DNA from: Antedon mediterranea
Lineage: Eukaryota > Echinodermata > Crinoidea > Comatulida > Antedonidae
DNA length: 64,000 nucleotides
Assembly (NCBI RefSeq): GCF_964355755.1
Contig: NC_092673.1
Span: 19,411,001-19,475,000, forward strand
Reading direction: 5' to 3'
Positions 1 through 64,000 of this stretch are shown in pieces. Under the pieces are notes generated by a model. That model did no database searches. It had not been told where the DNA came from and saw nothing but the letters and a program-made list of their open reading frames with translations. The position numbers and the translations under genes are program-made. How positions within the stretch are numbered: the first letter of the stretch is position 1; each line of letters starts with the position of its first letter.

Positions 1-212
1 ATACATGTTATGGAATACCGTAAAACCTCGAAAAGGTGATTGTCATATTATTATGTTGTGATTCTCTCTGTTTAGAGAAGGATGCTTTAGACCAGGTCCG
101 CCTTATTATTAGCCAATCAAAATTGTATAATTTTTGGAGGGAAAATGTTATCCTCCTCTGAAGCCTAAAATTTGCATGTCCAGTATAAAAGTGGAATGTA
201 ATAGATATTAAG

Positions 213-305
213 GGGAGAAGAGAGAATAAGATCAGAGTAGATAAAGAGAAGAGAGAATAAGATCAGAGTAGATAAAGGGAAGAGAGAATAAGATCAGAGT
301 AGATA
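213..305 (+). repeat. 31-bp tandem repeat, 3 copies
   Basis: Three near-identical copies of a purine-rich 31-bp unit containing 'agagaataagatcagagtag' start at about 221, 252 and 283. The array lies just downstream of the TATA-like motif of the possible LTR. Confidence 0.85.
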
Positions 306-432
306 AACGGAAAGATGATAAAGAGAATATTAAGGCTTGACTGGTAGTGGTAGAAAGATGTATTAATCGAATTACAAGGAATAAAAGTTCTAGTTGAGTT
401 AAATATACTTTTTGTATGAGTTATCATTCAGT

Positions 433-530
433 GACAGCTGTGTACGTCGCGTGGAAATATATACGCCTGAGAAAGCTCGGAACGACAGCTGTGTACGTCG
501 AGTGGATATACGCCTGAGAAAGCTCGGAAC
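433..530 (+). repeat. about 50-bp direct duplication
   Basis: Two adjacent copies of a unit starting 'gacagctgtgtacgtcg' and ending 'gaaagctcggaac' (433-483 and 484-530). The second copy is a few bases shorter in the 'atatatacgcc' part. Confidence 0.85.
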
Positions 531-769
531 CAACTAAACATAAATTCACTACAGTGATAGTATGAGCTTCTTTTCGAGATAGACTGTATTTGAATGTCAA
601 ATGAACAGTATGATGATCGTGTTTATATCAATATATTATTAATGACCTTACAAAGAACCCTTTATATTTCAACAATCAAGCCTCAGTTATTCTACAATTT
701 ATTGTTTTCCAAGTGGTATTTTGATTGTATCTTCTTTTTGTATGCTTCCTCGGTTAATATGGTCCTACT

Positions 770-1945
770 CCTCCTTCTTTGTCTGTATGGTCTTATACCC
801 CATTCTTTGTCTGTGGGTGGTCTTATACCCCATTCTTTGTCTGTGGATGGTCTTATACCCCATTCTTTGTCTGTGGATGGTCTTTTACCCCCTTCTTTGT
901 CTGTGGATGGTCTTACACCCCCTTCTGTGCGTGTTGATGGTATTACACCCCTTTCTTTGTGTGTGGATGGTCTTACACCCCTTTCTTTGCATGTAGATGG
1001 TCTTCCACCCCTTCTTTGTCTGTGGATGGTCCTACACTTCCTTCTTTGTCTGTGGATGGTCCTACACCCCCTTCTTTGTCTGTGGATGGTCTTATACCCC
1101 CTTCTTTGTCTGTAAGTGGTCCTATACCCTTTCTTTGTCAGTGGATGGTCTTACACCCCCTTCTTTGTCTGTGGATGGTCCTACACCCCCTTCTTTGTCT
1201 GTGGAGGGTCCTACGCCCCCTTCTTTGTCTGTGGATGGTCTTACACCCCTTTCTTTGTCTGTGGACGGTATTATACCCCCTTCTGTGCCTGTTGATGGTA
1301 TTACACCCTTTGCTTTGTCTGTTGATGGTATTACACCCTTTTCTTTGTCTGTTGATGGTATTAACTATTACACCCTTTTCTTTGTCTGTGGATGGTATTA
1401 CACCTCTTTTTTTGTGTGTGGATGGTATTACACCCCTTTTTTGTGTGTGGATGGTCTTACACCTTTTTCTTTGTGTGTGGATGGTCTTACACCCCTTCTC
1501 TGTCTGTGGATGGTCTTACACCCCCTTCTTTCTCTGTCGATGGTCTTATACCCCTTCTTTGTCTGTGGATGGTCTTATACCCCCTTCTTTGTCTGTGGAT
1601 GGTCCTACATCCCCTTCTTTGTCTGTGGATGGTCCTACACCCCCTTCTTTGTCTGTGGATGGTCCTACACCACCTTCTTTGTCTGTGGATGGTCTTATAC
1701 CCCCTTCTTTTTCTGTGGAGGGTCCTACGCCCCCTTCTTTGTCTGTAAGTGGTTCTATACCCCCTTCTTTGTCAGTGAATGGTCTTACACCCCCTTCTTT
1801 GTCTGTGGAGGGTCCTACGCCCCCTTCTTTGTCTGTGGATGGTCTTACACCCCTTCTTTGTCTGTGGGTGGTCTTATACCCCCTTCTTTGTCTGTGGATG
1901 GTCTTATACCCCTTCTTTGTCTGTGGATGGTCTGGACCCACTACT
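770..1945 (+). repeat. 30-bp minisatellite, about 39 copies
   Basis: The unit is close to 'gtctgtggatggtcttatac' followed by 'ccccttcttt', 30 bp in all. Because 30 is a multiple of three, several frames stay open on both strands for hundreds of bases and give 10-residue protein repeats such as SVDGLTPPSL. Different frames are equally open and none has an independent coding signature, so I read this as a non-coding minisatellite. Variant units recur as blocks (for example 'gtctgtaagtgg' units near 1110 and 1741, each followed by 'ggagggtcctacg' units), which suggests amplification of multi-unit blocks. Confidence 0.92.
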
Positions 1946-3252
1946 TTGATTGATTAAATCAGACATTGTTTCTTGTATGATTAGGAGACCAAGACCTTCA
2001 AAGTGAAAGTCCACAGGTGGATGCCTAAAAAGGTCTTGTACAGAACAGTATATTGTAGGTCCATGTCACTAATTTGAGGATTACTTGAATAATTATATTG
2101 AGATGTCTTTTACGAATTGATTTGGTTCGGATTTTGCTAAAAAATCAATGACTAGAGAAAATCGAGGAAAAGGATTCAGATGGTTTACAGCAAAGGCTCA
2201 TTACCATAAAAATTGAGTACATTTGTTTAGATGCAACGAAAATGACCAAGAATTATCTGAGTTTCTGACTAATGAAAGTAGGTCTACTGTAGTAAGTACT
2301 TTGAAAGACGGTGTTCTCTTAACTCATGAAAATGAGAACTTTCCGAACGAAAGAATGCTACTTTACATCAAAAATATTTCCAAATGGCATCTAACAATTC
2401 AATTCAACTTTTATTTCAGACAATTGTCCATATGGTATAATACATTACAAAAAAAAAAGAAAAGATGAAGGAGAGAGGACCAAAACTTTTATATAACGAT
2501 TGACACATCACAGTTTAGCAAACAAGTCGGCATGAGCTCAGTGATTGCTGTTTCTCAGTGATCTGTCATACTTTACGCCTATCCTATCACATCAAAAGTC
2601 AAAAATTCAGAATAATAAATTCCTGGTCATTTTTGCATTAAGTGTCATTTATTTCGGTAAAACAAATTAGGTGCATTTATACCAATGTAAACCACATACA
2701 GTATGTTCACATAATTATATAGTCAAAGGTTATAAATTCGATTGAAAATGATCAGTAGTTACTGAGATATACAGATAAGAGGTCAAAGGTCAAACTGGAA
2801 GAAACGTCATTTCCGGTCATTTTTTGACGAAACATTTCATATATGTGGTTTGTGAACAATTTAACACCAGAATCAAGTCTCTACTGTTTATAGTTGCCAA
2901 GATATGAACACTTTTTGTTTTTATGGTGGCCATTTTGAAATCAAGATGGCCGCCATACCGGACGTTGGACACTTGGCACCCCCCGATATTTGAATCTATA
3001 TACATCAAAGAAACTTTGTGGCAAGTTTCATGCTTTGGTAATAAAGTGCACAACTTGGCTATTTTTATGGCCTTAACTGCTCTACTATAATAACAATGTT
3101 AATATTAAATCTATGGTTTAAGATTATCTATAACAAATTGTATAACAGGAACTCAATAACCAAAACAAACATTAATAACAATTTCTACCCTGGTTTTCTG
3201 TATAAATGTTAATGAACTTGTTATCATCATGGGCGAAAACGTTTCCAGATTG
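1946..3252. other. no gene; repeat-like DNA
   Basis: No convincing gene. An A-run lies at about 2449-2463. The stretch from about 2560 to 3070 has the style of a dispersed repeat ('aagatggccgccata', then 'gtttcatgctttggtaataa'), but I saw no second copy in the window and cannot name a family. Short open frames here look like chance. Confidence 0.4.
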
Positions 3253-3260
3253 GCGAAAAC

Positions 3261-3406
3261 GGATCAACTGCCGTTTTGGCTCCGGAGTTTTTTTTTGGGT
3301 TATTCCATTATTAAAGTGGGGGTGTGTGGTTATGAATATTGTGTGCATGTACGTCAATAGAAATGACATTGAGAGCCCTCTTCTGTCAGTTGACTGGTTC
3401 CCGGTC
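3261..3406 (+). repeat. E1 left TIR, outer part
   Basis: Matches the reverse complement of about 13545-13683 almost base for base, including 'ctccggagttttttttt', 'aagtgggggtgtg' and 'ctgtcagttgactggttc'. It ends at 'cccggtc', where the foldback element begins. Confidence 0.85.
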
Positions 3407-4067
3407 TACCGCCTTGTAATTCCAACAACTTAAGAATATACAAAATGTTTACATAATTATATAACAATGTAGATCTATCTAATAATGTTTTTATTTTTTT
3501 GCAGATAAAGGAGGATCATCAATAAAATAAAATGATAAAAATTCCAGGCATTTAATATACGGTTTACTGATAAAATATAATGTACCAATGAAATAAACCT
3601 GGTGTTCTGAAACATTATTTTAATAACTTTTGCCGGCCTAGCGCCTTTGTGTATCTAAATCTATCTAAATAATTAAGTTAGTACAGTATTAACAAATAAA
3701 GGGTTAGGGTTATGTATAATAAAATGATAGAAATGAGGCATTATCTAATAATGTTTTTATTGATTTTTTTTCCAGTTTTTTATAGTTTTAAAATTCAAGT
3801 ACCGTTTTAATAGTGTTATGTATCCTGTAAATGCTAACCTAAAAACGTTATCTGAATGTTTCTTTTTACGTTATAGAAATGTAATAAAATAACGGTTATT
3901 AGTGAACCTAAACATTAACCAAACACTAACGTTAGAAAACCACTATGTGTTTGCTGGACTGCCACAATGGAACAATAGACCTAGGCATCATGTTAAACAA
4001 AGAAATCACGTCAAAGCAGGGTGGAGACGGAATTTTAAGACAAAGGCGTTCTATACAAATGCAAATC

Positions 4068-5300
4068 ATTCATGTATACTTTTTACAAATTTTGTTTAGT
4101 TTCTTTATTAAAAGATTTTGAAATGTTGTTATATATATAAATATTCTAATACATAGAATAGCAAAATTATCATAATACATAGGATAGCAAAAAATAAACC
4201 AAACATAACAACAACAAAATTAAATTGACAATGTATTTTTATTTAGAAATTCATTTCAATAATATAAATATTTTTTATTAAATTTCATCATTATTTACTT
4301 ACAATTAATTAATTACTTAACTTACATTACAGTAACTGAATAAATGGTACATAAAATTACTAAATAATTGCACATAAAATGCAGGTTATAATAAAGACAT
4401 AAGTATACATATAATGGTACAGGTTATAAATATTTAAATTACGCTTTTTAAATGTAATTATAATAATTAATGATGAGAACACTTACGGTTACGAGTAGAC
4501 ATGTACATTGGTACATTACAGTACGAGCAATCCTTGGCAGTGGGATAAAAACCCCTTCGTTGGAAAAAGTCCAGGTAGTCATCAAATCCATTAAACAAAT
4601 GTGGTCCTATCTTCGGCAGCATGGTCCTTGGTTTAAATGGCAGTAAAATCAAATCGAGAACGCAGTAAAATATCGGAGTTGTATAATATAGTTGAAAGTT
4701 TTTCGAAAAATGAGTGATTTGAAGACAACTGATCTTGGTTTATATACATGTGCCATATTTTAGTTTGTATACATAGCTCCATGTCGGCATGAGTGATATT
4801 GTTATATGCTTTATTATGTAATATTGTAAGCTTCAATGAGACACCTTTGTGCAGCGATAAAAAAAAGTAAAACTATGCTACAGCGGTTTTTGTTTCTTAA
4901 CCTGATTACATATATTTTATTAATATTTATTCTTCCCAACCATTTTTTTTTAAACTCAAAATTTGAAACACTACCGTTTAGCTTTTTCATTCAAATTGAA
5001 GATTGAATTTAATGAAATTTTATGTACTGTACTGTTTAACAAATCAACATAACGGTACAATAGGTTATGATTATTTCAAACCAAAATAGCTAGGTTTTTA
5101 AGGACTGATTTATCTTTAAAAAACGCCTAGAAATAAAAGAGAGAGAGAGAGAGAGAATAGCAATTACGTGTTGGAATAATACAGTAGTAACGGTACAATA
5201 TATAATCATTTTGGTAAAGAAAATCGAATACTAGGTTTTTTAAGGTCTGATTAAACCCAAGTGTGACGTCGTCTGGAAGCAGGAATTTAATATTCATAAT
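4068..5300. other. AT-rich interior of foldback element
   Basis: No gene recognised. Small open frames at 4467-4652 and 4633-4836 (minus) have no recognisable motif. A short (ga)n microsatellite lies near 5140-5158. Confidence 0.4.
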
Positions 5301-6037
5301 TAGGTGATCATTTAGAATAAAATGATCACCTATTGTTATTGTATCAAATCTTTATTGGTTATCCGCAACGAAGTTGCTGATAACCTCTTGTGATTGTACG
5401 AAATCATCATCAACATTAACTTTTTATTTCTCTTCTTTCTTTCTGTATGATTTTTGTGCAACGCTTTTCTCTGAAACTTGCAAACGTAACATTTTGTGAA
5501 CTATGTTAACATTTTGACATTTATGTAACGTCGTCAAGCGAAGCTTATATTAATTCATATAAAAATTAAGCTTATCGGATGTTGTGACGTTACCGTATGG
5601 CCAGTTGAAGTTAAAAAGTATTTTTTTCATCGCTTTCGTAAAAGTTATACAATTTTTAAATAGCGCGCACCGCCCTTCTACGTGCCAAATTTTCTTCCAA
5701 TTGTTATATTTTATTACTCAATTCATTATCTTTCGATATTGTTATCTTCAAGTTTATTTTGACAACGTCATCATACCAAAAAATTAGAACATGATGTGGG
5801 TCCCGTAATTTCACCTATGCTACACTGTATATAGATATACACAGTACAGTATATACTGTACACATTGTATATGGCTGCAATAGGCACAACTCAGCACTAT
5901 AAGCGTATAATAGGATGGCATACATCAACATTTTCCGATTGTATGTTAACGTAGGTGCATGTTTAAAAAATATGAATGTCAATAAAATGATAAAAATGAT
6001 CACCTATAATTCGTCAAAGTGACGAATTAAATTCTAG
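5301..6037 (+). mobile_element. Helitron-like non-autonomous element, copy A
   Basis: The right end carries a perfect hairpin 'attcgtcaaagtgacgaat' followed by 'taaattctag' and then T in the flank. This is the layout of a Helitron 3' end: hairpin, short spacer, CTRR, insertion before T. The left end starts 'aggtgatcattt', and the inverse 'atgatcacct' occurs just inside the right end, giving subterminal inverted repeats as in Helentron-like elements. A canonical 5' TC was not found. The interior is shared with the copy at 62811-63912. Confidence 0.5.
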
Positions 6038-7225
6038 TTACAAGTTGTACTTGGATATCAAACTGTCTATTTGGTCGTCTTGAGCCTCAAGAGAATAGCA
6101 ACTATGTATGAGCTGTAATAAACAGTAAGTACAGTATAGAAATCATATATCGACTAGCATTAAAATTACAAGTGGGAGTCTGTAGTACAGTGAAAAATTT
6201 CATTTCAAAATTTTAGCAAAATTGCTAATCAAACTGATTTAGTCGAGAAACATAGTTTTGTATTGTATTTTTTGCTACACAATTTTCGAAATGTGTAGCA
6301 ATAAGGTTGTTTTGTATAGCTTTTTGCTATGCCACACTGGCGAAATTATTCCTTGTAGTAGATAAAAGAGACGTTCAAAACAGGTTAAAAAAGAAAATCA
6401 TAGTACGGTTATTATTGTACAGTATATTAATTAAACAAGCTGAACATTTTATATAGTGATTTAATACGCAAATAATGTTTCTACATTTTTTTTACTGCAG
6501 AGTTTACGTGAATTTCTGTCAGCATTGATCATGTTGTATTCCACCACCAGATTTGCATTTGTATAGGACGCCTTTGTCTTAAAATTCCGTCTCCACCCTG
6601 CTTTGACGTGATTTCTTTGTTTAACATACCTAGGTCTATTGTTCCATTGTGGCAGTCCAGCAATCACATAGTGGTTTTCTAACGTTAGTGTTTGGTTAAT
6701 GTTTAGGTTCACTAATAACCGTTATTTTATTACATTTCTATAACGTAAAAAGAAACATTCAGATAACGTTTTTAGGTTAGCATTTACAGGATACATAACG
6801 CTATAAAAACGGTACTTGAATTTTAAAACTATAAAAATCTGAAAAAAAAATCAATAAAAACATTATTAGATAATGCCTCATTTCTATCATTTTATTATAC
6901 TACCCTAACCCTTTATTTGTTAATACTGTACTAACTTAATTATTTAGATAGATTTAGATACACAAAGGCGCTAGGCCGGCAAAAGTTATTAAAATAATGT
7001 TTCAGAACACCAGGTTTATTTCATTGGTACATTATATTTTATCAGTAAACCGTATATTAAATGCCTGGAATTTTTATCATTTTATTTTATTGATGATCCT
7101 CCTTTATCTGCAAAAAAATAAAAACATTATTAGATAGATCTACATTGTTATATAATTATGTAAACATTTTGTATATTCTTAAGTTGTTGGAATTCGATCA
7201 TGATTAAGTCAATTACAAGGCGGTA

Positions 7226-7326
7226 GACCGGGAAGCGATTTTTTTTCCGTACGAGAGTTCCTCCATCGGTTCGTTTCGGACTCAATCGACTCTTCGGTAA
7301 GCCACCGATGCTCACTGATGCGTGAC
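7226..7326 (+). repeat. E1 left TIR, inner part
   Basis: The reverse complement of 13439-13550. It contains 'gcgattttttttccgtacg' and 'ggttcgtttcggactcaatc'. With 3261-3406 it makes up the E1 left TIR displaced by the foldback element. Confidence 0.8.
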
Positions 7327-7676
7327 AGCAACCACAAAACGTGAGCAGCTTCTTTCTTTGCACGAGTGACAAATTTATACATACTATACTAGAGGCCTAA
7401 TACTATACTCACTGTAAATATAATAATAAATATTAATAGTAGTACTGAACGTCATTGTAATAATAATAATAGTCCTAGAATTTTAATAATATAATACTAA
7501 CTGTATAGGCAGCCACAAACCAATGTATGTACCACCATCAGATTCACAAACAGTAACACACACACAGCAGCAGCACTTTGTTGGTCGTCACAAGCAAGGC
7601 CAGCCTAGCTAGCCTAGCCCTACGTACGTGTGCTTTTCAATTCACATTTATTTACTCATCGTTTATAAATACAGTT
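7327..7676. other. E1 interior, no gene
   Basis: AT-rich sequence between the inner end of the E1 TIR and the LINE. It contains a short 'acacacacagcagcag' tract near 7558 and 'tagctagcctagcc' near 7605. No coding signal seen. Confidence 0.4.
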
Positions 7677-7944
7677 TCATAGCATAAATGATGGCAAGGA
7701 TCCTGCATAGAGAAGTTTACACTTCTGTTTTCGCAGGACCCTTTTACATAAAAAAACATAAAACAATAAACACAACATAATAGATACAAAATAAAAAAAA
7801 AACATTCCTATATACATTTTAGAGTTGTTCATCATCAAAAGCGATACTGTTTTTTTAACATGATTATTTGTACTATGTGTGTATACTCGCACACACCAAC
7901 ACAAATGCATAATATATGCATCTATATTTTATGAGTGAAGCATT
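7677..7944 (-). repeat. LINE 3' UTR
   Basis: Non-coding sequence downstream of the LINE stop codon. It contains an imperfect hairpin around 7698-7741 ('ggatcctgca' ... 'tcgcaggacc'), which may be a 3' recognition structure of the kind used by LINE reverse transcriptases. The exact 3' end is unclear. Confidence 0.4.
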
Positions 7945-9963
7945 TTAAGTTCTGTAATTCGATAAAATGTCTCTTTTTACATGTTTTTTTAGTATTTTAT
8001 AATTGTTGTTAACAATATCTAAGTGATTTCTACAGAGCTCGTTCCATAGTTTCGGTCCGTGAATACTGATAAAATGTTGACCAGACGTTAACCTAGAGTA
8101 TGGTTGTTTTACGCTACAAATATTTCGAAGATTATGGGTAGTATTTTCGTTTCTTTTGAATATCATTTGGATTCGTCTGGGTAAAACATTGCTTTTAATC
8201 TGGGCCATGAAACCTAGGACGGCAACTCTGTTGATATCTTGTATGTTAAGTATATTTAATTGCTTAAACAGTGGCTCAGAATGTTGCCATGGCTTTTTAA
8301 ATAAAATTATTCTAGCAGCCTTTTTCTGGAGTTTAAGAAGGGATTCTAGTGTACTATCATATGTACTGCCCCAAATAATGTTTCCATACTGAAGGTGCGG
8401 TAGAATTAATGTATTATACAAATTTGTTAAAATATAATTAGGAAAAAAATGTCTAGTTTTTATCAATATTCCAATAGACCTAGCGGCTTTTTTGCTAATA
8501 AGCCTTATATGATTTTTCCAGCAAAGGTTCTCATTTATTACAACCCCAAGAAATGTTACATTTTTTTGTTGTTCTAAAGTAATGTTATTCATTTTCAATT
8601 CAATGTTGGTTGTAATAATACGCCTTTGGGCAGTTTTAAAGATTACGTAATTTGTTTTGCTGGTGTTTAATAAAAGTTTATTAGCTTTGAACCACATATT
8701 AATTCTATCTAGTTCCACATTCATAGTGTTTGCCAATGCGTTCAGGTTATTTCCACACTTGAATCCTGTTGTATCATCGGCAAAGCTAATTAATTCAATT
8801 TGTGTACTTGAGTTACATATATCGTTTACATATACAAGAAACAACAAAGGTCCAAAAACGGACCCTTGTGGAACACCAATACTAGTCTCCTTAATATTAG
8901 ACGAAGTACCATTTATAAAAACATATTGCTTTCGTGATTTTAAGTAGTTACTGAACCATTTTAGTGTAACACCTCTTATACCATAGTGGAATAGCTTGTT
9001 CAGTAAGATACTGTAGTCAATAATATCAAATGCCTTTGACAAATCCATAAATGTGGCAATTACGAACTCTTTGTTTTCAAATGCCTTTAGTATTTTGTGG
9101 ATCAGATCAATTATAGCGTGGGAGGTTGAATGATTGTTTCGGAAGCCGTATTGCCAATCATTTAGTATATTGTAAGTTTTAAAGTAATTATACAATCTGG
9201 AATGGACTATCTTTTCAAAGATTTTAGAGAAAATTGGTAGTAGTGATATCGGGCGATAATTCGAGGCTAAATGACGGTCCCCTTTTTTGTATATGGGAAT
9301 TACTTTTGCAATTTTTATCTGTTCCGGTATTGAGCCGGAGTGAAGAGATACGTTGAATATATAAGTCAAGGGCTTTACAATAGCATCACCAACTGCCTTG
9401 AATACCTTTGGTGAAATATCATCAAAACCAGGTGTTTTGTTTGCATCAAGTGATTGAATCACTTTTAACACTTCCTCCTCATTTACATGGTAGAAAAACA
9501 TAGAGTTACTTTGCCTGTTTAGCAGGTAATCAGAGTATTGTGCCGTTGATGGCTCAATACTGTCTCGTACCTTGAGACCAACATTAATAAAATAATCGTT
9601 AATGTGGTTTGCAATAGGCTCACAACCCTCTATGAGTTTGTCACCAGATGTAAAAGTGGATGGAACATTATTTTTGCCTCCACCTGGATTTATAATATCA
9701 TTTATAATATTCCATGTTTTTTTTTTATTTCCTTTAGTATTGTTAAAAACATTTTCATAATATGATTTCTTTGCCTTTTTGCATGTACGCATAAATGACT
9801 TATTAAACTCTTTATAAATATCCTTATTTTTAGACGAGGGATGTTTTATAAATTTGTTGTACAACACATGTTTTCTTTTGCTAGACTTTAAGAGTCTTGA
9901 GCTCATCCATGGTTGTTTGAACTTTTTATACTTTTTGTGATTTTCTTGAACTTTTTCTTTTTT
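7945..9963 (-). pseudogene. LINE ORF2, reverse transcriptase part
   Basis: A long open stretch (653 codons from the Met at 9906, and open in frame up to 9963) encodes a non-LTR reverse transcriptase that would copy the element RNA at its target. Counting from that Met, visible motifs are KTPGFDDIS (about 157), NYRPISLLP (216), DLSKAFD (288), GVPQGSVFGPLLF (344) and the catalytic FADD (375). The C-terminal GPKLWNEL typical of CR1/L2/Jockey-group LINEs follows. The Met at 9906 lies in the endonuclease-RT linker, so it is not the real start. A TAA at 9964-9966 separates this part, in the same frame, from the endonuclease. The RT domain itself looks intact. Confidence 0.9.
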
Positions 9964-11024
9964 TTAAAAGTTTTTATTATATAATTTTTTGAAAGTGTTG
10001 ATAAAAGCATTGTAAGCATCATCAGGGTTTGTCCTTACATATACATCAGCCCAATCAACAGGTAATAAGTCATTATATAGTTTATTTATATTTCGTTCGT
10101 TTATTGCATATTTATGAGGTTCTATATTACCGGTTTTTACTTTAATATGTTTGTCGGGCACGGAGTGGATAATTTGGTATACCGGCAAATGATCAGATAT
10201 GTCTGAGATTAGTATACCAGATAACATTTGTTCAGAAAGTGTATTGGAGAAAATGTTATCAATTAATGAAGATGTGTTGTTTTGTATTCTAGTGGGTCTT
10301 GAAATCGATGGGTAGAAGGAATGCGACATCATTACTTCTAGAAAATTATTTACAGAATCAGTCGATGCATGCTTAAGTAAATTAATTTTAAAATCACCCA
10401 TAATGTGGCATGATTTTCCCTCGATATCAATAGTATTAAGAATATCGTCTAGTGATCTATTAAAAAGTTCTATATTCGAATCGGGAGGTCTATATATTAT
10501 ACCAACAATCGTATTGTTACATTTTTTTTCAATTATTTCAATAAAAATACATTCACAAGATTCAATAAATAGATCTTTTCGTTCTTTTATGTCAATTGTA
10601 GCAGAAACAAACATACCAACTCCCCTCCTTTACGGTTCTTCCTATCTAATGCGAGGAAGTCATAGCTCGGTAGATATGGTTTGCACGATGTATTGTTTAA
10701 CCATGTTTCCGATATACCAATAACTGTAAAGGGGTGGTTGATTAAGTTTAGGTATGTAGTTAGTTCATCAATGTGTTTATTGATACTTCGAATATTATAG
10801 TGAAGAAATGAGTAGCCAATATTTTTTAATTTCTTCACAGATTCATTCAAGTCATATGGACTCATATAAGAACATGTCTCAATAGCATTTAGCTTGTTTC
10901 TGAGACTATATTCAATGAATTCGTCATGGTCATTATTACCATTATCAATAGATATTGGATTAAATAGTATATCCATTGGATTTGATATTTCGTTTTCATC
11001 ACCGTTATTTTTATTGTTATCCAT
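9964..11024 (-). pseudogene. LINE ORF2, APE-type endonuclease part (frameshifted)
   Basis: The N-terminal part (11024 to about 10620) reads FLHYNIRSINKH and GISETWL, the first blocks of an AP-endonuclease-like nicking domain. The rest (about 10620-9964) continues in another frame with GIIYRPPDSN, GDFKINLL and SDISDHLPV. A one-base shift in the G-rich run near 10618-10625 breaks the frame, and an in-frame TAA at 9964-9966 ends it before the RT. GDFKIN has Lys where active enzymes of this family usually carry Asn (GDFN), so activity was probably lost. The Met at 11024 follows ORF1 by about 130 bp. Confidence 0.85.
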
Positions 11025-11154
11025 GCTTTGATTTTGTATGTTTATTGATTGTATTTGTCTATAAAAAAACTATTTTAATTAATATAATTTATAATACTAT
11101 GCTTATGTCTACTGCTTAATTTCAGTTACAATAACTTTCTGAATTTGTGTTACC

Positions 11155-11742
11155 TTACAATTGTTGAAATTTGTGGTAACGTGGTCTACCTCTTCCTGTG
11201 TTAGCTTTTCTGCGAGATAGACCTAGAACGTTTTCAACTTTGTATCTGACATTACTGGCCAATAGGCTGGTGCCTCCATCTGATAGATGGTATCCATCAG
11301 GTGCTAGAAGTGTGTCGACCAGCTCGCCGTTTCGTAAGAAGTTGCTATTGTCGCAGAATGTTAGGTTTGGTATTTTGTCTGTACGTATCTTGTGCTTTAT
11401 ACATGAGTTTGCTATTTCAACTCTGAAATTTAGTGGTCCTGCTCGTGGTAAGCCAAGTGATATCAAACATTTAGTGTCTGGATGTTTTGTGGCATACTCA
11501 CTGACTGTGTTGTATAGCGTTTCTGCGCACTTTTCTGGAGCTGATTCCTTTACAGAGTTAGTTATTTCGTGGATTACTATACAGTCAAGTGTTTCGTGGA
11601 TTTCATCGAGTGCATTTCCAATTTGGTCATTAGTGTATGCGTGTGTAATGCTTACATCTGCTTTTGGTAAAATACGACTTGCTTCGACTTTTTTTAAGTG
11701 CGAATTTCCTAATAGTAATACAGATGGTTTCTTGCTTTCTTA
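11155..11742 (-). pseudogene. LINE ORF1, SGNH esterase domain
   Basis: Open in one frame from a TAA at 11740-11742 down to the stop near 11155. It shows the SGNH-hydrolase layout: LLLGNSHLKK (block I, GNSH in place of GDSH), an Asn-containing middle block (HEITNS) and DGYHLSDGG (block V with Asp and His). Esterase domains of this type occur in ORF1 of CR1-like LINEs; their role is not well settled. It is in the same frame as the coiled coil upstream, so one nonsense change alone separates the two parts. The Met at 11466 is internal. Confidence 0.75.
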
Positions 11743-12240
11743 GGCTCGATGTGTGTCATTATTTTTCATTAGACTTTCTGCATACGACAATTTCTGACTG
11801 TCTTTTTTTGAGTTAACAGTTTGGAAGTCTGATGCGTCGATGGCTACCTGGGTTCGTTTTGCTTCGTACGCGTACTCCCTTGCTTTTTCTGTTTCGTGTA
11901 TTGCTGTCTGTAGTTTGTCCTGGAGATTTGTTATTTGTTTATCTTTCTGCAGGATCATATCGTTGTTTCGCTTGACATCTATGAAAGCATTAGCTGTTAG
12001 TTTGTTTTCTCTTTCTGTTTTATTGATTTTTTCTTTCATTTTTTCCATTTCTACCCTTATTTCTTGTAGGCCGGTAGCGTTGGGTTGTCTGTTGTTTTCT
12101 GTGTACTTTAGCTCCTGTCTTAGGAGTTTTTTTTCAGTCTTTAGTTTGGTGTTTTCAATGAGGATGTTGGTACTTTCTTTTAGTTCATGTCGCAGACATT
12201 CTATTTCTTTTTTCAGTGACTCACTGTTTATGAGAAGTTG
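11743..12240 (-). pseudogene. LINE ORF1, coiled-coil part
   Basis: Continuous frame with heptad-like Lys/Glu-rich sequence (for example KKEIECLRHELKES, then MEKMKEKINKTERENK from 12048). This is a probable oligomerisation region of the ORF1 protein. It starts beyond a run of nine A's (minus strand, about 12241-12249) where the frame shifts relative to the PHD finger, and it ends at the TAA at 11740-11742. The Met at 12048 is internal to the coiled coil. Confidence 0.7.
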
Positions 12241-12676
12241 TTTTTTTTTCCTGGGTCTTGGTCACTTCATTGGTTGAATCAGGTTTCTTTTTGGTCAGCC
12301 TTTCATCAATATATCTTAATCGTTGGTCAAATACTAAGATAGTCTCTGTTAGAGTTGATAGTATGCTAGGAATACGTTTGCACACTAAGCATATCCATGG
12401 GCCTTTTTTTCCTTTTGCGTCTGCACATGTCCTGTGGTACTGCTTTGAACAAAGAGTACATGCTATTGTGTTTTCGTTTTTTCCTGTTGCTTCAATGTAG
12501 TACATTCCATCTACAGTACTATTTTTTATTTTAATAAAATGAAGTAGTAGGTTAGAAATTATATGTACAGAAGTAACACTAACAGATGTTTTTATCAAGA
12601 AAATTACAATTTTCTTCAGGTTTTTAAGTGTAACATTTGAAAAATTGTATACATTTAGGCCTAGTATTAGTAACAT
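12221..12676 (-). pseudogene. LINE ORF1, PHD-type zinc finger part
   Basis: The open frame contains CTLCSKQYHRTCADAK and PWICLVC, the second half of a PHD-like Cys/His finger, followed by a polar linker (ETILVFDQRLRYIDERL). The N-terminal 45 or so residues are hydrophobic and unlike a PHD finger, so the element is probably 5'-truncated or rearranged near 12530. The frame leaves the coiled coil by a one-base shift in a homopolymer at about 12241-12249. Confidence 0.65.
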
Positions 12677-12680
12677 GTAT

Positions 12681-13438
12681 TCTTGTAAGTTGTAATGTAT
12701 AGAAACACATGCTTGCTTATAAAGCGTTTAATATTGTGTTAATTTAATAATTGATGATAGTATCACATATAATTATAAGCTTCCTGGAAAATGTGTTATT
12801 ATTAAATGTATTTGTACTATTGCAGTCGTGTCAGTACCGTAATTGAATGTTTTTTACTTTGCATGTATTTTTTATGATTTTCCAAATTACATATACACAT
12901 AAAAAACAATAATATTAGTTGTAGGCCTATAACTTAATTAAAACTCCAAAGTTGCCTATTATTAAAAGTCTGAAATCTTTTTTTCAAGATTGGGGATAAT
13001 TAATACGTACACCTTTAACGTAAAATTTCCATTACCTTACAATATAAATATTAATTTAATAATATTATTTTAAAAGGTATAAAAAACATACACTGTGCAT
13101 AGGAATTCCTACTGTACATAATCATTTTAAATTCAAAAGTAATACCTTGCATAGGCTTACACAAGCTAGGCTAGCACGATAAGAAAAGAGCCTCTCGTTC
13201 GTGACAAAAGGTCGTTCAACTTCAAAAAATAATATCTGATACGACGGACCTACTATTGGGTCGTAGACCTAAATATCTTCAATATGCCATTGGGTTCTTA
13301 ATGTAATTACTAAGTAGGCCTAGTATTTATTAATTAATGTCATCAAATCAAAACTCGTATTAGTGTAGATTTATTTTACTATTGTGAGAGCCTGTGTGAA
13401 AGTAAGCTCGCGGTTTGTAAATGTAAATTGTATTATGT
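12681..13438. other. E1 interior, no gene
   Basis: AT-rich sequence with no recognisable coding, RNA or repeat signal, apart from short 'taggcct' words near 12917 and 13314. Confidence 0.45.
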
Positions 13439-13683
13439 TGTCACGCATCAGTGAGCTGACTTTACCGAATACCGAAGAGAGTCGATTGAGTCCGAAACGA
13501 ACCGATGGAGGAACTCTCGTACGGAAAAAAAAATCGCGACCGGGAACCAGTCAACTGACAGAAGAGGGCTCTCAATGTAATTTCTATTGACGTACCTGCA
13601 CACAATATTCATAACCTCACACCCCCACTTTAATAATGGTATAACCCTAAAAAAAACTCCGGAGCCAAAACGGCAGTTGATCC
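13439..13683 (-). repeat. E1 right TIR, uninterrupted
   Basis: The inverse of 3261-3406 joined to 7226-7326. It shows 'aatcgcgaccgggaaccag' where the left copy is split by the foldback element. It therefore serves as the reference for the unfilled site. Confidence 0.85.
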
Positions 13684-13691
13684 GCGAAAAC

Positions 13692-14280
13692 TAAAACGGC
13701 TACTTTAGCCATTTTGGCGAAGACATGATAAAATAGATAATCAAATAATCATTTTGGCGAAAGCATAAAGTTCAACTAAAAGGTCCATTTGTCGATCTTC
13801 TTCAAGCATTTATTTTGTTCGTTATAATGTTGTTTACTTCTAGCTCCATTTTCGTCAACTTGTTTTGTTGTACCAGGCGTCTCTTTGTTATTTCAATATG
13901 ATGGAGGTATACTGCACAGAGAGACAGACATTACACGACACATGGATGATGGAGTCTACCCAAACTATCACGTGTTGCGCTGCACAAACGATCGACGACA
14001 GCCGACGGTCGCTATTTACCGGGATTGTCTATTTTTCGATAGGGGTGTACTTTTCAGATTTAAAAGAAACATAGTATCTTCAATGAATGATCTTATCGAA
14101 ATCAATATTTATGCGTTATAAATTTTAGGCTCCAATAATGTAGTTTCATATTTTACCCTTAACAAAGTTTCCTCATGCGTGCAGTGCGTCAGTAGAGTAA
14201 ACAAAACAACATTCGGAAAATGGTAGAGTCTAACGGAGATTTAGCTAAACACACACACACGTGCATTTATTGTGGATTAT
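13692..14280. other. flank of E1, no gene
   Basis: The first 120 bp contain repeated words of the type 'ttggcgaaa' and 'ggctactttagcc', also seen left of E1 (3231-3260) and near 15340-15440. The pair of overlapping short frames at 13865-14121 has no recognisable motif. Confidence 0.4.
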
Positions 14281-14694
14281 ATCAAAGAACTTATAACACA
14301 AGAATCTCCTGTTCGTCCGAAGCGCGTAACAATTTCGAAAGGCATTGTGGGATAGAATAGAGCTATGGGTGGCGCCATTGTGAGCCATGGAGTAGGGCGC
14401 CCGCATCAAATTAGAAAGTCAAAATCATAGAGGGGTTCTGCTAATGCTCTAGGGGGTATAGAGTAATTGACTGAGGAGTAGGGCGCCCGCATCAAATTAG
14501 AAAGTCAAAATCATAGAGGGGTTCTGCTAATGCTCTAGGGGGGGTAGAGTAATTGACTTCCTAGTTTGGAGGGGGCGCTGCTCCATGCTGTGAAATGGCG
14601 TCGCCCAGTTTGACCTTTTAACCCTGTACTTCCGATACTGTGTTTTGAATGCAAATTGAAGAACAGGAGATTCTTGTGTTATAAGTTCTTTGAT
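14281..14694. mobile_element. small TIR element (MITE-like)
   Basis: A perfect 34-bp inverted repeat, 14281-14314 and 14661-14694, starts 'atcaaagaacttataacaca' and ends 'gaatctcctgttc'. The interior carries an 80-to-90-bp direct duplication. No coding capacity. The target duplication is not clear. Confidence 0.65.
14389..14560 (+). repeat. direct duplication inside the small TIR element
   Basis: Two copies of a unit starting 'gtagggcgcccgcatcaaat' and running through 'gaggggttctgctaatgc' to 'gagtaattgact', at about 14392 and 14480. Confidence 0.85.
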
Positions 14695-14699
14695 TATAT

Positions 14700-15520
14700 A
14701 AACAGCAAGGCCGGCCGCTGGCTTCTGTGTTGTTGGGTATTAATTGGGCCGGGATGGTATAAATTTCTCCCCCGACAGAAACGCTTTTTCCCTGTGCTTT
14801 GGCCTATATTATCTGCACGTTCCAACAACGATACAAGTGTTTGTTTGCTAGATATATTTTTAGCATAAACGCACCGTCCATGCACCGTTGTACATAATTT
14901 TGTAGGCCTAGGCCAACTGCACTTTTGCATCTCTTGAGCATACCCAATTTAAACACATTCACCCGCTGCGCGGCGGTGACCGTGAAAGTCTTAGGACACG
15001 ATTTTTGCGTGGTACGGAAGCCACCAGCCAAGCGTAAAAAACTAAAATAACATAGCGTTCAGGGGATTTCAGAAAACTGTAAAATGTTTTTTATTAAATT
15101 GATAACTGTATGAATGCTGTATGATTAAAAACAATTTGAACAATTGTTTTGATCATATAAAATACAACAACAATTATGTTTTTAATCATATATACAGTGA
15201 TTTAGGCATGGCTCTCTCTAATTCCCAACAAATGCCTTACAAAAACGTTCAGGGAACAGTGTATAGACCTATTGACATAGATAAATTAACTAAAATGTTT
15301 TTACCATTATATTTCAACAATTTTTGATTTTGGCTAATGACCGATTCATTTGGCTAAATAAAAAAATTGGACTTTAGCCATTTTGGCTATAGATAAACTG
15401 ATTTGACTAAAAAAAATATTTTGACTTTCGCCAAATGGCTAAACAAAATGAAATGTTAGTGCTACCCCAGATCATATAAACTGTCCGACCAGAGCAATAT
15501 GTACAAAAAATATATTTAGA
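14700..15520. other. no gene recognised
   Basis: Short open frames (14694-15031 minus, 15121-15327 plus) lack recognisable motifs. From 15335 to 15445 there are several 'ttggcta'/'tagcca' words resembling the E1 flanks, so this may be one dispersed repeat type. Confidence 0.35.
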
Positions 15521-16677
15521 TTAGGCCAAATAAAAAAATATACTTGTTAAGCGTCACATCCTCATAAATTTTCAGGGGCGGGGGGACGGTTTTTTTTTTT
15601 GTTTTTTTTACTTTTTATTGAGGTATATTTTTGCGCGGTGGACGTTTTTCCCCACTTTTTTTAGGACGAAACGTCAAACTTTTAAAATGCGAAACAGAAC
15701 AAAATTGACTATGTATGAAATATTATTGCTTATGACAAAATTGAGTTTTGTATTGTTGTATATCCAGACGTAATTAAAACATTAAATGTAATTGCCACCA
15801 AGCGAAACTGTAGGCCCTAGGCTAACTAATCCGTCCAAGCTGCTACCCCCACCTCACTCATCGGCCATCCGCCGTCTCTCGCTCGACTCATCTATCCAGG
15901 AAATTCCCTATCGCGAGAAGCATGATTTGGTCTCAATAATACTAAATAGTGGGCTGATTTATAGTTTGAAAACAGCTTACGGCATTTCTTAAGTGAATTT
16001 TTATTCAACGTATTCATTCTTCTTTGATGAATCCTTTGCCAATTGCTGTGTAAATCAGTATTTAAAGTTGTGATGCAAAAAGTGTATGTAATTATTCCAC
16101 AGGTAAACCAGGCATAAGGAAACCCATCGCCCAACAGGACCTCGTGGTGTGCCGATCTCGAGCGCGAGATCATCGTAAACAAAATTGGTAGAGTCCATTA
16201 TGTATGGGGTGTTTCCTATTTACGAACCTATAAAAAAACGCGCTTTGACCACTGTGTAGGCAAAATATTTATTTCGTTAAATCCCTAAATTGATAATCGC
16301 GTATTCTGTAATCACGTGACTGATGATGTAATCCTCAGCGACGTACTAAATGCACATGATTTAATGTGTTGGGGAAAAAGCTTGCTGTTTACCACATTAG
16401 GCCTACATGATTCACGGTGCTATTCGCGTTTCCTTGACGTAAATCAGCGGCGTGTAAATGAAACAATTGTTTTCACCAAATTGCCGTTGTCGACATAGAG
16501 CGATAGGCGGCTAGCGTTGTCTAAGCTAAAAAGTACGTATTTTTCAAAAATTACACTAGCCTAACAAACATTTGCTAGTTTTGAAATTTTCAAATAGCAA
16601 TTATGAAGAATCTACTAGCAAAATGCTAGTTTGCTAGCGTGAATTTCGAGCCCTACTCTGGAGCTGGGCCGGGCCGC

Positions 16678-16806
16678 GATTTTTTTTTTCGTACATAAGT
16701 TGGGGACCCCTCATGAAACGTCACAAAAATACACATGAATAATTCATCAGTTAAATTTGTTGTTCCGTGTGCACCCAAGCGTATAGCAACAAGAAGTGAT
16801 TACACA
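16678..16806 (+). repeat. E2 inner TIR, left copy
   Basis: Starts 'cgcgattttttttttcgtac' and ends 'caacaagaagtgattacac'. It is the inverse of 19995-20134. Its tip resembles the inner TIR part of E1 ('gcgattttttttccgtacg'). Confidence 0.85.
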
Positions 16807-17046
16807 GTCGAGAGCAGCAAAGTGCTCATTTAACCGTTAAAACGCTGTTTTTTAACTGCGCAGGTCACTGAGCATCGCCAAGTTATAGTGACTTCCGGTT
16901 CGCTTTTCACTTCGCGGCAAGCATTTTGCATGGGAATACCCTTACAAATCTGCTGCAATTTCCACCATCCGGGTTAAATTATATCTTTCTATATTTGGAA
17001 ATTGTTACTCCTAATATGGAAGATTATTCCCGCCACAAAATTTTGG

Positions 17047-18049
17047 TATAAATAGCCCAGGAAAGGACGACAGAGCTTATTGAAGAAAAAAGTGCAGATG
17101 GAGGTGTTCGTTGAGGTAGGCTACATGATTTATTTGTTTGGTTTCGTAGGGAATCCGGCACTTTTCTCATCAGCACGGAACCTTTATAAAAACTTAGTGG
17201 TTGGTTATTAGGTTATTAATCTATCTTTTCTGAAAGTTTAAGCTTGGTTCAGCTTGTGGGACGGATTCAATATCCGTTCAAAGCTGGGGATATATTCTAA
17301 GCAGACTCCATCTTGGATTCGTATGTTTAGTACAGGCCGTGTGGTTGAGTAATTTCAATCCTTCAAAATCACTATGTGCAATCCGTTTTTAAACCAGTTA
17401 ATATACCAAAATATGTTATTAGTAGCTTTTTTATTTTGGATTTGGTGCTAGTTTTGTAAATATTGCAATATAATTGTAGATTATTTGGTTGTAAAAAAAT
17501 GTACCCAACTTGTAGTATTATCTAGGCCTAGGCTAGGCCTAGCCCATTTGACGGAAACCCAGTGCTATTTGTAGGCGGATAGAGAGGGCCGCAGGCTAGT
17601 TTTTAGTGGCATATCGCCGACTTATTATAATCAATGTGAAGCCATATTATTATTATGTTTAAAATGTTGAATCTATATCCACAGGATTATGGATATATAT
17701 CGTCGGATATTTAAAGAAAGGCCTAGGCCTAGACCTTTTTATTTAATTAATTTAGGACTATATTACGGGAAATTCTTTGCCAAAGAAAAGAAAATACGTT
17801 GTGGCTGTTGGAGGTTTGTAAATATATGACAATAATGTAGCCTAGGCTAGGAAGGACTGTGGTAGGATGAGGTAATTTGGATGGTCGTACATATGATATT
17901 TATATATACAGTATTGTGTATAGTAGTGATCATGGCGACAAAATTTAGGATGACTAAAGTTGACATTAAAATTATTTAACTATGAATAGCTCATTATTGG
18001 TGTTTTTTTTTTCTTTCAGGTTTCTAAGAATAAACTATCCGACTTGTGA
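17047..18049 (+). promoter_or_regulatory. possible core promoter and spliced mini-transcript inside E2
   Basis: A TATA box 'tataaata' (17047-17054) is followed about 45 bp later by an ATG (17098), a six-codon frame, and a possible donor 'gaggtagg' (17116). A strong acceptor with a T-rich tract lies at 18003-18019 ('tctttcag'). Joining them would give a frame of about 14 codons ending in TGA at 18047-18049, and poly(A)-like 'aataaa' follows near 18287. The short frame is not evidence of a protein; this may be the 5' end of a transposon or host transcript, or coincidence. Confidence 0.25.
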
Positions 18050-18548
18050 TTCATCTTGTGCTGCAAAAACAATCCTATTTTGATATTTGTAAATTGATGT
18101 ACGTAACAGACGTCTTTAAAAACAAAAAAAAAATAAAAATTTTATTATTGCGATGATTTAACTCAAATATTGACATATATAACTTGATATTTTAGCCTGA
18201 GCAAGATAGTTTGATAGGCATATTTTACTTCGATGTAAATAAGATATTACATGTTATACTGTATGTAAAATACTTTTTTGTAAATAAAATTATTTAATGG
18301 TGGTTAATTTATTAACTTGTTAATTTGTTTGTTAGTTATGATGTTATACTATTAATTATTTAGTTAGTAACCAAAGTGGAGTGGATTCGTGGCAGTTGCA
18401 ACTTGACTGTAATATGCATATATATAATAATATTTACTTCCTCTTGGATAAAGTTAAAGCAAAATAAGCAATAATAAAAATTAAATATTTATTTTGCCAT
18501 AAAGAAATCAAAAACTAAACATACAGTACTATATGTACAGTAATACCA

Positions 18549-18566
18549 TGGACCTATAGGTCCATA
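18549..18566. repeat. 18-bp perfect palindrome
   Basis: 'atggacctataggtccat' is its own reverse complement. It lies in AT-rich DNA inside E2; function unknown. Confidence 0.8.
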
Positions 18567-19747
18567 GTAATACATACTGTAGTATTGAGCACCAGTAGCA
18601 GAGACGTCTGGACAATCGAATATAATCGTTATCAGCTGTCTGGGTACCCAAGGCTAGTGCTAGAAAATGGCGAAAATTCGTGTATTCATTCGCCGTCAGC
18701 GAAATGAATCCGGCACTTTTCTCATCAGAAGCAAATCAACAAATCCTTTTATCAGTTTGTTTTGATATATAATCTGGATAATATATATTAAAATGGCCTT
18801 GGTTCAAGCATGTTTAACAGGTAAAATCAGATTTTTTCCTACCTAGGCCCCTTAGCACTGCGGTACCCTACGCCGTGTGGGGGAACCGATCTCGGCAGTA
18901 TTTCTTAAGTAGCCTATCTTTCGTAAAATCCTTAGTTGAATTTTATTAATATAAATTTAATTGTATAAATATGCTATTTAAATGTTATTGACATTTTTTT
19001 TTGCTGCATTTTGTAATTCCGCACTACTTGCTTTATCGCGATTCCAAGATGGCGGCAATTCAAATTTTGATTTGGTAATAATTCGCGAGGTCAACCACTT
19101 TGCTGCCCGACTGTACACAAACAACTGCGATACGATTCTTTCTACAGTAGGCCTAGGATTCTAAGTCAATTCACGTGATTGCCTTCGCGCACTATTCTTC
19201 ACACAAAATGTGTCGAGTCGAGGCTAATCGACAGCTAGGCAAGACATTAAACTAAGTAGTAATTCATTGGACATAGCCCAAAGAAAACTTAGACCCACAA
19301 GAATAAAGAATGTGTATAATTTGTGTACTGTATTTTTTTAATTCTGCTATTTTATTATCAACAATATGCATGTACTCAAAGGAACTTTAAAAATGCGCGT
19401 ATATGAACACATGAGATGGGAAGATTAGACCCACGAGAATAAAAAATGTATTTTTGTGTAATGTTTAATGTTTAATTTTGCTGACTTATTACTCGGATTG
19501 TGTCATACCTAACACACACACGTCACACACACACACACCCACACAGCTACTAGACATGGGTTTAGAGACTAATAATTAGGCCTATAGTATTAATAGAAAC
19601 TATAATTTTAACACGTAATTCTTTAGTAATAAATTATATTAAAAACACCATAAACTAAAGGCTGATTTTCGACAATCCACACAAAACGCCGCTATTCTTC
19701 TATGAAATCGCACGCCGTAACAACATCGGAGATAGGCCTAGAATCTT

Positions 19748-19984
19748 AAGCCTGGTTAAAATCGCTACATGACAGAGCGTAGCGATTCTATGGAAACGCT
19801 AGAGTTTATCGGGGATCTAGTACGCGTATACGATTCATCGCCGACAAAATCGGCAAAGTTGAACATGGTTGAACTTTGCCGATTTGACTGCGATGAATCG
19901 GCGAGCCTTCCCGATTGTGTCGGCGACATCTGCGCGTGTAGCGATTTTAATGGAAACGCTGTTGCGATTTTAATGGAAACCAGG
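19748..19984. mobile_element. small inverted-repeat element with internal hairpin
   Basis: The ends are 'cctggttaaaatcgctac' and the inverse 'gcgattttaatggaaaccagg'. They are flanked by 'ttaag' on the left and 'cttta' on the right, so a TTAA-type target is possible. An internal imperfect hairpin lies at 19831-19898, with arms around 'aatcggcaaagtt' and 'aactttgccgatt'. The open frame through it (19769-20053) is a by-product. Confidence 0.5.
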
Positions 19985-19994
19985 CTTTACCGCA

Positions 19995-20134
19995 CTTGTG
20001 TAATCACTTCTTGTTGCTATACGCTTGGGTGCACACGGAACAAGAAAATTTAACTGATGAATTATTCATGTTTATTTTGTGACGTTTCATGAGGGGGTCC
20101 CCAACTTATGTACGAAAAAAAAAATCGCGGCCGG
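19995..20134 (-). repeat. E2 inner TIR, right copy
   Basis: Inverse of 16678-16806, ending 'cgaaaaaaaaaatcgcggcc'. A long A-run at 20163-20187 follows. Confidence 0.85.
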
Positions 20135-20289
20135 GCCGCTGAACTTTCCGTTGTATATCGGTAAAAAAAAAAAAAAAAAAAAAAAAAGAAAAAAAGAGAG
20201 GCGGCTGGATAATCAGGAGCGGGCGGTGACGCTTAACAAGTATGTTTTTTTATTTGGCCTTATAAAGATATTAAATGTTTGCTGAAGTA

Positions 20290-20610
20290 TTCTGACTGTA
20301 TATAGACCCTGTACCAGACCAGATCAAATGTGAGATAACAAATTACCTACAGTCTTTAATATGACTGTGTGTAGCCCCTGAACCAGACCAGATCAAATGT
20401 GAGATAACAAATTACCTCAGTCTTTAATATGACTGTGTGTAGCCCCTGAACCAAACACCAAATTAAATGTGAGATAACAAATTACCTACAGTCTTTAATA
20501 TGACTGTATGTAGCCCCTTGAACCAGACCAGATCAAATGTGAGATAACAAATTACCTCAGTCTTTAATATGACTGTGTGTAGCCCCTGAACCGGACCAGA
20601 TCAAGTGTGA
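20290..20610 (+). repeat. 68-72-bp tandem repeat, about 4.5 copies
   Basis: The unit starts 'gactgtgtgtagcccctgaa', followed by 'ccagaccagatcaaatgtga' and 'gataacaaattacct'. It lies directly beside the right end of E2. Confidence 0.9.
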
Positions 20611-21748
20611 TCAGAGGTCCCTGTAGCCCAAAAGAAGATAACATAAAATTTAAAATAAGACCAATTTTAACAAATATAGTGGCCCACAAAAACCAAAGAA
20701 GAGAGCTCATCAACCAGATCTAACATGGGATACCACATAAGACAAAATTAAGGTATTGTGAATACCTGTTTTAACGCCTACTTAGTGTGTGAGGACTTGT
20801 ATCAGAATGGATGATACAATTGCAGCAAATGCATAAAATGTCATTCAAACCAATTAGTTAATTATATGACTGGAAACCAAATTAATGATATGACTGGGAA
20901 CCTACTTAAACAAATTAATTTGAAAAAATAAAAGTTACAGAGTTATTTGGCTAAAAAATATAATTGTTTATAAACTAGAAATCTAGCTAGTCAACAGCAA
21001 AGTAAAAGATTAGGTCTGTTTTAGAATACAGTGTGTGGTATTATGTTTGGACACCAAATTTGTATGGGAAATCTTTATAGCCTAAATAATTTTGGGGAAT
21101 TAGAAGGTGATGATCCATGCAAACTGCAGAAGTTTAGAAGAAAATAAAGTGCAAAGGCTTTGCCACTATGGCTACGTTGAGAAACACCCTCATGACATTA
21201 CCACTATGGCTACTTCGAAAAAAACTCTCATGACATTTTCTTTTATGCCGCAAGAGGCCAGACGGAAAAATACAATAGACACCAACTTGGATGGAAATTG
21301 TCATATTTATTTAAATGACGAAACACATAATAGCATATATAATAATAGAGTTGTAATAATGGGGCAGCCCATAACTAATTTAGTTCCATCTAAGACGTAT
21401 ACATAATGTATGGGCTGCCCTATCAAGTGTATCGTATATGTACGGACAATAACTACTACTAACTAAACACCTTGGTTATTACATAAAATCACATAAATAT
21501 ATATTGAATGTTAAATATAATATGCATGGTTATCAAGAATCCAAAGATTAACTTGACTTACTAAACTAAAACTAATTAAAATACAAGTTTGCTGGGTGAA
21601 CATGCCACAAACCCGACAAACAAAGAGGGTTACCACCCAGACAAACAAACATAAAAAATATCTGAAGCTAAGCTTGACAGATAGGACCAACAGAAACAAA
21701 CTTGTCTTGTGAGGCCAAGCTCGAACAATCCGAAACACGAAAGCGTTT
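20611..21748. other. no gene; hairpin near 21362-21420
   Basis: AT-rich sequence. The arms 'gggcagcccata' (21362-21373) and 'tatgggctgccc' (21409-21420) form a hairpin with a 35-nt loop. Short open frames at 21107-21406 and 21511-21738 have no recognisable motif. The part from about 21420 may belong to the 3' end of the DIRS-type element, but I found no matching terminal repeat. Confidence 0.4.
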
Positions 21749-22558
21749 CTATATGGAAAATGATTGGATTCTTATGTAATTTTGTACGGCCTTAGAATTC
21801 CATCGCCCAAATTGTTGTATAGTGTTCTCCGCTAAACCCAGGGAAGCAGCATGAGTTGCGGTGCCGATACGAAAACTATGACCTTTATATAATGTAGGGT
21901 CAAGACCAATGAAACAAATCGCCTCTTTTAGTTTTGCGTATATGAACCGAGCCGCAATCGGCCGACCGTCCATATGTTGGAACAAAGGACCAGAGGTATG
22001 CCGAAAATGTTTGGTGTAATCTTGTAAACATTTTACTGGACAGAACCGAGCGCCCGTAGCACTATTGAATGAAATGTGGATAGGGGGCTTACCTACGCCG
22101 GTTTTGTGATGGTATATAGATAAGGACGCTGAATTACCAGAAAGACATAGCTTACTGCGTTGCACGACCTTCTTATCCGCGTCCCCTTTTCCTACGGCCA
22201 ATTCACCAATCCGGAAGAACCCTTGGAACGCGGTAAGGAAAAAGGCCCTGAAAAGTAATCTATAAGAAAAACTGGGTTCGATCGACTCTAGACACGCTAA
22301 CAATTTAGTCAAAATTTCTGCAGTGATAGGCAAGCGTACCGTATCCGGACGATCCGAAGCATAATGCACGCCACGAAAAATTTTTACAACCAAAAACGAA
22401 TTACAAGGATCGGGTAATTCTGCTAGTTTGTGTATAAAAGAGACGGACGAAATGATAGACGAAATTGTTCTAGGTGCATATTGTAGACATGTAAATGTGC
22501 CACAAATTTGCATACCGTAGCCGGGTTTACAGGGAGCTGAACGGGTTTTCCCAACCAT
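21749..22558 (-). pseudogene. tyrosine recombinase, catalytic part
   Basis: Encodes the C-terminal catalytic domain of a phage-integrase-like tyrosine recombinase that would insert the circular DNA copy. All expected catalytic residues are visible: Arg in FRIGEL (about residue 116), Lys in HHKTG (152), HSFR (His 227, Arg 230), GRW (251-253, Trp in place of the second His) and the nucleophile Tyr in NYIR (261). The first 25 or so residues are out of frame with the true N-terminus, which lies in the overlapping frame upstream. The frame break is at about 22490-22510. Confidence 0.9.
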
Positions 22559-22674
22559 GATGCCAACTTTTGAATATTGCGTTGATACGCCTTAACCGTG
22601 GCTGGCGCCAATGACGAGTGAATGAGTGTTGTAGCTTCACAGCTAAGGGGTACCATGTTGTTTGCAGAACACAC
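22423..22674 (-). pseudogene. tyrosine recombinase, N-terminal part (other frame)
   Basis: Residues such as LAPATVKAYQRNIQKLASWL and PATVCKFVAHLH look like the SAM-like core-binding domain that precedes the catalytic domain. The frame is meaningful to about 22500, after which the neighbouring frame (TISSIISSVSFIHKLAEL) continues the domain. A single-base frameshift thus splits the recombinase. Confidence 0.75.
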
Positions 22675-22694
22675 AACACCTGTATAGGAATGAA

Positions 22695-24476
22695 TTAAAT
22701 ATAAATGTGGTAGGACGGAACATGAATTGGATTTGGACTGATAGAAGGAAAGGATTCCAGAGCCGCTGTAAATTTTTTCCTTGATAAAAGATCCGCCAAC
22801 ACGTTATCTACTCCAGGAATATGCATTGCACGGAATTGTATGTTATACTGGAGGCATATAAGTACTAACCGCCGAATAAGACGCATAAGCGTTTTGTCTT
22901 TAGCAGATTTCTTATTGATAACAGCCACAACAGCTGAATTATCACAACGAAACAAAATGCGGCGATTAGCGAGCTCATGCCCCCATATTTCTAGGGCAAT
23001 AACAATTGGAAATAACTCCAAAACAGCGATCGAAAAACCTACAAAGTCAGACCCCCAGTCGATGTAAAACCATCTGTCGCAAAATACTGCGGTGCAACCA
23101 AAAGACGCAGCTGCATCGGAGAATAAGCGCAGTGTCCAAGAATTTAGCCATTTTTCTGGAAGGATAAGGGCTTTTCCATTAAAAGATTCAAGGAATGTTA
23201 GCCATATCCGCAAATCGTCCTTAACTCCATGAGTTAAGCGAATGAAATGAGATGGATGTTTAGCTAATGACAGGAGGTTTATCATACGGCGTAAAAACGC
23301 CCTACCCGGCACTACCACACTACAAGCGTAATTAAGCAGGCCAACCATTGATTGCATATCGCGCAGTGTGACTTTTTTTCTATTTAAAAATTCAGTTATT
23401 TTTGTTACAGTTTTTGTAATCTTAGGTAACGGGAGGCGACATTCCATCAAGACTGTGTCCACCTCAATCCCGTATATTGTAATGACATTAGTCGGAGTTA
23501 CAGTCTTAGACGCCTTTATAGGAACCCCGATCTTGTCGCAAAGATATAAAAATTGAGACAGTGCGTTGTGGCAGTCATTAGAATCTTTTGGGCCGACGAA
23601 GAAAAAATCATCCAGAATATGGGATACATCCCTTACATTAAATTTATTACGCAGTATCCATACTAACGCTTTACTAAATGATTCGAAAATATTGCATGAG
23701 CGACTGGCGCCCATAGGCAGACACCGGCCATAAAAGAACCTGCCGTCCCAAGAAAACCCCAGCAAATGGTAATCATCTGGGTGAATAGGGATAATTCTGA
23801 AGGCGTCTTCTATGTCGGTCTTAGACATTAATGCCCTAGGTCCATTTTTTAATACTAATCTAACTACATCATCGATTGTGTCGTAGGAAACCTGTGAAAC
23901 ATCATGTGGAATCCCTGAGTTGACCGAAGCCCCCCGGGGGTACGACATGTCCTGGATAATGCGATATTTGCCTAATTCAGCTTTGGGAACAACACCCAAT
24001 GGCGAGGAGATAAATTTATCAAACGGAGGGGACTCGAAAGGGCCAGCCAATCTACCGAGTCGTAAACCATTAGAAATAAATTCTTCTATCTGTATCGGGT
24101 GATCGAGGGCACTTGGATGGTTGCGGGCGATGCCCAAAACCGGGGGCTTTAAACAGAGGAGACGGAATCTAAACGAGAAACCGACTAACAATTCGTTAAA
24201 CAATTCGTGTGTATACCCTGTTAAATACCTTGAAAGTTCATTTATTACCACTGGCGTTGGTAGATGGGTTTGCTCGAGTGCCGGTTTGACGACTTGTCGT
24301 TCGTGGTTTATTGCATTGAATTCTGGGGTGTGGTTGACGGCAGTCGGTACACAGATGTGAGAAGCGGCATGTGGGGGCGTGGCATTGCTTCCCAGCATTA
24401 AATTTGAAACATATCTGTTGGCCACGAAAATTATGCTGCCCCTGTGGACGAGAGTTAGGTCTGAAAGAAGATACAT
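22695..24476 (-). CDS. DIRS-type reverse transcriptase-RNase H
   Basis: 593 codons without a break. RT landmarks: FISSPLGVVPK (about 155), KTDIEDAFR (219), LPMGASRSC (253) and the catalytic HILDDF (LDD at 288-290). RNase H follows with FSDAAA (Asp 454), VLELFP (Glu 487), RCDNSAVV (Asp 512) and HIPGVDNVLADLLSR (about 552-566). It would make the element's cDNA in the cytoplasm or nucleus. It overlaps the Gag-like frame by 239 bp in a different frame, so expression would need frameshifting or an internal start; the first Met may not be the true start. This is the best-preserved gene of the element. Confidence 0.9.
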   Translation of the reverse strand: MYLLSDLTLVHRGSIIFVANRYVSNLMLGSNATPPHAASHICVPTAVNHTPEFNAINHERQVVKPALEQTHLPTPVVINELSRYLTGYTHELFNELLVGFSFRFRLLCLKPPVLGIARNHPSALDHPIQIEEFISNGLRLGRLAGPFESPPFDKFISSPLGVVPKAELGKYRIIQDMSYPRGASVNSGIPHDVSQVSYDTIDDVVRLVLKNGPRALMSKTDIEDAFRIIPIHPDDYHLLGFSWDGRFFYGRCLPMGASRSCNIFESFSKALVWILRNKFNVRDVSHILDDFFFVGPKDSNDCHNALSQFLYLCDKIGVPIKASKTVTPTNVITIYGIEVDTVLMECRLPLPKITKTVTKITEFLNRKKVTLRDMQSMVGLLNYACSVVVPGRAFLRRMINLLSLAKHPSHFIRLTHGVKDDLRIWLTFLESFNGKALILPEKWLNSWTLRLFSDAAASFGCTAVFCDRWFYIDWGSDFVGFSIAVLELFPIVIALEIWGHELANRRILFRCDNSAVVAVINKKSAKDKTLMRLIRRLVLICLQYNIQFRAMHIPGVDNVLADLLSRKKFTAALESFPSISPNPIHVPSYHIYI

Positions 24477-25188
24477 TCCCTAACGAAGCCAGTTTTAACA
24501 TAAGCTCTGGGTGAAGCACATCCCAATTTAAAGGCCTGCCCTGTCGTGCTTTGCGAAAACTTTCGTCATAGGTCCGCCAGTTCAGGTTCCCCAAAGCATG
24601 TAATTCTAGTATGTTGTTGACATATTTAAGCATAGGCAAACATTGAGCAGGCGATTTTTCAACAAATATGGACACGTATATTGTAACTGCCCGCATCCAT
24701 TCAGTAATTGTGATTAACTTTTTCTTACTGTTGTCTGTCTCTACACGGAGTTGTTTATCAATAATTGATAACGAGACCCCAGTAGTATCATTGTCGTTAT
24801 TGATCAGAGTCCTGAGGTCAATGTATCCATTTGCCCATATTTTATTTTTAACCGATAGTGGCACATTACTGCCCAGAGCAATCGAGTCAGTCATTGTTAT
24901 GTCGGCCCGAGACGGCTCACCTTCAAAGAGATCGTTTACAAACGCGTCCAATGGCTGAGCCTGTGTGGCATTATTCACAGTCAAGGATGTGGTAGCGGCT
25001 TGAGATGTTAGAAGACTGCCGCCTGGTGTCATGGGGCCAGTTGCCTCGCCCGCCTTCAATACCTTCGCAACTTCAGCCGCCAGTTTGGCGTAGTCTAGTG
25101 GTGGGGTCTCTTTGTTCGCCGTTGCCTTCTTCCTAGTGGTTTTTGGGACCGCAGCCGACGCTGTACGGCCTCTTGGAGCTTTCGGCAT
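24238..25188 (-). CDS. Gag-like protein with CCCH zinc finger
   Basis: 316 codons. A basic, Ala/Thr-rich N-terminus is followed by a helical middle region with SFRKARQGRPLNWDVLHPEL, then a CCCH finger (Cys 260, Cys 269, Cys 274, His 278, spacing 8-4-3) and a CTDC pair. The position just before and overlapping RT-RNase H, together with the nucleic-acid-binding finger, indicates the Gag-like protein of a DIRS-type element. The C-terminal end lies within the RT overlap. Confidence 0.75.
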   Translation of the reverse strand: MPKAPRGRTASAAVPKTTRKKATANKETPPLDYAKLAAEVAKVLKAGEATGPMTPGGSLLTSQAATTSLTVNNATQAQPLDAFVNDLFEGEPSRADITMTDSIALGSNVPLSVKNKIWANGYIDLRTLINNDNDTTGVSLSIIDKQLRVETDNSKKKLITITEWMRAVTIYVSIFVEKSPAQCLPMLKYVNNILELHALGNLNWRTYDESFRKARQGRPLNWDVLHPELMLKLASLGNVSSFRPNSRPQGQHNFRGQQICFKFNAGKQCHAPTCRFSHLCTDCRQPHPRIQCNKPRTTSRQTGTRANPSTNASGNK

Positions 25189-25335
25189 TTATACCTGTAT
25201 AGAAATCAAAGAAACACCTCTGATGGTTAGAAATGAAAAACATGGTTGACACATTGACTACTGAAAAGCGGAGTTAAATTTGTAACAATCGTCTGGTTTC
25301 CATAGTATGTGCTATATCCATGGTCCGCCTGAAAT

Positions 25336-26247
25336 TCACCGGACTGAGAACAAGAGGATGTGTCCAAAGCCCGAATGCCACAAGGCAAACATTAGGCCCG
25401 AAGGCAAGCATAAGGCCCGAGGGCAAGCATAAGGCCCGAGGGCAAGCATAAGGCCCAAGGGCAAGCATAAGACCCGAAGGCAAACATAAGGCCCGAAGGC
25501 AAACATAAGGCCCGAAGGCAAACACAGGGCCCGAAGGCAAACACAGGGCCCGAAGGCAAACATTAGTCCCGAAGGCCAAAATTCTTGCCCGAAGGCAAAA
25601 TATGTGGAGTTTCTGAACCTCTTTATATAAATTGAAATTAAAACTACTGGCCTTAAAATTTTTTCTGCGTGTAGAATAGCTTGTCGGACGCTACGTGCGT
25701 ACCGATACATCCCTGACGATCGGCCATTTGAAGAACTTCTGTTAAGATGTACGCCATCGGCGTGAATATGGGACCAGTCGTTCCACAGGCCTCTGTGATG
25801 CCAATATGTTACACATGCATCATCGGCATAATTCACCTGAAGTCGACGGTTAATGTCCACAACAGAGTCGTTGAAGTTAGAGCTTACCCGACTGGGGTGC
25901 CGCTTTAACAGCTGGCTAACCACAATATGTTTACACTCCAGTCCAAATTTAAGGTAGTCAATTAAATTATCGAGTTTGTTCATAATAAAATCATTAGATC
26001 GTTTCACAATGTCATTCTCTCCTAGATGAACGTAAACGATATCTTTCGGCGTAGACCATCCCTTAAGCAGATCAGGGAATTTGTATGCCGTTGCACCTCC
26101 GCGTGAATAATACTTGACATCGTTCAAACTTGCATCTAGGCGTAAAGCAAAGAATTCGCGTTCGCTGGTATAGCATTCCAACCGGCGTACAAACAAGTGT
26201 CCAACAAGACCTATTCTACATGTCGGGAAGGCAATTTTGTAACACAA
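25336..26247 (-). pseudogene. SGNH hydrolase domain of the DIRS-type element, catalytic Ser lost
   Basis: SGNH/GDSL layout: block I RIGLVGHLFVRRLE (about 11-24), block II Gly in YSRGGATA, block III HLGENDI (Gly 76, Asn 78) and block V HADGVHLN (Asp 164, His 167). Block I should carry Ser after GH (GHSFVRR), but here it is Leu. The codon TTG is one transition from TCG, as CpG deamination would give. The last 80 or so residues are read from the 19-bp minisatellite and then chance sequence. The frame lies upstream of the Gag-like gene on the same strand. Confidence 0.75.
25385..25605 (-). repeat. 19-bp minisatellite, about 11 copies
   Basis: The unit is near 'taaggcccgaaggcaaaca' (19 bp). Since 19 is not a multiple of three, each reading frame cycles through the same 19-residue repeat, seen as FAFGPYVCLRALCLPSG in two overlapping minus-strand frames. 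It follows the SGNH hydrolase domain and forms its apparent C-terminus. Confidence 0.92.
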
Positions 26248-27039
26248 CTTTTTGAATTAAACTTACACAATGAGTGCACAAACTATTGTTTCTACTTACA
26301 ATTGTTAAAAACCTTGTGAAATAAAGACACAAACACCTGTGCAGGTATAATCTTTAAAACGAAAATTCTTTAAATCTTTAAACACGTCTACTCCGGATGG
26401 ATGCTAAAAGCGAAAGGACACATACACCACGCGGATGTATCAAATTCCCCACGTTACCCGCCGCAGCCCACCACGTGATGACGTAGAGCCCCGCCCTCCT
26501 GCGGCACAAATTCATCTTTCTACCCAGGCTCGAAAAATGTGTTTTAAGAAATTTAATTTCCTCATTGTAGAAACAAACCTATTTTGAGTAAGAAATAGGA
26601 AAATATGAAACTAGAGAACTAAAAGAGGATAAATTATGTGTTTACTAATTTTGCTCTAGATAACATACTCAATTTTTGACAATTTCATAGCTACAACAAT
26701 TTTTTGTCAGAAATTTTTCTTATGAAAGAAAGTACTGGAGTTGATCATGAATTGTGTTTCATCCCAGAATCTTTTCAGCCAGGATTGTTTTTGTATTTGA
26801 GAAAAATGTTATGCAGATTTTCAACAAGCTTACATTGAAAAAAACAAGGGGTTTGATTATTATTAATGACTTGCTTTGTGTTTGTCTTTACTGTTTGCCT
26901 GTTTCCTCTAGATACAGGCAAACAAATCCTATGAAAATCATTATCATTAGTTTAATATTATTTTTATTAACTTTGTATTTAAACAAAAGATAAAGTAAAA
27001 ATCATCTGATTGTTTGAAACATGTATAAAGGTTATAGAA
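26248..27039. other. no gene recognised
   Basis: The first 300 bp may be the 5' end of the DIRS-type element (a GC-richer patch at about 26395-26515). The rest is AT-rich; the open frame 26754-26993 has no recognisable motif. Confidence 0.4.
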
Positions 27040-28342
27040 ATGTTTGGTTATTACTATATGATCCATTTATTACTAGACTAATATGCACTGCTTCCCCAGG
27101 GCTGTTAGTCAGGGTATTTGTGTGGGGTATTGTACTATTACTTTATGATCCATTTATTAATAGACTAAAATGCACTGCTTCCCCAGGGCTGTTAGACAGG
27201 GTATTTGTGTGGGGGTATTGTACTACCTTACTTTATGATCCATTTATTAATAGACTAAAATGCACTGCTTCCCCAGGGCTGTTAGTCAGGGTATTTGTGT
27301 GGGGTATTGTACTGCCTTACTTTATGCTCCATTTATTAATAGACTAAAATGCACTGCTTCCCCAGGGCTGTTAGTCAGGGTATTTGTGTGGGGTATTGTA
27401 CTACCTTACTTTATGATCCATTTATTAATAGACTAAAATGCACTTCTTCCCCAGGGCTGTTAGTCAGGGTATTTGTGTGGGGTATTGTACTACTTTACTT
27501 TATGATCCATTTATTAATAGACTAAAATGCACTGCTTCCCCAGGGCTGTTAGTCAGTGTATTTGTGTGGGTATTGTACTACCTTACTTTATGATCCATTT
27601 ATTAATAGACTAAAATGCACTGCTTCCCCAGGGCTGTTAGTCAGGGTATTTGTGTGGGATATTGTACTACCTTACTTTATGATCCATTTATTAATAGACT
27701 AAAATGCACTGCTTCCCCAGGGCAGTTAGTCAGGGTATTTGTGTGGGGTATTGTACTACCTTACTTTATCCATTTATTAATAGACTAAAATGCACTTCTT
27801 CCCCGGGGCTGTTAGTCAGGGTATTTGTGTGGGGTATTGTACTACCTTACTTTATGATCCATTTATTAATAGACTAAAATGCACTGCTTCCCCAGGGCTG
27901 TTAGTCAGGGTATTTGTGTGGGATATTGTACTACCTTACTTTATGATCCATTTATTAATAGACTAAAATGCACTGCTTCCCCAGGGCAGTTAGTCAGGGT
28001 ATTTGTGTGGGGTATTGTACTACCTTACTTTATCCATTTATTAATAGACTAAAATGCACTTCTTCCCCGGGGCTGTTAGTCAGGGTATTTGTGTGGGGTA
28101 TTGTACTACCTTACTTTATGATCCATTTATTAATAGACTAAAATGCACTGCTTCCCCAGGGCTGTTAGTCAGGGTATTTGTGTGGGGTATTGTACTACCT
28201 TACTTTATGATCCATTTATTAATAGACTAAAATGCACTGCTTCCCCAGGGCTGTTAGTCAGGGTATTTGTGTGGGGTATTGTACTACCTTACTTTATGAT
28301 CCATTTATTAATAGACTAAAATGCACTGCTTCCCCAGGGGTG
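27040..28342 (+). repeat. 88-bp minisatellite, about 14-15 copies
   Basis: The unit starts 'gatccatttattaatagact', followed by 'gcactgcttccccagggctg' and 'ggtattgtactacctt'. Spacings of 87-90 bp were measured at several 'gatcc' sites. Two neighbouring groups of three variant units (starting about 27656 and 27920, 264 bp apart) carry the same variants in the same order. The array continues after an insertion at 29339-29470. The frame 27021-27347 is a by-product. Confidence 0.93.
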
Positions 28343-29323
28343 TCACGAAAGCTCAGACCACGAAAGCTCAGACCCCCTAAGACCTAAGATCACGAAAGCT
28401 AAGACCCAACACCTAAGATTACAAATACTAAGATATACTACAGCTTAAAAACAATACTTGTTTATCCATACATAATTTTAAACACAGTAGGTTTCATTTA
28501 TTACCATAAATATAATTTAATACTACCGCAAAACATAGATAAACTCACATTATTTTCGCCCGTTGAGTAAATGTATATTTTTTCTTTACAACAAACAAAC
28601 TTGACGGGTTGTTTGTTGGTATATATTTACTCCATTGTGTTGGTTCAGAGGATGTTTTTCTTACGCACCTGCCTTTCTTGTATTTTGACTCCAAATTTGT
28701 TGACTAACTTTATCCTGAACACCACACTTTAAAATTAGGACTTATAAGTACTTTCAGAAGGAGAAACACATAATAACAAATAAATAAATCCTTTAAATTG
28801 ATGATTTTACAGATGTTTTTGTTTCTATGGAGCGCCAAAAGAGCAACAATAATAGTACAAGTATAAAAACAGAAAGAAAACGAAACAAAAAACTTATCAT
28901 GATTTTTAAATTAAAATTTATTTGCCAGTATTTATTTCTTCGTACTTGCATGATTATACTATTATCATTACAATTTTAATTTTACATTGTTCCATCCACA
29001 CTGTAGATGGACTCCACAGAGTTTTCAGCCCTCTATATAATTTTTGCTCTCTCTTTTGACGTTCCATAGAAACAAAAACATTGAACATGGGGTAGGCCTA
29101 CTGTACTGTAGGCTAGTCATTTTGTGTGCGAGAAAAACGTCTGTAATTTGTTACTTTTTATGTGATTCTTTTTCATGAAAGTGCCAATTCTAAGGTGTGG
29201 TATTCAGAATAAATGTTGGGAGTTAAAATACAAGGTAGGTGCGAAAGATAAATATTTGTAATCTTAGGTGTTGGGTCTTAGCTTTCGTGATCTTAGGTCT
29301 TAGGGGGTCTTAGCTTTCGTGGT
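28343..29323. mobile_element. foldback element inserted in the 88-bp minisatellite
   Basis: The ends are inverted copies of 'cacgaaagctaagacccaac' type sequence (about 28343-28425 and 29245-29323). Matching inverted segments continue inwards: 'ccacactttaaaattagg' near 28730 and its inverse near 29190, then 'tgtttttgtttctatgga' near 28815 and its inverse near 29065. Almost the whole element can fold on itself. The left tip has the 'cacgaaagctcagac' unit twice. No coding capacity. Confidence 0.8.
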
Positions 29324-29338
29324 ACTGTATTAGGTTTC

Positions 29339-29470
29339 TGCTTTCCCAGGGCTGTTAGACAGGGTATTTGTGTGGGGTATTGTACTACCTTACTTTATGA
29401 TCCATTTATTAATAGACTAAAATGCACTGCTTTCCCAGGGCTGTTAGTGTTAGTCAGGGTATTTGTGTGT
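29339..29470 (+). repeat. 88-bp minisatellite, continuation
   Basis: About 1.5 further units of the array at 27040-28342, displaced by the foldback element. Confidence 0.9.
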
Positions 29471-30285
29471 GGTATGCAGTAATACGATAGTTTAGTTTAG
29501 TTCTGTAGTTATAATGCTTTATATTTCACATGACAGAAGATTGTAAAAATCTGTTGAATCAGTAAGTTTGTCTAACCTGCATAACATAATGCCACACTCA
29601 TTTTGGTAGAAATACACCAGGAGTAGATCCAGGATTTAGAGGGGAGGGCTAATAATAGACTGGGGAAAGAAGCCTAGGCCCCATGGTTCTAATCAAAATT
29701 TTAAAATGTCCTCTTTCGCCATGCTTTTATAAAGTCTCCCACCATTTATTTTTTATGATTTTGGACCTCCACATACTAAAATGGCGGTGCGAAATAACAC
29801 TTTTGGTTTTTAATAATAAATGAACAATAAATGATATCATTTTTGAATAAAGAATTGTTTATCTCATAATAAATATATTTAATTTAAAATAAGGTAATGT
29901 AATGTGAAGTAGGTTAGACCTCCCTACTGTTAGGAGATACATTTATACCATTACTGTATATTATTATCACTTTGCCATAGTATTATACTGTATATATATA
30001 TATATATATATAAATGTTCGGTTCAATGTAACCGTCTAGAAAGTGCTCAATACGGTAAAGTAGAGCTAAAATATACGTTAAGTCTGGAAAAGAAGTAAAA
30101 ACTACAGTTTGGTCTCTACAGGCTTGTTTCGTGAGTCGTGCAACTCACTCATCAGGAGACTATAATGAGAAGAATCAATTACAACGCTGCTTATAAGCAC
30201 ATTTACTTGTAGAATTAGCATTTACAGGTGATATGTTTTGGAATGTCAGCTGTTATGTAACAATGCTTTCTTTCTGTGCCGGCCG
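29471..30285. other. no gene; (ta)n and repeat-like segment
   Basis: A (ta)n microsatellite lies at about 29990-30012. The stretch 30115-30165 contains 'ggcttgtttcgtgagtcgtg' and 'cactcatcagga', a 'TTTCG...CATCAG' arrangement also present in the palindrome at 53400-53524. It is probably part of a dispersed repeat. Confidence 0.4.
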
Positions 30286-30376
30286 GCAGTCTCATAGGTA
30301 CAATTACTAACAACCTGGTATATATATATATATATATATATACACCAGGTTGTTAGTAATTGTACCTATGAGACTG
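30286..30376. repeat. large palindrome with (ta)n loop
   Basis: A 34-bp arm starting 'gcagtctcataggtacaatt' and ending 'aacctgg' is followed by a (ta)n core and then its exact inverse ending 'cctatgagactgc'. It can form a cruciform and is likely unstable. Confidence 0.9.
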
Positions 30377-30418
30377 CTCATAACTCAAGTTGTCAGAGAC
30401 ACTTGTTTGATATTCCAT

Positions 30419-31318
30419 ATACCGTATATTTCGGTGTATAAGTCGCACCTGTGTATAAGACGCACCCCCAACTGAGAGTAAAATATCGGTATTTTTTATA
30501 TCGTCGATGTATAAGACGCACCTTATATTTCATCAAAACAATGTTTTTTTAAATTGTAATCAATATTATTGTAATAATATATTTTGTTATATCTACAACG
30601 GCGTCCTTTATTTAGGTTTTTTCTTACCTAGGCTCGGCCGCGCCCAGCCTCAACAAGTTCTTTCTAACTTGTTATTCATGAGTTTCGCCGCAACATCGAG
30701 TGCATGACCGTGTGTGTAACACGCACGTGTGTGTGGGCTAGCCTCGCTCGATCATTTCGAGAGGGCGCACGTTTTCACGGACAATCGTATTCGATTAGTA
30801 TCTATGTATCCGAGAAGTGTGTACGCTAGGTCCATGCATGGAGAAATCAGTTAGCTAACTGATTTCTCCATGGTCCATGCTATAATCACCTGGAGAATAT
30901 ACTAGTCGAATACCGTAAACACCATGTGCCACCAAAAGAAGGGCTTGCGCTTGGGGTACGGCGATCGTGCGTATAACTACTGTATAAATAAATACTATTC
31001 CAATCGTACGACGTAAACGTTTACAAATGATATTTTATCGAAGCGCCATAATGAACAAATCTTTTCATCATATTTAGTATAACATCATGCTAAAATGACT
31101 TGAAAACTAGGCCTAGGCAGAAGCAGGTTGCCGTTACGTTAGTTAGTTACTGTAGCTAGGCCTAGCCTACTCAGGCCTAGAAAACGAGGTGACGATAGCC
31201 TAGGCCTATGTACAATCTGTGTGGTGAGGCATTTATGTTCGGTGTATAAGACGCACCCTTAATTTAGAGGTCAAATTTGCGTGTCAAAAGTGCGACTTAT
31301 ACACCGAAATATACGGTA
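30419..31318. mobile_element. non-autonomous hAT-like TIR element
   Basis: The inverted ends start 'ataccgtatatttcggtgta', followed by 'taagtcgcac'. The 8-bp word 'tattccat' flanks both sides (30411-30418 and 31319-31326), as expected for the 8-bp target duplication of hAT elements. It is 900 bp long with no transposase. A 36-bp perfect palindrome lies inside. Confidence 0.75.
30837..30872. repeat. 36-bp perfect palindrome
   Basis: 'catggagaaatcagttag' followed directly by its exact reverse complement, with no loop. It lies inside the hAT-like element. Confidence 0.9.
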
Positions 31319-31326
31319 TATTCCAT

Positions 31327-31950
31327 CAGTCCTAATACGAATACTGAGATAGCTAAACTAAATGCTGTTAAAGTCTATTGACTAGAAGTCTGTTTGACTG
31401 TTTTGAACAACTGAAGTAAAGCTTTATATTAGCCTTGGGCTCAGCTATATTTGTAAGTCTTGAATTTCTTTATGTATTTTGATTGTGTGTTACCACCATC
31501 TTATACTTTGATAATTATTTTATATTATTAATTAATCTTTATCTTTATAATCATTTTAATTGATTTTGTTATCTTTTGCTTTTCTGTTTGAAGAATAAAA
31601 CGTAGATTAGATTATATAACTTATCCTTTGTATTGCCTATCTTCTGTTTGTGCCTTGTATGTAACAAATGGATATCTTTTTTCTATAATTAACCATTATC
31701 AGTAGGTCTATAAATAATATTATAAATACTATTATCACAACATAAAATGCCATAGTAGACTCTACTAAACAACCAGAGCCTCCAAATTAGCCTTAATATA
31801 AATTGTGTTTTATACCTAAACAATTCCTGGTAATCAAAATACACATTTTTACCCCAAAGCACAACATATTTAATGAATTTGCACTTTTTTTATAAAGCTA
31901 ACATTATATTATTATTGATAATTTGTGTATGTTATCCTATTTCTTATAGA
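31327..31950. other. no gene recognised
   Basis: AT-rich sequence upstream of the Roco gene. Polyadenylation-like 'aataaa' occurs near 31594, but no gene ending there was recognised. Confidence 0.4.
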
Positions 31951-32316
31951 ATTACTTTACATTTACCTACTCTATGTGCAAGGTGTCCTTTAAATATAAA
32001 GAGTTACAACATTGAATGATTACATTTACCTACTCAACATGCAAGGTGTCCTTTAAATATAAAGAGTTACAACATTGAATGATTACATTTACCTACTCAA
32101 CGTGCAAGGCATCCTTTAAATATAAAGAGTTACAACATTGAATTATTACATTTACCTACTTAACGTGCAAGGTGTCCTTTAAATATAAAGAGTTACAACA
32201 TTGAATGATTACATTTACCTACTCAACGTGCAAGGTGTCCTTTAAATATAAACAGTTACATCATTGAATGATTACATTTACCTACTCAATGTGCAAGGCG
32301 TCCTTTAAATATAATT
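31951..32316 (+). repeat. 63-bp tandem repeat, about 6 copies
   Basis: The unit starts 'gattacatttacctactcaa', followed by 'cgtgcaaggtgtcctttaaa' and 'gagttacaacattgaat'. The spacing of 'aggtgtcctt' is 63 bp. Confidence 0.92.
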
Positions 32317-33217
32317 ACAGAGAATTACACCAGTAGCGAGCTAGTAACAATGTGAAACTTTGGTTTAGTTGTTTATTTCCAAATGGGGAAGGTCAGATTT
32401 TTGTCGGAGGGAAAAGTTATTCATATTTTAAGTCTAGTAATTTCAATTTCAGTAATACATATGCTAGCTACTAAGTGTATCCTTACCATTTGGTAGGCCA
32501 AAATCCTTTCATATGGGGATCGTCGATTTGTCCATAATGATTGTGTTTTGCTGTCCGGATGTTTTCTATTTTAAGGCCAAAAAATCATAATTTTGCGTAT
32601 AGTTTTTTATTTCCTTGTAGTACTCTGGTTATCTTCATGTCCGTACGTCCAAAATATTAGGCAGAATTTCCTTAGTAATTATCACGGAGTAAAACTATTA
32701 TTATTTTCTTTTTTTTATTTTTGAGTGTGAGAAATTGAATGTATTACCAACCGGAGGTTTCATCGGGGACTTCCCCTGATTTGCATACGCAACAAATTTA
32801 TTATTTACTATTATCCAAATTTCAATAATCAATGACATGGCAGTTAATATTTTCTGATCATCTTATAGGCAAGTAGAGTGTTTATGACTTTTGAGTTGAG
32901 GGTGAGGGTGGTGTGGAATAAAAAATTGAGATTTTTTAAACTTCCTACATTGTGAACTATATGCTGGTGTAAACATTTTATGGAATAATGATTTTGCTTT
33001 TTATAAATAGTCTGGTATGTCAATCAACCAAAATTCGGATCTAAACCTTTTCTTTCAAGTGGTATGTCTGAATTAAATGTCCACTGCTCACAATAGAAGT
33101 GGAAAATAACCTTAGTAATTACTATTTTGACAAATAATTCGCTGTTCATATTTGTTTTATAATTTGGTTGTTAAATAAATACATAGAAATTAATTTAATG
33201 CAATTTATTCTTTACAG
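32317..33217. other. upstream of Roco start exon, no gene recognised
   Basis: AT-rich. It probably contains the promoter, a 5' non-coding exon or the first intron of the Roco gene, because the start exon is preceded by an acceptor-like 'tttattctttacag'. No TATA box or other core promoter could be assigned with confidence. Confidence 0.35.
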
Positions 33218-33255
33218 ATAACAGCGTCAATCAAGTGAAATGGCAGATTCACAAG
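33218..33255 (+). CDS. Roco exon 1: 5' UTR end and start codon
   Basis: An acceptor-like 'ttctttacag' precedes 33218. The exon has 22 nt of leader, then ATG at 33240 and five codons (MADSQ), and ends in phase 1 at 'gtaaaa'. I chose this start because it joins exon 2 in frame and gives a short, polar N-terminus. An earlier non-coding exon is implied. The following intron of 6.6 kb is the largest in the gene. Confidence 0.55.
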
Positions 33256-36200
33256 GTAAAATTCAAATCCAAATCCATCTTCCATTCATAAAATTAATGA
33301 TATAGAAGTCTATTATTAATATAATGGCGGGTTATAGTCTCAGTACTGAAGAGGTTACCCAGTATAAAGATGAAATAAATATACAAAATAGTTGACGATT
33401 TGTTTGTACAGTTTAAGTATATTTATATACCTGTATCAATAGAAATGTATTACAGTATATTGTTTCAAATGTATTTGATGATAATTGATAAATGTAAATG
33501 ATTTTGTAAATTGAATTAAAAGAAATTGACTATCATTATCAAAGAAAAAGCCATCTATATATTAATGCTCCTAAATTATTCACATAATTTTACGTATCTC
33601 CTCCAAAACGTGCTCACATTCGGCACACAATATTTTTTGATGGGCTGCACATGACAGGCTATATCACTTTCCTGAGGATAAACACTAACAAAAGGCAAAA
33701 CACAACAGTAATTTGGCGTCTCAACGGACATGTTTCGCAAGTTGTTACGTCACGTATCAATTACGCAACCTCCCGTTGTGTACCGCAATGGCCAGATCTA
33801 CAAATGCCATCCCGAGTTGCCAAATTAAAACGGTGTTTAGTCTCGGCAGCTGGCCTACTGTATCAACTGATCGCGTCGTTGTATTGCATAAATCACGGAT
33901 AGCTCAGTGAGTAAAACGCCGTGGCCATTGATATCAATATTACTACGTTTGAGTTTGAATCCGCGAAATGTGTAAATAATAAGTATCACCTCTTAAAGCA
34001 AAAAAATAAAAACTAGACCACAATTTAATTAATTAATTACAAAAGTAGGAAAAAAGATAACAAAGCTCTAACAAAAAAATTGCAAAATATCAAAAACTAT
34101 TCAAATAAAACAAAATGTAAATGAATAAAACAAACACACACAAACTAAACAATCCCAATGGTTTGATAACCACAATTACGGAAAACAATTAACAATGTGT
34201 TTAGGTCGTGTTTCCGCAGCAATTTATTTTTCTTTCGATTTACGCCCACTTTTTTATTCTATGTGACTTATTGCATACACATAACTATTTCTGAGCATAA
34301 TTAAAAACAAAGAAAAAATTATAATAAATAAAATAATAATAAAAAAACAAAATAAATAATTTAAAATACTTTAATTCTGAGTTTTAAATTGCTCAAGATA
34401 CTTTTGTTTTTCTAAATTTCTGAGTCTAAGTTTAAAATCATTAATAAACTTATATTTTCAACAATGTTCATTTCTATTAGTTTTTCTTAGTTGAAACATG
34501 TAACCTTTAAAAGGAAATCTATTTTTATTGATTTCAATGATTTTTAACAAATAACGAATAATAGAAATAAAGCAATCAATGTTTAAGGATAGTCTGCCTA
34601 ATTCTGATCTGACAGCCACGCTGGGTGTGCTGTTTCCAATGCCTAAAATAACTCTTGAAAAATGCTTGCTCAAGTTAGTGTTTACCAACCGACCGACATA
34701 GTGAGTTGTAGAGTGGCGTTGCACGTGACTAAAAATCTAATTTTCTTGTTAAATCCCATTTTTTGTTTCCACAATGAATGAATTTTCTTCGCATACTTTT
34801 AAGCCAGCTTAAGAATACTATTTCTCTGTATGTAAAATTAAGCATCATACATAATGTATTTTACCTTGGCTCCTACAATTGTATAAATATCTTATGACTT
34901 CCCATGCAAATAGGCACAAAATAATAAGTAATATTTGAGCATAAACGCTTAAATAATTGTAAAAGTTGTTATGAATTAATGAGCTATAAGTAGAGTACTT
35001 ATACACACAGAATAATAGAATATTGCATTCATATTTTGTTTCTTTTTCTTCCCAACTTTTTTCTGGGAGCCTAGGCTTAAAGTTTTGTACTTATAAAGTT
35101 TCCTTCCACACATACTATGTTTTATTAATTATTATCTTACATGTTTATATAATTATTATTTTATGTATTTTTAATAGTGTGGAGAATATTTATTCAATAT
35201 CTATTGCATTTAATGAATTGAATTGAATTGCAAATATTTATCCTTGGCTTGGTGTAGGCCTACTAAAAAGGTTGAGAATACAGAACAAAAACTGATAGTA
35301 ATGTATGACAATGTTTAACAAACTTGTATATGCTAAGGAACTTTCTTATCCAATACATACAAGATTAAACCATTTAGGTAAGAGTTAAAAATCTATTTCA
35401 AAGACCCATTCCCTACAATTTTCGACGTTTTGTAAAAATAATGCATATATATTACTTTAAAACATTAAACCAGGTTATTCCTTGTCTTATATGTACGTTT
35501 TATGGTAATTTATGATAAAATGAGAGAAACAATGCACTACCTAAGTAGCTCGCAGTTTATTTATTATTATAAAATTTATTAAAATCATTAATAAACTTAT
35601 TTGTTTTCAACTTTCTGATTGTACCAGACGTAGCCATAGCCAGTGGAACAAAACAAATCGTTCACTTGTTTAGCCCAACAATGTTCATTTCTATTAGTTT
35701 TTCTTAGTTGAAACATGTAACATTTAAAAGGAAATCTATTTTTATGCATTTCAATGATTTGTAACCAATAATGAATAATAGAAATAAAGCAATCAATGTT
35801 TTAAGGATAGTCTGCCTAATTCTGATCTGACAGCCATGCTGGGTGTGCTGTTTCCAATGCCTAAAATAAATCTTGAAAAACGTGTCTGTAAATGATCAAT
35901 TGGTGATAAATTCGAAAAGCCCCATGTCTCACTCCCGTAAATTAAAATTGGTAAAACTTTGTCAAAAATGTGTTTCCATATATTCTCTGGTAGGTATTTT
36001 GTTTTGCTATTAATATTATTGATTGTAAATAGTATGTACGTTATTTGCTTTTTGACAATTGTGTTCAATTTGTGTTCAATTGTGTTATTCCACTGACCAT
36101 TTGAATTGAAAACCACTTCCAAGTAAGTATACGATTTAACAACTTCCATTTTAATGTTTATGTATATAAATACCATTTTTCATATTTTCTTAATTTTTTA

Positions 36201-39200
36201 CCATTTTTAAATACCATTATTTTTTATTTGTTTACATTTACACTAAGACCCCATGTGTCACAAAATATTTCCAATATAATTATTAAATTTTGTAAGCCTG
36301 TGTCTGCGAATAGTAATAAATCATCAGCATATAGCAGATGGGTTATAAAGCAATCCCAGAATGGTATTTTTTGTTATTTTGATTTAGCTAGTAATTCATA
36401 AATATATTAAATAGAGATGATGGCAGGGGTGACCCTTGTTGTATTCCAATTGAACATTCAAATAGGAGCGTTAATGAGTTTCCTATTTTTACATGCGCTA
36501 ATAATTGGAAACTAAATAATAATATATATGACGTCATATATATTATTATTTACGCCTATTCTTCTTAATTTTAATAATAGAAAATTATGATTTATAACGT
36601 TTGAGATCAACGAAGCAACAAAATATTCTACCCCTTTTTTTACGTAGATATTTTTGAATTATGCTGTTAAGAATGAAAATATTATCTAATGTGCGGAATC
36701 CCTTGCGAAAACCTGATTGTTCTTGTTAAATAATGTTATTGTTTTCAGTATGGTTAGTTATTGTAGTGTTAAGGATGTTTACAAATATTTTGCCAAGAAT
36801 TGGAATTACAGAAATGCCCCTATATTAAATACTAGGCTAGACTTACCAAATATTTATTTTGTTTTCAAATTTAGCGCCAGCTGAACCGCTGCTTCAATAG
36901 GCTAAAATAGTCCTTGGCTGTACTGCTAATAACTAATTGTACTGTATATTCATTACATTGGTGGTGGGCGGGGGGCGGTGTTCTTCTAAACACCAAGCCC
37001 TTCAAAGTATAACTAAGCTCTACCAAGTGTATAAAGTGTATATTTTACAAAATATTTATATTATACAAACATTTAGAGTGTTAATTGCATTTTAAGCAAT
37101 AAATACATTTAGAGTAATTATGACACATTGTACATTCTAGGCTGATGTTTAAATTTTTTATTTTTTTACAATTAATATTTACAAAAGTGTAGCGTACACA
37201 CATATTGGGGAACTAACGACTGGGGACAGTGGGCACGTTTTCTGAGCGTGCTTTAGTAGGACCAGAAAAGCGCCCTTATTGTAAGCAAAATTGTTTGACA
37301 TCAGCCTAAACCATGGTGGGGCTCGAGTTATATTTATTGTGTTTTGACAAACAGGTATAAAAACAAAATTGGTTTGGTCATAAAACAGAATATAAATAAA
37401 AACATTCAAAAAGTTATTGAAAAAAAGCATATTGAAAACTTACGATAGATGTTTTTAATCGCATTTCCTACTGCCTAATTCTGAATCATACCAGTTATTC
37501 ATTTCAGGATTACTTTATTTTCACTTTACCCATTGAAACCATGCTAATCAACTGTATGTTGCTAGAATTTCAACGATTTAGATTCAGGGTCGCTGTCAAA
37601 AAATGTTGCATAACGTCTATATGTTTGGATGAGTTTGAGTTCCACAATTTTTTTTAGGACATAATTTAAACTAGACATGAAACTCGTCACTTTGACGAGT
37701 TAGTTATCCGCACAAGGACAAACGCCACGTGCACGTCATACGTTGGAATATTGCACACAGATAAAGATTATGGCATTATGACAAGAACTGAAGAATATGA
37801 TATGCTGTTAGTGCTGAATTCTGTCAATTTTGTGTCATATAGTATATACATGCAAACAGTATAATCTGTATACATATTACATACAGTGTAGAATAGGTGA
37901 AATTACGGGACCCGCCATTTATTCCAATTTTTAACATGGCGACGGTATCAAAATGAAACACTTAATTAACAATTTCAGAAGGAAATTATCTCAGGAACAA
38001 CATATTAACGTGTAGAAGAAATTTGAAAACGTAAAATATAGATGCGCACCCTTTTAAATGTGATGAACTATTACGCAAAATATGAAAATACGACTTTTTT
38101 TATTCAACTGGCAATATGATGACGTCACAACATCCGATTGGCAAAATGTTTACATGAATTCGTATCTACAATCCTATAGCTTCCAGAAAACGTTTTAATC
38201 GTGATTATCACATTTTATTCTTACGAGCTATTACAGATTAAAATTTACTGTAAATATGAAATTAATGACCCACGTAATTAAAATTTTTAGGCATGATGAC
38301 GTTATAAAAATTAAAATATTTTTATCTCATGCTAAAGAAAGTTGATTGACCTAGACAATATATAAATATAGGAGAAAAAGGAATACAGATAAGCGTGATG
38401 CGCTCCATTGAATGTGATGAGCAATAACGAAACAGACAAAAATCCTATATTTTACATTCGTGTGGCCATACGATTACGTCACAATGTTTTTTTAGCCTTA
38501 TCGATGCATGATCCGATATCTGCAACTCATCAACTTCTAGATTTTGTAATAAAAATAAACGGTTCACGGTTTACTTTAGAAACTATGACTGTTTAAAAAA
38601 AGACATTATTTTGATGATTTTTTAAGCTTTTTCATAAAAAACGCGCACAAATTGTCTAATTCAACGTGTTCGTATGGCGTTATTTAAACTGGAAAAGGTC
38701 TAAATTGTTTTCAAAATTACTAGGAAAGGCTTGAAAAATATAATTCAAGAGAAAAAAATATGTTTTTATCGCTACGTGCGCACCGCGTGCGTAAAAAAAT
38801 GCGCGCCCGTGGGAATTTTTGACATGCTCAAAATGACATGAAACGCGTAAAAAGAAATTGAGTAGAAATTAATTTTGCGCATTTTGAAATTTTAAATGCG
38901 CGTGCGCGCGTAACTTCATGTGAAACATGCCATTTTTAATCCGTAGAAAGTTTGCCCCTGATATGACTTAAATTTTGTCAAAGTGTCAATACTAAATGAC
39001 TTTTGGTTTTTAATCTATGATCAATCATTGAAATTCATAAAATTGCGCGTAAGTCACGTTGCGCAACTATGACGTCATTCAAAAATAGGAGGTGCACAAC
39101 TTCACGTAAATGCCCATATGTTGTCAAAGTTATGAAATGTTATGTTTACACATTTTAGAGAAACGCGACTCACAAAAAAGGAAGGAAGGAAAGAAGAATA

Positions 39201-42200
39201 ATACAGAAAAAAAATGTTGATCTCATACAATAACAAGGAGTTATCCGCTTGGTATACCAAATAATGTGCAGAGTAATGTCATCAAACAACTAAATAGAGC
39301 CATTATGTTGTTAAATAAGGAAATTCAAATAGGTCCAGATATGTGTTTGTTGTACCGGTACAGCTAATCAACTAGCGAGTCAGTGTACTACACCGTACTA
39401 TAGCTGCTGGTTTGGCGCGAAATGCAAATCACGGCGTGATCCGGAATTCCTTAGTTCCGATTGCACAAATACATCAAAAAACATCTAAAATTCACGAAAT
39501 TGGACCACAGATCAAACATAAATACCATCAAGAATGTTCACAAGTGAAATAATAACGACTGGAAACATCCAAAACACCAAAAAATGTTGCATAACGCCTA
39601 TATGTTTGGATGAGTTTGAGTTCCACACATTTTTTAGGACATAATTAATAACTGTAGAATTGTTAACTGTATACATTTTAGTTTAAAAAAATACATTATT
39701 ATTATAGTATATTCAGAATGAATGATTGCTTGTACACAGTCACCCACAAGTGTTTGTAAGGCTTTGTATCACACAGAGCCTTTATATATAACCTTATACC
39801 ATTGAAACAAAAAAAAGACTTTTAATATAGTGTTTTTTATGAAAATATATAATATGTAATATTTTTGTTTTGTGCATTTTTTTAGATTTACCAAGTACTA
39901 CTGTTGAGCAATTTCAAACACAATTTCAGAAACAGACAAGTGACAAACAGAAAACAAAACTTCTTAAGCCAGAGAGTGGTAAGTTTAAGAATAAGACCTG
40001 CTGTATGTTTTATGATTGTATCTATATATAATTTAACAGAATTGTGATTAAAATGGGATTTCAGTAAAGAGAGAATTAGACGCTAGTGTTATTTAAAAAA
40101 TCATTTCTGAGCGGTACTGTAAAAAGGCGAAAAAGTGTGCAACTGATAACAAATAACAAATGGAGAGATTTTATTTATCATAAATAAAACAAACATTTGA
40201 TTGTTTCCATTTAAAATACTGTAATAATGGAATGAAGCTAGTTTGCAGATTTATGTGGCATGCTTGCTTGATTTTTGCTTGATTGTTGATTTTTAGGTTA
40301 TATGCATTATCATGCGATCACGCGATGTACGCGCGATTTAACGAAATCACGTTTGTAATCATATCTTCACAAGCATGAATCACTTTTAAACAAAATTTTA
40401 AAAATACTATAGATCGTCAGAATGCTCGGGAACACGTATTTTTTATTTCATTTTCTTGAAGTGTACAGTATGTATAATATGTATGATTTGTTATGAAATT
40501 AAGAGAACAAAAGTTGATAAAGTCATCATTAATTGCATTTAAAATTTAAAAAAATTTATTTCGACAATCAAAAAATTATGACATTTTCTTAGGCCGAAAT
40601 AACAAACTTTCTTCTTTCAAAATAAAAGTTCATATATTAAAGTTAAAACTATATAGTTTGACAGTGCATCGTTTTTAAAGATGTCATCATAGTAAAACAT
40701 TATAATTCATTGCGGTATGTAATAATCTATCTGCGCCAAAGTGGTTACTGCATAGTAAATACATGGAGGAATCTTTCTACAACTTTTAGTCAGTTGTGTA
40801 TAGCTCGGTGGTCTGTGCTCGTGTCTATGGCATTTAAGGTACCGAGATCGAGTCTCACATTGGGAAAGGAAATAAGATTTTTTTTTATTATCCATATTGT
40901 TTGTTCAATTTTATTTTTTAGTGTATATACACATAATTTATAATGAAATCTATAAAATGTAAGTAATGTCTTTATTATTATGTAACAATGTGGTTTATGA
41001 CATTATACGCAGAGGGATCTTTGATCGAATTGTGATACCAGCTATTGTATTCCTGTTAGCAAGATCCTATATATAAATAATTAAAGATTCTGAGAAAATC
41101 AATCAATCAATATATCTTTAAAAATCAATTATCTTTATTTAAATCAATGCATATAACCTATAATTCGTCATAGTGACGAATTAAATTCTAGTTTTTTTTA
41201 AACTTTATTTACTCCAGATGTTGAAAAAATCTATTAAAATCTTGATTCAATTTTCAGATATTGCTGCACGTGAATTAGATTTTCAGAAAGCATACAATGA
41301 AGCCTTGAAAGATGGATCCGTTCCAGTCAATCTTGGAATGCTTAAGGTGATTGGACAAGAAGGAGTTGGTAAAACATGCCTCATAAATGCATGTCTTGGA
41401 AAGATGTAAGTAGTTGGACAGTAAAATTGACATTACAAAATACATGTAGGTACTGCCTAATACAGTATGTATAATATGTATGATTTGTTATGAAATTAAG
41501 AGAACAAAAGTTGATAAAGTCATCATTAATTGCATTTAAAATTTAAAAAAATTTATTTCGACAATCAAAAAATTATGACATTTTCTTAGGCCGAAATAAC
41601 AAACTTTCTTCTTTCAAAATAAAAGTTCATATATTAAAGTTAAAACTATATAGTTTGACAGTGCATCGTTTTTAAAGATGTCATCATAGTAAAACATTAT
41701 AATTCATTGCGGTATGTAATAATCTATCTGCGCCAAAGTGGTTACTGCATAGTAAATACATGGAGGAATCTTTCTACAACTTTTAGTCAGTTGTGTATAG
41801 CTCGGTGGTCTGTCGAATTAAATTCTAGTTTTTTTTAAACTTTATTTACTCCAGATGTTGAAAAAATCTATTAAAATCTTGATTCAATTTTCAGATATTG
41901 CTGCACGTGAATTAGATTTTCAGAAAGCATACAATGAAGCCTTGAAAGATGGATCCGTTCCAGTCAATCTTGGAATGCTTAAGGTGATTGGACAAGAAGG
42001 AGTTGGTAAAACATGCCTCATAAATGCATGTCTTGGAAAGATGTAAGTAGTTGGACAGTAAAATTGACATTACAAAATACATGTAGGTACTGCCTAATAC
42101 AGTATGTATAATATGTATGATTTGTTATGAAATTAAGAGAACAAAAGTATAACAATAATAGATAATAGAATTAAATTTTAACATTGTTTTGTAATTTTAA

Positions 42201-45200
42201 ATGAAAGATCATTTTAATTGTTGACTAAATAACTGATTTAAAATGTGTATTTTATAAATAAAGACTATTGAAATAGTAACTACTGGTATCTATAATTAAA
42301 AAGAGAAAATTGAATTTTACAGCACTAAAAATTAATGACATTCATTGTTGGTTTCAAATTATTATATTATTATTATTATATGTATCTCAGATTTGAGGAA
42401 GAACATAAAGTTACAGATGGCATAGCAGTGATAAGGACTGTAAGCACAACATGGAAAGAGGCTAAAGCTGATAGTGGTAAACATGAATACAAATTAGCAT
42501 ATTACTCTTCCCATCATCATAGTCAATGTAACAATATTTATCTTTGATCTCATTATCATAGACACAAACAGGCCCACAATGAAACTGAGATGTAGAATGG
42601 AATTCAATAAATGCATACAACTGTAGTATGATGTCAACAGTCATATTTTCACATACATACAGCAATCGAAATTCCATTTCAGGTCCATTTTAACACACAA
42701 GCTATTGTTTGTTGATGTACTGTAATTGTAATTTTACATTAAATAATCAATCAGTTAAAGTATTGTCATCTATTAATGTATCTGCTGAAATAATACATAC
42801 AAATGTCTTTTTTCTCTACAGGTAATCCTTCAAAACAGTATACAAAAATCGTCACTGACAAATTGAGAGAAAAGAAAACTCTAAACGTATGTCAATAATA
42901 GTGTAATGAAAACATATTAAATGAATAAAGTAGCACCTACAGGACTATTGCAAATCATTCACTTAGGCTTTCTTTTTGATTCTTCAATCCTTTTAAAATT
43001 TACTCTTTTGAGAGTAAATAATATTAGTTTTCTCTTATATTTTTTATATCCATATATTGTTTTTGTTTTATGTGTCAGATTGACATGAAACCACCTGTAG
43101 ATGATGATGATGATGGTATTGTTGTTGACTACAATAACCATGACAACAATGATGGTATGTAACTTTCCCTTAAATTCTAATTATTCTTACATTTTTGTAG
43201 TAAAAGCATTAATAAATAAGTTGCAATCATCAGTTTGCAATTTCTGTCATATTAATATTGTCCCCAAAAACATTTTCTGTAGTAAAAAAAAAGAAACAAT
43301 TAAGGTTTTCAATTATAAAATAACAAAATAAATTTTTAAATTCAACCAAATACCCATTGGCTGGCAGTCAATTTGACTATTTTTTGCTTAAAATTACAGT
43401 TTTTAAGTAAATACATTTTTTTACAATCCAATTTTTGGTCAAAGTGGATAACTATTATGTGACATTAAAATGGCATTTAAAAAAAATTTTTATTTTTTCA
43501 GGGGGACAATACATCTTTAAGTTCATAGTTATTTAAAATTATAAGATTATTAGTTAGATTTTCCAATTTAATGTAACTAAGTATAAAATTATGTTATCAG
43601 ATTTATAACAATATGATGATGGTAATTTGGAGAAAACACGGCGGCGGCCATCCCACTCCTAGACATAGTCCACAGACGCTGTACATGCAGGCTTGATGGG
43701 CATGTTTCTTAGTTAGCAAAGTTAAACAAAGATGAACTAAAACACTTATTAAAACCTTAAAAGGGGCTTACAAAGATGCTTATCTTTTTGTATGAATCTA
43801 GAAGAATCAAAGTGAATTCACAGTCTACACCTACTATATAATATACATATACTAGCTTATACAAATGTGCAGATTAATAGTTTGTATATATTACTGTATC
43901 CTTTCACATCTACCGTCCCCTTTCGCTTACCGTCCCGATGCAAAAGCTCACTAATGATGATAATGAAGACAACTATACTCATAGTAATGACTTTTTAACT
44001 GACTGATTAACTATGATGATTATAGATGATTATAGGACTAAAACAATGATGCTTGTTATGCCGTTTGTGGAATGACCAATAAATTTGTTCCCACTACAGG
44101 TGCTTATACAGTTACTGAAGCTATCCCATTTGATACAGAGCAGCAATTAGATAAAGATGTTATCAAGAAAGTTGAGGAAAATAAGGAGGAGACTTTGGAA
44201 GAAACATTCAACATCTGGGACCATGGGGGACAATTAATCTACCATGGTCTACATCGGGTAAGTAGGTTTCTGTATAGAGAAACATAATTGTATGGCCAAG
44301 GTATAGTTTGATTTTTTCTTTTTTTTTTCCATTAAGTAATCGCAAACATCTTTCCATGGTACTGCATAGTAATATATATAACAATTTAATATTAAATTCT
44401 TGTCATTTGATTGGAGGATTGTGGGTCACATGATATTCAATAGATATATACTATTAAATTTTTAAGTCAGATTACACATTCTTATGTTACACAGTGAGCA
44501 ACCGAAACATGGGAGGCAAGAATAGACTGCGTGTTAAAAAATCAATCTGTATTGTCATGTCTATAATTGTTGTACTTCTCGAATAGTTTAGGCCTTGGCC
44601 TAGCCTCTTGTTAAAAGTATAACACACCTACTTTTAACAAGAGGCTAGGCCATTGAAAAAGTAGCACTCTAATTTTAGACAGGGAGTAAAACAATTAGAC
44701 ACAGCGCACACTACAGGTTAATGAAATGTGATCAGTCAACAACAGCCTCTTCACTGTGTAAAATATGCGCAAAACAAAATTGCAGTATTCGCACACATAT
44801 AACGTTGCACTCTTGATGACATCATTAGGAGAGCATTTATTTATATCATGCGACCCATAATCCTCCAATCAAATAAAAGAATATACTTAGGTGTGTTATA
44901 ATATACAAATAATGAATGTTTACGAGTGCACTGGGGCAAATAATTTCATGTGATAAAAGTAGAACATTTCATCTATCACTAATACATTTTTTTTTCATTG
45001 CATGAATATAAAATATCCATGCCTAATGTTAAAATTGGGTGTCTAGAAAACTCAGATCTAGAAAATCAATATATTATATGAGTATTATTAAAACTGATTA
45101 CTCTGTGTACATTTTCTTACTAATATTGTAACATGTAGTCAACATGTAAATCATAACGGAAATACAGTGCACGTTACCGTTAAAATGTAGGCTTAAAAAT

Positions 45201-48200
45201 TAGGTATGTATAAGTTGGTGTGGGTACGAGTTGGTTGAGGTAGGAGTTAGCCAAGTTGGGAATAGGTATGAGTTATTTTGGGTACGAGTTGACCACTTCT
45301 AGCCTAGTAGGGCCAGGCTGACCCCCTTGTGATACATTGCGATAGCGCCCACACATTGAGCCTTGAATTGAGTTTGTAATAGCTAGACTAGGCCTAAATG
45401 CTAAGCCTATATTTTAAAAGGTGTATACTGTATTTCTTTATGATTTAAGTTGTAGGCCGCTACTACAACTTACAATATTTATTATTAGTAGTAAGAAAAC
45501 GTATAATACTGTAGTATTTCAAACAAGCTACCCTCTGATTAATAATGGAACGATCCATTTGACAATCTGGGTTTTCTAGTTTCATTCTGGAACTAGAAAA
45601 CTCAGATCTTGATATGTGAGTTTTATAGATCTAGAAAAGTCAGATATCTGAGTTTTCTTGATCTTAGCTTTCTAGACACCAGTTAAGATTACAAATTTTC
45701 AGTAGCTTTTTGCCACAAATCAAAAAATGTGTGTATACGGCCAAACAGCGTTGAAACACCGGTTTATGTCAGATCACCGAAGTTAAGCAATGTTGGGCCC
45801 GGTTGCATTCACGGCGGGTGCTGTATACCAGAAAGCGATGGTGTAATGATAATATCAGACTAGCATGTAATAGGCATGGGTTCAAATCTATCGGTACCAT
45901 ACAACTGTATCCTTAGGCAAGATGCTCTCATTGCCTCGTCCTTCGGATTGGATGTAAACTCGTCTCGTGATCTGGTAGGCGCTGCACTGCTGCCTAATCC
46001 GAATTTCCTCAGTTTTCAGTTAGGCTTCAGGACAACTATTATTATAATACCTTTACCTTTTACCTTTATGAAAGTCTTTATTCATTCATTCATTCATTCA
46101 ATCTTTTATTTCGGAATCTCTGGTCCATAGAAAGTAAAAATTACATATATATGAAATAAAATAAACAAGACTAATTACTACTACTCATCTCAGGATGGCA
46201 TTCCACCTGGAGAGCATCTTCGACTTAACTAAGACGTTGCTTATAATCGTTGAGACTAAAACATTTTCGCTTGCATTTAGTCTACCCATCAGGCCATATA
46301 TTGATTTTTTTAACAATTCATAAAAAGAAGGAATTCTACATTCCGTAAACATAAGGCTGGCACTGCAATGTCGAGGCATTTGTTGCAACAATACAATTTA
46401 AAATAATGTTTGTTCATATGTTGTCAGAATATTAATCTGTCAATATTTGAATATTTTTGCAGATGTTCATAACACTACAAGCACTATACATTGTTGTGTT
46501 TGATCTCAGTAAACCATTGGATGATCTTGCTACTTTCATTGATTCTACTGGAGTAAGTATTTCTAGAGCATGGCAGCAGTAAGGCATTGTGATTGAACAA
46601 GTCTTCTAATTTATAAGAACATGCATTTTATGCATTAAAATTTTAATACCTTCCAAATAAGATGTACAGTAGTAATGAATGCTTTCAAAAACTAACCATT
46701 TCAAGTTTAACTGTGGTTAAGTGTTCTCATAATGTTTTTTTTTTTACAGGAAACGTGTAAACATCATTGGACCAATCTGCAGTTCATATTATCTTACATC
46801 CTGTCAGTTTATTCTCATAGTCGTATTGTGGAAGAAGATGAAGAGAATGAAGTTCACAAACCAACTATCCTTATTGTGGGTACACATAAGGGTAAGCTTG
46901 GTGAGACTGAAGAACAACAAAATGTTGAGGTTAATGCTTCTTTTTTTTCTACATTATTAAAGATAGCGATAACCAAAGATACGTTGCTGCTCTAAAAGTA
47001 AATTTAACAAAAATTAGAGTACATATTTATAACTTAAGCCATCACATAAAAAGTTTAAATTTAAATCTTACTTAAAATAAATTACAGAATTTACACATTC
47101 GTATATAGATGTAAATCTTTATTTACAAACAGGCAGAAAAGATGTTTAAAAAGATTCAAGATGGGCTTAAAACAAAACCCTATGGAAAACATGTGTACCA
47201 ATATTTTGCCATTGAAAACAGCCAAGAAACGACAGATAAGAGCTTTAGTGATCTCAAACAAGTTATTGATGACCTTATGAAAGCTTTAGAAAAGGAAATT
47301 CCTTTAAAGTGGATGCGTTTTCGATGTGGACTAGATGATCTAAGGAGAGAAAAACAGCCCTCTTTTTCTTTGTGTTCTTTAGAAGAGGTAAAGGTTATTT
47401 TTTATCATTCTTCAAAACATTTTAGGAAATAATATTGTATAGAATATTTATCAAGTATCTATTAAAAAGAAAGTCTAAATATAATTTTCAAAATGATCTT
47501 TATACTGGAATTTGTCATAACCATTTAAATAACAATATTCAAGATCATAATTTCATCTTTTATATATGTTGCCATTGTTTTATTTATAATTGTTACTAAA
47601 TACTGACCTAATAATTGACAAAATTCCTGATAATTGCTTAGTTTTTTTTCGTGCCACTATCGAATAACATTGTTTTTAAAACATGCACAAAAATAATAGA
47701 AAAAAGTATACTTTGTATAATTATTTATTATTACATCAATTAATATGAATTTATATATGTAACATTTATTTATATTCTCTACACTGAATTACCAAAAAGT
47801 GTTATTTACTAAAACAATTGATGCTGTTAAAGACCAAAATAATGTTGGTAATAAATACATACCTACATCTTACAAAAACTGAATAGGATTTCATTAAAAA
47901 AAATCTGATTAACACTAATTTTTAAAGCTCAAAACCCTGGCAAGTAATAATGGTATTGTTGACAAAAAACCCAAATCAGTCCTGCTTATAAACTTGCACG
48001 ATCATGGTGAAATTGTTTACATGCCTGACAACGAATTACTAAGCAATAAAGCAGTGTTAGATCCAATGAGACTGGTTGAAATTGTTACGACATTTGTAAC
48101 TGTGGTTCCCCCAAAAAAATCTGTAAGTAGACTCATGTAATGTCTTGCATTTTAAAAACGTGTTACAGTAACATAATTACTCCTGTTCTGTGCTAAATTT

Positions 48201-51200
48201 CTTGCTGTTCTATATATAAGTATGCTGGAAGACATCATTTGCAATTGACTAAAGTTTTAATTATCTTACTTTCATTGTATTATAATTGAAAAAGTGAAAA
48301 GCACAGCAACAAACTACTGTAATTTCACAACTGCATTATACACATAACATTCATATTATTTATTTATTCATATTATAAAAGTTTACTATATTTGTTGACT
48401 ATTTCCAACATCCTTCCTGCCTCCCTCTTGATTCCCTCCTGCCACTCTGTAATAACAACACAAAATATCAATTTTTTTTTAGTTCGGTATGTTTAATGAA
48501 TCTTTTGATAAGCTTGACAAAGGCATACTGGAAGAAAGGTTGTTGCGAACATTATGGAAAAAGCGTAAAATTGACGACGGAAAGAATTTTGAGTTTCTTG
48601 TAGCACTGATGATTCAATTAGGTTTCATTTGTGAGAGAAAGACAACCAGCAGCCAAGATGTGGCAAGTACATCTACAGTAGGTTTTGTTCATTTATCTTT
48701 TCTAACATGTATATTTTGTATGCAAGATTATGTAAAAAATACTTTTTTTGGGATGATACATAATTGGTGATTTTACATAACATTTCAAAATATTTGTAGA
48801 GCTATATGATATATTTTGATTAAACCTGAAGAAGTTTTTATCATGTATCATCTTTAGTTTTCATTAAAGAATTGTAAATGGCATTTTACAAATCAACAAT
48901 TTCAGGAATTGGTTGTGAAGCGATCATTCTTTGTGCCACTACGCCTTGCTTTTAAGACATCAAGTGAAGTGAAACCAGTGCCTGATGATTCACAATCTAT
49001 CAGTATCTATTACGACTTTAAGGGATATCTGCCAGATGTTTTGTTTCCATATATGATTATTGATTTCCTCAACAAATTTCAAAAGAAAGGAGTTGACCCA
49101 ATACTGTCATATAATCATGCTGAACTTGACTTCGACCAAGATCATGATGTGACTTTATCTCTTGTCAAATTCATAACTAAGGAGGATGAAAGAAAGTTCT
49201 TGTTAAAGGTACTGTATCATAAAATTTGAATTTGAATAAGTCATAATTTATTCTAAGCATAAACTCAATTAAAATATCAAAACATCATGTTTCTTCTTTT
49301 TTTAGGTGACTATTAAAAGAACTCCTGCTTGTAATGAAACAAGTAATGATGAACCCTCTTCTGAAGCATGCAAAGAGGTTTGTTCATTTCAGTTTGGAGA
49401 ACTATATATTTTTTTTATAGATGTTTTGGTTGATATTGAGGTTGTTATAATATTACATAGTTTAAAATAATTTAAACATTTAAAATAATTTTTGTGTAAT
49501 TCTTTTAGCGGTGTCATCTTAATTTGTATTTTACTTTGTAATTCTGTAGATTGGTTTAGTTTTCAATAATAAATAAGGTTTGAGGATTAAATAAGGATTA
49601 AGGTTGTAAGCTGGAGTCACACCTAAGCCCACTATTGCTAAGATCTATCATTTATAAAGTTAAAACTTTATTGATTTCATTATATATATATATAATATAA
49701 CATTGATTAGTAACAATTGATATAAAAACATCTTTAAAGTTAAATTATAAAATGATTTTAATATAATATCAATTTAAAGTACAAGAAACTTAAAGTACAG
49801 TTGTCAAAACTAGTTGTGATTGACTTTTTTAATATATAACATTAATTAATAACAAATGATTTATAAAAACGTCTTCAAAAATTCACTAGATTTGTATTTT
49901 AGATATTTATTTTATTTGTTGTTGTTTTAGTTTTCCCTTTTATTGTATTGTAAATTTTTAGTGAACACAACATTTTAAGAATTTGTGCTGCTGATTCAAA
50001 GTTGCTACATTAAGTATGTGTTTAATTGTCATATAGTGTTAATTGCAGTTTACCAATTTATATTTCTAGGTTTTGTTAACGATCCAGAAGTCATTTGAAC
50101 CTTCTAAAGATGGTGGTAGAAGAGGGATTCAATATGAGAGATGCATACTTTGTGATGTATGTAGTGATACATCAGAAAAGAAGCACATTCTAAATCTTGA
50201 AGATTTCCAGTATAGAAAGTTAAAATGCACCAAAACTGGCAAGTCTGTTACGATGGATGTTTCACGTTACAAGCGGCTATTTGTAGGTAAGAGTAATATA
50301 TATACAAGTTTATTTTCATTTATTTATTTGACCAATAACAATAAACTGAATGAACAAAATGATTATTATGTAATTTAATTAAACAAACACATACAAATTA
50401 TTATTTTTTTTTTTTATTTTTTTTTTAAAACCAGAAACAACAGCAGAAACAAATCCGCCACTTACAGCTTGGTTTAACAGATACAAAACAATTACAACAA
50501 CTCAGAAACACTTAAATTACGACGAGACAGATAAAGATTGGAATTAAAAATGTCAATATGGGGATGGGCCTGGACTAAACTATTATAATATAAACTTAAT
50601 CTACTGATGTAACCATTTTTTAGAACATTGACTCTACTAAAGGGAACACAAAGGATACTATTGTTTCTTAAATTACGGGCGGGAACACGAATACCGAAAT
50701 TGGAGATAAAGTTGCAGTCAAAAATAGAATGAAGACATTTAAAAAGAAAAATAAGATCATTGTGACATCTACGTAATGAAGGGGGAGATATAGGATATAT
50801 TTTTTTATCATCACAATTATAAAGATTGTTACATTTAAAAAGATTATTCTGATTGTGGTTGTGGCTGATGTAGCGCAAAAATCTAGAATAGAGTCGGTCA
50901 ATACGTGAGGCTTGGGTTTTGGAGATTGAATTGTAAATAACAGAACAAAAGTCTAAATTAGGTTGGATTAAGGTGATATATAGATAAACTTTGGAAGAAC
51001 GACCGAGATATTTTCCATTGCGCCACATCAGCCCAAGCAGCTTATTGCATTTATTTAGAAGATGATCAACATGAAAAGTAAATATCTTCATTCCTCTAAT
51101 ACCAGTAGTAGTACTATCATAATCATTATTGAACCTATACATTGTTACAACATGCTGCTATTAGCTGTGATATCTTATTCCTCTTACCAGTAGTAGTACT

Positions 51201-54200
51201 ATCAGAATCATTATTGATAATCCATGCATTGTTACAACATGCTGCTATTAGCTGTGATATCTTCATTCCTCTTACCAGTAGTAGTATTACTATCAGAATC
51301 ATTATTGATAATCTATACATTGTTACAACATGCTGCTATTAGCTCTGATATCTTCATTCCTCTTACCAGTAGTAGTACTATCAGAATCATTATTGATAAT
51401 CTATAAATTGTTACAACATGCTGCTATTAGCTGTGATATCTTCATTCCTCTTACCAGTAGTAGTACTATCAGAATCATTATTGATAATCTATACATTGTT
51501 ACAACATGCTGCTATTAGCTGTGATATCTTCATTCCTCTTACCAGTAGTAGTACTATCAGAATCATTATTGATAATCTATACATTGTTACAACATGCTGC
51601 TATTAGCTGTGATATCTCCATTCCTCTTACCAGTACCGTAGTTCCCCGGGTATAATCCCACCCCCCTTGTACGTGAAATTTGCCCGAATTTGGGAGGTGG
51701 GACTATACCCGGGGATTTCCCGTTGCATGAACTGAAAATGACGATATTTCTTCTAGCTACGATTTAGGCTATCTAAAAGCTATATTCCGATGTAGGCCTA
51801 GCAATTGATAATCTATACATTAGGGAGTTTTCGCAATCTTACGAATATGATAACGAAAACGGATACGTCACGCACACGTATCCGTTTTTCGTAAGCCAGT
51901 AAAAATCTGTTTCGCATGGCAACAAAATATTGAGGGCGCCGTCCAAAATATGACTGCGGTAAATTTGAGCGAAGCGCAGGTACGTGTTACTTGGTGGCCT
52001 AGGCCTAGCGTAGCATCAATGCGAGTGAGGACTTTAAAAACTGCTATTTATCAAAATTTACCTGGAATTTTAGTAAATTACTTTAGTAAATTACTTTCAA
52101 TAAAAGTATAATTATATTATAATCATGAATCATTCCTGATTCAAATGCAAAATGTGCAAAATAGATCAAAAACTATACTCGTTTTGTAGTTACGAATATG
52201 ACTGGTGATATTCATCAACACGAATATGCTTTACGAATATGAAATGGGGATCAGCTCAAAAGTTTCACAAATGTGTGACGTTTTCGTTATCGTATTCGTA
52301 CGGTTGCGAAACCTCCCTATTGTTACAACATGCTGCTATTAGGCGTCATGTCAAAATGACTATGCATGAAACGTGTATTCTTTTGTTCTTTAAACTTGAC
52401 TATGACTTCCAATTGTGAAACAACGTGAAAAACACTAATATGCACAGCTCATTATTAGTCCCGCCCCCACTGCATGCTTGACTAAATATTATTATTAATA
52501 TTAATTCTGATATTATATGTGTATATTTATCACAAATGAAAGAAAAAGCATTTTATTCAAAATACTCTTAAAGACATGCTTGATAGTTAATTTTACTTGA
52601 TTTACATTAATAGTGTGAACATTTTAATTGTTTTTGTTAGACCATATTCCATCTGCTATTATTGCTCGTGGTACAGATGTTAAGAAAGCGTACAATGAAG
52701 CCTTGAAAGAAGGTAGGGTCAATGTCAATCTTGGAATGCTTAAGGTGATTGGACAGGAAGGAGTTGGTAAAACGTGCCTCCTCAATGCATGTCTTGGGCT
52801 GAAGTAAGTAATATTTTCAAGTACAGTAAAAGGAACATTCAGTACTGTAGTTGTTTTATAGCCTTGCATATACTAATCATCTTTAATTTGTTTTTATATT
52901 GACTTTTATAATGTTATAAATTTTGCAGTACACCATGTGTGAACAGAACTGTTAATTATTGATTTCAAATTATTGTATTTACTTCAGATTTGAGGAAAAA
53001 CATATTGTTACAAATGGAATAGCAGTGACTAGGACTGTAAGCACAACATGGAAAGAGGCTGAAGCTGATAGTGGTAAACATGAATACATTTAATAGTATT
53101 ATTATACAATCATTAGACACAAACAGTCCCGAAGTGGAATGATATTGCATTTTAAAGCTCTAAAACAAGTTAGCTATAGACTCAATTCTCCTTCGTAAAA
53201 CCATGACCATTTTTGGCCACCATTGAAAAGCTAAAATAGTAAATTAAAAGACCACATTTATTTGAATAACGCGTTTATTGTTTACTGTTATTGTTTATTG
53301 TTTGGGGGAAGGGGAAGGCATAATTAAATTATTAAATTAGTCCGACTGTTAAAATGTGATGTAAGATTAAAGTAACGATTGTGAGGCATTTGATAAATAG
53401 GCAAACTGCCTTAAAATGTCTAGACATGTTTCGAGAAACTATTCTCATCATCAGAACAGAAAACAACACCTGATGATGAGAATAGTTTCTCTAAACATGT
53501 CAAGACATTTTAAGGCAGTTTGCCACAATCGTTATTTTAACTTGAAAGTTTGGCGGAATCATACATGATTTATCTAATGTAAGATTGAAAATCAATTATC
53601 AAGGTATTCACTAAATCAAACCTAAGACCTACACAAATATGTATACACTTTGTTTTTTTAATAGGTAATCCCTCACAACAGTATAAAAAAGTGGTCACTG
53701 ACAAAATGATGAGTGAAATGGAAAGTTCAGCTATAAACGTATGTCAAAACATGTTATAAAATTAATGAAGTAGTTTTACAGGACTTTTGTGCAATAATGA
53801 ATCAATGAAATGTTAATTTAATTTTCTAATGATTTAAGAATTGTATTATTATTTGGTTTGAAGAGTAAGTTTTTGACGAAAGCAGTATTCAAGGTTTGAT
53901 AAACAAATTTATTTCTTTTATTAGGAAAGTCCTAATGAATCAACTGAGAGTTTAGGTAAGTTTTTTATAATATTTATTATTAAACTGTAAATATGTATAA
54001 ATGTTTTAGAAATTTGTTTAATGGTTTCATCCTACCTCTTCCATTCATTGAAAAATGTATTGTTGTTATTAGAATTGAACACTGAAACAACTGCAAATAA
54101 TGCAGAACAAGATGATACACCAAATGAGACAGATGTGAGTACAGTACTGTCATTTAATTTATAATAATCTAGAGTAGCAAACCAATAATTAGGAGGGAAA

Positions 54201-57200
54201 ATGTTAAAAAATATGTATTTTATTTTTTGTTTTGTTTTTTGTATCAGGTTGACAAGAACTCGACTGTAGAAGGTATGTAACTTCTCTTTAAATTCTCTTC
54301 ATAAATAATAGCATTAATATACAGATACAAAAAAACTTGATTTCATCCTTCACAGAAAATTTACAAGGTCGCAGTTAAAAAATATCATCAATATTTATGA
54401 TATTAAAAAATATTAATAATTTAAGAAAATATCTTTCAGGATTGGATTTCATGCTAAGTACATCCATCAACAAGTTTGACAGAGACAAACTTATCCAGAG
54501 TAGTTCAGGTAATTTTATAATTGTTATTACATTCATACATATATTAATGGTTTTGAAATTATTACTACTATTGTCAATTTATATTTTCCCATTTATTGAA
54601 AAATACTTCCTATACTTAGGAATGAACGCTGTAACAACTGCAAATAATGCAGAACAAGGTGATACACCAATTGAGACAAAGAAAGATGTGAGTACAGTAC
54701 TGTCATTCATAATATATATATAGTAGATTTGTAGGAAGGTAGTAGTAAGTTGAAATTACCAATCATAACTTTAGAAATTATGAGCAAAATAAAAAAAGAC
54801 AGTCAAAATATTACTTATTGTACTTCATAGTTTTATTTTATTTTATGTGTCAGGTTGGCAAAAAATTTAGTGCAAAAGGTATGTAACATTTCCTCATGTA
54901 ATTTTCATTCAATAACACTTAATTAGTAGATGATGATGTAGAGTTGAATGACTGACTTTTTATGTGCAGTTCTGAGAAACAAAAATGAATAGTTCACAAA
55001 TTTGTTTGCTTATCGAAATTTGTATTGACAATTTCGTATGAATCATTTGTTTATTCAACCAACAAACAATAATGTAATATATAATAATGTCATACATTAT
55101 AGGCTCATAAGCAAAATATATTGAACAACAGAGGACATGTTATTTAATATTTTGGCCCATATTGAAGATGCATATACAGTAACTCCAGATTTTAATCAGT
55201 TTTTGTGACCAATATATTGATTTCCCTAAAAAACAATAGGCATGTTCTTTCATTTTTAAATGAAAACAAATTTGAGCCAATAACTATTGTACTATTAACA
55301 ACAAACAACAAGAATGTGAAAGAAATAATAATAAGACTACTAAAAAGAAGATGTCATGTGTTATGTGACAAAAAAACCCACTGTTTTCATTATAGGTACT
55401 AAACCTGTACGCTTTGATGCAGATCAGCCATTAGATAAAGAAGTAATTCATGATTTTGAGCAAAAGAAATTTAAAAGCTTGGAAAATACATTTAACATCT
55501 GGGATCATGGAGGACAGTTGATATACCATGGTATACATAGTGTAAGTTCAGATATTCAGCATTATAGTAGAGAGGCCAAATACACAAAAGTCCTCTATAA
55601 AAAGTTTGGGGGGCATTTTTTGTTAATAGCAGGCAACCATGTTGAATGTATCCTTTGTGGGGTGACAAAAACGATAGGGGTGGATGCCATCTTCAGTTTT
55701 GGGTTTTAAGGTCAGTTTATGTGGTCAAGAGGTCAAACAATGTCAAAATATAGGATTTTTTTTTATTCACGGAAAATCATCTACATTATCAGATCTATCC
55801 AAAAAGGTATATCTGAAGATCAACTGATGCTTCATATTATAGTAATTATGAGATAAACATTTAATTTTACACATAAAAACATAGGAAATTAAATATAAAA
55901 GTGTCATTTCTCAAAATGTTGTTTTCACATATTTCTGTAAAGTACACACAGTTTTTTAATAGGCTTTTCCCAGTCTGTTGTAAATTTGTCTTTTTCATGT
56001 TGTCCACCAGTCGTTTTGATTTTTGTCGGGAAAAAATAGGTCAAGTGTTATATGTATGAAACGCCATATGTGCCAAAAGATTGGTCTTTTACTATAATAT
56101 TAATATTACCTATATTAATTAATGTAATACAGTAATATTTAGAATTTTGTTTTTAGAAAAATTATTAATATTACCTATAATAATGTAATAATACTTAGAA
56201 ATTTGTTTTTAAAAAAATTTCGAAAACAGAGACCTAATGTCGAGATGTTTTTGTTTGGGTCAGAGACTCCCTATAATGTAACTATTTAAACATTTTTTCA
56301 TTATTTCAATGATACAAGTTTTTATTGAAGTTTGTTGTTTCAAGAAATCTCGAAAGAGAAACCTGGGTATCGAGTCTTTGCTTTCAAAAACCTAACTATT
56401 GGACTTTATCAAGGTTGGAAGGAGTGGTAATTGGGGACTTCTTTTCTTCTTGAGGCCTTCGCATCTATGCTATCATGGCTGACGGTGATAACAAATATAA
56501 AACTCCTTAAGTAATTAAGAAGTCCTTTATACACATGGATAAAGACGGTTTTAACGTTATTTAGAAACATTACGTTACGTACTGTGTCCAGGTATGAAAT
56601 CCATCTCTCCAAAAAGACATAAACGCACTTGAAGAGGACAACGTCATGCGACAAATCAAATTCCAGCTATCCATTCTTATTCATATGAAGATCGTTTAAA
56701 GTTTCTTGGTCTAACAACCCTATATGACAGACAAATTCATGGTGACTTGATTGAAAATTTTCAAAAGATTTCGAGGGTGTAGCCAAGGAAGACTTCCTTC
56801 AAATGAGATGCAATCTAAGCAGAAATACACGAGGACATCAGCTTAGACTTTTTAAACCTAAATTTCACAAAGAACTGATAGGAGATCCACTTTTTCACAA
56901 TTAGTAATTATATATTTTAATAGTTTGCCAACCAAAGTCGTCATTTCTGAAACCACCAACACATTTAAAAACCGATTGGATTCGTTGTAGAAATGAGGTT
57001 AAAAGGGTAAACAAATTTACCTATCTAAACTATCAGAACCAATATTCTAAACACTGAGTGGATGATTGATCAATTCAAAATAGAATCATTGGTATAACAA
57101 GAAACGCTGTAATTCATTGAAAGGTTCTGCATGACATGGTCAGACTGATCACGAATCACACATAATACACAATATTCTTTCGAACTGACAAATGATGACA

Positions 57201-60200
57201 ACTTATTGAAAGAAAAAAAACAGTAGAACTTAGAACTTCATGAGCCACTGAGAAAGCATCGCTCTAAACCTTTGCGGATTTCTATAGGCCTAAGGCAACT
57301 GTTTCGATAAAAAAAAAAAAAGTAGCCTATATAAAAACTGACAGAAAATCTGCTGATCAACCATTGGAGTATGATCATAGCTCAATTTTAATATCTTTAA
57401 CCAAATATGACTTCACATATCTTGATGGATGGCGTTGAAATACCCACAGATGTTCCAGAAGAAAACTTACAGTAAAAACATGATGGTCATGCACTATAGG
57501 ATGCAGTAAACATGGCTGTAAACATTTTGGTGACTATGCAAGTATTTATTCAAGTTACCTAGATATTTCGTCATTTTGTTGTATTTGATCATTACATTGT
57601 GACAGTGACACGATTGAAAGGATAGTCCCAATGTACTAATCTGTACTTCCGTATGTGTTTTGGGCCACACTCATCGGTTTGGAGGAGAACAAATATCACA
57701 AAGTTATTAGACATTCTTTATGTCAATAACAAAGAGCTTGCAATTATACATGAAAGTTGATGTTAATTTATAATGATATGCACTTTGTAACAGTAGCCTT
57801 CAAAAGTATGGACGATGTCTGGTATAGTGAACAATAAAGTGGTTGAAAACCTATTAAGAATAATCTAACCAGCTTCCATGCCATTACAGGTTGCAGCACG
57901 TCATTATTTGCTGGTTATGGGAAGAGGTCATACTGGAAATCATTTGTAACGCATCCACTCCTTGTAAATGGAATTGATTAAGATTAAGACTTTCCACGTA
58001 CAGTGTACACTAAAGTTTAATATTGCCAAATATATGGTACTCTTGAGCAGAACTGTATAATAACAGACTACTCTTTGGTGCTACCTCCATCTAGACTCAG
58101 TGACTATATACCATTAACACTAGTGATATATAGTTTATCTGATTATTTTGAAACTACTGATCATGCATATAATACAAGAATTAATCATTATTTTAATTTA
58201 GCCATTCCTCCTTGTCGTATTAATTGTGGACAATTTAGAATTTCTTTTTCTGGTGCTGTTATTTGGAATGATTTACCTTTAGAATTACAAACAATTACAT
58301 CTAGATTTGCTTTCTCTAAACAACTTAAAGAATTACTTTTATCTAAGTATATAAAAGAATAATCTATAATTTACAATGTTTTTATATATTGTTAATTCAT
58401 CAGATATTATCTATTGAACTGATATGGTTTTGTTTATTACAGTATAGTACATACAGCACTTATGTTATGTTATTTTATTTATTTATTATTCAACATTTTT
58501 TGTTTTGTTTTTGAAGTTATCAAATTTTTATTTTCTTTTAAGTTCTGTTATTTATTTGTTAATTTTGTAGCTTAAGTTAGTTAAGATAAAAGGTACCAAG
58601 CTTGATTAGCTTCGGCTATACCTTGGCTACCTTTTGTATTAAATTGTTTTTTGTTTGATACAATAAAGAAGATTATTATTATATTTCCCTTAAATATTAA
58701 GTATTTCACTTCACTCAATAAATATTTAAGTACCTGTATTTCTACTTCGGGAAACACTTAAAATTAAAAAAACTCGCCTATGGTGAATACAGACATCATA
58801 GAACCTGAACATACGAGCCAACTATCAGGCAGAGCTATAAGTATGTGGCCTAAATGAATCGGGTCGTTTGGAAGCCCCTAACCCAGTTGTCAGTTTGGAA
58901 CTTGTTACATGTGCATGTAAACTAAAGAGCCAGATGAAGTTGTTACAGAAAGCATGCATATGTGGTTGTGATTCAATCGTTTGCCGTTACCCAGATGGCC
59001 AGTAGGCATTATATATCAGTGCTTGAAGAAATACCCACATCAGAGCGTTACCTCCTTCCATCCCAGAAAAATTTCGAATATTGGCATGTGCCCATGCCGC
59101 CCATTACTCCCAACCCACAAACCCTCTGTGACCGTTTTTAAATGAAATTTAAGACATTCCAGTAGGCCTCCAATTTCGGTTATTTTGATACTCTAGGACT
59201 CATCCTCTCCATTCCTTGAACACCTTCCAGGAGTGACTCAAAAAGTTTAAAATCTTCCCAGTACAATTCTGGTCTTTTTGACACCACACTATAACCATCA
59301 GCCCCAGGCTATCATGAAAATTATATTTATTTCAATTATTAATACCGATAATTAACAGGTCTGTGCTCTATTTGACCTTATGACCTTGAAAATGACCTTT
59401 AAACTTGTAAGTTGAAAAATTGATGAACTGCACCATCTACAGCAATATGTCAATAATGATCCAATAATGGTTACATTTCTTTTAATTAGCTTATATGTTG
59501 TTGAAAACAGCTTAAACCTCTATTTTACCATATTTGACCTTATAACCTTGAAAATGACCTTTGACCTGAAATTTGAGAGCGGCATCCACCCCTATCTTTT
59601 TTGTCATCCCATAAGGGATATATTCCACATGGTTGCCTGCTATTAACATAAAATGCCCCCCATGATGAAAAAGCTCACATTGGCCGCCCTACTATTATAT
59701 AAAACCTAAATAGATTCCTCTCATTTGATTGGACAATTGTGGGTCACAATAATAATATAGTAAAATCTAAGTGGCCTAATTTTATGCTCGCCAAAAACGT
59801 GGTTATTTCGGATTTTACCGAATGAAGCCTAGACAGCGCGTCCTCCATAACAACAATACTTTGCCCATGCTCCAGCGCAAGATAGATAACTGTTGCTAAG
59901 CTCCTATCTTATAACACTACGCTCCCTGTAATTCCATAGACGCCTTCTATTCGATTTAAAATCTAAATGGTTTAAATTTTTGCAGTCCGCCTCAAACTTT
60001 CTGTGGTTAACCATCTTGAGGGTTGATTCATGAAAAAGGTAATAAATTATGTAAACAAAGTAAAATAATAGTTTCTTTTGGATCTGGACACTTTCCTATT
60101 AATTCTGTGTGTTTACATCCGTCTTTGACCGAAACATTGTACAATATTGCCTTGACAATGACTTATTCTGCTTCATATTTGTCCTCCTGATTGGTGTCCA

Positions 60201-61696
60201 TGGGATTACGAATATCTCGCACAATCATCTATCTTGCGCGCTATACAATCTTTGCTAGAACTACGCTTGACCTCCCATAGACAACAAGCACTGGAGTTAA
60301 ATGATAATGCAAACCCTCAAAAACACCAAAAAACAAATCAAATATGTGGTCAGTAGGCTATAGTGGTAAATATCTTCTTTAGATGTTTAAAAAAAAAAAA
60401 AATTAGGTATCCTAGGCCTACGTTTCAATCTGAATCAAATGTAGGCTAGGCCCAGGCCTTTCATTCAATCAATCTGAATGAAATGACAAGAATCTACTTA
60501 CTGTAGATGTTATATAAAAATAATTATTTTATATTCGTGCTATGGTATAATTAATCTCATTCAGTAAATAAATAAGGTCTCACTTGCTTGCTTTTTTTTA
60601 GTTTTCATAAGATTGTGGCAAATTTTAACCAACTCTTCAAGTTTAATTGCATATGTATACTTTTGCACATATATACACATGTTATACAAAATGTACATAC
60701 AAGCAAAAATATTTGAATTTATGAAAACTGCCCAGATTAATTCTCAGCTATTAACAATGATTCTCAACATTCTAATTATAATTTAGTCTATAGTATTAAC
60801 ACAATTATTATTATTGCAGATCTTCATGACCTCAGAAGCACTTTACATTGTAGTGTTCGATCTTAGTAAACCCCTTGATGATCTTGCTAAGGTCATTGAT
60901 GCTACAAGAGTAAGTATTTCAAGAACATTTAAATTGTTGTGTTTGAACAATTCATCTTGATGAGGACTTTATACTTTATATGCGTCACAAGGAGTTTAAT
61001 TGTTAAATGTAATTTCTTTCAGCTTACATAAGTTCTGTTTTAATCAATTTGAAATACCAATTTTGTGTAATTTTTTTGTTTACAGGAAGAGCGTGAACAT
61101 CATTGGACCAATCTCCAGTTCATATTATCTTACATCCAGACGGTTTATTCTCATAGTCGTATTGGGGGAGAAAACACAAAGAAGGGAGTTCAAGAACCAA
61201 CTATCCTTATTGTGGGTACACATAAGGGTAAGCTTGGTAAGACTGAAGAAGAACAAAATGTTGAGGTTAGATACTTATTTTAGTTCTACATTATTAAAAA
61301 TAGCAAGCTGTGTACATGTTGTTTTAAATAATAATGTAAACAGGCTGACTTCTGGTGTTTTACATATTCAAGTTAGATTCAAAGAGCTTAAACTGAAATT
61401 TTTTTCTTTTCATTATTTATTATAATCAGGCAAAAAAAGTATTTGAGAAGATTGAAAATACGCTTAAAGAAAAACCATATGAAGAACATGTATATCACCA
61501 ATATTTTGCCATTGAAAACAGTCGAGAAACTGCAGATAAGAGCTTCATTAAACTCAAAAAAGTTATTGACAAGCTTATGACAGATTTAAAAAAGGATGTC
61601 CCTTTAAAGTGGATGCGTTTTCGATGTGATCTACATGATCTAAGAAAGGATGACCTGAGAAGGCAAAAACCTTTTCTTTTGCATCCTTTAAAAGAG
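33218..61696 (+). CDS. Roco-family GTPase gene with two consecutive Roc-COR modules (partial 3')
   Basis: Roco proteins couple a Ras-like GTPase (Roc) to a COR dimerisation domain and act in intracellular signalling (LRRK2, MASL1). Exons: 33218-33255 (ATG 33240), 39886-39978, 41258-41405 (identical alternative 41895-42042), 42391-42476, 42822-42886, 43079-43154, 44100-44257, 46463-46552, 46750-46929, 47133-47387, 47928-48122, 48483-48677, 48906-49208, 49306-49377, 50070-50286, 52641-52803, 52988-53073, 53665-53738, 53925-53955, 54073-54134, 54248-54272, 54440-54508, 54620-54687, 54854-54878, 55396-55541, 60820-60909, 61086-61265, 61430-61696. All have AG/GT borders and matching phases, and the joined frame is open for 1145 codons. 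Module 1 covers residues 37-716; module 2 starts at 717 and lacks its COR part in this window. No LRR, kinase or Death domain was seen. Two adjacent genes remain an alternative. Confidence 0.75.
33893..33965 (+). repeat. tRNA-like SINE head or tRNA pseudogene
   Basis: 'atagctcagtgag' resembles a tRNA A box and 'gagtttgaatccgcg' a B box, about 50 bp apart, as in Pol III-promoted SINEs. The flanks do not pair as an acceptor stem, so it is not a functional tRNA. It lies in intron 1. Confidence 0.45.
34380..34724 (-). pseudogene. LINE reverse-transcriptase C-terminal fragment
   Basis: Contains FSRVILGIGNSTPSVAVRSE and GRLSL, the same as in the larger fragment at 35593-36900. It is a 5'-truncated copy of the same LINE on the minus strand, in intron 1. 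Confidence 0.7.
34725..35592. other. intron 1 spacer, no gene
   Basis: AT-rich sequence between the two LINE fragments. Nothing recognisable apart from a 'gtaggcctac' word near 35255. Confidence 0.4.
35593..36900 (-). pseudogene. LINE reverse-transcriptase remnant
   Basis: On the minus strand the open part 36176-35793 reads ILIYGSETWGF, IDHLQTRFSRFILGIGNS and MAVRSELGRLSL, the end of a non-LTR reverse transcriptase. Upstream, in broken frames, QSGFRKGFRTLDNIFIL (about 36720) and IPNGIQQGSPLPSSLFNIF (about 36450) are the earlier RT blocks. Several stops and shifts make it inactive. A 40-bp palindrome (36513-36552) sits inside. Confidence 0.75.
36513..36552. repeat. 40-bp perfect palindrome centred on TGACGTCA
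   Basis: The arms 'taaataataatatatatgac' are exactly complementary around the centre at 36532/36533. The core TGACGTCA is identical to a cAMP-response element, but its position inside a dead LINE argues against regulation. Confidence 0.9.
36901..37597. other. intron 1 spacer, no gene
   Basis: No recognisable gene. The minus-strand frame 37179-37430 has no known motif. A G-rich run 'ggtgggcggggggcggtg' lies at 36963-36980. Confidence 0.4.
37598..37666 (+). repeat. direct repeat left of Helitron-like copy C
   Basis: 'aaaaaatgttgcataacg' to 'ggacataatt' is repeated with few differences at 39579-39646, so about 2 kb containing copy C lies between direct repeats. Confidence 0.85.
37671..39251 (-). 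mobile_element. Helitron-like element, copy C
   Basis: On the minus strand it ends with the hairpin 'ctcgtcaaagtgacgag', a short spacer and 'ctag' followed by T, like copies A and D. Its start side has 'ggataactccttgttattgt', matching the 'ttgttattgtat' near the left ends of A and D. The interior shares 'ggtgaaattacgggacc' and 'gatgacgtcacaacatccgat'-like stretches with them in inverse orientation. No Rep/helicase gene; 5' limit approximate. Confidence 0.45.
39579..39646 (+). repeat. direct repeat right of Helitron-like copy C
   Basis: Second copy of 37598-37666. Confidence 0.85.
39886..39978 (+). CDS. Roco exon 2: N-terminal linker
   Basis: Preceded by 'catttttttag' and followed by 'gtaagttt'; 93 nt, phase 1 to phase 1. 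It encodes a Gln/Lys-rich polar segment (VEQFQTQFQKQTSDKQ), probably an N-terminal helix or linker before Roc. It has no counterpart before module 2. Confidence 0.65.
40465..41191 (+). repeat. Helitron-like copy B end plus embedded tRNA-type sequence
   Basis: The right end at 41156-41191 has the hairpin 'attcgtcatagtgacgaat' and 'taaattctag' followed by T, as in copies A and D. The left limit is unclear. 40801-40856 has an A-box-like 'tagctcggtgg' and a B-box-like 'gagatcgagtctc', so a tRNA-type SINE head may be included. Part of this segment (about 40570-40790) recurs inverted at 62085-62295. Confidence 0.45.
41258..41405 (+). CDS. Roco exon 3, copy 1: P-loop (G1)
   Basis: 148 nt, from 'ttttcag' to 'gtaagtag', entering in phase 1 and leaving in phase 2. 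It encodes KAYNEALKDG and the nucleotide-binding P-loop GQEGVGKT (residues 69-76). An upstream acceptor (41217) would cause an immediate stop when joined to exon 2. However, the ATG at 41218 is in frame with this exon (MLKKSIKILIQFS), so an alternative first exon is possible. Confidence 0.8.
41895..42042 (+). CDS. Roco exon 3, copy 2: identical P-loop exon
   Basis: Identical to the exon at 41258-41405, with the same acceptor and donor. Because each copy is 148 nt (not a multiple of three), including both would shift the frame. Only one copy can be used per message, or the second is a product of recent duplication or of assembly. Confidence 0.75.
42391..43154 (+). CDS. Roco exons 4-6: switch I region and variable acidic linker
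   Basis: Exon 4 (42391-42476) follows 'tgtatctcag' and encodes HKVTDGIAVIRTVSTTW; the Thr of VTDG is the likely G2 threonine. Exon 5 (42822-42886) encodes NPSKQYTKIVTDKL. Exon 6 (43079-43154) encodes a short linker with a (GAT)5 run giving DDDDD. Exon 6 corresponds to exons 21 and 24 of module 2 (similar borders, 'gtcag' then 'ttga'), but is expanded by Asp/Asn codons. Phases 2-1, 1-0 and 0-1. Confidence 0.75.
43155..44099. other. Roco intron 6
   Basis: AT-rich intron. 'gtatgtaac' donor and 'cccactacag' acceptor. No inserted element recognised. Confidence 0.5.
44100..44257 (+). CDS. Roco exon 7: G3 (switch II)
   Basis: 158 nt, phase 1 to 0. It encodes a charged helix (DKDVIKKVEENKEETLE) and the G3 motif IWDHGGQLIYHG (Trp 201 to Gln 206). 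This is the Roco-type replacement of the Ras DTAGQ motif. Confidence 0.88.
44405..44876. mobile_element. MITE-like element with 24-bp internal hairpin (intron 7)
   Basis: The inverted ends are 'atttgattggaggattgtgg' and its near-inverse ending 'cctccaatcaaat'. Inside, a perfect hairpin (44596-44619 and 44629-44652, 'tggcctagcctcttgttaaa' type) has a 9-nt loop. Related pieces lie at 59717-59760 and 61860-62050. Confidence 0.7.
44877..45732. other. Roco intron 7, spacer
   Basis: No gene. It contains repeated 'gttgggtacgagttg'-like words at 45215-45292 and repeated 'aaactcagat' words near 45048, 45596 and 45645. Confidence 0.4.
45733..46070 (+). mobile_element. SINE with 5S rRNA head and tRNA-like body
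   Basis: 45733-45832 closely follows 5S rRNA: 'gtatacggcc', 'gatcaccgaagttaagca', 'gttgggcccggtt' and 'gggtgctgtatacc', including the internal control region. Next comes a tRNA-like unit with 'gcgatggtgtaatga' (A-box-like) and 'gggttcaaatct' (B box, about 45878). Then 'ccttaggcaagatgctctca' and 'attgcctcgtcc' follow, which resemble the conserved central domain of Deu-type SINEs. The 3' end is a 'tttacctttatg' tail. It is not a functional 5S gene, because the 3' third is deleted and replaced. Confidence 0.8.
46077..46395 (-). pseudogene. LINE reverse-transcriptase end with (tgaa)n tail
   Basis: On the minus strand a frame with PRHCSASLMF, IPSFYELLKKSIYGLMGRL and SENVLVSTI reads like the C-terminus of a non-LTR RT. 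The 3' end is 'aataaaagattgaatgaatg', a short tandem tail typical of CR1/L2-like LINEs. Confidence 0.6.
46463..46929 (+). CDS. Roco exons 8-9: core of Roc and G4
   Basis: Exon 8 (46463-46552) follows 'atttttgcag' and encodes ALYIVVFDLSKPLDDLA, a Roc core strand and loop. Exon 9 (46750-46929) encodes HHWTNLQFILSYI, a Glu-rich loop, and ILIVGTHKGKLG. The last is the G4 region, where THKG (289-292) has Gly instead of the expected Asp of T/NKxD. Both exons are in phase 0. Confidence 0.88.
47133..47387 (+). CDS. Roco exon 10: end of Roc, start of COR
   Basis: 255 nt, phase 0. QYFAIEN in the probable G5 region is followed by a helix and IPLKWMRFRCGLDDL, the typical start of COR-A (module 2: VPLKWMRFRCDL). 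It ends with a Leu/Glu-rich segment at 'gaggtaaagg'. Confidence 0.85.
47928..48122 (+). CDS. Roco exon 11: COR-A
   Basis: 195 nt, phase 0. It contains NLHDHGEIVYMPDNELL and DPMRLVEIVTTFVTVV, matching the COR pattern of 'LHxxGxIxY...L...V..DPxWL...'. The acceptor is 'tttttaaag'. Confidence 0.85.
48483..48677 (+). CDS. Roco exon 12: COR-A winged-helix part
   Basis: 195 nt, phase 0. FDKLDKGILEERLLRTLW and FEFLVALMIQLGFICER match the 'xGxLxxxxLxxLW...LLxLMxxFxLC' pattern of COR. Confidence 0.85.
48906..49377 (+). CDS. Roco exons 13-14: COR-B
   Basis: Exon 13 (48906-49208) begins with FFVPLRLAF, followed by YDFKGYLPDVLFPYMIIDFL, the 'F..G.LP..LF..LI' signature of COR-B. Exon 14 (49306-49377) is a short, hydrophilic continuation. 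Both are in phase 0. Confidence 0.85.
50070..50286 (+). CDS. Roco exon 15: end of module 1, Cys-rich
   Basis: 217 nt, phase 0 to 1, ending 'tttgtag' then 'gtaagag'. It encodes CILCDVC and a later Cys, a probable small metal-binding or disulfide element at the end of COR-B, then SRYKRLFVG. The phase-1 donor fits exon 16 (52641) without a stop. If unspliced, the frame runs into the intron for about 30 codons and stops at 50376, which would be an alternative end. Confidence 0.8.
50404..51142 (-). pseudogene. 5'-truncated LINE fragment with poly(A) tail (intron 15)
   Basis: The minus-strand frame 51142-50492 reads HVDHLLNKCNKLLGLMWRNG, LYITLIQPNLDFCSVIYNS and SRIDRLYSRFLRYI, the thumb and C-terminus of a non-LTR RT. 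A T-rich stretch at 50404-50428 is its poly(A) tail seen from the other strand. It is truncated at the 5' side where the minisatellite begins. Confidence 0.8.
51080..51635. repeat. 88-bp minisatellite, about 6 copies
   Basis: The unit starts 'tgttacaacatgctgctatt', followed by 'gtgatatcttcattcctctt' and 'gtagtactatcagaatcatt'. Starts at 51143, 51230, 51321, 51409, 51497 and 51585. Its first unit overlaps the truncated LINE end. One more partial unit lies at 52320-52350, separated by two insertions. Confidence 0.92.
51636..51803. mobile_element. small inverted-repeat insertion in the minisatellite
   Basis: 'ccgtagttccccgggtataa' with 'tcccacc', then an inverse 'ggtgggactatacccgggga' about 50 bp later. 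It replaces part of a minisatellite unit. No family recognised. Confidence 0.45.
51821..52319. mobile_element. MITE-like TIR element in the minisatellite
   Basis: The left end 'tagggagttttcgcaa' and right end 'ttgcgaaacctcccta' are inverted; matches continue through 'acgaatatgataacgaaaac'. It is 499 bp long. An internal hairpin lies near 51857-51889 ('aacggatacgt' and 'acgtatccgtt'). The target duplication is unclear. Confidence 0.75.
52641..52803 (+). CDS. Roco exon 16: P-loop of module 2
   Basis: 163 nt, phase 1 to 2, like exon 3 but five codons longer at its start. It encodes KKAYNEALKEG and a second GQEGVGKT P-loop (residues 754-761). It follows exon 15 in phase. Confidence 0.8.
52988..53738 (+). 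CDS. Roco exons 17-18: switch I region of module 2
   Basis: Exon 17 (52988-53073, 86 nt as exon 4) encodes HIVTNGIAVTRTVSTTW. Exon 18 (53665-53738) encodes NPSQQYKKVVTDKM. Same phases as exons 4-5. A large palindrome (53400-53524) lies in the intron between. Confidence 0.8.
53400..53524. repeat. 55-bp-arm inverted repeat (intron 17)
   Basis: Arms 53400-53454 and 53470-53524 are near-exact inverses ('ggcaaactgccttaaaatgt' ... 'gcagtttgcc') with a 15-nt loop. 'catgtttcgagaaac' and 'ctcatcatcag' within resemble the motif at 30115-30165. Confidence 0.9.
53925..54878 (+). CDS. Roco exons 19-24: expanded variable linker of module 2
   Basis: Six small exons of 31, 62, 25, 69, 68 and 25 nt. Exons 20-21 (NTETTANNAEQDDTPNETD, VDKNSTVE) and 23-24 (AVTTANNAEQGDTPIETKKD, VGKKFSAK) are copies of one two-exon cassette; exon 22 (LDFMLSTSINKFDRDKL) is single. 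Phases are consistent, and module 1 has only exon 6 at this place. The linker is polar and likely disordered, inserted between switch I and G3. Such small exons are the least certain calls; 21 and 24 rest mainly on similarity to each other and to exon 6. Confidence 0.6.
55396..55541 (+). CDS. Roco exon 25: G3 of module 2
   Basis: 146 nt, phase 1 to 0. It encodes DQPLDKEVIHDFEQKK and IWDHGGQLIYHG (Trp 953 to Gln 958), matching exon 7. The donor 'agtgtaagttc' lies only about 20 bp from the left end of the E3 element. Confidence 0.85.
56540..56995 (+). pseudogene. LINE reverse-transcriptase C-terminal remnant
   Basis: In broken frames on the plus strand: YEDRLKFLGLTTLYDRQIHG, DLIENFQKIS, then NTRGHQLRLFKPKFHKEL and PTKVVISETTNTFKNRLDSL. 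These match the conserved end of many CR1/L2/Rex-like RTs. There are stops and at least one shift. Confidence 0.75.
57370..58040 (+). pseudogene. remnant of a transposon-associated protein (FHAxTGC type)
   Basis: Near 57878-57960 the plus strand reads FHAITGCSTSSLFAGYGKRS then WKSFVTHPL. This is the motif of a widespread, uncharacterised protein family of invertebrate transposons that usually reads FHAxTGCDTTS. Upstream pieces are in several frames. The Asp of TGCD is lost. It is cut by the LINE insertion at 58040-58690 and continues at 58780-59010. Confidence 0.5.
58040..58690 (+). mobile_element. 5'-truncated LINE copy with (att)n tail
   Basis: The open frame to 58362 contains HAYNTRINHYF, CRINCGQFRISFSGAVIWND and LPLELQ, the C-terminus of a non-LTR RT. 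A 300-bp 3' UTR follows and ends 'tacaataaagaagattatta'. It is a different LINE type from the one at 7.7-12.7 kb. Confidence 0.8.
58780..59010 (+). pseudogene. C-terminal remnant of the FHAxTGC-type protein, Cys-rich domain
   Basis: One frame reads RLEAPNPVVSLELVTCACKL, then KACICGCDSIVC: a decayed Cys-rich (tesmin/CXC-like) domain. In related proteins such a domain follows the FHAxTGC part. Frame breaks and a missing Cys spacing show it is inactive. Confidence 0.45.
59011..60819. other. rest of Roco intron 25
   Basis: 59290-59694 is the right part of E3 and contains repeated 'gaccttgaaaatgacctt' words (59381 and 59544). A MITE-like piece ('tcatttgattggacaattgtg') lies at about 59717-59760, related to the element at 44405-44876. 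From 59800 to 60819 no gene or repeat was recognised. Confidence 0.45.
60820..61265 (+). CDS. Roco exons 26-27: core of Roc and G4, module 2
   Basis: Exon 26 (60820-60909, 90 nt) encodes ALYIVVFDLSKPLDDLA. Exon 27 (61086-61265, 180 nt) encodes HHWTNLQFILSYI and ILIVGTHKGKLG (THKG at 1041-1044). Lengths and phases equal those of exons 8-9. The G4 Gly substitution is present here too. Confidence 0.88.
61430..61696 (+). CDS. Roco exon 28: end of Roc and start of COR, module 2
   Basis: 267 nt, phase 0. QYFAIENSRETADKSF and VPLKWMRFRCDLHDL correspond to exon 10. It ends 'aaagaggtaac'. The next expected exon (COR, NLHDHGEIVY-like) was not found in the remaining 2.3 kb, so the gene continues beyond the window or is truncated. 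Confidence 0.85.
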
Positions 61697-61859
61697 GTAA
61701 CATTTATTTGTCATCTTCTTTATTTTGTATCTACTAACTATAAGAACATCACCATAGCTAATATATATATTTTTTTAATTAATTGAAAATATTATTTCCC
61801 CATTCATATTACTGTTGTTAATGCACTCTGGCATATCATGCGCTATATACACATATAAA

Positions 61860-62050
61860 TTAGCTCCACAGTGGAATAATATACGAATAATGAATTATTT
61901 GTTTTATAACACACCTACTTTTAATAAGAGGCTACAACAAAACTAACACTAACAGAGAAGGTAGCACTTCAATTTTAGACATGGACTAGAACAAAGTGCA
62001 CGATTCATGACACACACTACAGCCTTGTGTCACGCATAATTGCTCTTGTG
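61860..62050 (+). repeat. fragment of the intron-7 MITE family
   Basis: 'ataacacacctacttttaa' and 'gtagcacttcaattttagac' match the interior of the element at 44405-44876. One hairpin arm is missing. Confidence 0.6.
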
Positions 62051-62084
62051 ACATAAATACAAATGAATAAAGTTGAAAGAAGAT

Positions 62085-62560
62085 TCCTCCGTGTATTTAC
62101 TATGCATTAACCACTTTGTCACAGATAGATTATTACATACCGCAATGAATTTTATTTTGTTACTAAGATGACATCTTTAAACATTTTTAAAAAAATATAC
62201 GCTGTCAAAGTATATATTTCTTTCCAACGTTAATATACGAAGATTTTAAAGAAGAAGGAATGTTAAGTTTGTAATTCGGTCCAAGAAAATGTCATAGTGC
62301 GCGTGTAAAATGTTTTAAATGCTTAAAATAGACTAAACATACTCTAATTTCATCGAAAATACATGTTGACAATTTTGAAAATTTTAAGCGTGCGTTTGCA
62401 TGCGTTTTATGCGCTACACACATAATTGTATTGCCATAATGATGAAATATGACCTGAAGTTTATGAGTATCAAATTTGGTTTAATTATGATTAATGCTTG
62501 TGAAGAAAATTGGGCTTTTCATGTATAATGTTACTACTAATCAGGACGTGCGTTTTTCAT
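62085..62560 (-). repeat. inverted copy of repeat found in intron 2
   Basis: 'aagattcctccgtgtattta' onwards is the inverse of about 40575-40790, with differences. The match may extend to 62560 ('atgcttgtgaagaa' is the inverse of a part near 40360). Confidence 0.6.
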
Positions 62561-62585
62561 CGCTCTTTATTAAAATGGTTCTTAC

Positions 62586-62774
62586 CATAATTATAATACA
62601 AGATCTAAAGACAAAATGAGACTCAGAAAACGTAATCGTACTTCTACTAGTTTTACTGTGTCATGTGTGGGACCTAAATTGTGGAATGACTTGAATTATG
62701 AACAACAAAATACCAAATCAATATATATATTTAAATCATTGTTTAAAGAACATTTATTATCATTTTACAAATAA
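62586..62774 (+). pseudogene. LINE reverse-transcriptase C-terminal fragment
   Basis: Reads HNYNTRSKDKMRL, SFTVSCVGPKLWNDL and IFKSLFKEHLLSFY then stop: the last 60 or so residues of a CR1/L2-like RT. Confidence 0.65.
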
Positions 62775-62810
62775 TTTTAAAATAATACTTGTTGCAGGAT
62801 TTAGCTTTTT

Positions 62811-63912
62811 AGGTGATCATTTAGAATAAAATGATCACCTATTGTTATTGTATAAAATATTTATTCTTATGATTCTTCTTTATTTCTCTCTGTACAGATT
62901 TTGTGTAACAAATATCTCAAAAAGTTGAATGTTAATGATTACCAAAATTTCACAATGTCTTTCAAATACTTTAACTTAGTCCTAATAAGCTTTTCAGCGT
63001 GATCACTCATCCGTGACGTCATTTATACGCCATTTTGTGAAATCACATTATCAATCATATCTCCATAATTCATTATCACATATTAACGAAATTAACAACA
63101 CGTAAACTTCAGGTCAAGGGTAAAAATATTATCAAATAAAAACGCACGCGCACGTAGGGTCCTGCACGTGAAATCGCGCGTTAAAAATTTAAAAAGCCTA
63201 CCTCAACCAAGTATGTTACTCATGAGTTGGCAATATTTTCATTTTGATGACGTCATCACGTCTTAAAATTTGAATAACAGTGGTTACGTAATTTCACCCA
63301 CAACGTATATTTGAATACCTTACAGCTCTTCTGAATTAAAGTTGACCTTGATGTTTATAACTTATTATGAGAGCTGGTGAAATTTAGATATGAATTCATA
63401 TAAAAATTAAGCTGATCGGATGTTGTTATCATATGGCCAGTTGAAGTTAAAAATAGTTTTTAAATTTCTTTAGTCAAAGTTATACAAATTTCAAAGAGCG
63501 CACATTGCGCTTCTACGTGTCAAATTCTCTTCTAATTCTTATATTTATTTGCTCAATTCATTATCCTTCGAAATTATCATCTTCGAGTTTGTTTTGATAA
63601 TTCCATCATACCAAAAAATTAGAACATGATGTGTGCCCCGTAATTTCACCTATGCTACACTGTATATAGATATATACAGTATATACGGTACTGTATAATT
63701 ATTGTATATGGCATATAATAGGCACAACTCAACACTATAAGCGTATAATAGGATGGAATACATCATCATTTTCCGATCGTATGTTAACGTACGTGCATGT
63801 TTAAAAAAAAAAATTTCAGTAATTAATTAATATCAATAATTAATTAATTAATGTCAATAAAATGATAAAAATGATCACCTATAATTCGTCAAAGTGACGA
63901 ATTAAATTCTAG
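62811..63912 (+). mobile_element. Helitron-like non-autonomous element, copy D
   Basis: Starts 'aggtgatcatttagaataaa' like copy A and ends with the identical hairpin 'attcgtcaaagtgacgaat' and 'taaattctag' followed by T. The interior shares 'aattaagctgatcggatgtt' and 'ccgtaatttcacctatgcta' with copy A but is about 360 bp longer. Confidence 0.5.
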
Positions 63913-64000
63913 TTTTAATTATTTATGTTTTAGTTTTTAGGCTAGTTAGGGACGTAGGGGGACACAATTAATCAAGCTCCTTTGAGTTTTTATGTGTTTC

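Follow-up and report, generated by a model that had tools for sequence, protein, structure and literature searches.

The window (the whole 64,000-nucleotide stretch of DNA that was analysed, C4 positions 19411001-19475000) lies inside an array of Roco genes on C4, one of the 18 contigs of a genome of 354 Mb. On the basis of stop-to-stop frames, of splice sites and of the homology between two Roc-COR modules, we rebuilt on its plus strand a gene model of 28 exons (15 + 13) that runs from an ATG at 33240 to position 61696, comprises 1145.0 codons with no stops, and has introns that are all GT-AG and all consistent in phase. The model reproduced the 28 exons, canonical borders, consistent phases and 1145-codon open frame of the original prediction, as well as the phase-1 exit of exon 15 and the phase-1 entry of exon 16. 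Module 1 corresponds to exons 3 to 15, and module 2 begins with exon 16 at 52641.

The coding part of exon 1 (33240-33255), an exon that begins after an AG ending at 33219, consists of ATGGCAGATTCACAAG, encodes MADSQ and exits in phase 1. Exon 2 (39886-39978, phase 1 to 1), named E2, encodes DLPSTTVEQFQ... and is typical of the single-module genes of the array. The P-loop of module 1 (GQEGVGKT) is encoded by exon 3 (41895-42042, phase 1 to 2) and is followed by the switch I region, linker and G3 sequence WDHGGQ in exons 4 to 7 (42391-42476, 42822-42886, 43079-43154 and 44100-44257), the remaining Roc, the G4 position (THKG) and the start of COR in exons 8 to 10 (46463-46552, 46750-46929 and 47133-47387), COR in exons 11 to 14 (47928-48122, 48483-48677, 48906-49208 and 49306-49377), and the 'YERC' post-COR exon, exon 15 (50070-50286), which exits in phase 1 at GTAAGA. 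Module 2 includes its P-loop exon (exon 16, 52641-52803, GQEGVGKT, phase 1 to 2), exons 17 to 25 with the switch I region, duplicated linker exons and G3 (52988-53073, 53665-53738, 53925-53955, 54073-54134, 54248-54272, 54440-54508, 54620-54687, 54854-54878 and 55396-55541), and exons 26 to 28 with the remaining Roc, the G4 position (THKG) and the start of COR (60820-60909, 61086-61265 and 61430-61696). All of these exons lie on the plus strand. The next intron (61697-64000) runs out of the window, and the gene goes on in the adjoining sequence.

The P-loop exon of module 1 is doubled: a copy at 41257-41404 is identical in 148/148 bases to that at 41894-42041, and because each is 148 nt long they are not both usable in frame, which makes the duplicate unusable together with exon 3. 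Nested tandem duplications with offsets of 997 and 637 bases occupy 40464-42181 and have doubled this exon with no base change in it. Self-comparison also revealed two long tandem arrays in the first half of the window, at 27051-28343 and 759-1948, with offsets of about 88-90 and 60 bases, respectively.

The next 10 kb of the chromosome (locus L001) completes the frame, giving 38 exons and 1694 residues that end in a stop. In the numbering of the window, and again on the plus strand, this sequence includes the remaining COR and post-COR exons of module 2 (64619-64804, 65137-65337, 65621-65923, 66071-66148 and 67191-67404), three small phase-1 tail exons (68778-68813, 69252-69296 and 70819-70845), a DED-like exon (71567-72106) and the last exon, with the stop (72264-72283). 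The rest of the second COR, which the original prediction had proposed to look for beyond 64000, is present at 64619-65923. The tail is lysine/arginine-rich and leads to the DED-like domain, whose exon scores 18.5 bits in Pfam, under the cut-off of 35.9; the C-terminal exon of a paralogue, of another subtype, passes the Pfam DED cut-off with 38.1 bits. At least 150 genome matches to the DED exon were found and, since all of the best 150 of 326 candidates matched, the genome must be very rich in exons of the death-effector-like kind.

Roc (PF08477) was recognised in both modules (E 6.7e-15 in module 1 and 1.8e-14 in module 2), with COR-A (PF16095) C-terminal to it in both (E 2.4e-10 in module 1 and 1e-9 in the continued module 2), in all cases above the Pfam cut-off. 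Neither of the modules nor the C-terminal exon matched LRRs, kinase, ankyrin repeats or death domain in Pfam, the weak DED match apart. Nine modules were compared (a1, a3, b1, b2, c1, c2, e1, e2 and that of gene 3), where e denotes the window. Each includes ten homologous exons in the same order, 574-608 codons with no stop, and because these exons recur in order in nine stop-free modules the observation of two modules in the window is not a matter of chance. The presumed second half of COR, the part expected to form the dimer interface, corresponds to an exon about 101 codons long that is conserved in 9/9 modules and that gave no Pfam match. The motifs G1 (G.EGVGKT) and G3 ([WY]DHGGQ) are likewise found in all nine. 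The usual G4 motif is THxD, the Asp of which is expected for guanine recognition; at this position all nine modules read GTHKGKL (in the window, for example, within 46750-46929), and the replacement of Asp by Gly places ordinary GTP specificity in doubt. The original prediction had listed P-loop, G3 and G4 for both modules: the first two (GQEGVGKT and WDHGGQ) are there, while the third reads THKG and not THxD. In the available portions of the published descriptions the family is defined by Roc plus COR, and for this reason the window gene was retained as a Roco member despite THKG. The best solved chains in a PDB sequence search were 4wnr, 6hlu, 3dpu and 8r4b, which we take to be archaeal or bacterial Roco proteins, and then LRRK2 Roc chains.

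The post-COR exon has 57 matches in the genome (60/60 candidates scored), 39 of them on C4 between 15.9 and 19.7 Mb. There are at least 84 matches to COR-A exons (best 150 of 188 candidates), at least 121 to the P-loop exon (best 150 of 171) and at least 146 to the C-terminal COR exon (best 150 of 158). The single-module units examined in the array consist of an N-terminal exon set, one Roc-COR module, a post-COR exon, tail exons and a DED-like exon; the window gene has one start set and one end set around two modules. We infer that it belongs to a small two-module subfamily in a large array whose Roco genes mostly have a single module.

The array includes genes with at least four types of N-terminus: MADSQ, E2 with an N exon, kinase and DED. 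Counting C4 only (of 26 matches to E2, one on C9 and a weak one with E 1.95 were dropped), 20 of the 24 E2 exons have within 10 kb upstream, at 2.1-7.4 kb, an exon encoding DGNTPVSLLES..., which we had taken to be ankyrin-like and about which Pfam disagreed. No match to this usual partner of E2 was detected in the window. An N-terminal protein kinase exon is present in two paralogues, L009 (7276-8016; Pfam 3.9e-39) and L015 (5180-6202; 89% identical); that of L009 appears to be linked to the Roc-COR module via a second kinase exon, in phase 0. Their kinase-first, death-fold-last layout presumably resembles that of DAPK1. Gene 3 has an N-terminal DED-like exon that scores 27.4 bits, under the 35.9 cut-off. 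A distant Roc-COR type (X-type) lies just upstream of several array units (L016 1-3943, L020 and L021), with a P-loop exon 35-43% identical to that of module 2; in L016 the X-type module is followed by two DED-like exons, the second of which ends in a stop. The locus L002, at 17.69 Mb, shares 98.98% identity with module 1 in a stretch of 786 bases that surrounds the post-COR exon and has its own three tail exons and DED-like exon, and the upstream neighbour L014 has two tail exons and a DED-like exon.

A DNA search, in which a missing match is no proof of rarity, gave five genome matches to the MADSQ start exon, each a short way upstream of a Roco unit. Loci a, b, c and e have identical copies of ATGGCAGATTCACAAG and of the GTAA after it, and these four loci contain the five junctions (two at locus a) at which a post-COR exon of the array is followed in the same direction, at less than 3 kb (1.0-2.4 kb), by a P-loop exon; the fifth MADSQ locus, d, has a truncated remnant. 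The five were found among 39 post-COR exons, two of which are followed by no P-loop exon in the same direction, and the gap next in size measures 11.9 kb, with the qualification that the P-loop exons come from the best 150 of 171 candidates, such that some may be missed and some gaps overstated. A recognised N-terminal exon precedes none of the five short-gap P-loop exons, as compared to 27/34 of the others within 12 kb (Fisher p 0.0014). Since a short gap leaves less room, a fairer comparison is restricted to 2.5 kb, the distance available in the short gaps, and gives 22/34 versus 0/5 (p 0.011). Three of the junctions (two at locus a and one at locus b) are near-identical copies (97.5-100%) and hence not independent; with such junctions counted once the figures become 0/3 versus 22/34 (p 0.059). 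The comparison of starts omits the duplicate of exon 3 as well as seven P-loop exons that are X-type or weak matches (35-66% identity), all of which the gap count includes. Seven of the 34 other P-loop units are also without a recognised N-terminus, and as kinase and N-DED starts were scored only at the examined flanks these seven may conceal more.

Within the gap between the two modules (50286-52641) we detected no tail exon, no DED-like exon and none of the kinds of N-terminal exon known elsewhere (MADSQ, E2, N exon, kinase and N-DED). The gap includes a dispersed element in antisense (50403-51081), an insert relative to L002 that is judged LINE-like from its poly-T and minus-strand ORF, an 88-bp minisatellite (51082-51642) in the intron after exon 15, and a MITE-like element with terminal inverted repeats (51817-52323), then a minisatellite remnant (52319-52342). 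It has four AATAAA/ATTAAA motifs, 1.7 per kb as compared to 2.8 per kb in the stretch of the modules themselves. One gene is the better reading of this region because L002 possesses the tail and DED exons that are missing from the gap, while module 2 has the full set, and because the five short gaps stand apart from the rest, are without recognised starts and lie in MADSQ loci. We consider it moderately probable, judging from the DNA sequence, that the window contains the 5' two-thirds of one Roco gene encoding a single two-module chain.

Two adjacent tandem genes, an unlikely arrangement, would require gene 1 to end after exon 15 by intron read-through, by early polyadenylation or through a LINE-derived exon (50435-50547), and gene 2 to start at an unrecognised exon in the gap or at the Met before KVIGQEG inside the P-loop exon. 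The AG at 50433-50434, together with the poly-T, is a plausible acceptor for this exon of 37 codons, which is in frame and ends in a stop; as an ordinary gene end it was rejected, and it was kept only as part of this rival, since its peptide has 106 genome matches (E up to 1), many of them identical at full length, and hence represents the end of a dispersed element. AATAAA occurs at 50340 and 52099, and the seven of 34 units mentioned above indicate that unseen starts exist. With loose thresholds, 18 right-phase ATG-to-donor candidates were found in the gap, but they sit in the LINE-like insert, the minisatellite, the MITE-like element or short stretches. Against two genes are also the lack of any known N-terminal, tail or DED-like exon detected in the gap and the restriction of such short gaps, among 39 post-COR exons, to MADSQ-type loci. 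A candidate short terminal exon (DVQDDRELLQSVNILK, stop), at which gene 1 could end, lies in the gap of loci a, b and d. Its perfect conservation was rejected as proof of an exon, 17/97 windows of the same gap being equally identical.

The original prediction had explained the two modules by an internal duplication of exons 3-15. The tree of the nine modules speaks against this origin: the second modules e2 and c2 are sisters (ultrafast bootstrap 99, FastTree 1.000), and module 2 does not group with module 1. A local copy of module 1 as the source of module 2 is not supported by this tree and was rejected, and module 1 also carries E2. The first modules a1 and b1 are sisters (76; FastTree 0.931 for protein and 0.990 for DNA), as are the second modules a3 and b2 (94; 0.983 for protein and 1.000 for DNA); deeper nodes are weak (41-60). 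Since first and second modules form sister pairs, the two-module pairs were probably copied as units. The dS values are 0.18-0.20 for the a/b pairs and 0.36 for e2/c2.

From about 34664 the window matches the L002 unit, with 93.9% identity over 3046 bases, 95.7% over 509 bases and about 99% further down, and at the other MADSQ loci a, b and c there was no good match to E2 (best E 0.005). We infer, as the simplest account, a replacement of the first module by an E2-type module: an E2-type single-module gene would have donated the present module 1, which would have displaced the original module 1 of an older two-module gene of the MADSQ type; of the two breaks, one would lie between about 33512 and 34459 and the second within or close to the minisatellite. 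Blocks of this kind could be exchanged without a break in the frame, because in the modelled genes they are mostly bounded by phase-1 introns. Of the 12 compared loci that possess a post-COR exon, 7 carry the 88-bp minisatellite behind it and L004-L008 do not; in the intron after the post-COR exon of module 2 it occupies L001 3424-4615. It may be a site where the genes of the array recombine. Loci with this minisatellite besides the window are L001, L002, L003, L010, L011, L013 and L014.

In another reading, recombination in a fast-changing array put two modules behind one start and left a young or decaying chimera whose product is unmade or functionless, two-module loci being elements that come and go. 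The identity of module 1 to its E2-type relative, 99% near exon 15 and 94-96% upstream, is in keeping with it, as are the duplicated exon 3, the two mobile-element-like inserts in the window and the sister loci, where the second module is truncated, incomplete or has a damaged splice site. Locus a contains a partial module flanked by two complete ones; an intact three-module gene was rejected there, as E12-E16 were undetected in the middle module. At locus c, one Roc exon of c2 is preceded by AA and not by AG, and c2 has an omega of 0.65-0.69, with upper ends of the CI at 1.01-1.07, so this locus may be decaying. At locus d a second P-loop exon is truncated behind the post-COR exon, and a like P-loop exon with the same upstream flank is found 11.9 kb on, beyond a tail and DED exon; the second module of this locus has apparently been lost or displaced. 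At loci a and c, the 6 kb that follow the last module revealed no DED-like exon. In the window, however, both modules are intact over 33 exons, and the branch omega is below 1 for e1 (0.44, 95% CI 0.29-0.72) as well as e2 (0.43-0.51, CI 0.30-0.79), values averaged over a time that includes that before the present joining. For b1, b2 and c1 it is 0.46, 0.45 and 0.36, respectively; the estimates cover e1, e2, b1, b2, c1 and c2, and leave aside a1, a3 and gene 3. The apparent copying of two-module pairs as units argues in the same direction, and we regard a chimera without function as quite improbable. Two-module genes appear to persist, but turn over. An assembly artefact, in which different gene copies of this repeat-rich array were misjoined, would be favoured by the dense near-identical copies and the minisatellite at the junction but is highly improbable, as loci b and c have junctions of the same layout with different sequence, the window contains no N, and the two modules, at about 0.39 synonymous substitutions per site, have diverged too far to be repeated copies of a single one.

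The reading as one gene with two Roc-COR units, put forward in the original prediction, thus gains from comparative anatomy (one start set, one end set and similar junctions at sister loci) and from dN/dS below 1 in both modules; a single mRNA is predicted. Two Roc-COR modules in one chain would represent a new Roco variant, and such a gene is probable. COR-mediated Roco dimers are reported in the accessible parts of PMC6337361 and PMC4104024, and by analogy an internal dimer formed by the two modules of one chain is plausible. The two covalently linked units would pair through their COR parts, the nucleotide state would control this intramolecular pseudo-dimer, and the state of the pseudo-dimer would in turn set the exposure of the C-terminal DED-like domain, which when exposed could recruit death-fold partners, in the manner of a switch for innate immunity or cell death. 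With a DED-like domain behind the tail, the output would probably consist of death-fold signalling. We propose tentatively, and with considerable doubt, a Roco subfamily whose chains each tether two diverged Roc-COR modules into a built-in heterodimer and have a death-effector-like domain as output, a nucleotide-controlled switch that needs no partner, kept by en bloc copying while the array swaps modules and N-termini like cassettes. Whether Roco proteins function as dimers, and whether dimerisation drives GTP hydrolysis, is still argued in what is accessible of PMC6337361 and PMC4104024; a natural single-chain pair, if true, would allow dimerisation to be tested by changing each half separately. 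With its death-fold-linked GTPase genes and several kinds of N-terminus, the array resembles a repertoire of immune receptors that belong neither to the NLR nor to the TLR family.

The window gene shares with the Roco family (LRRK1/2, MFHAS1/MASL1, DAPK1 and bacterial Roco) the order Roc then COR-A in each module, and differs from it in having two complete Roc-COR modules in one frame and THKG at the G4 position; unlike the LRRK, MFHAS1 and DAPK1 subfamilies it has no recognised LRR or kinase. The original statement that known animal Roco proteins carry one unit agrees, within the scope of the literature alone, with the titles and abstract starts listed, among which no Roco protein with two Roc-COR units was found; the nearest published case encountered is the Trichoplax combination of a Ras-like domain with Roc-COR (PMC4104024); the word 'two' in the accessible text of PMC6337361 refers to the protomers of a dimer and not to two Roc-COR units. 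The TIR/Roco proteins of Aplysia, as far as the accessible text of PMC9334734 describes them, are similar in joining Roc-COR to immune signalling domains in an invertebrate, with no mention there of a two-module protein. The ROCO genes of brown algae, according to the part of PMC11378527 available, are also expanded, exon-shuffled and proposed as immune receptors, but the shuffled exons are LRR exons before one Roc-COR, whereas in the array described here whole modules and N-terminal sets differ. In Trichoplax, as the accessible portion of PMC4104024 reports, an animal Roco expansion, with CARD, death or Ras-like domains, is likewise joined to death-fold domains, and at least three of its Roco proteins have a Ras-like domain before Roc and hence two G domains per chain; the extra G domain of those proteins is Ras-like, while the window gene repeats the whole Roc-COR-post-COR unit.
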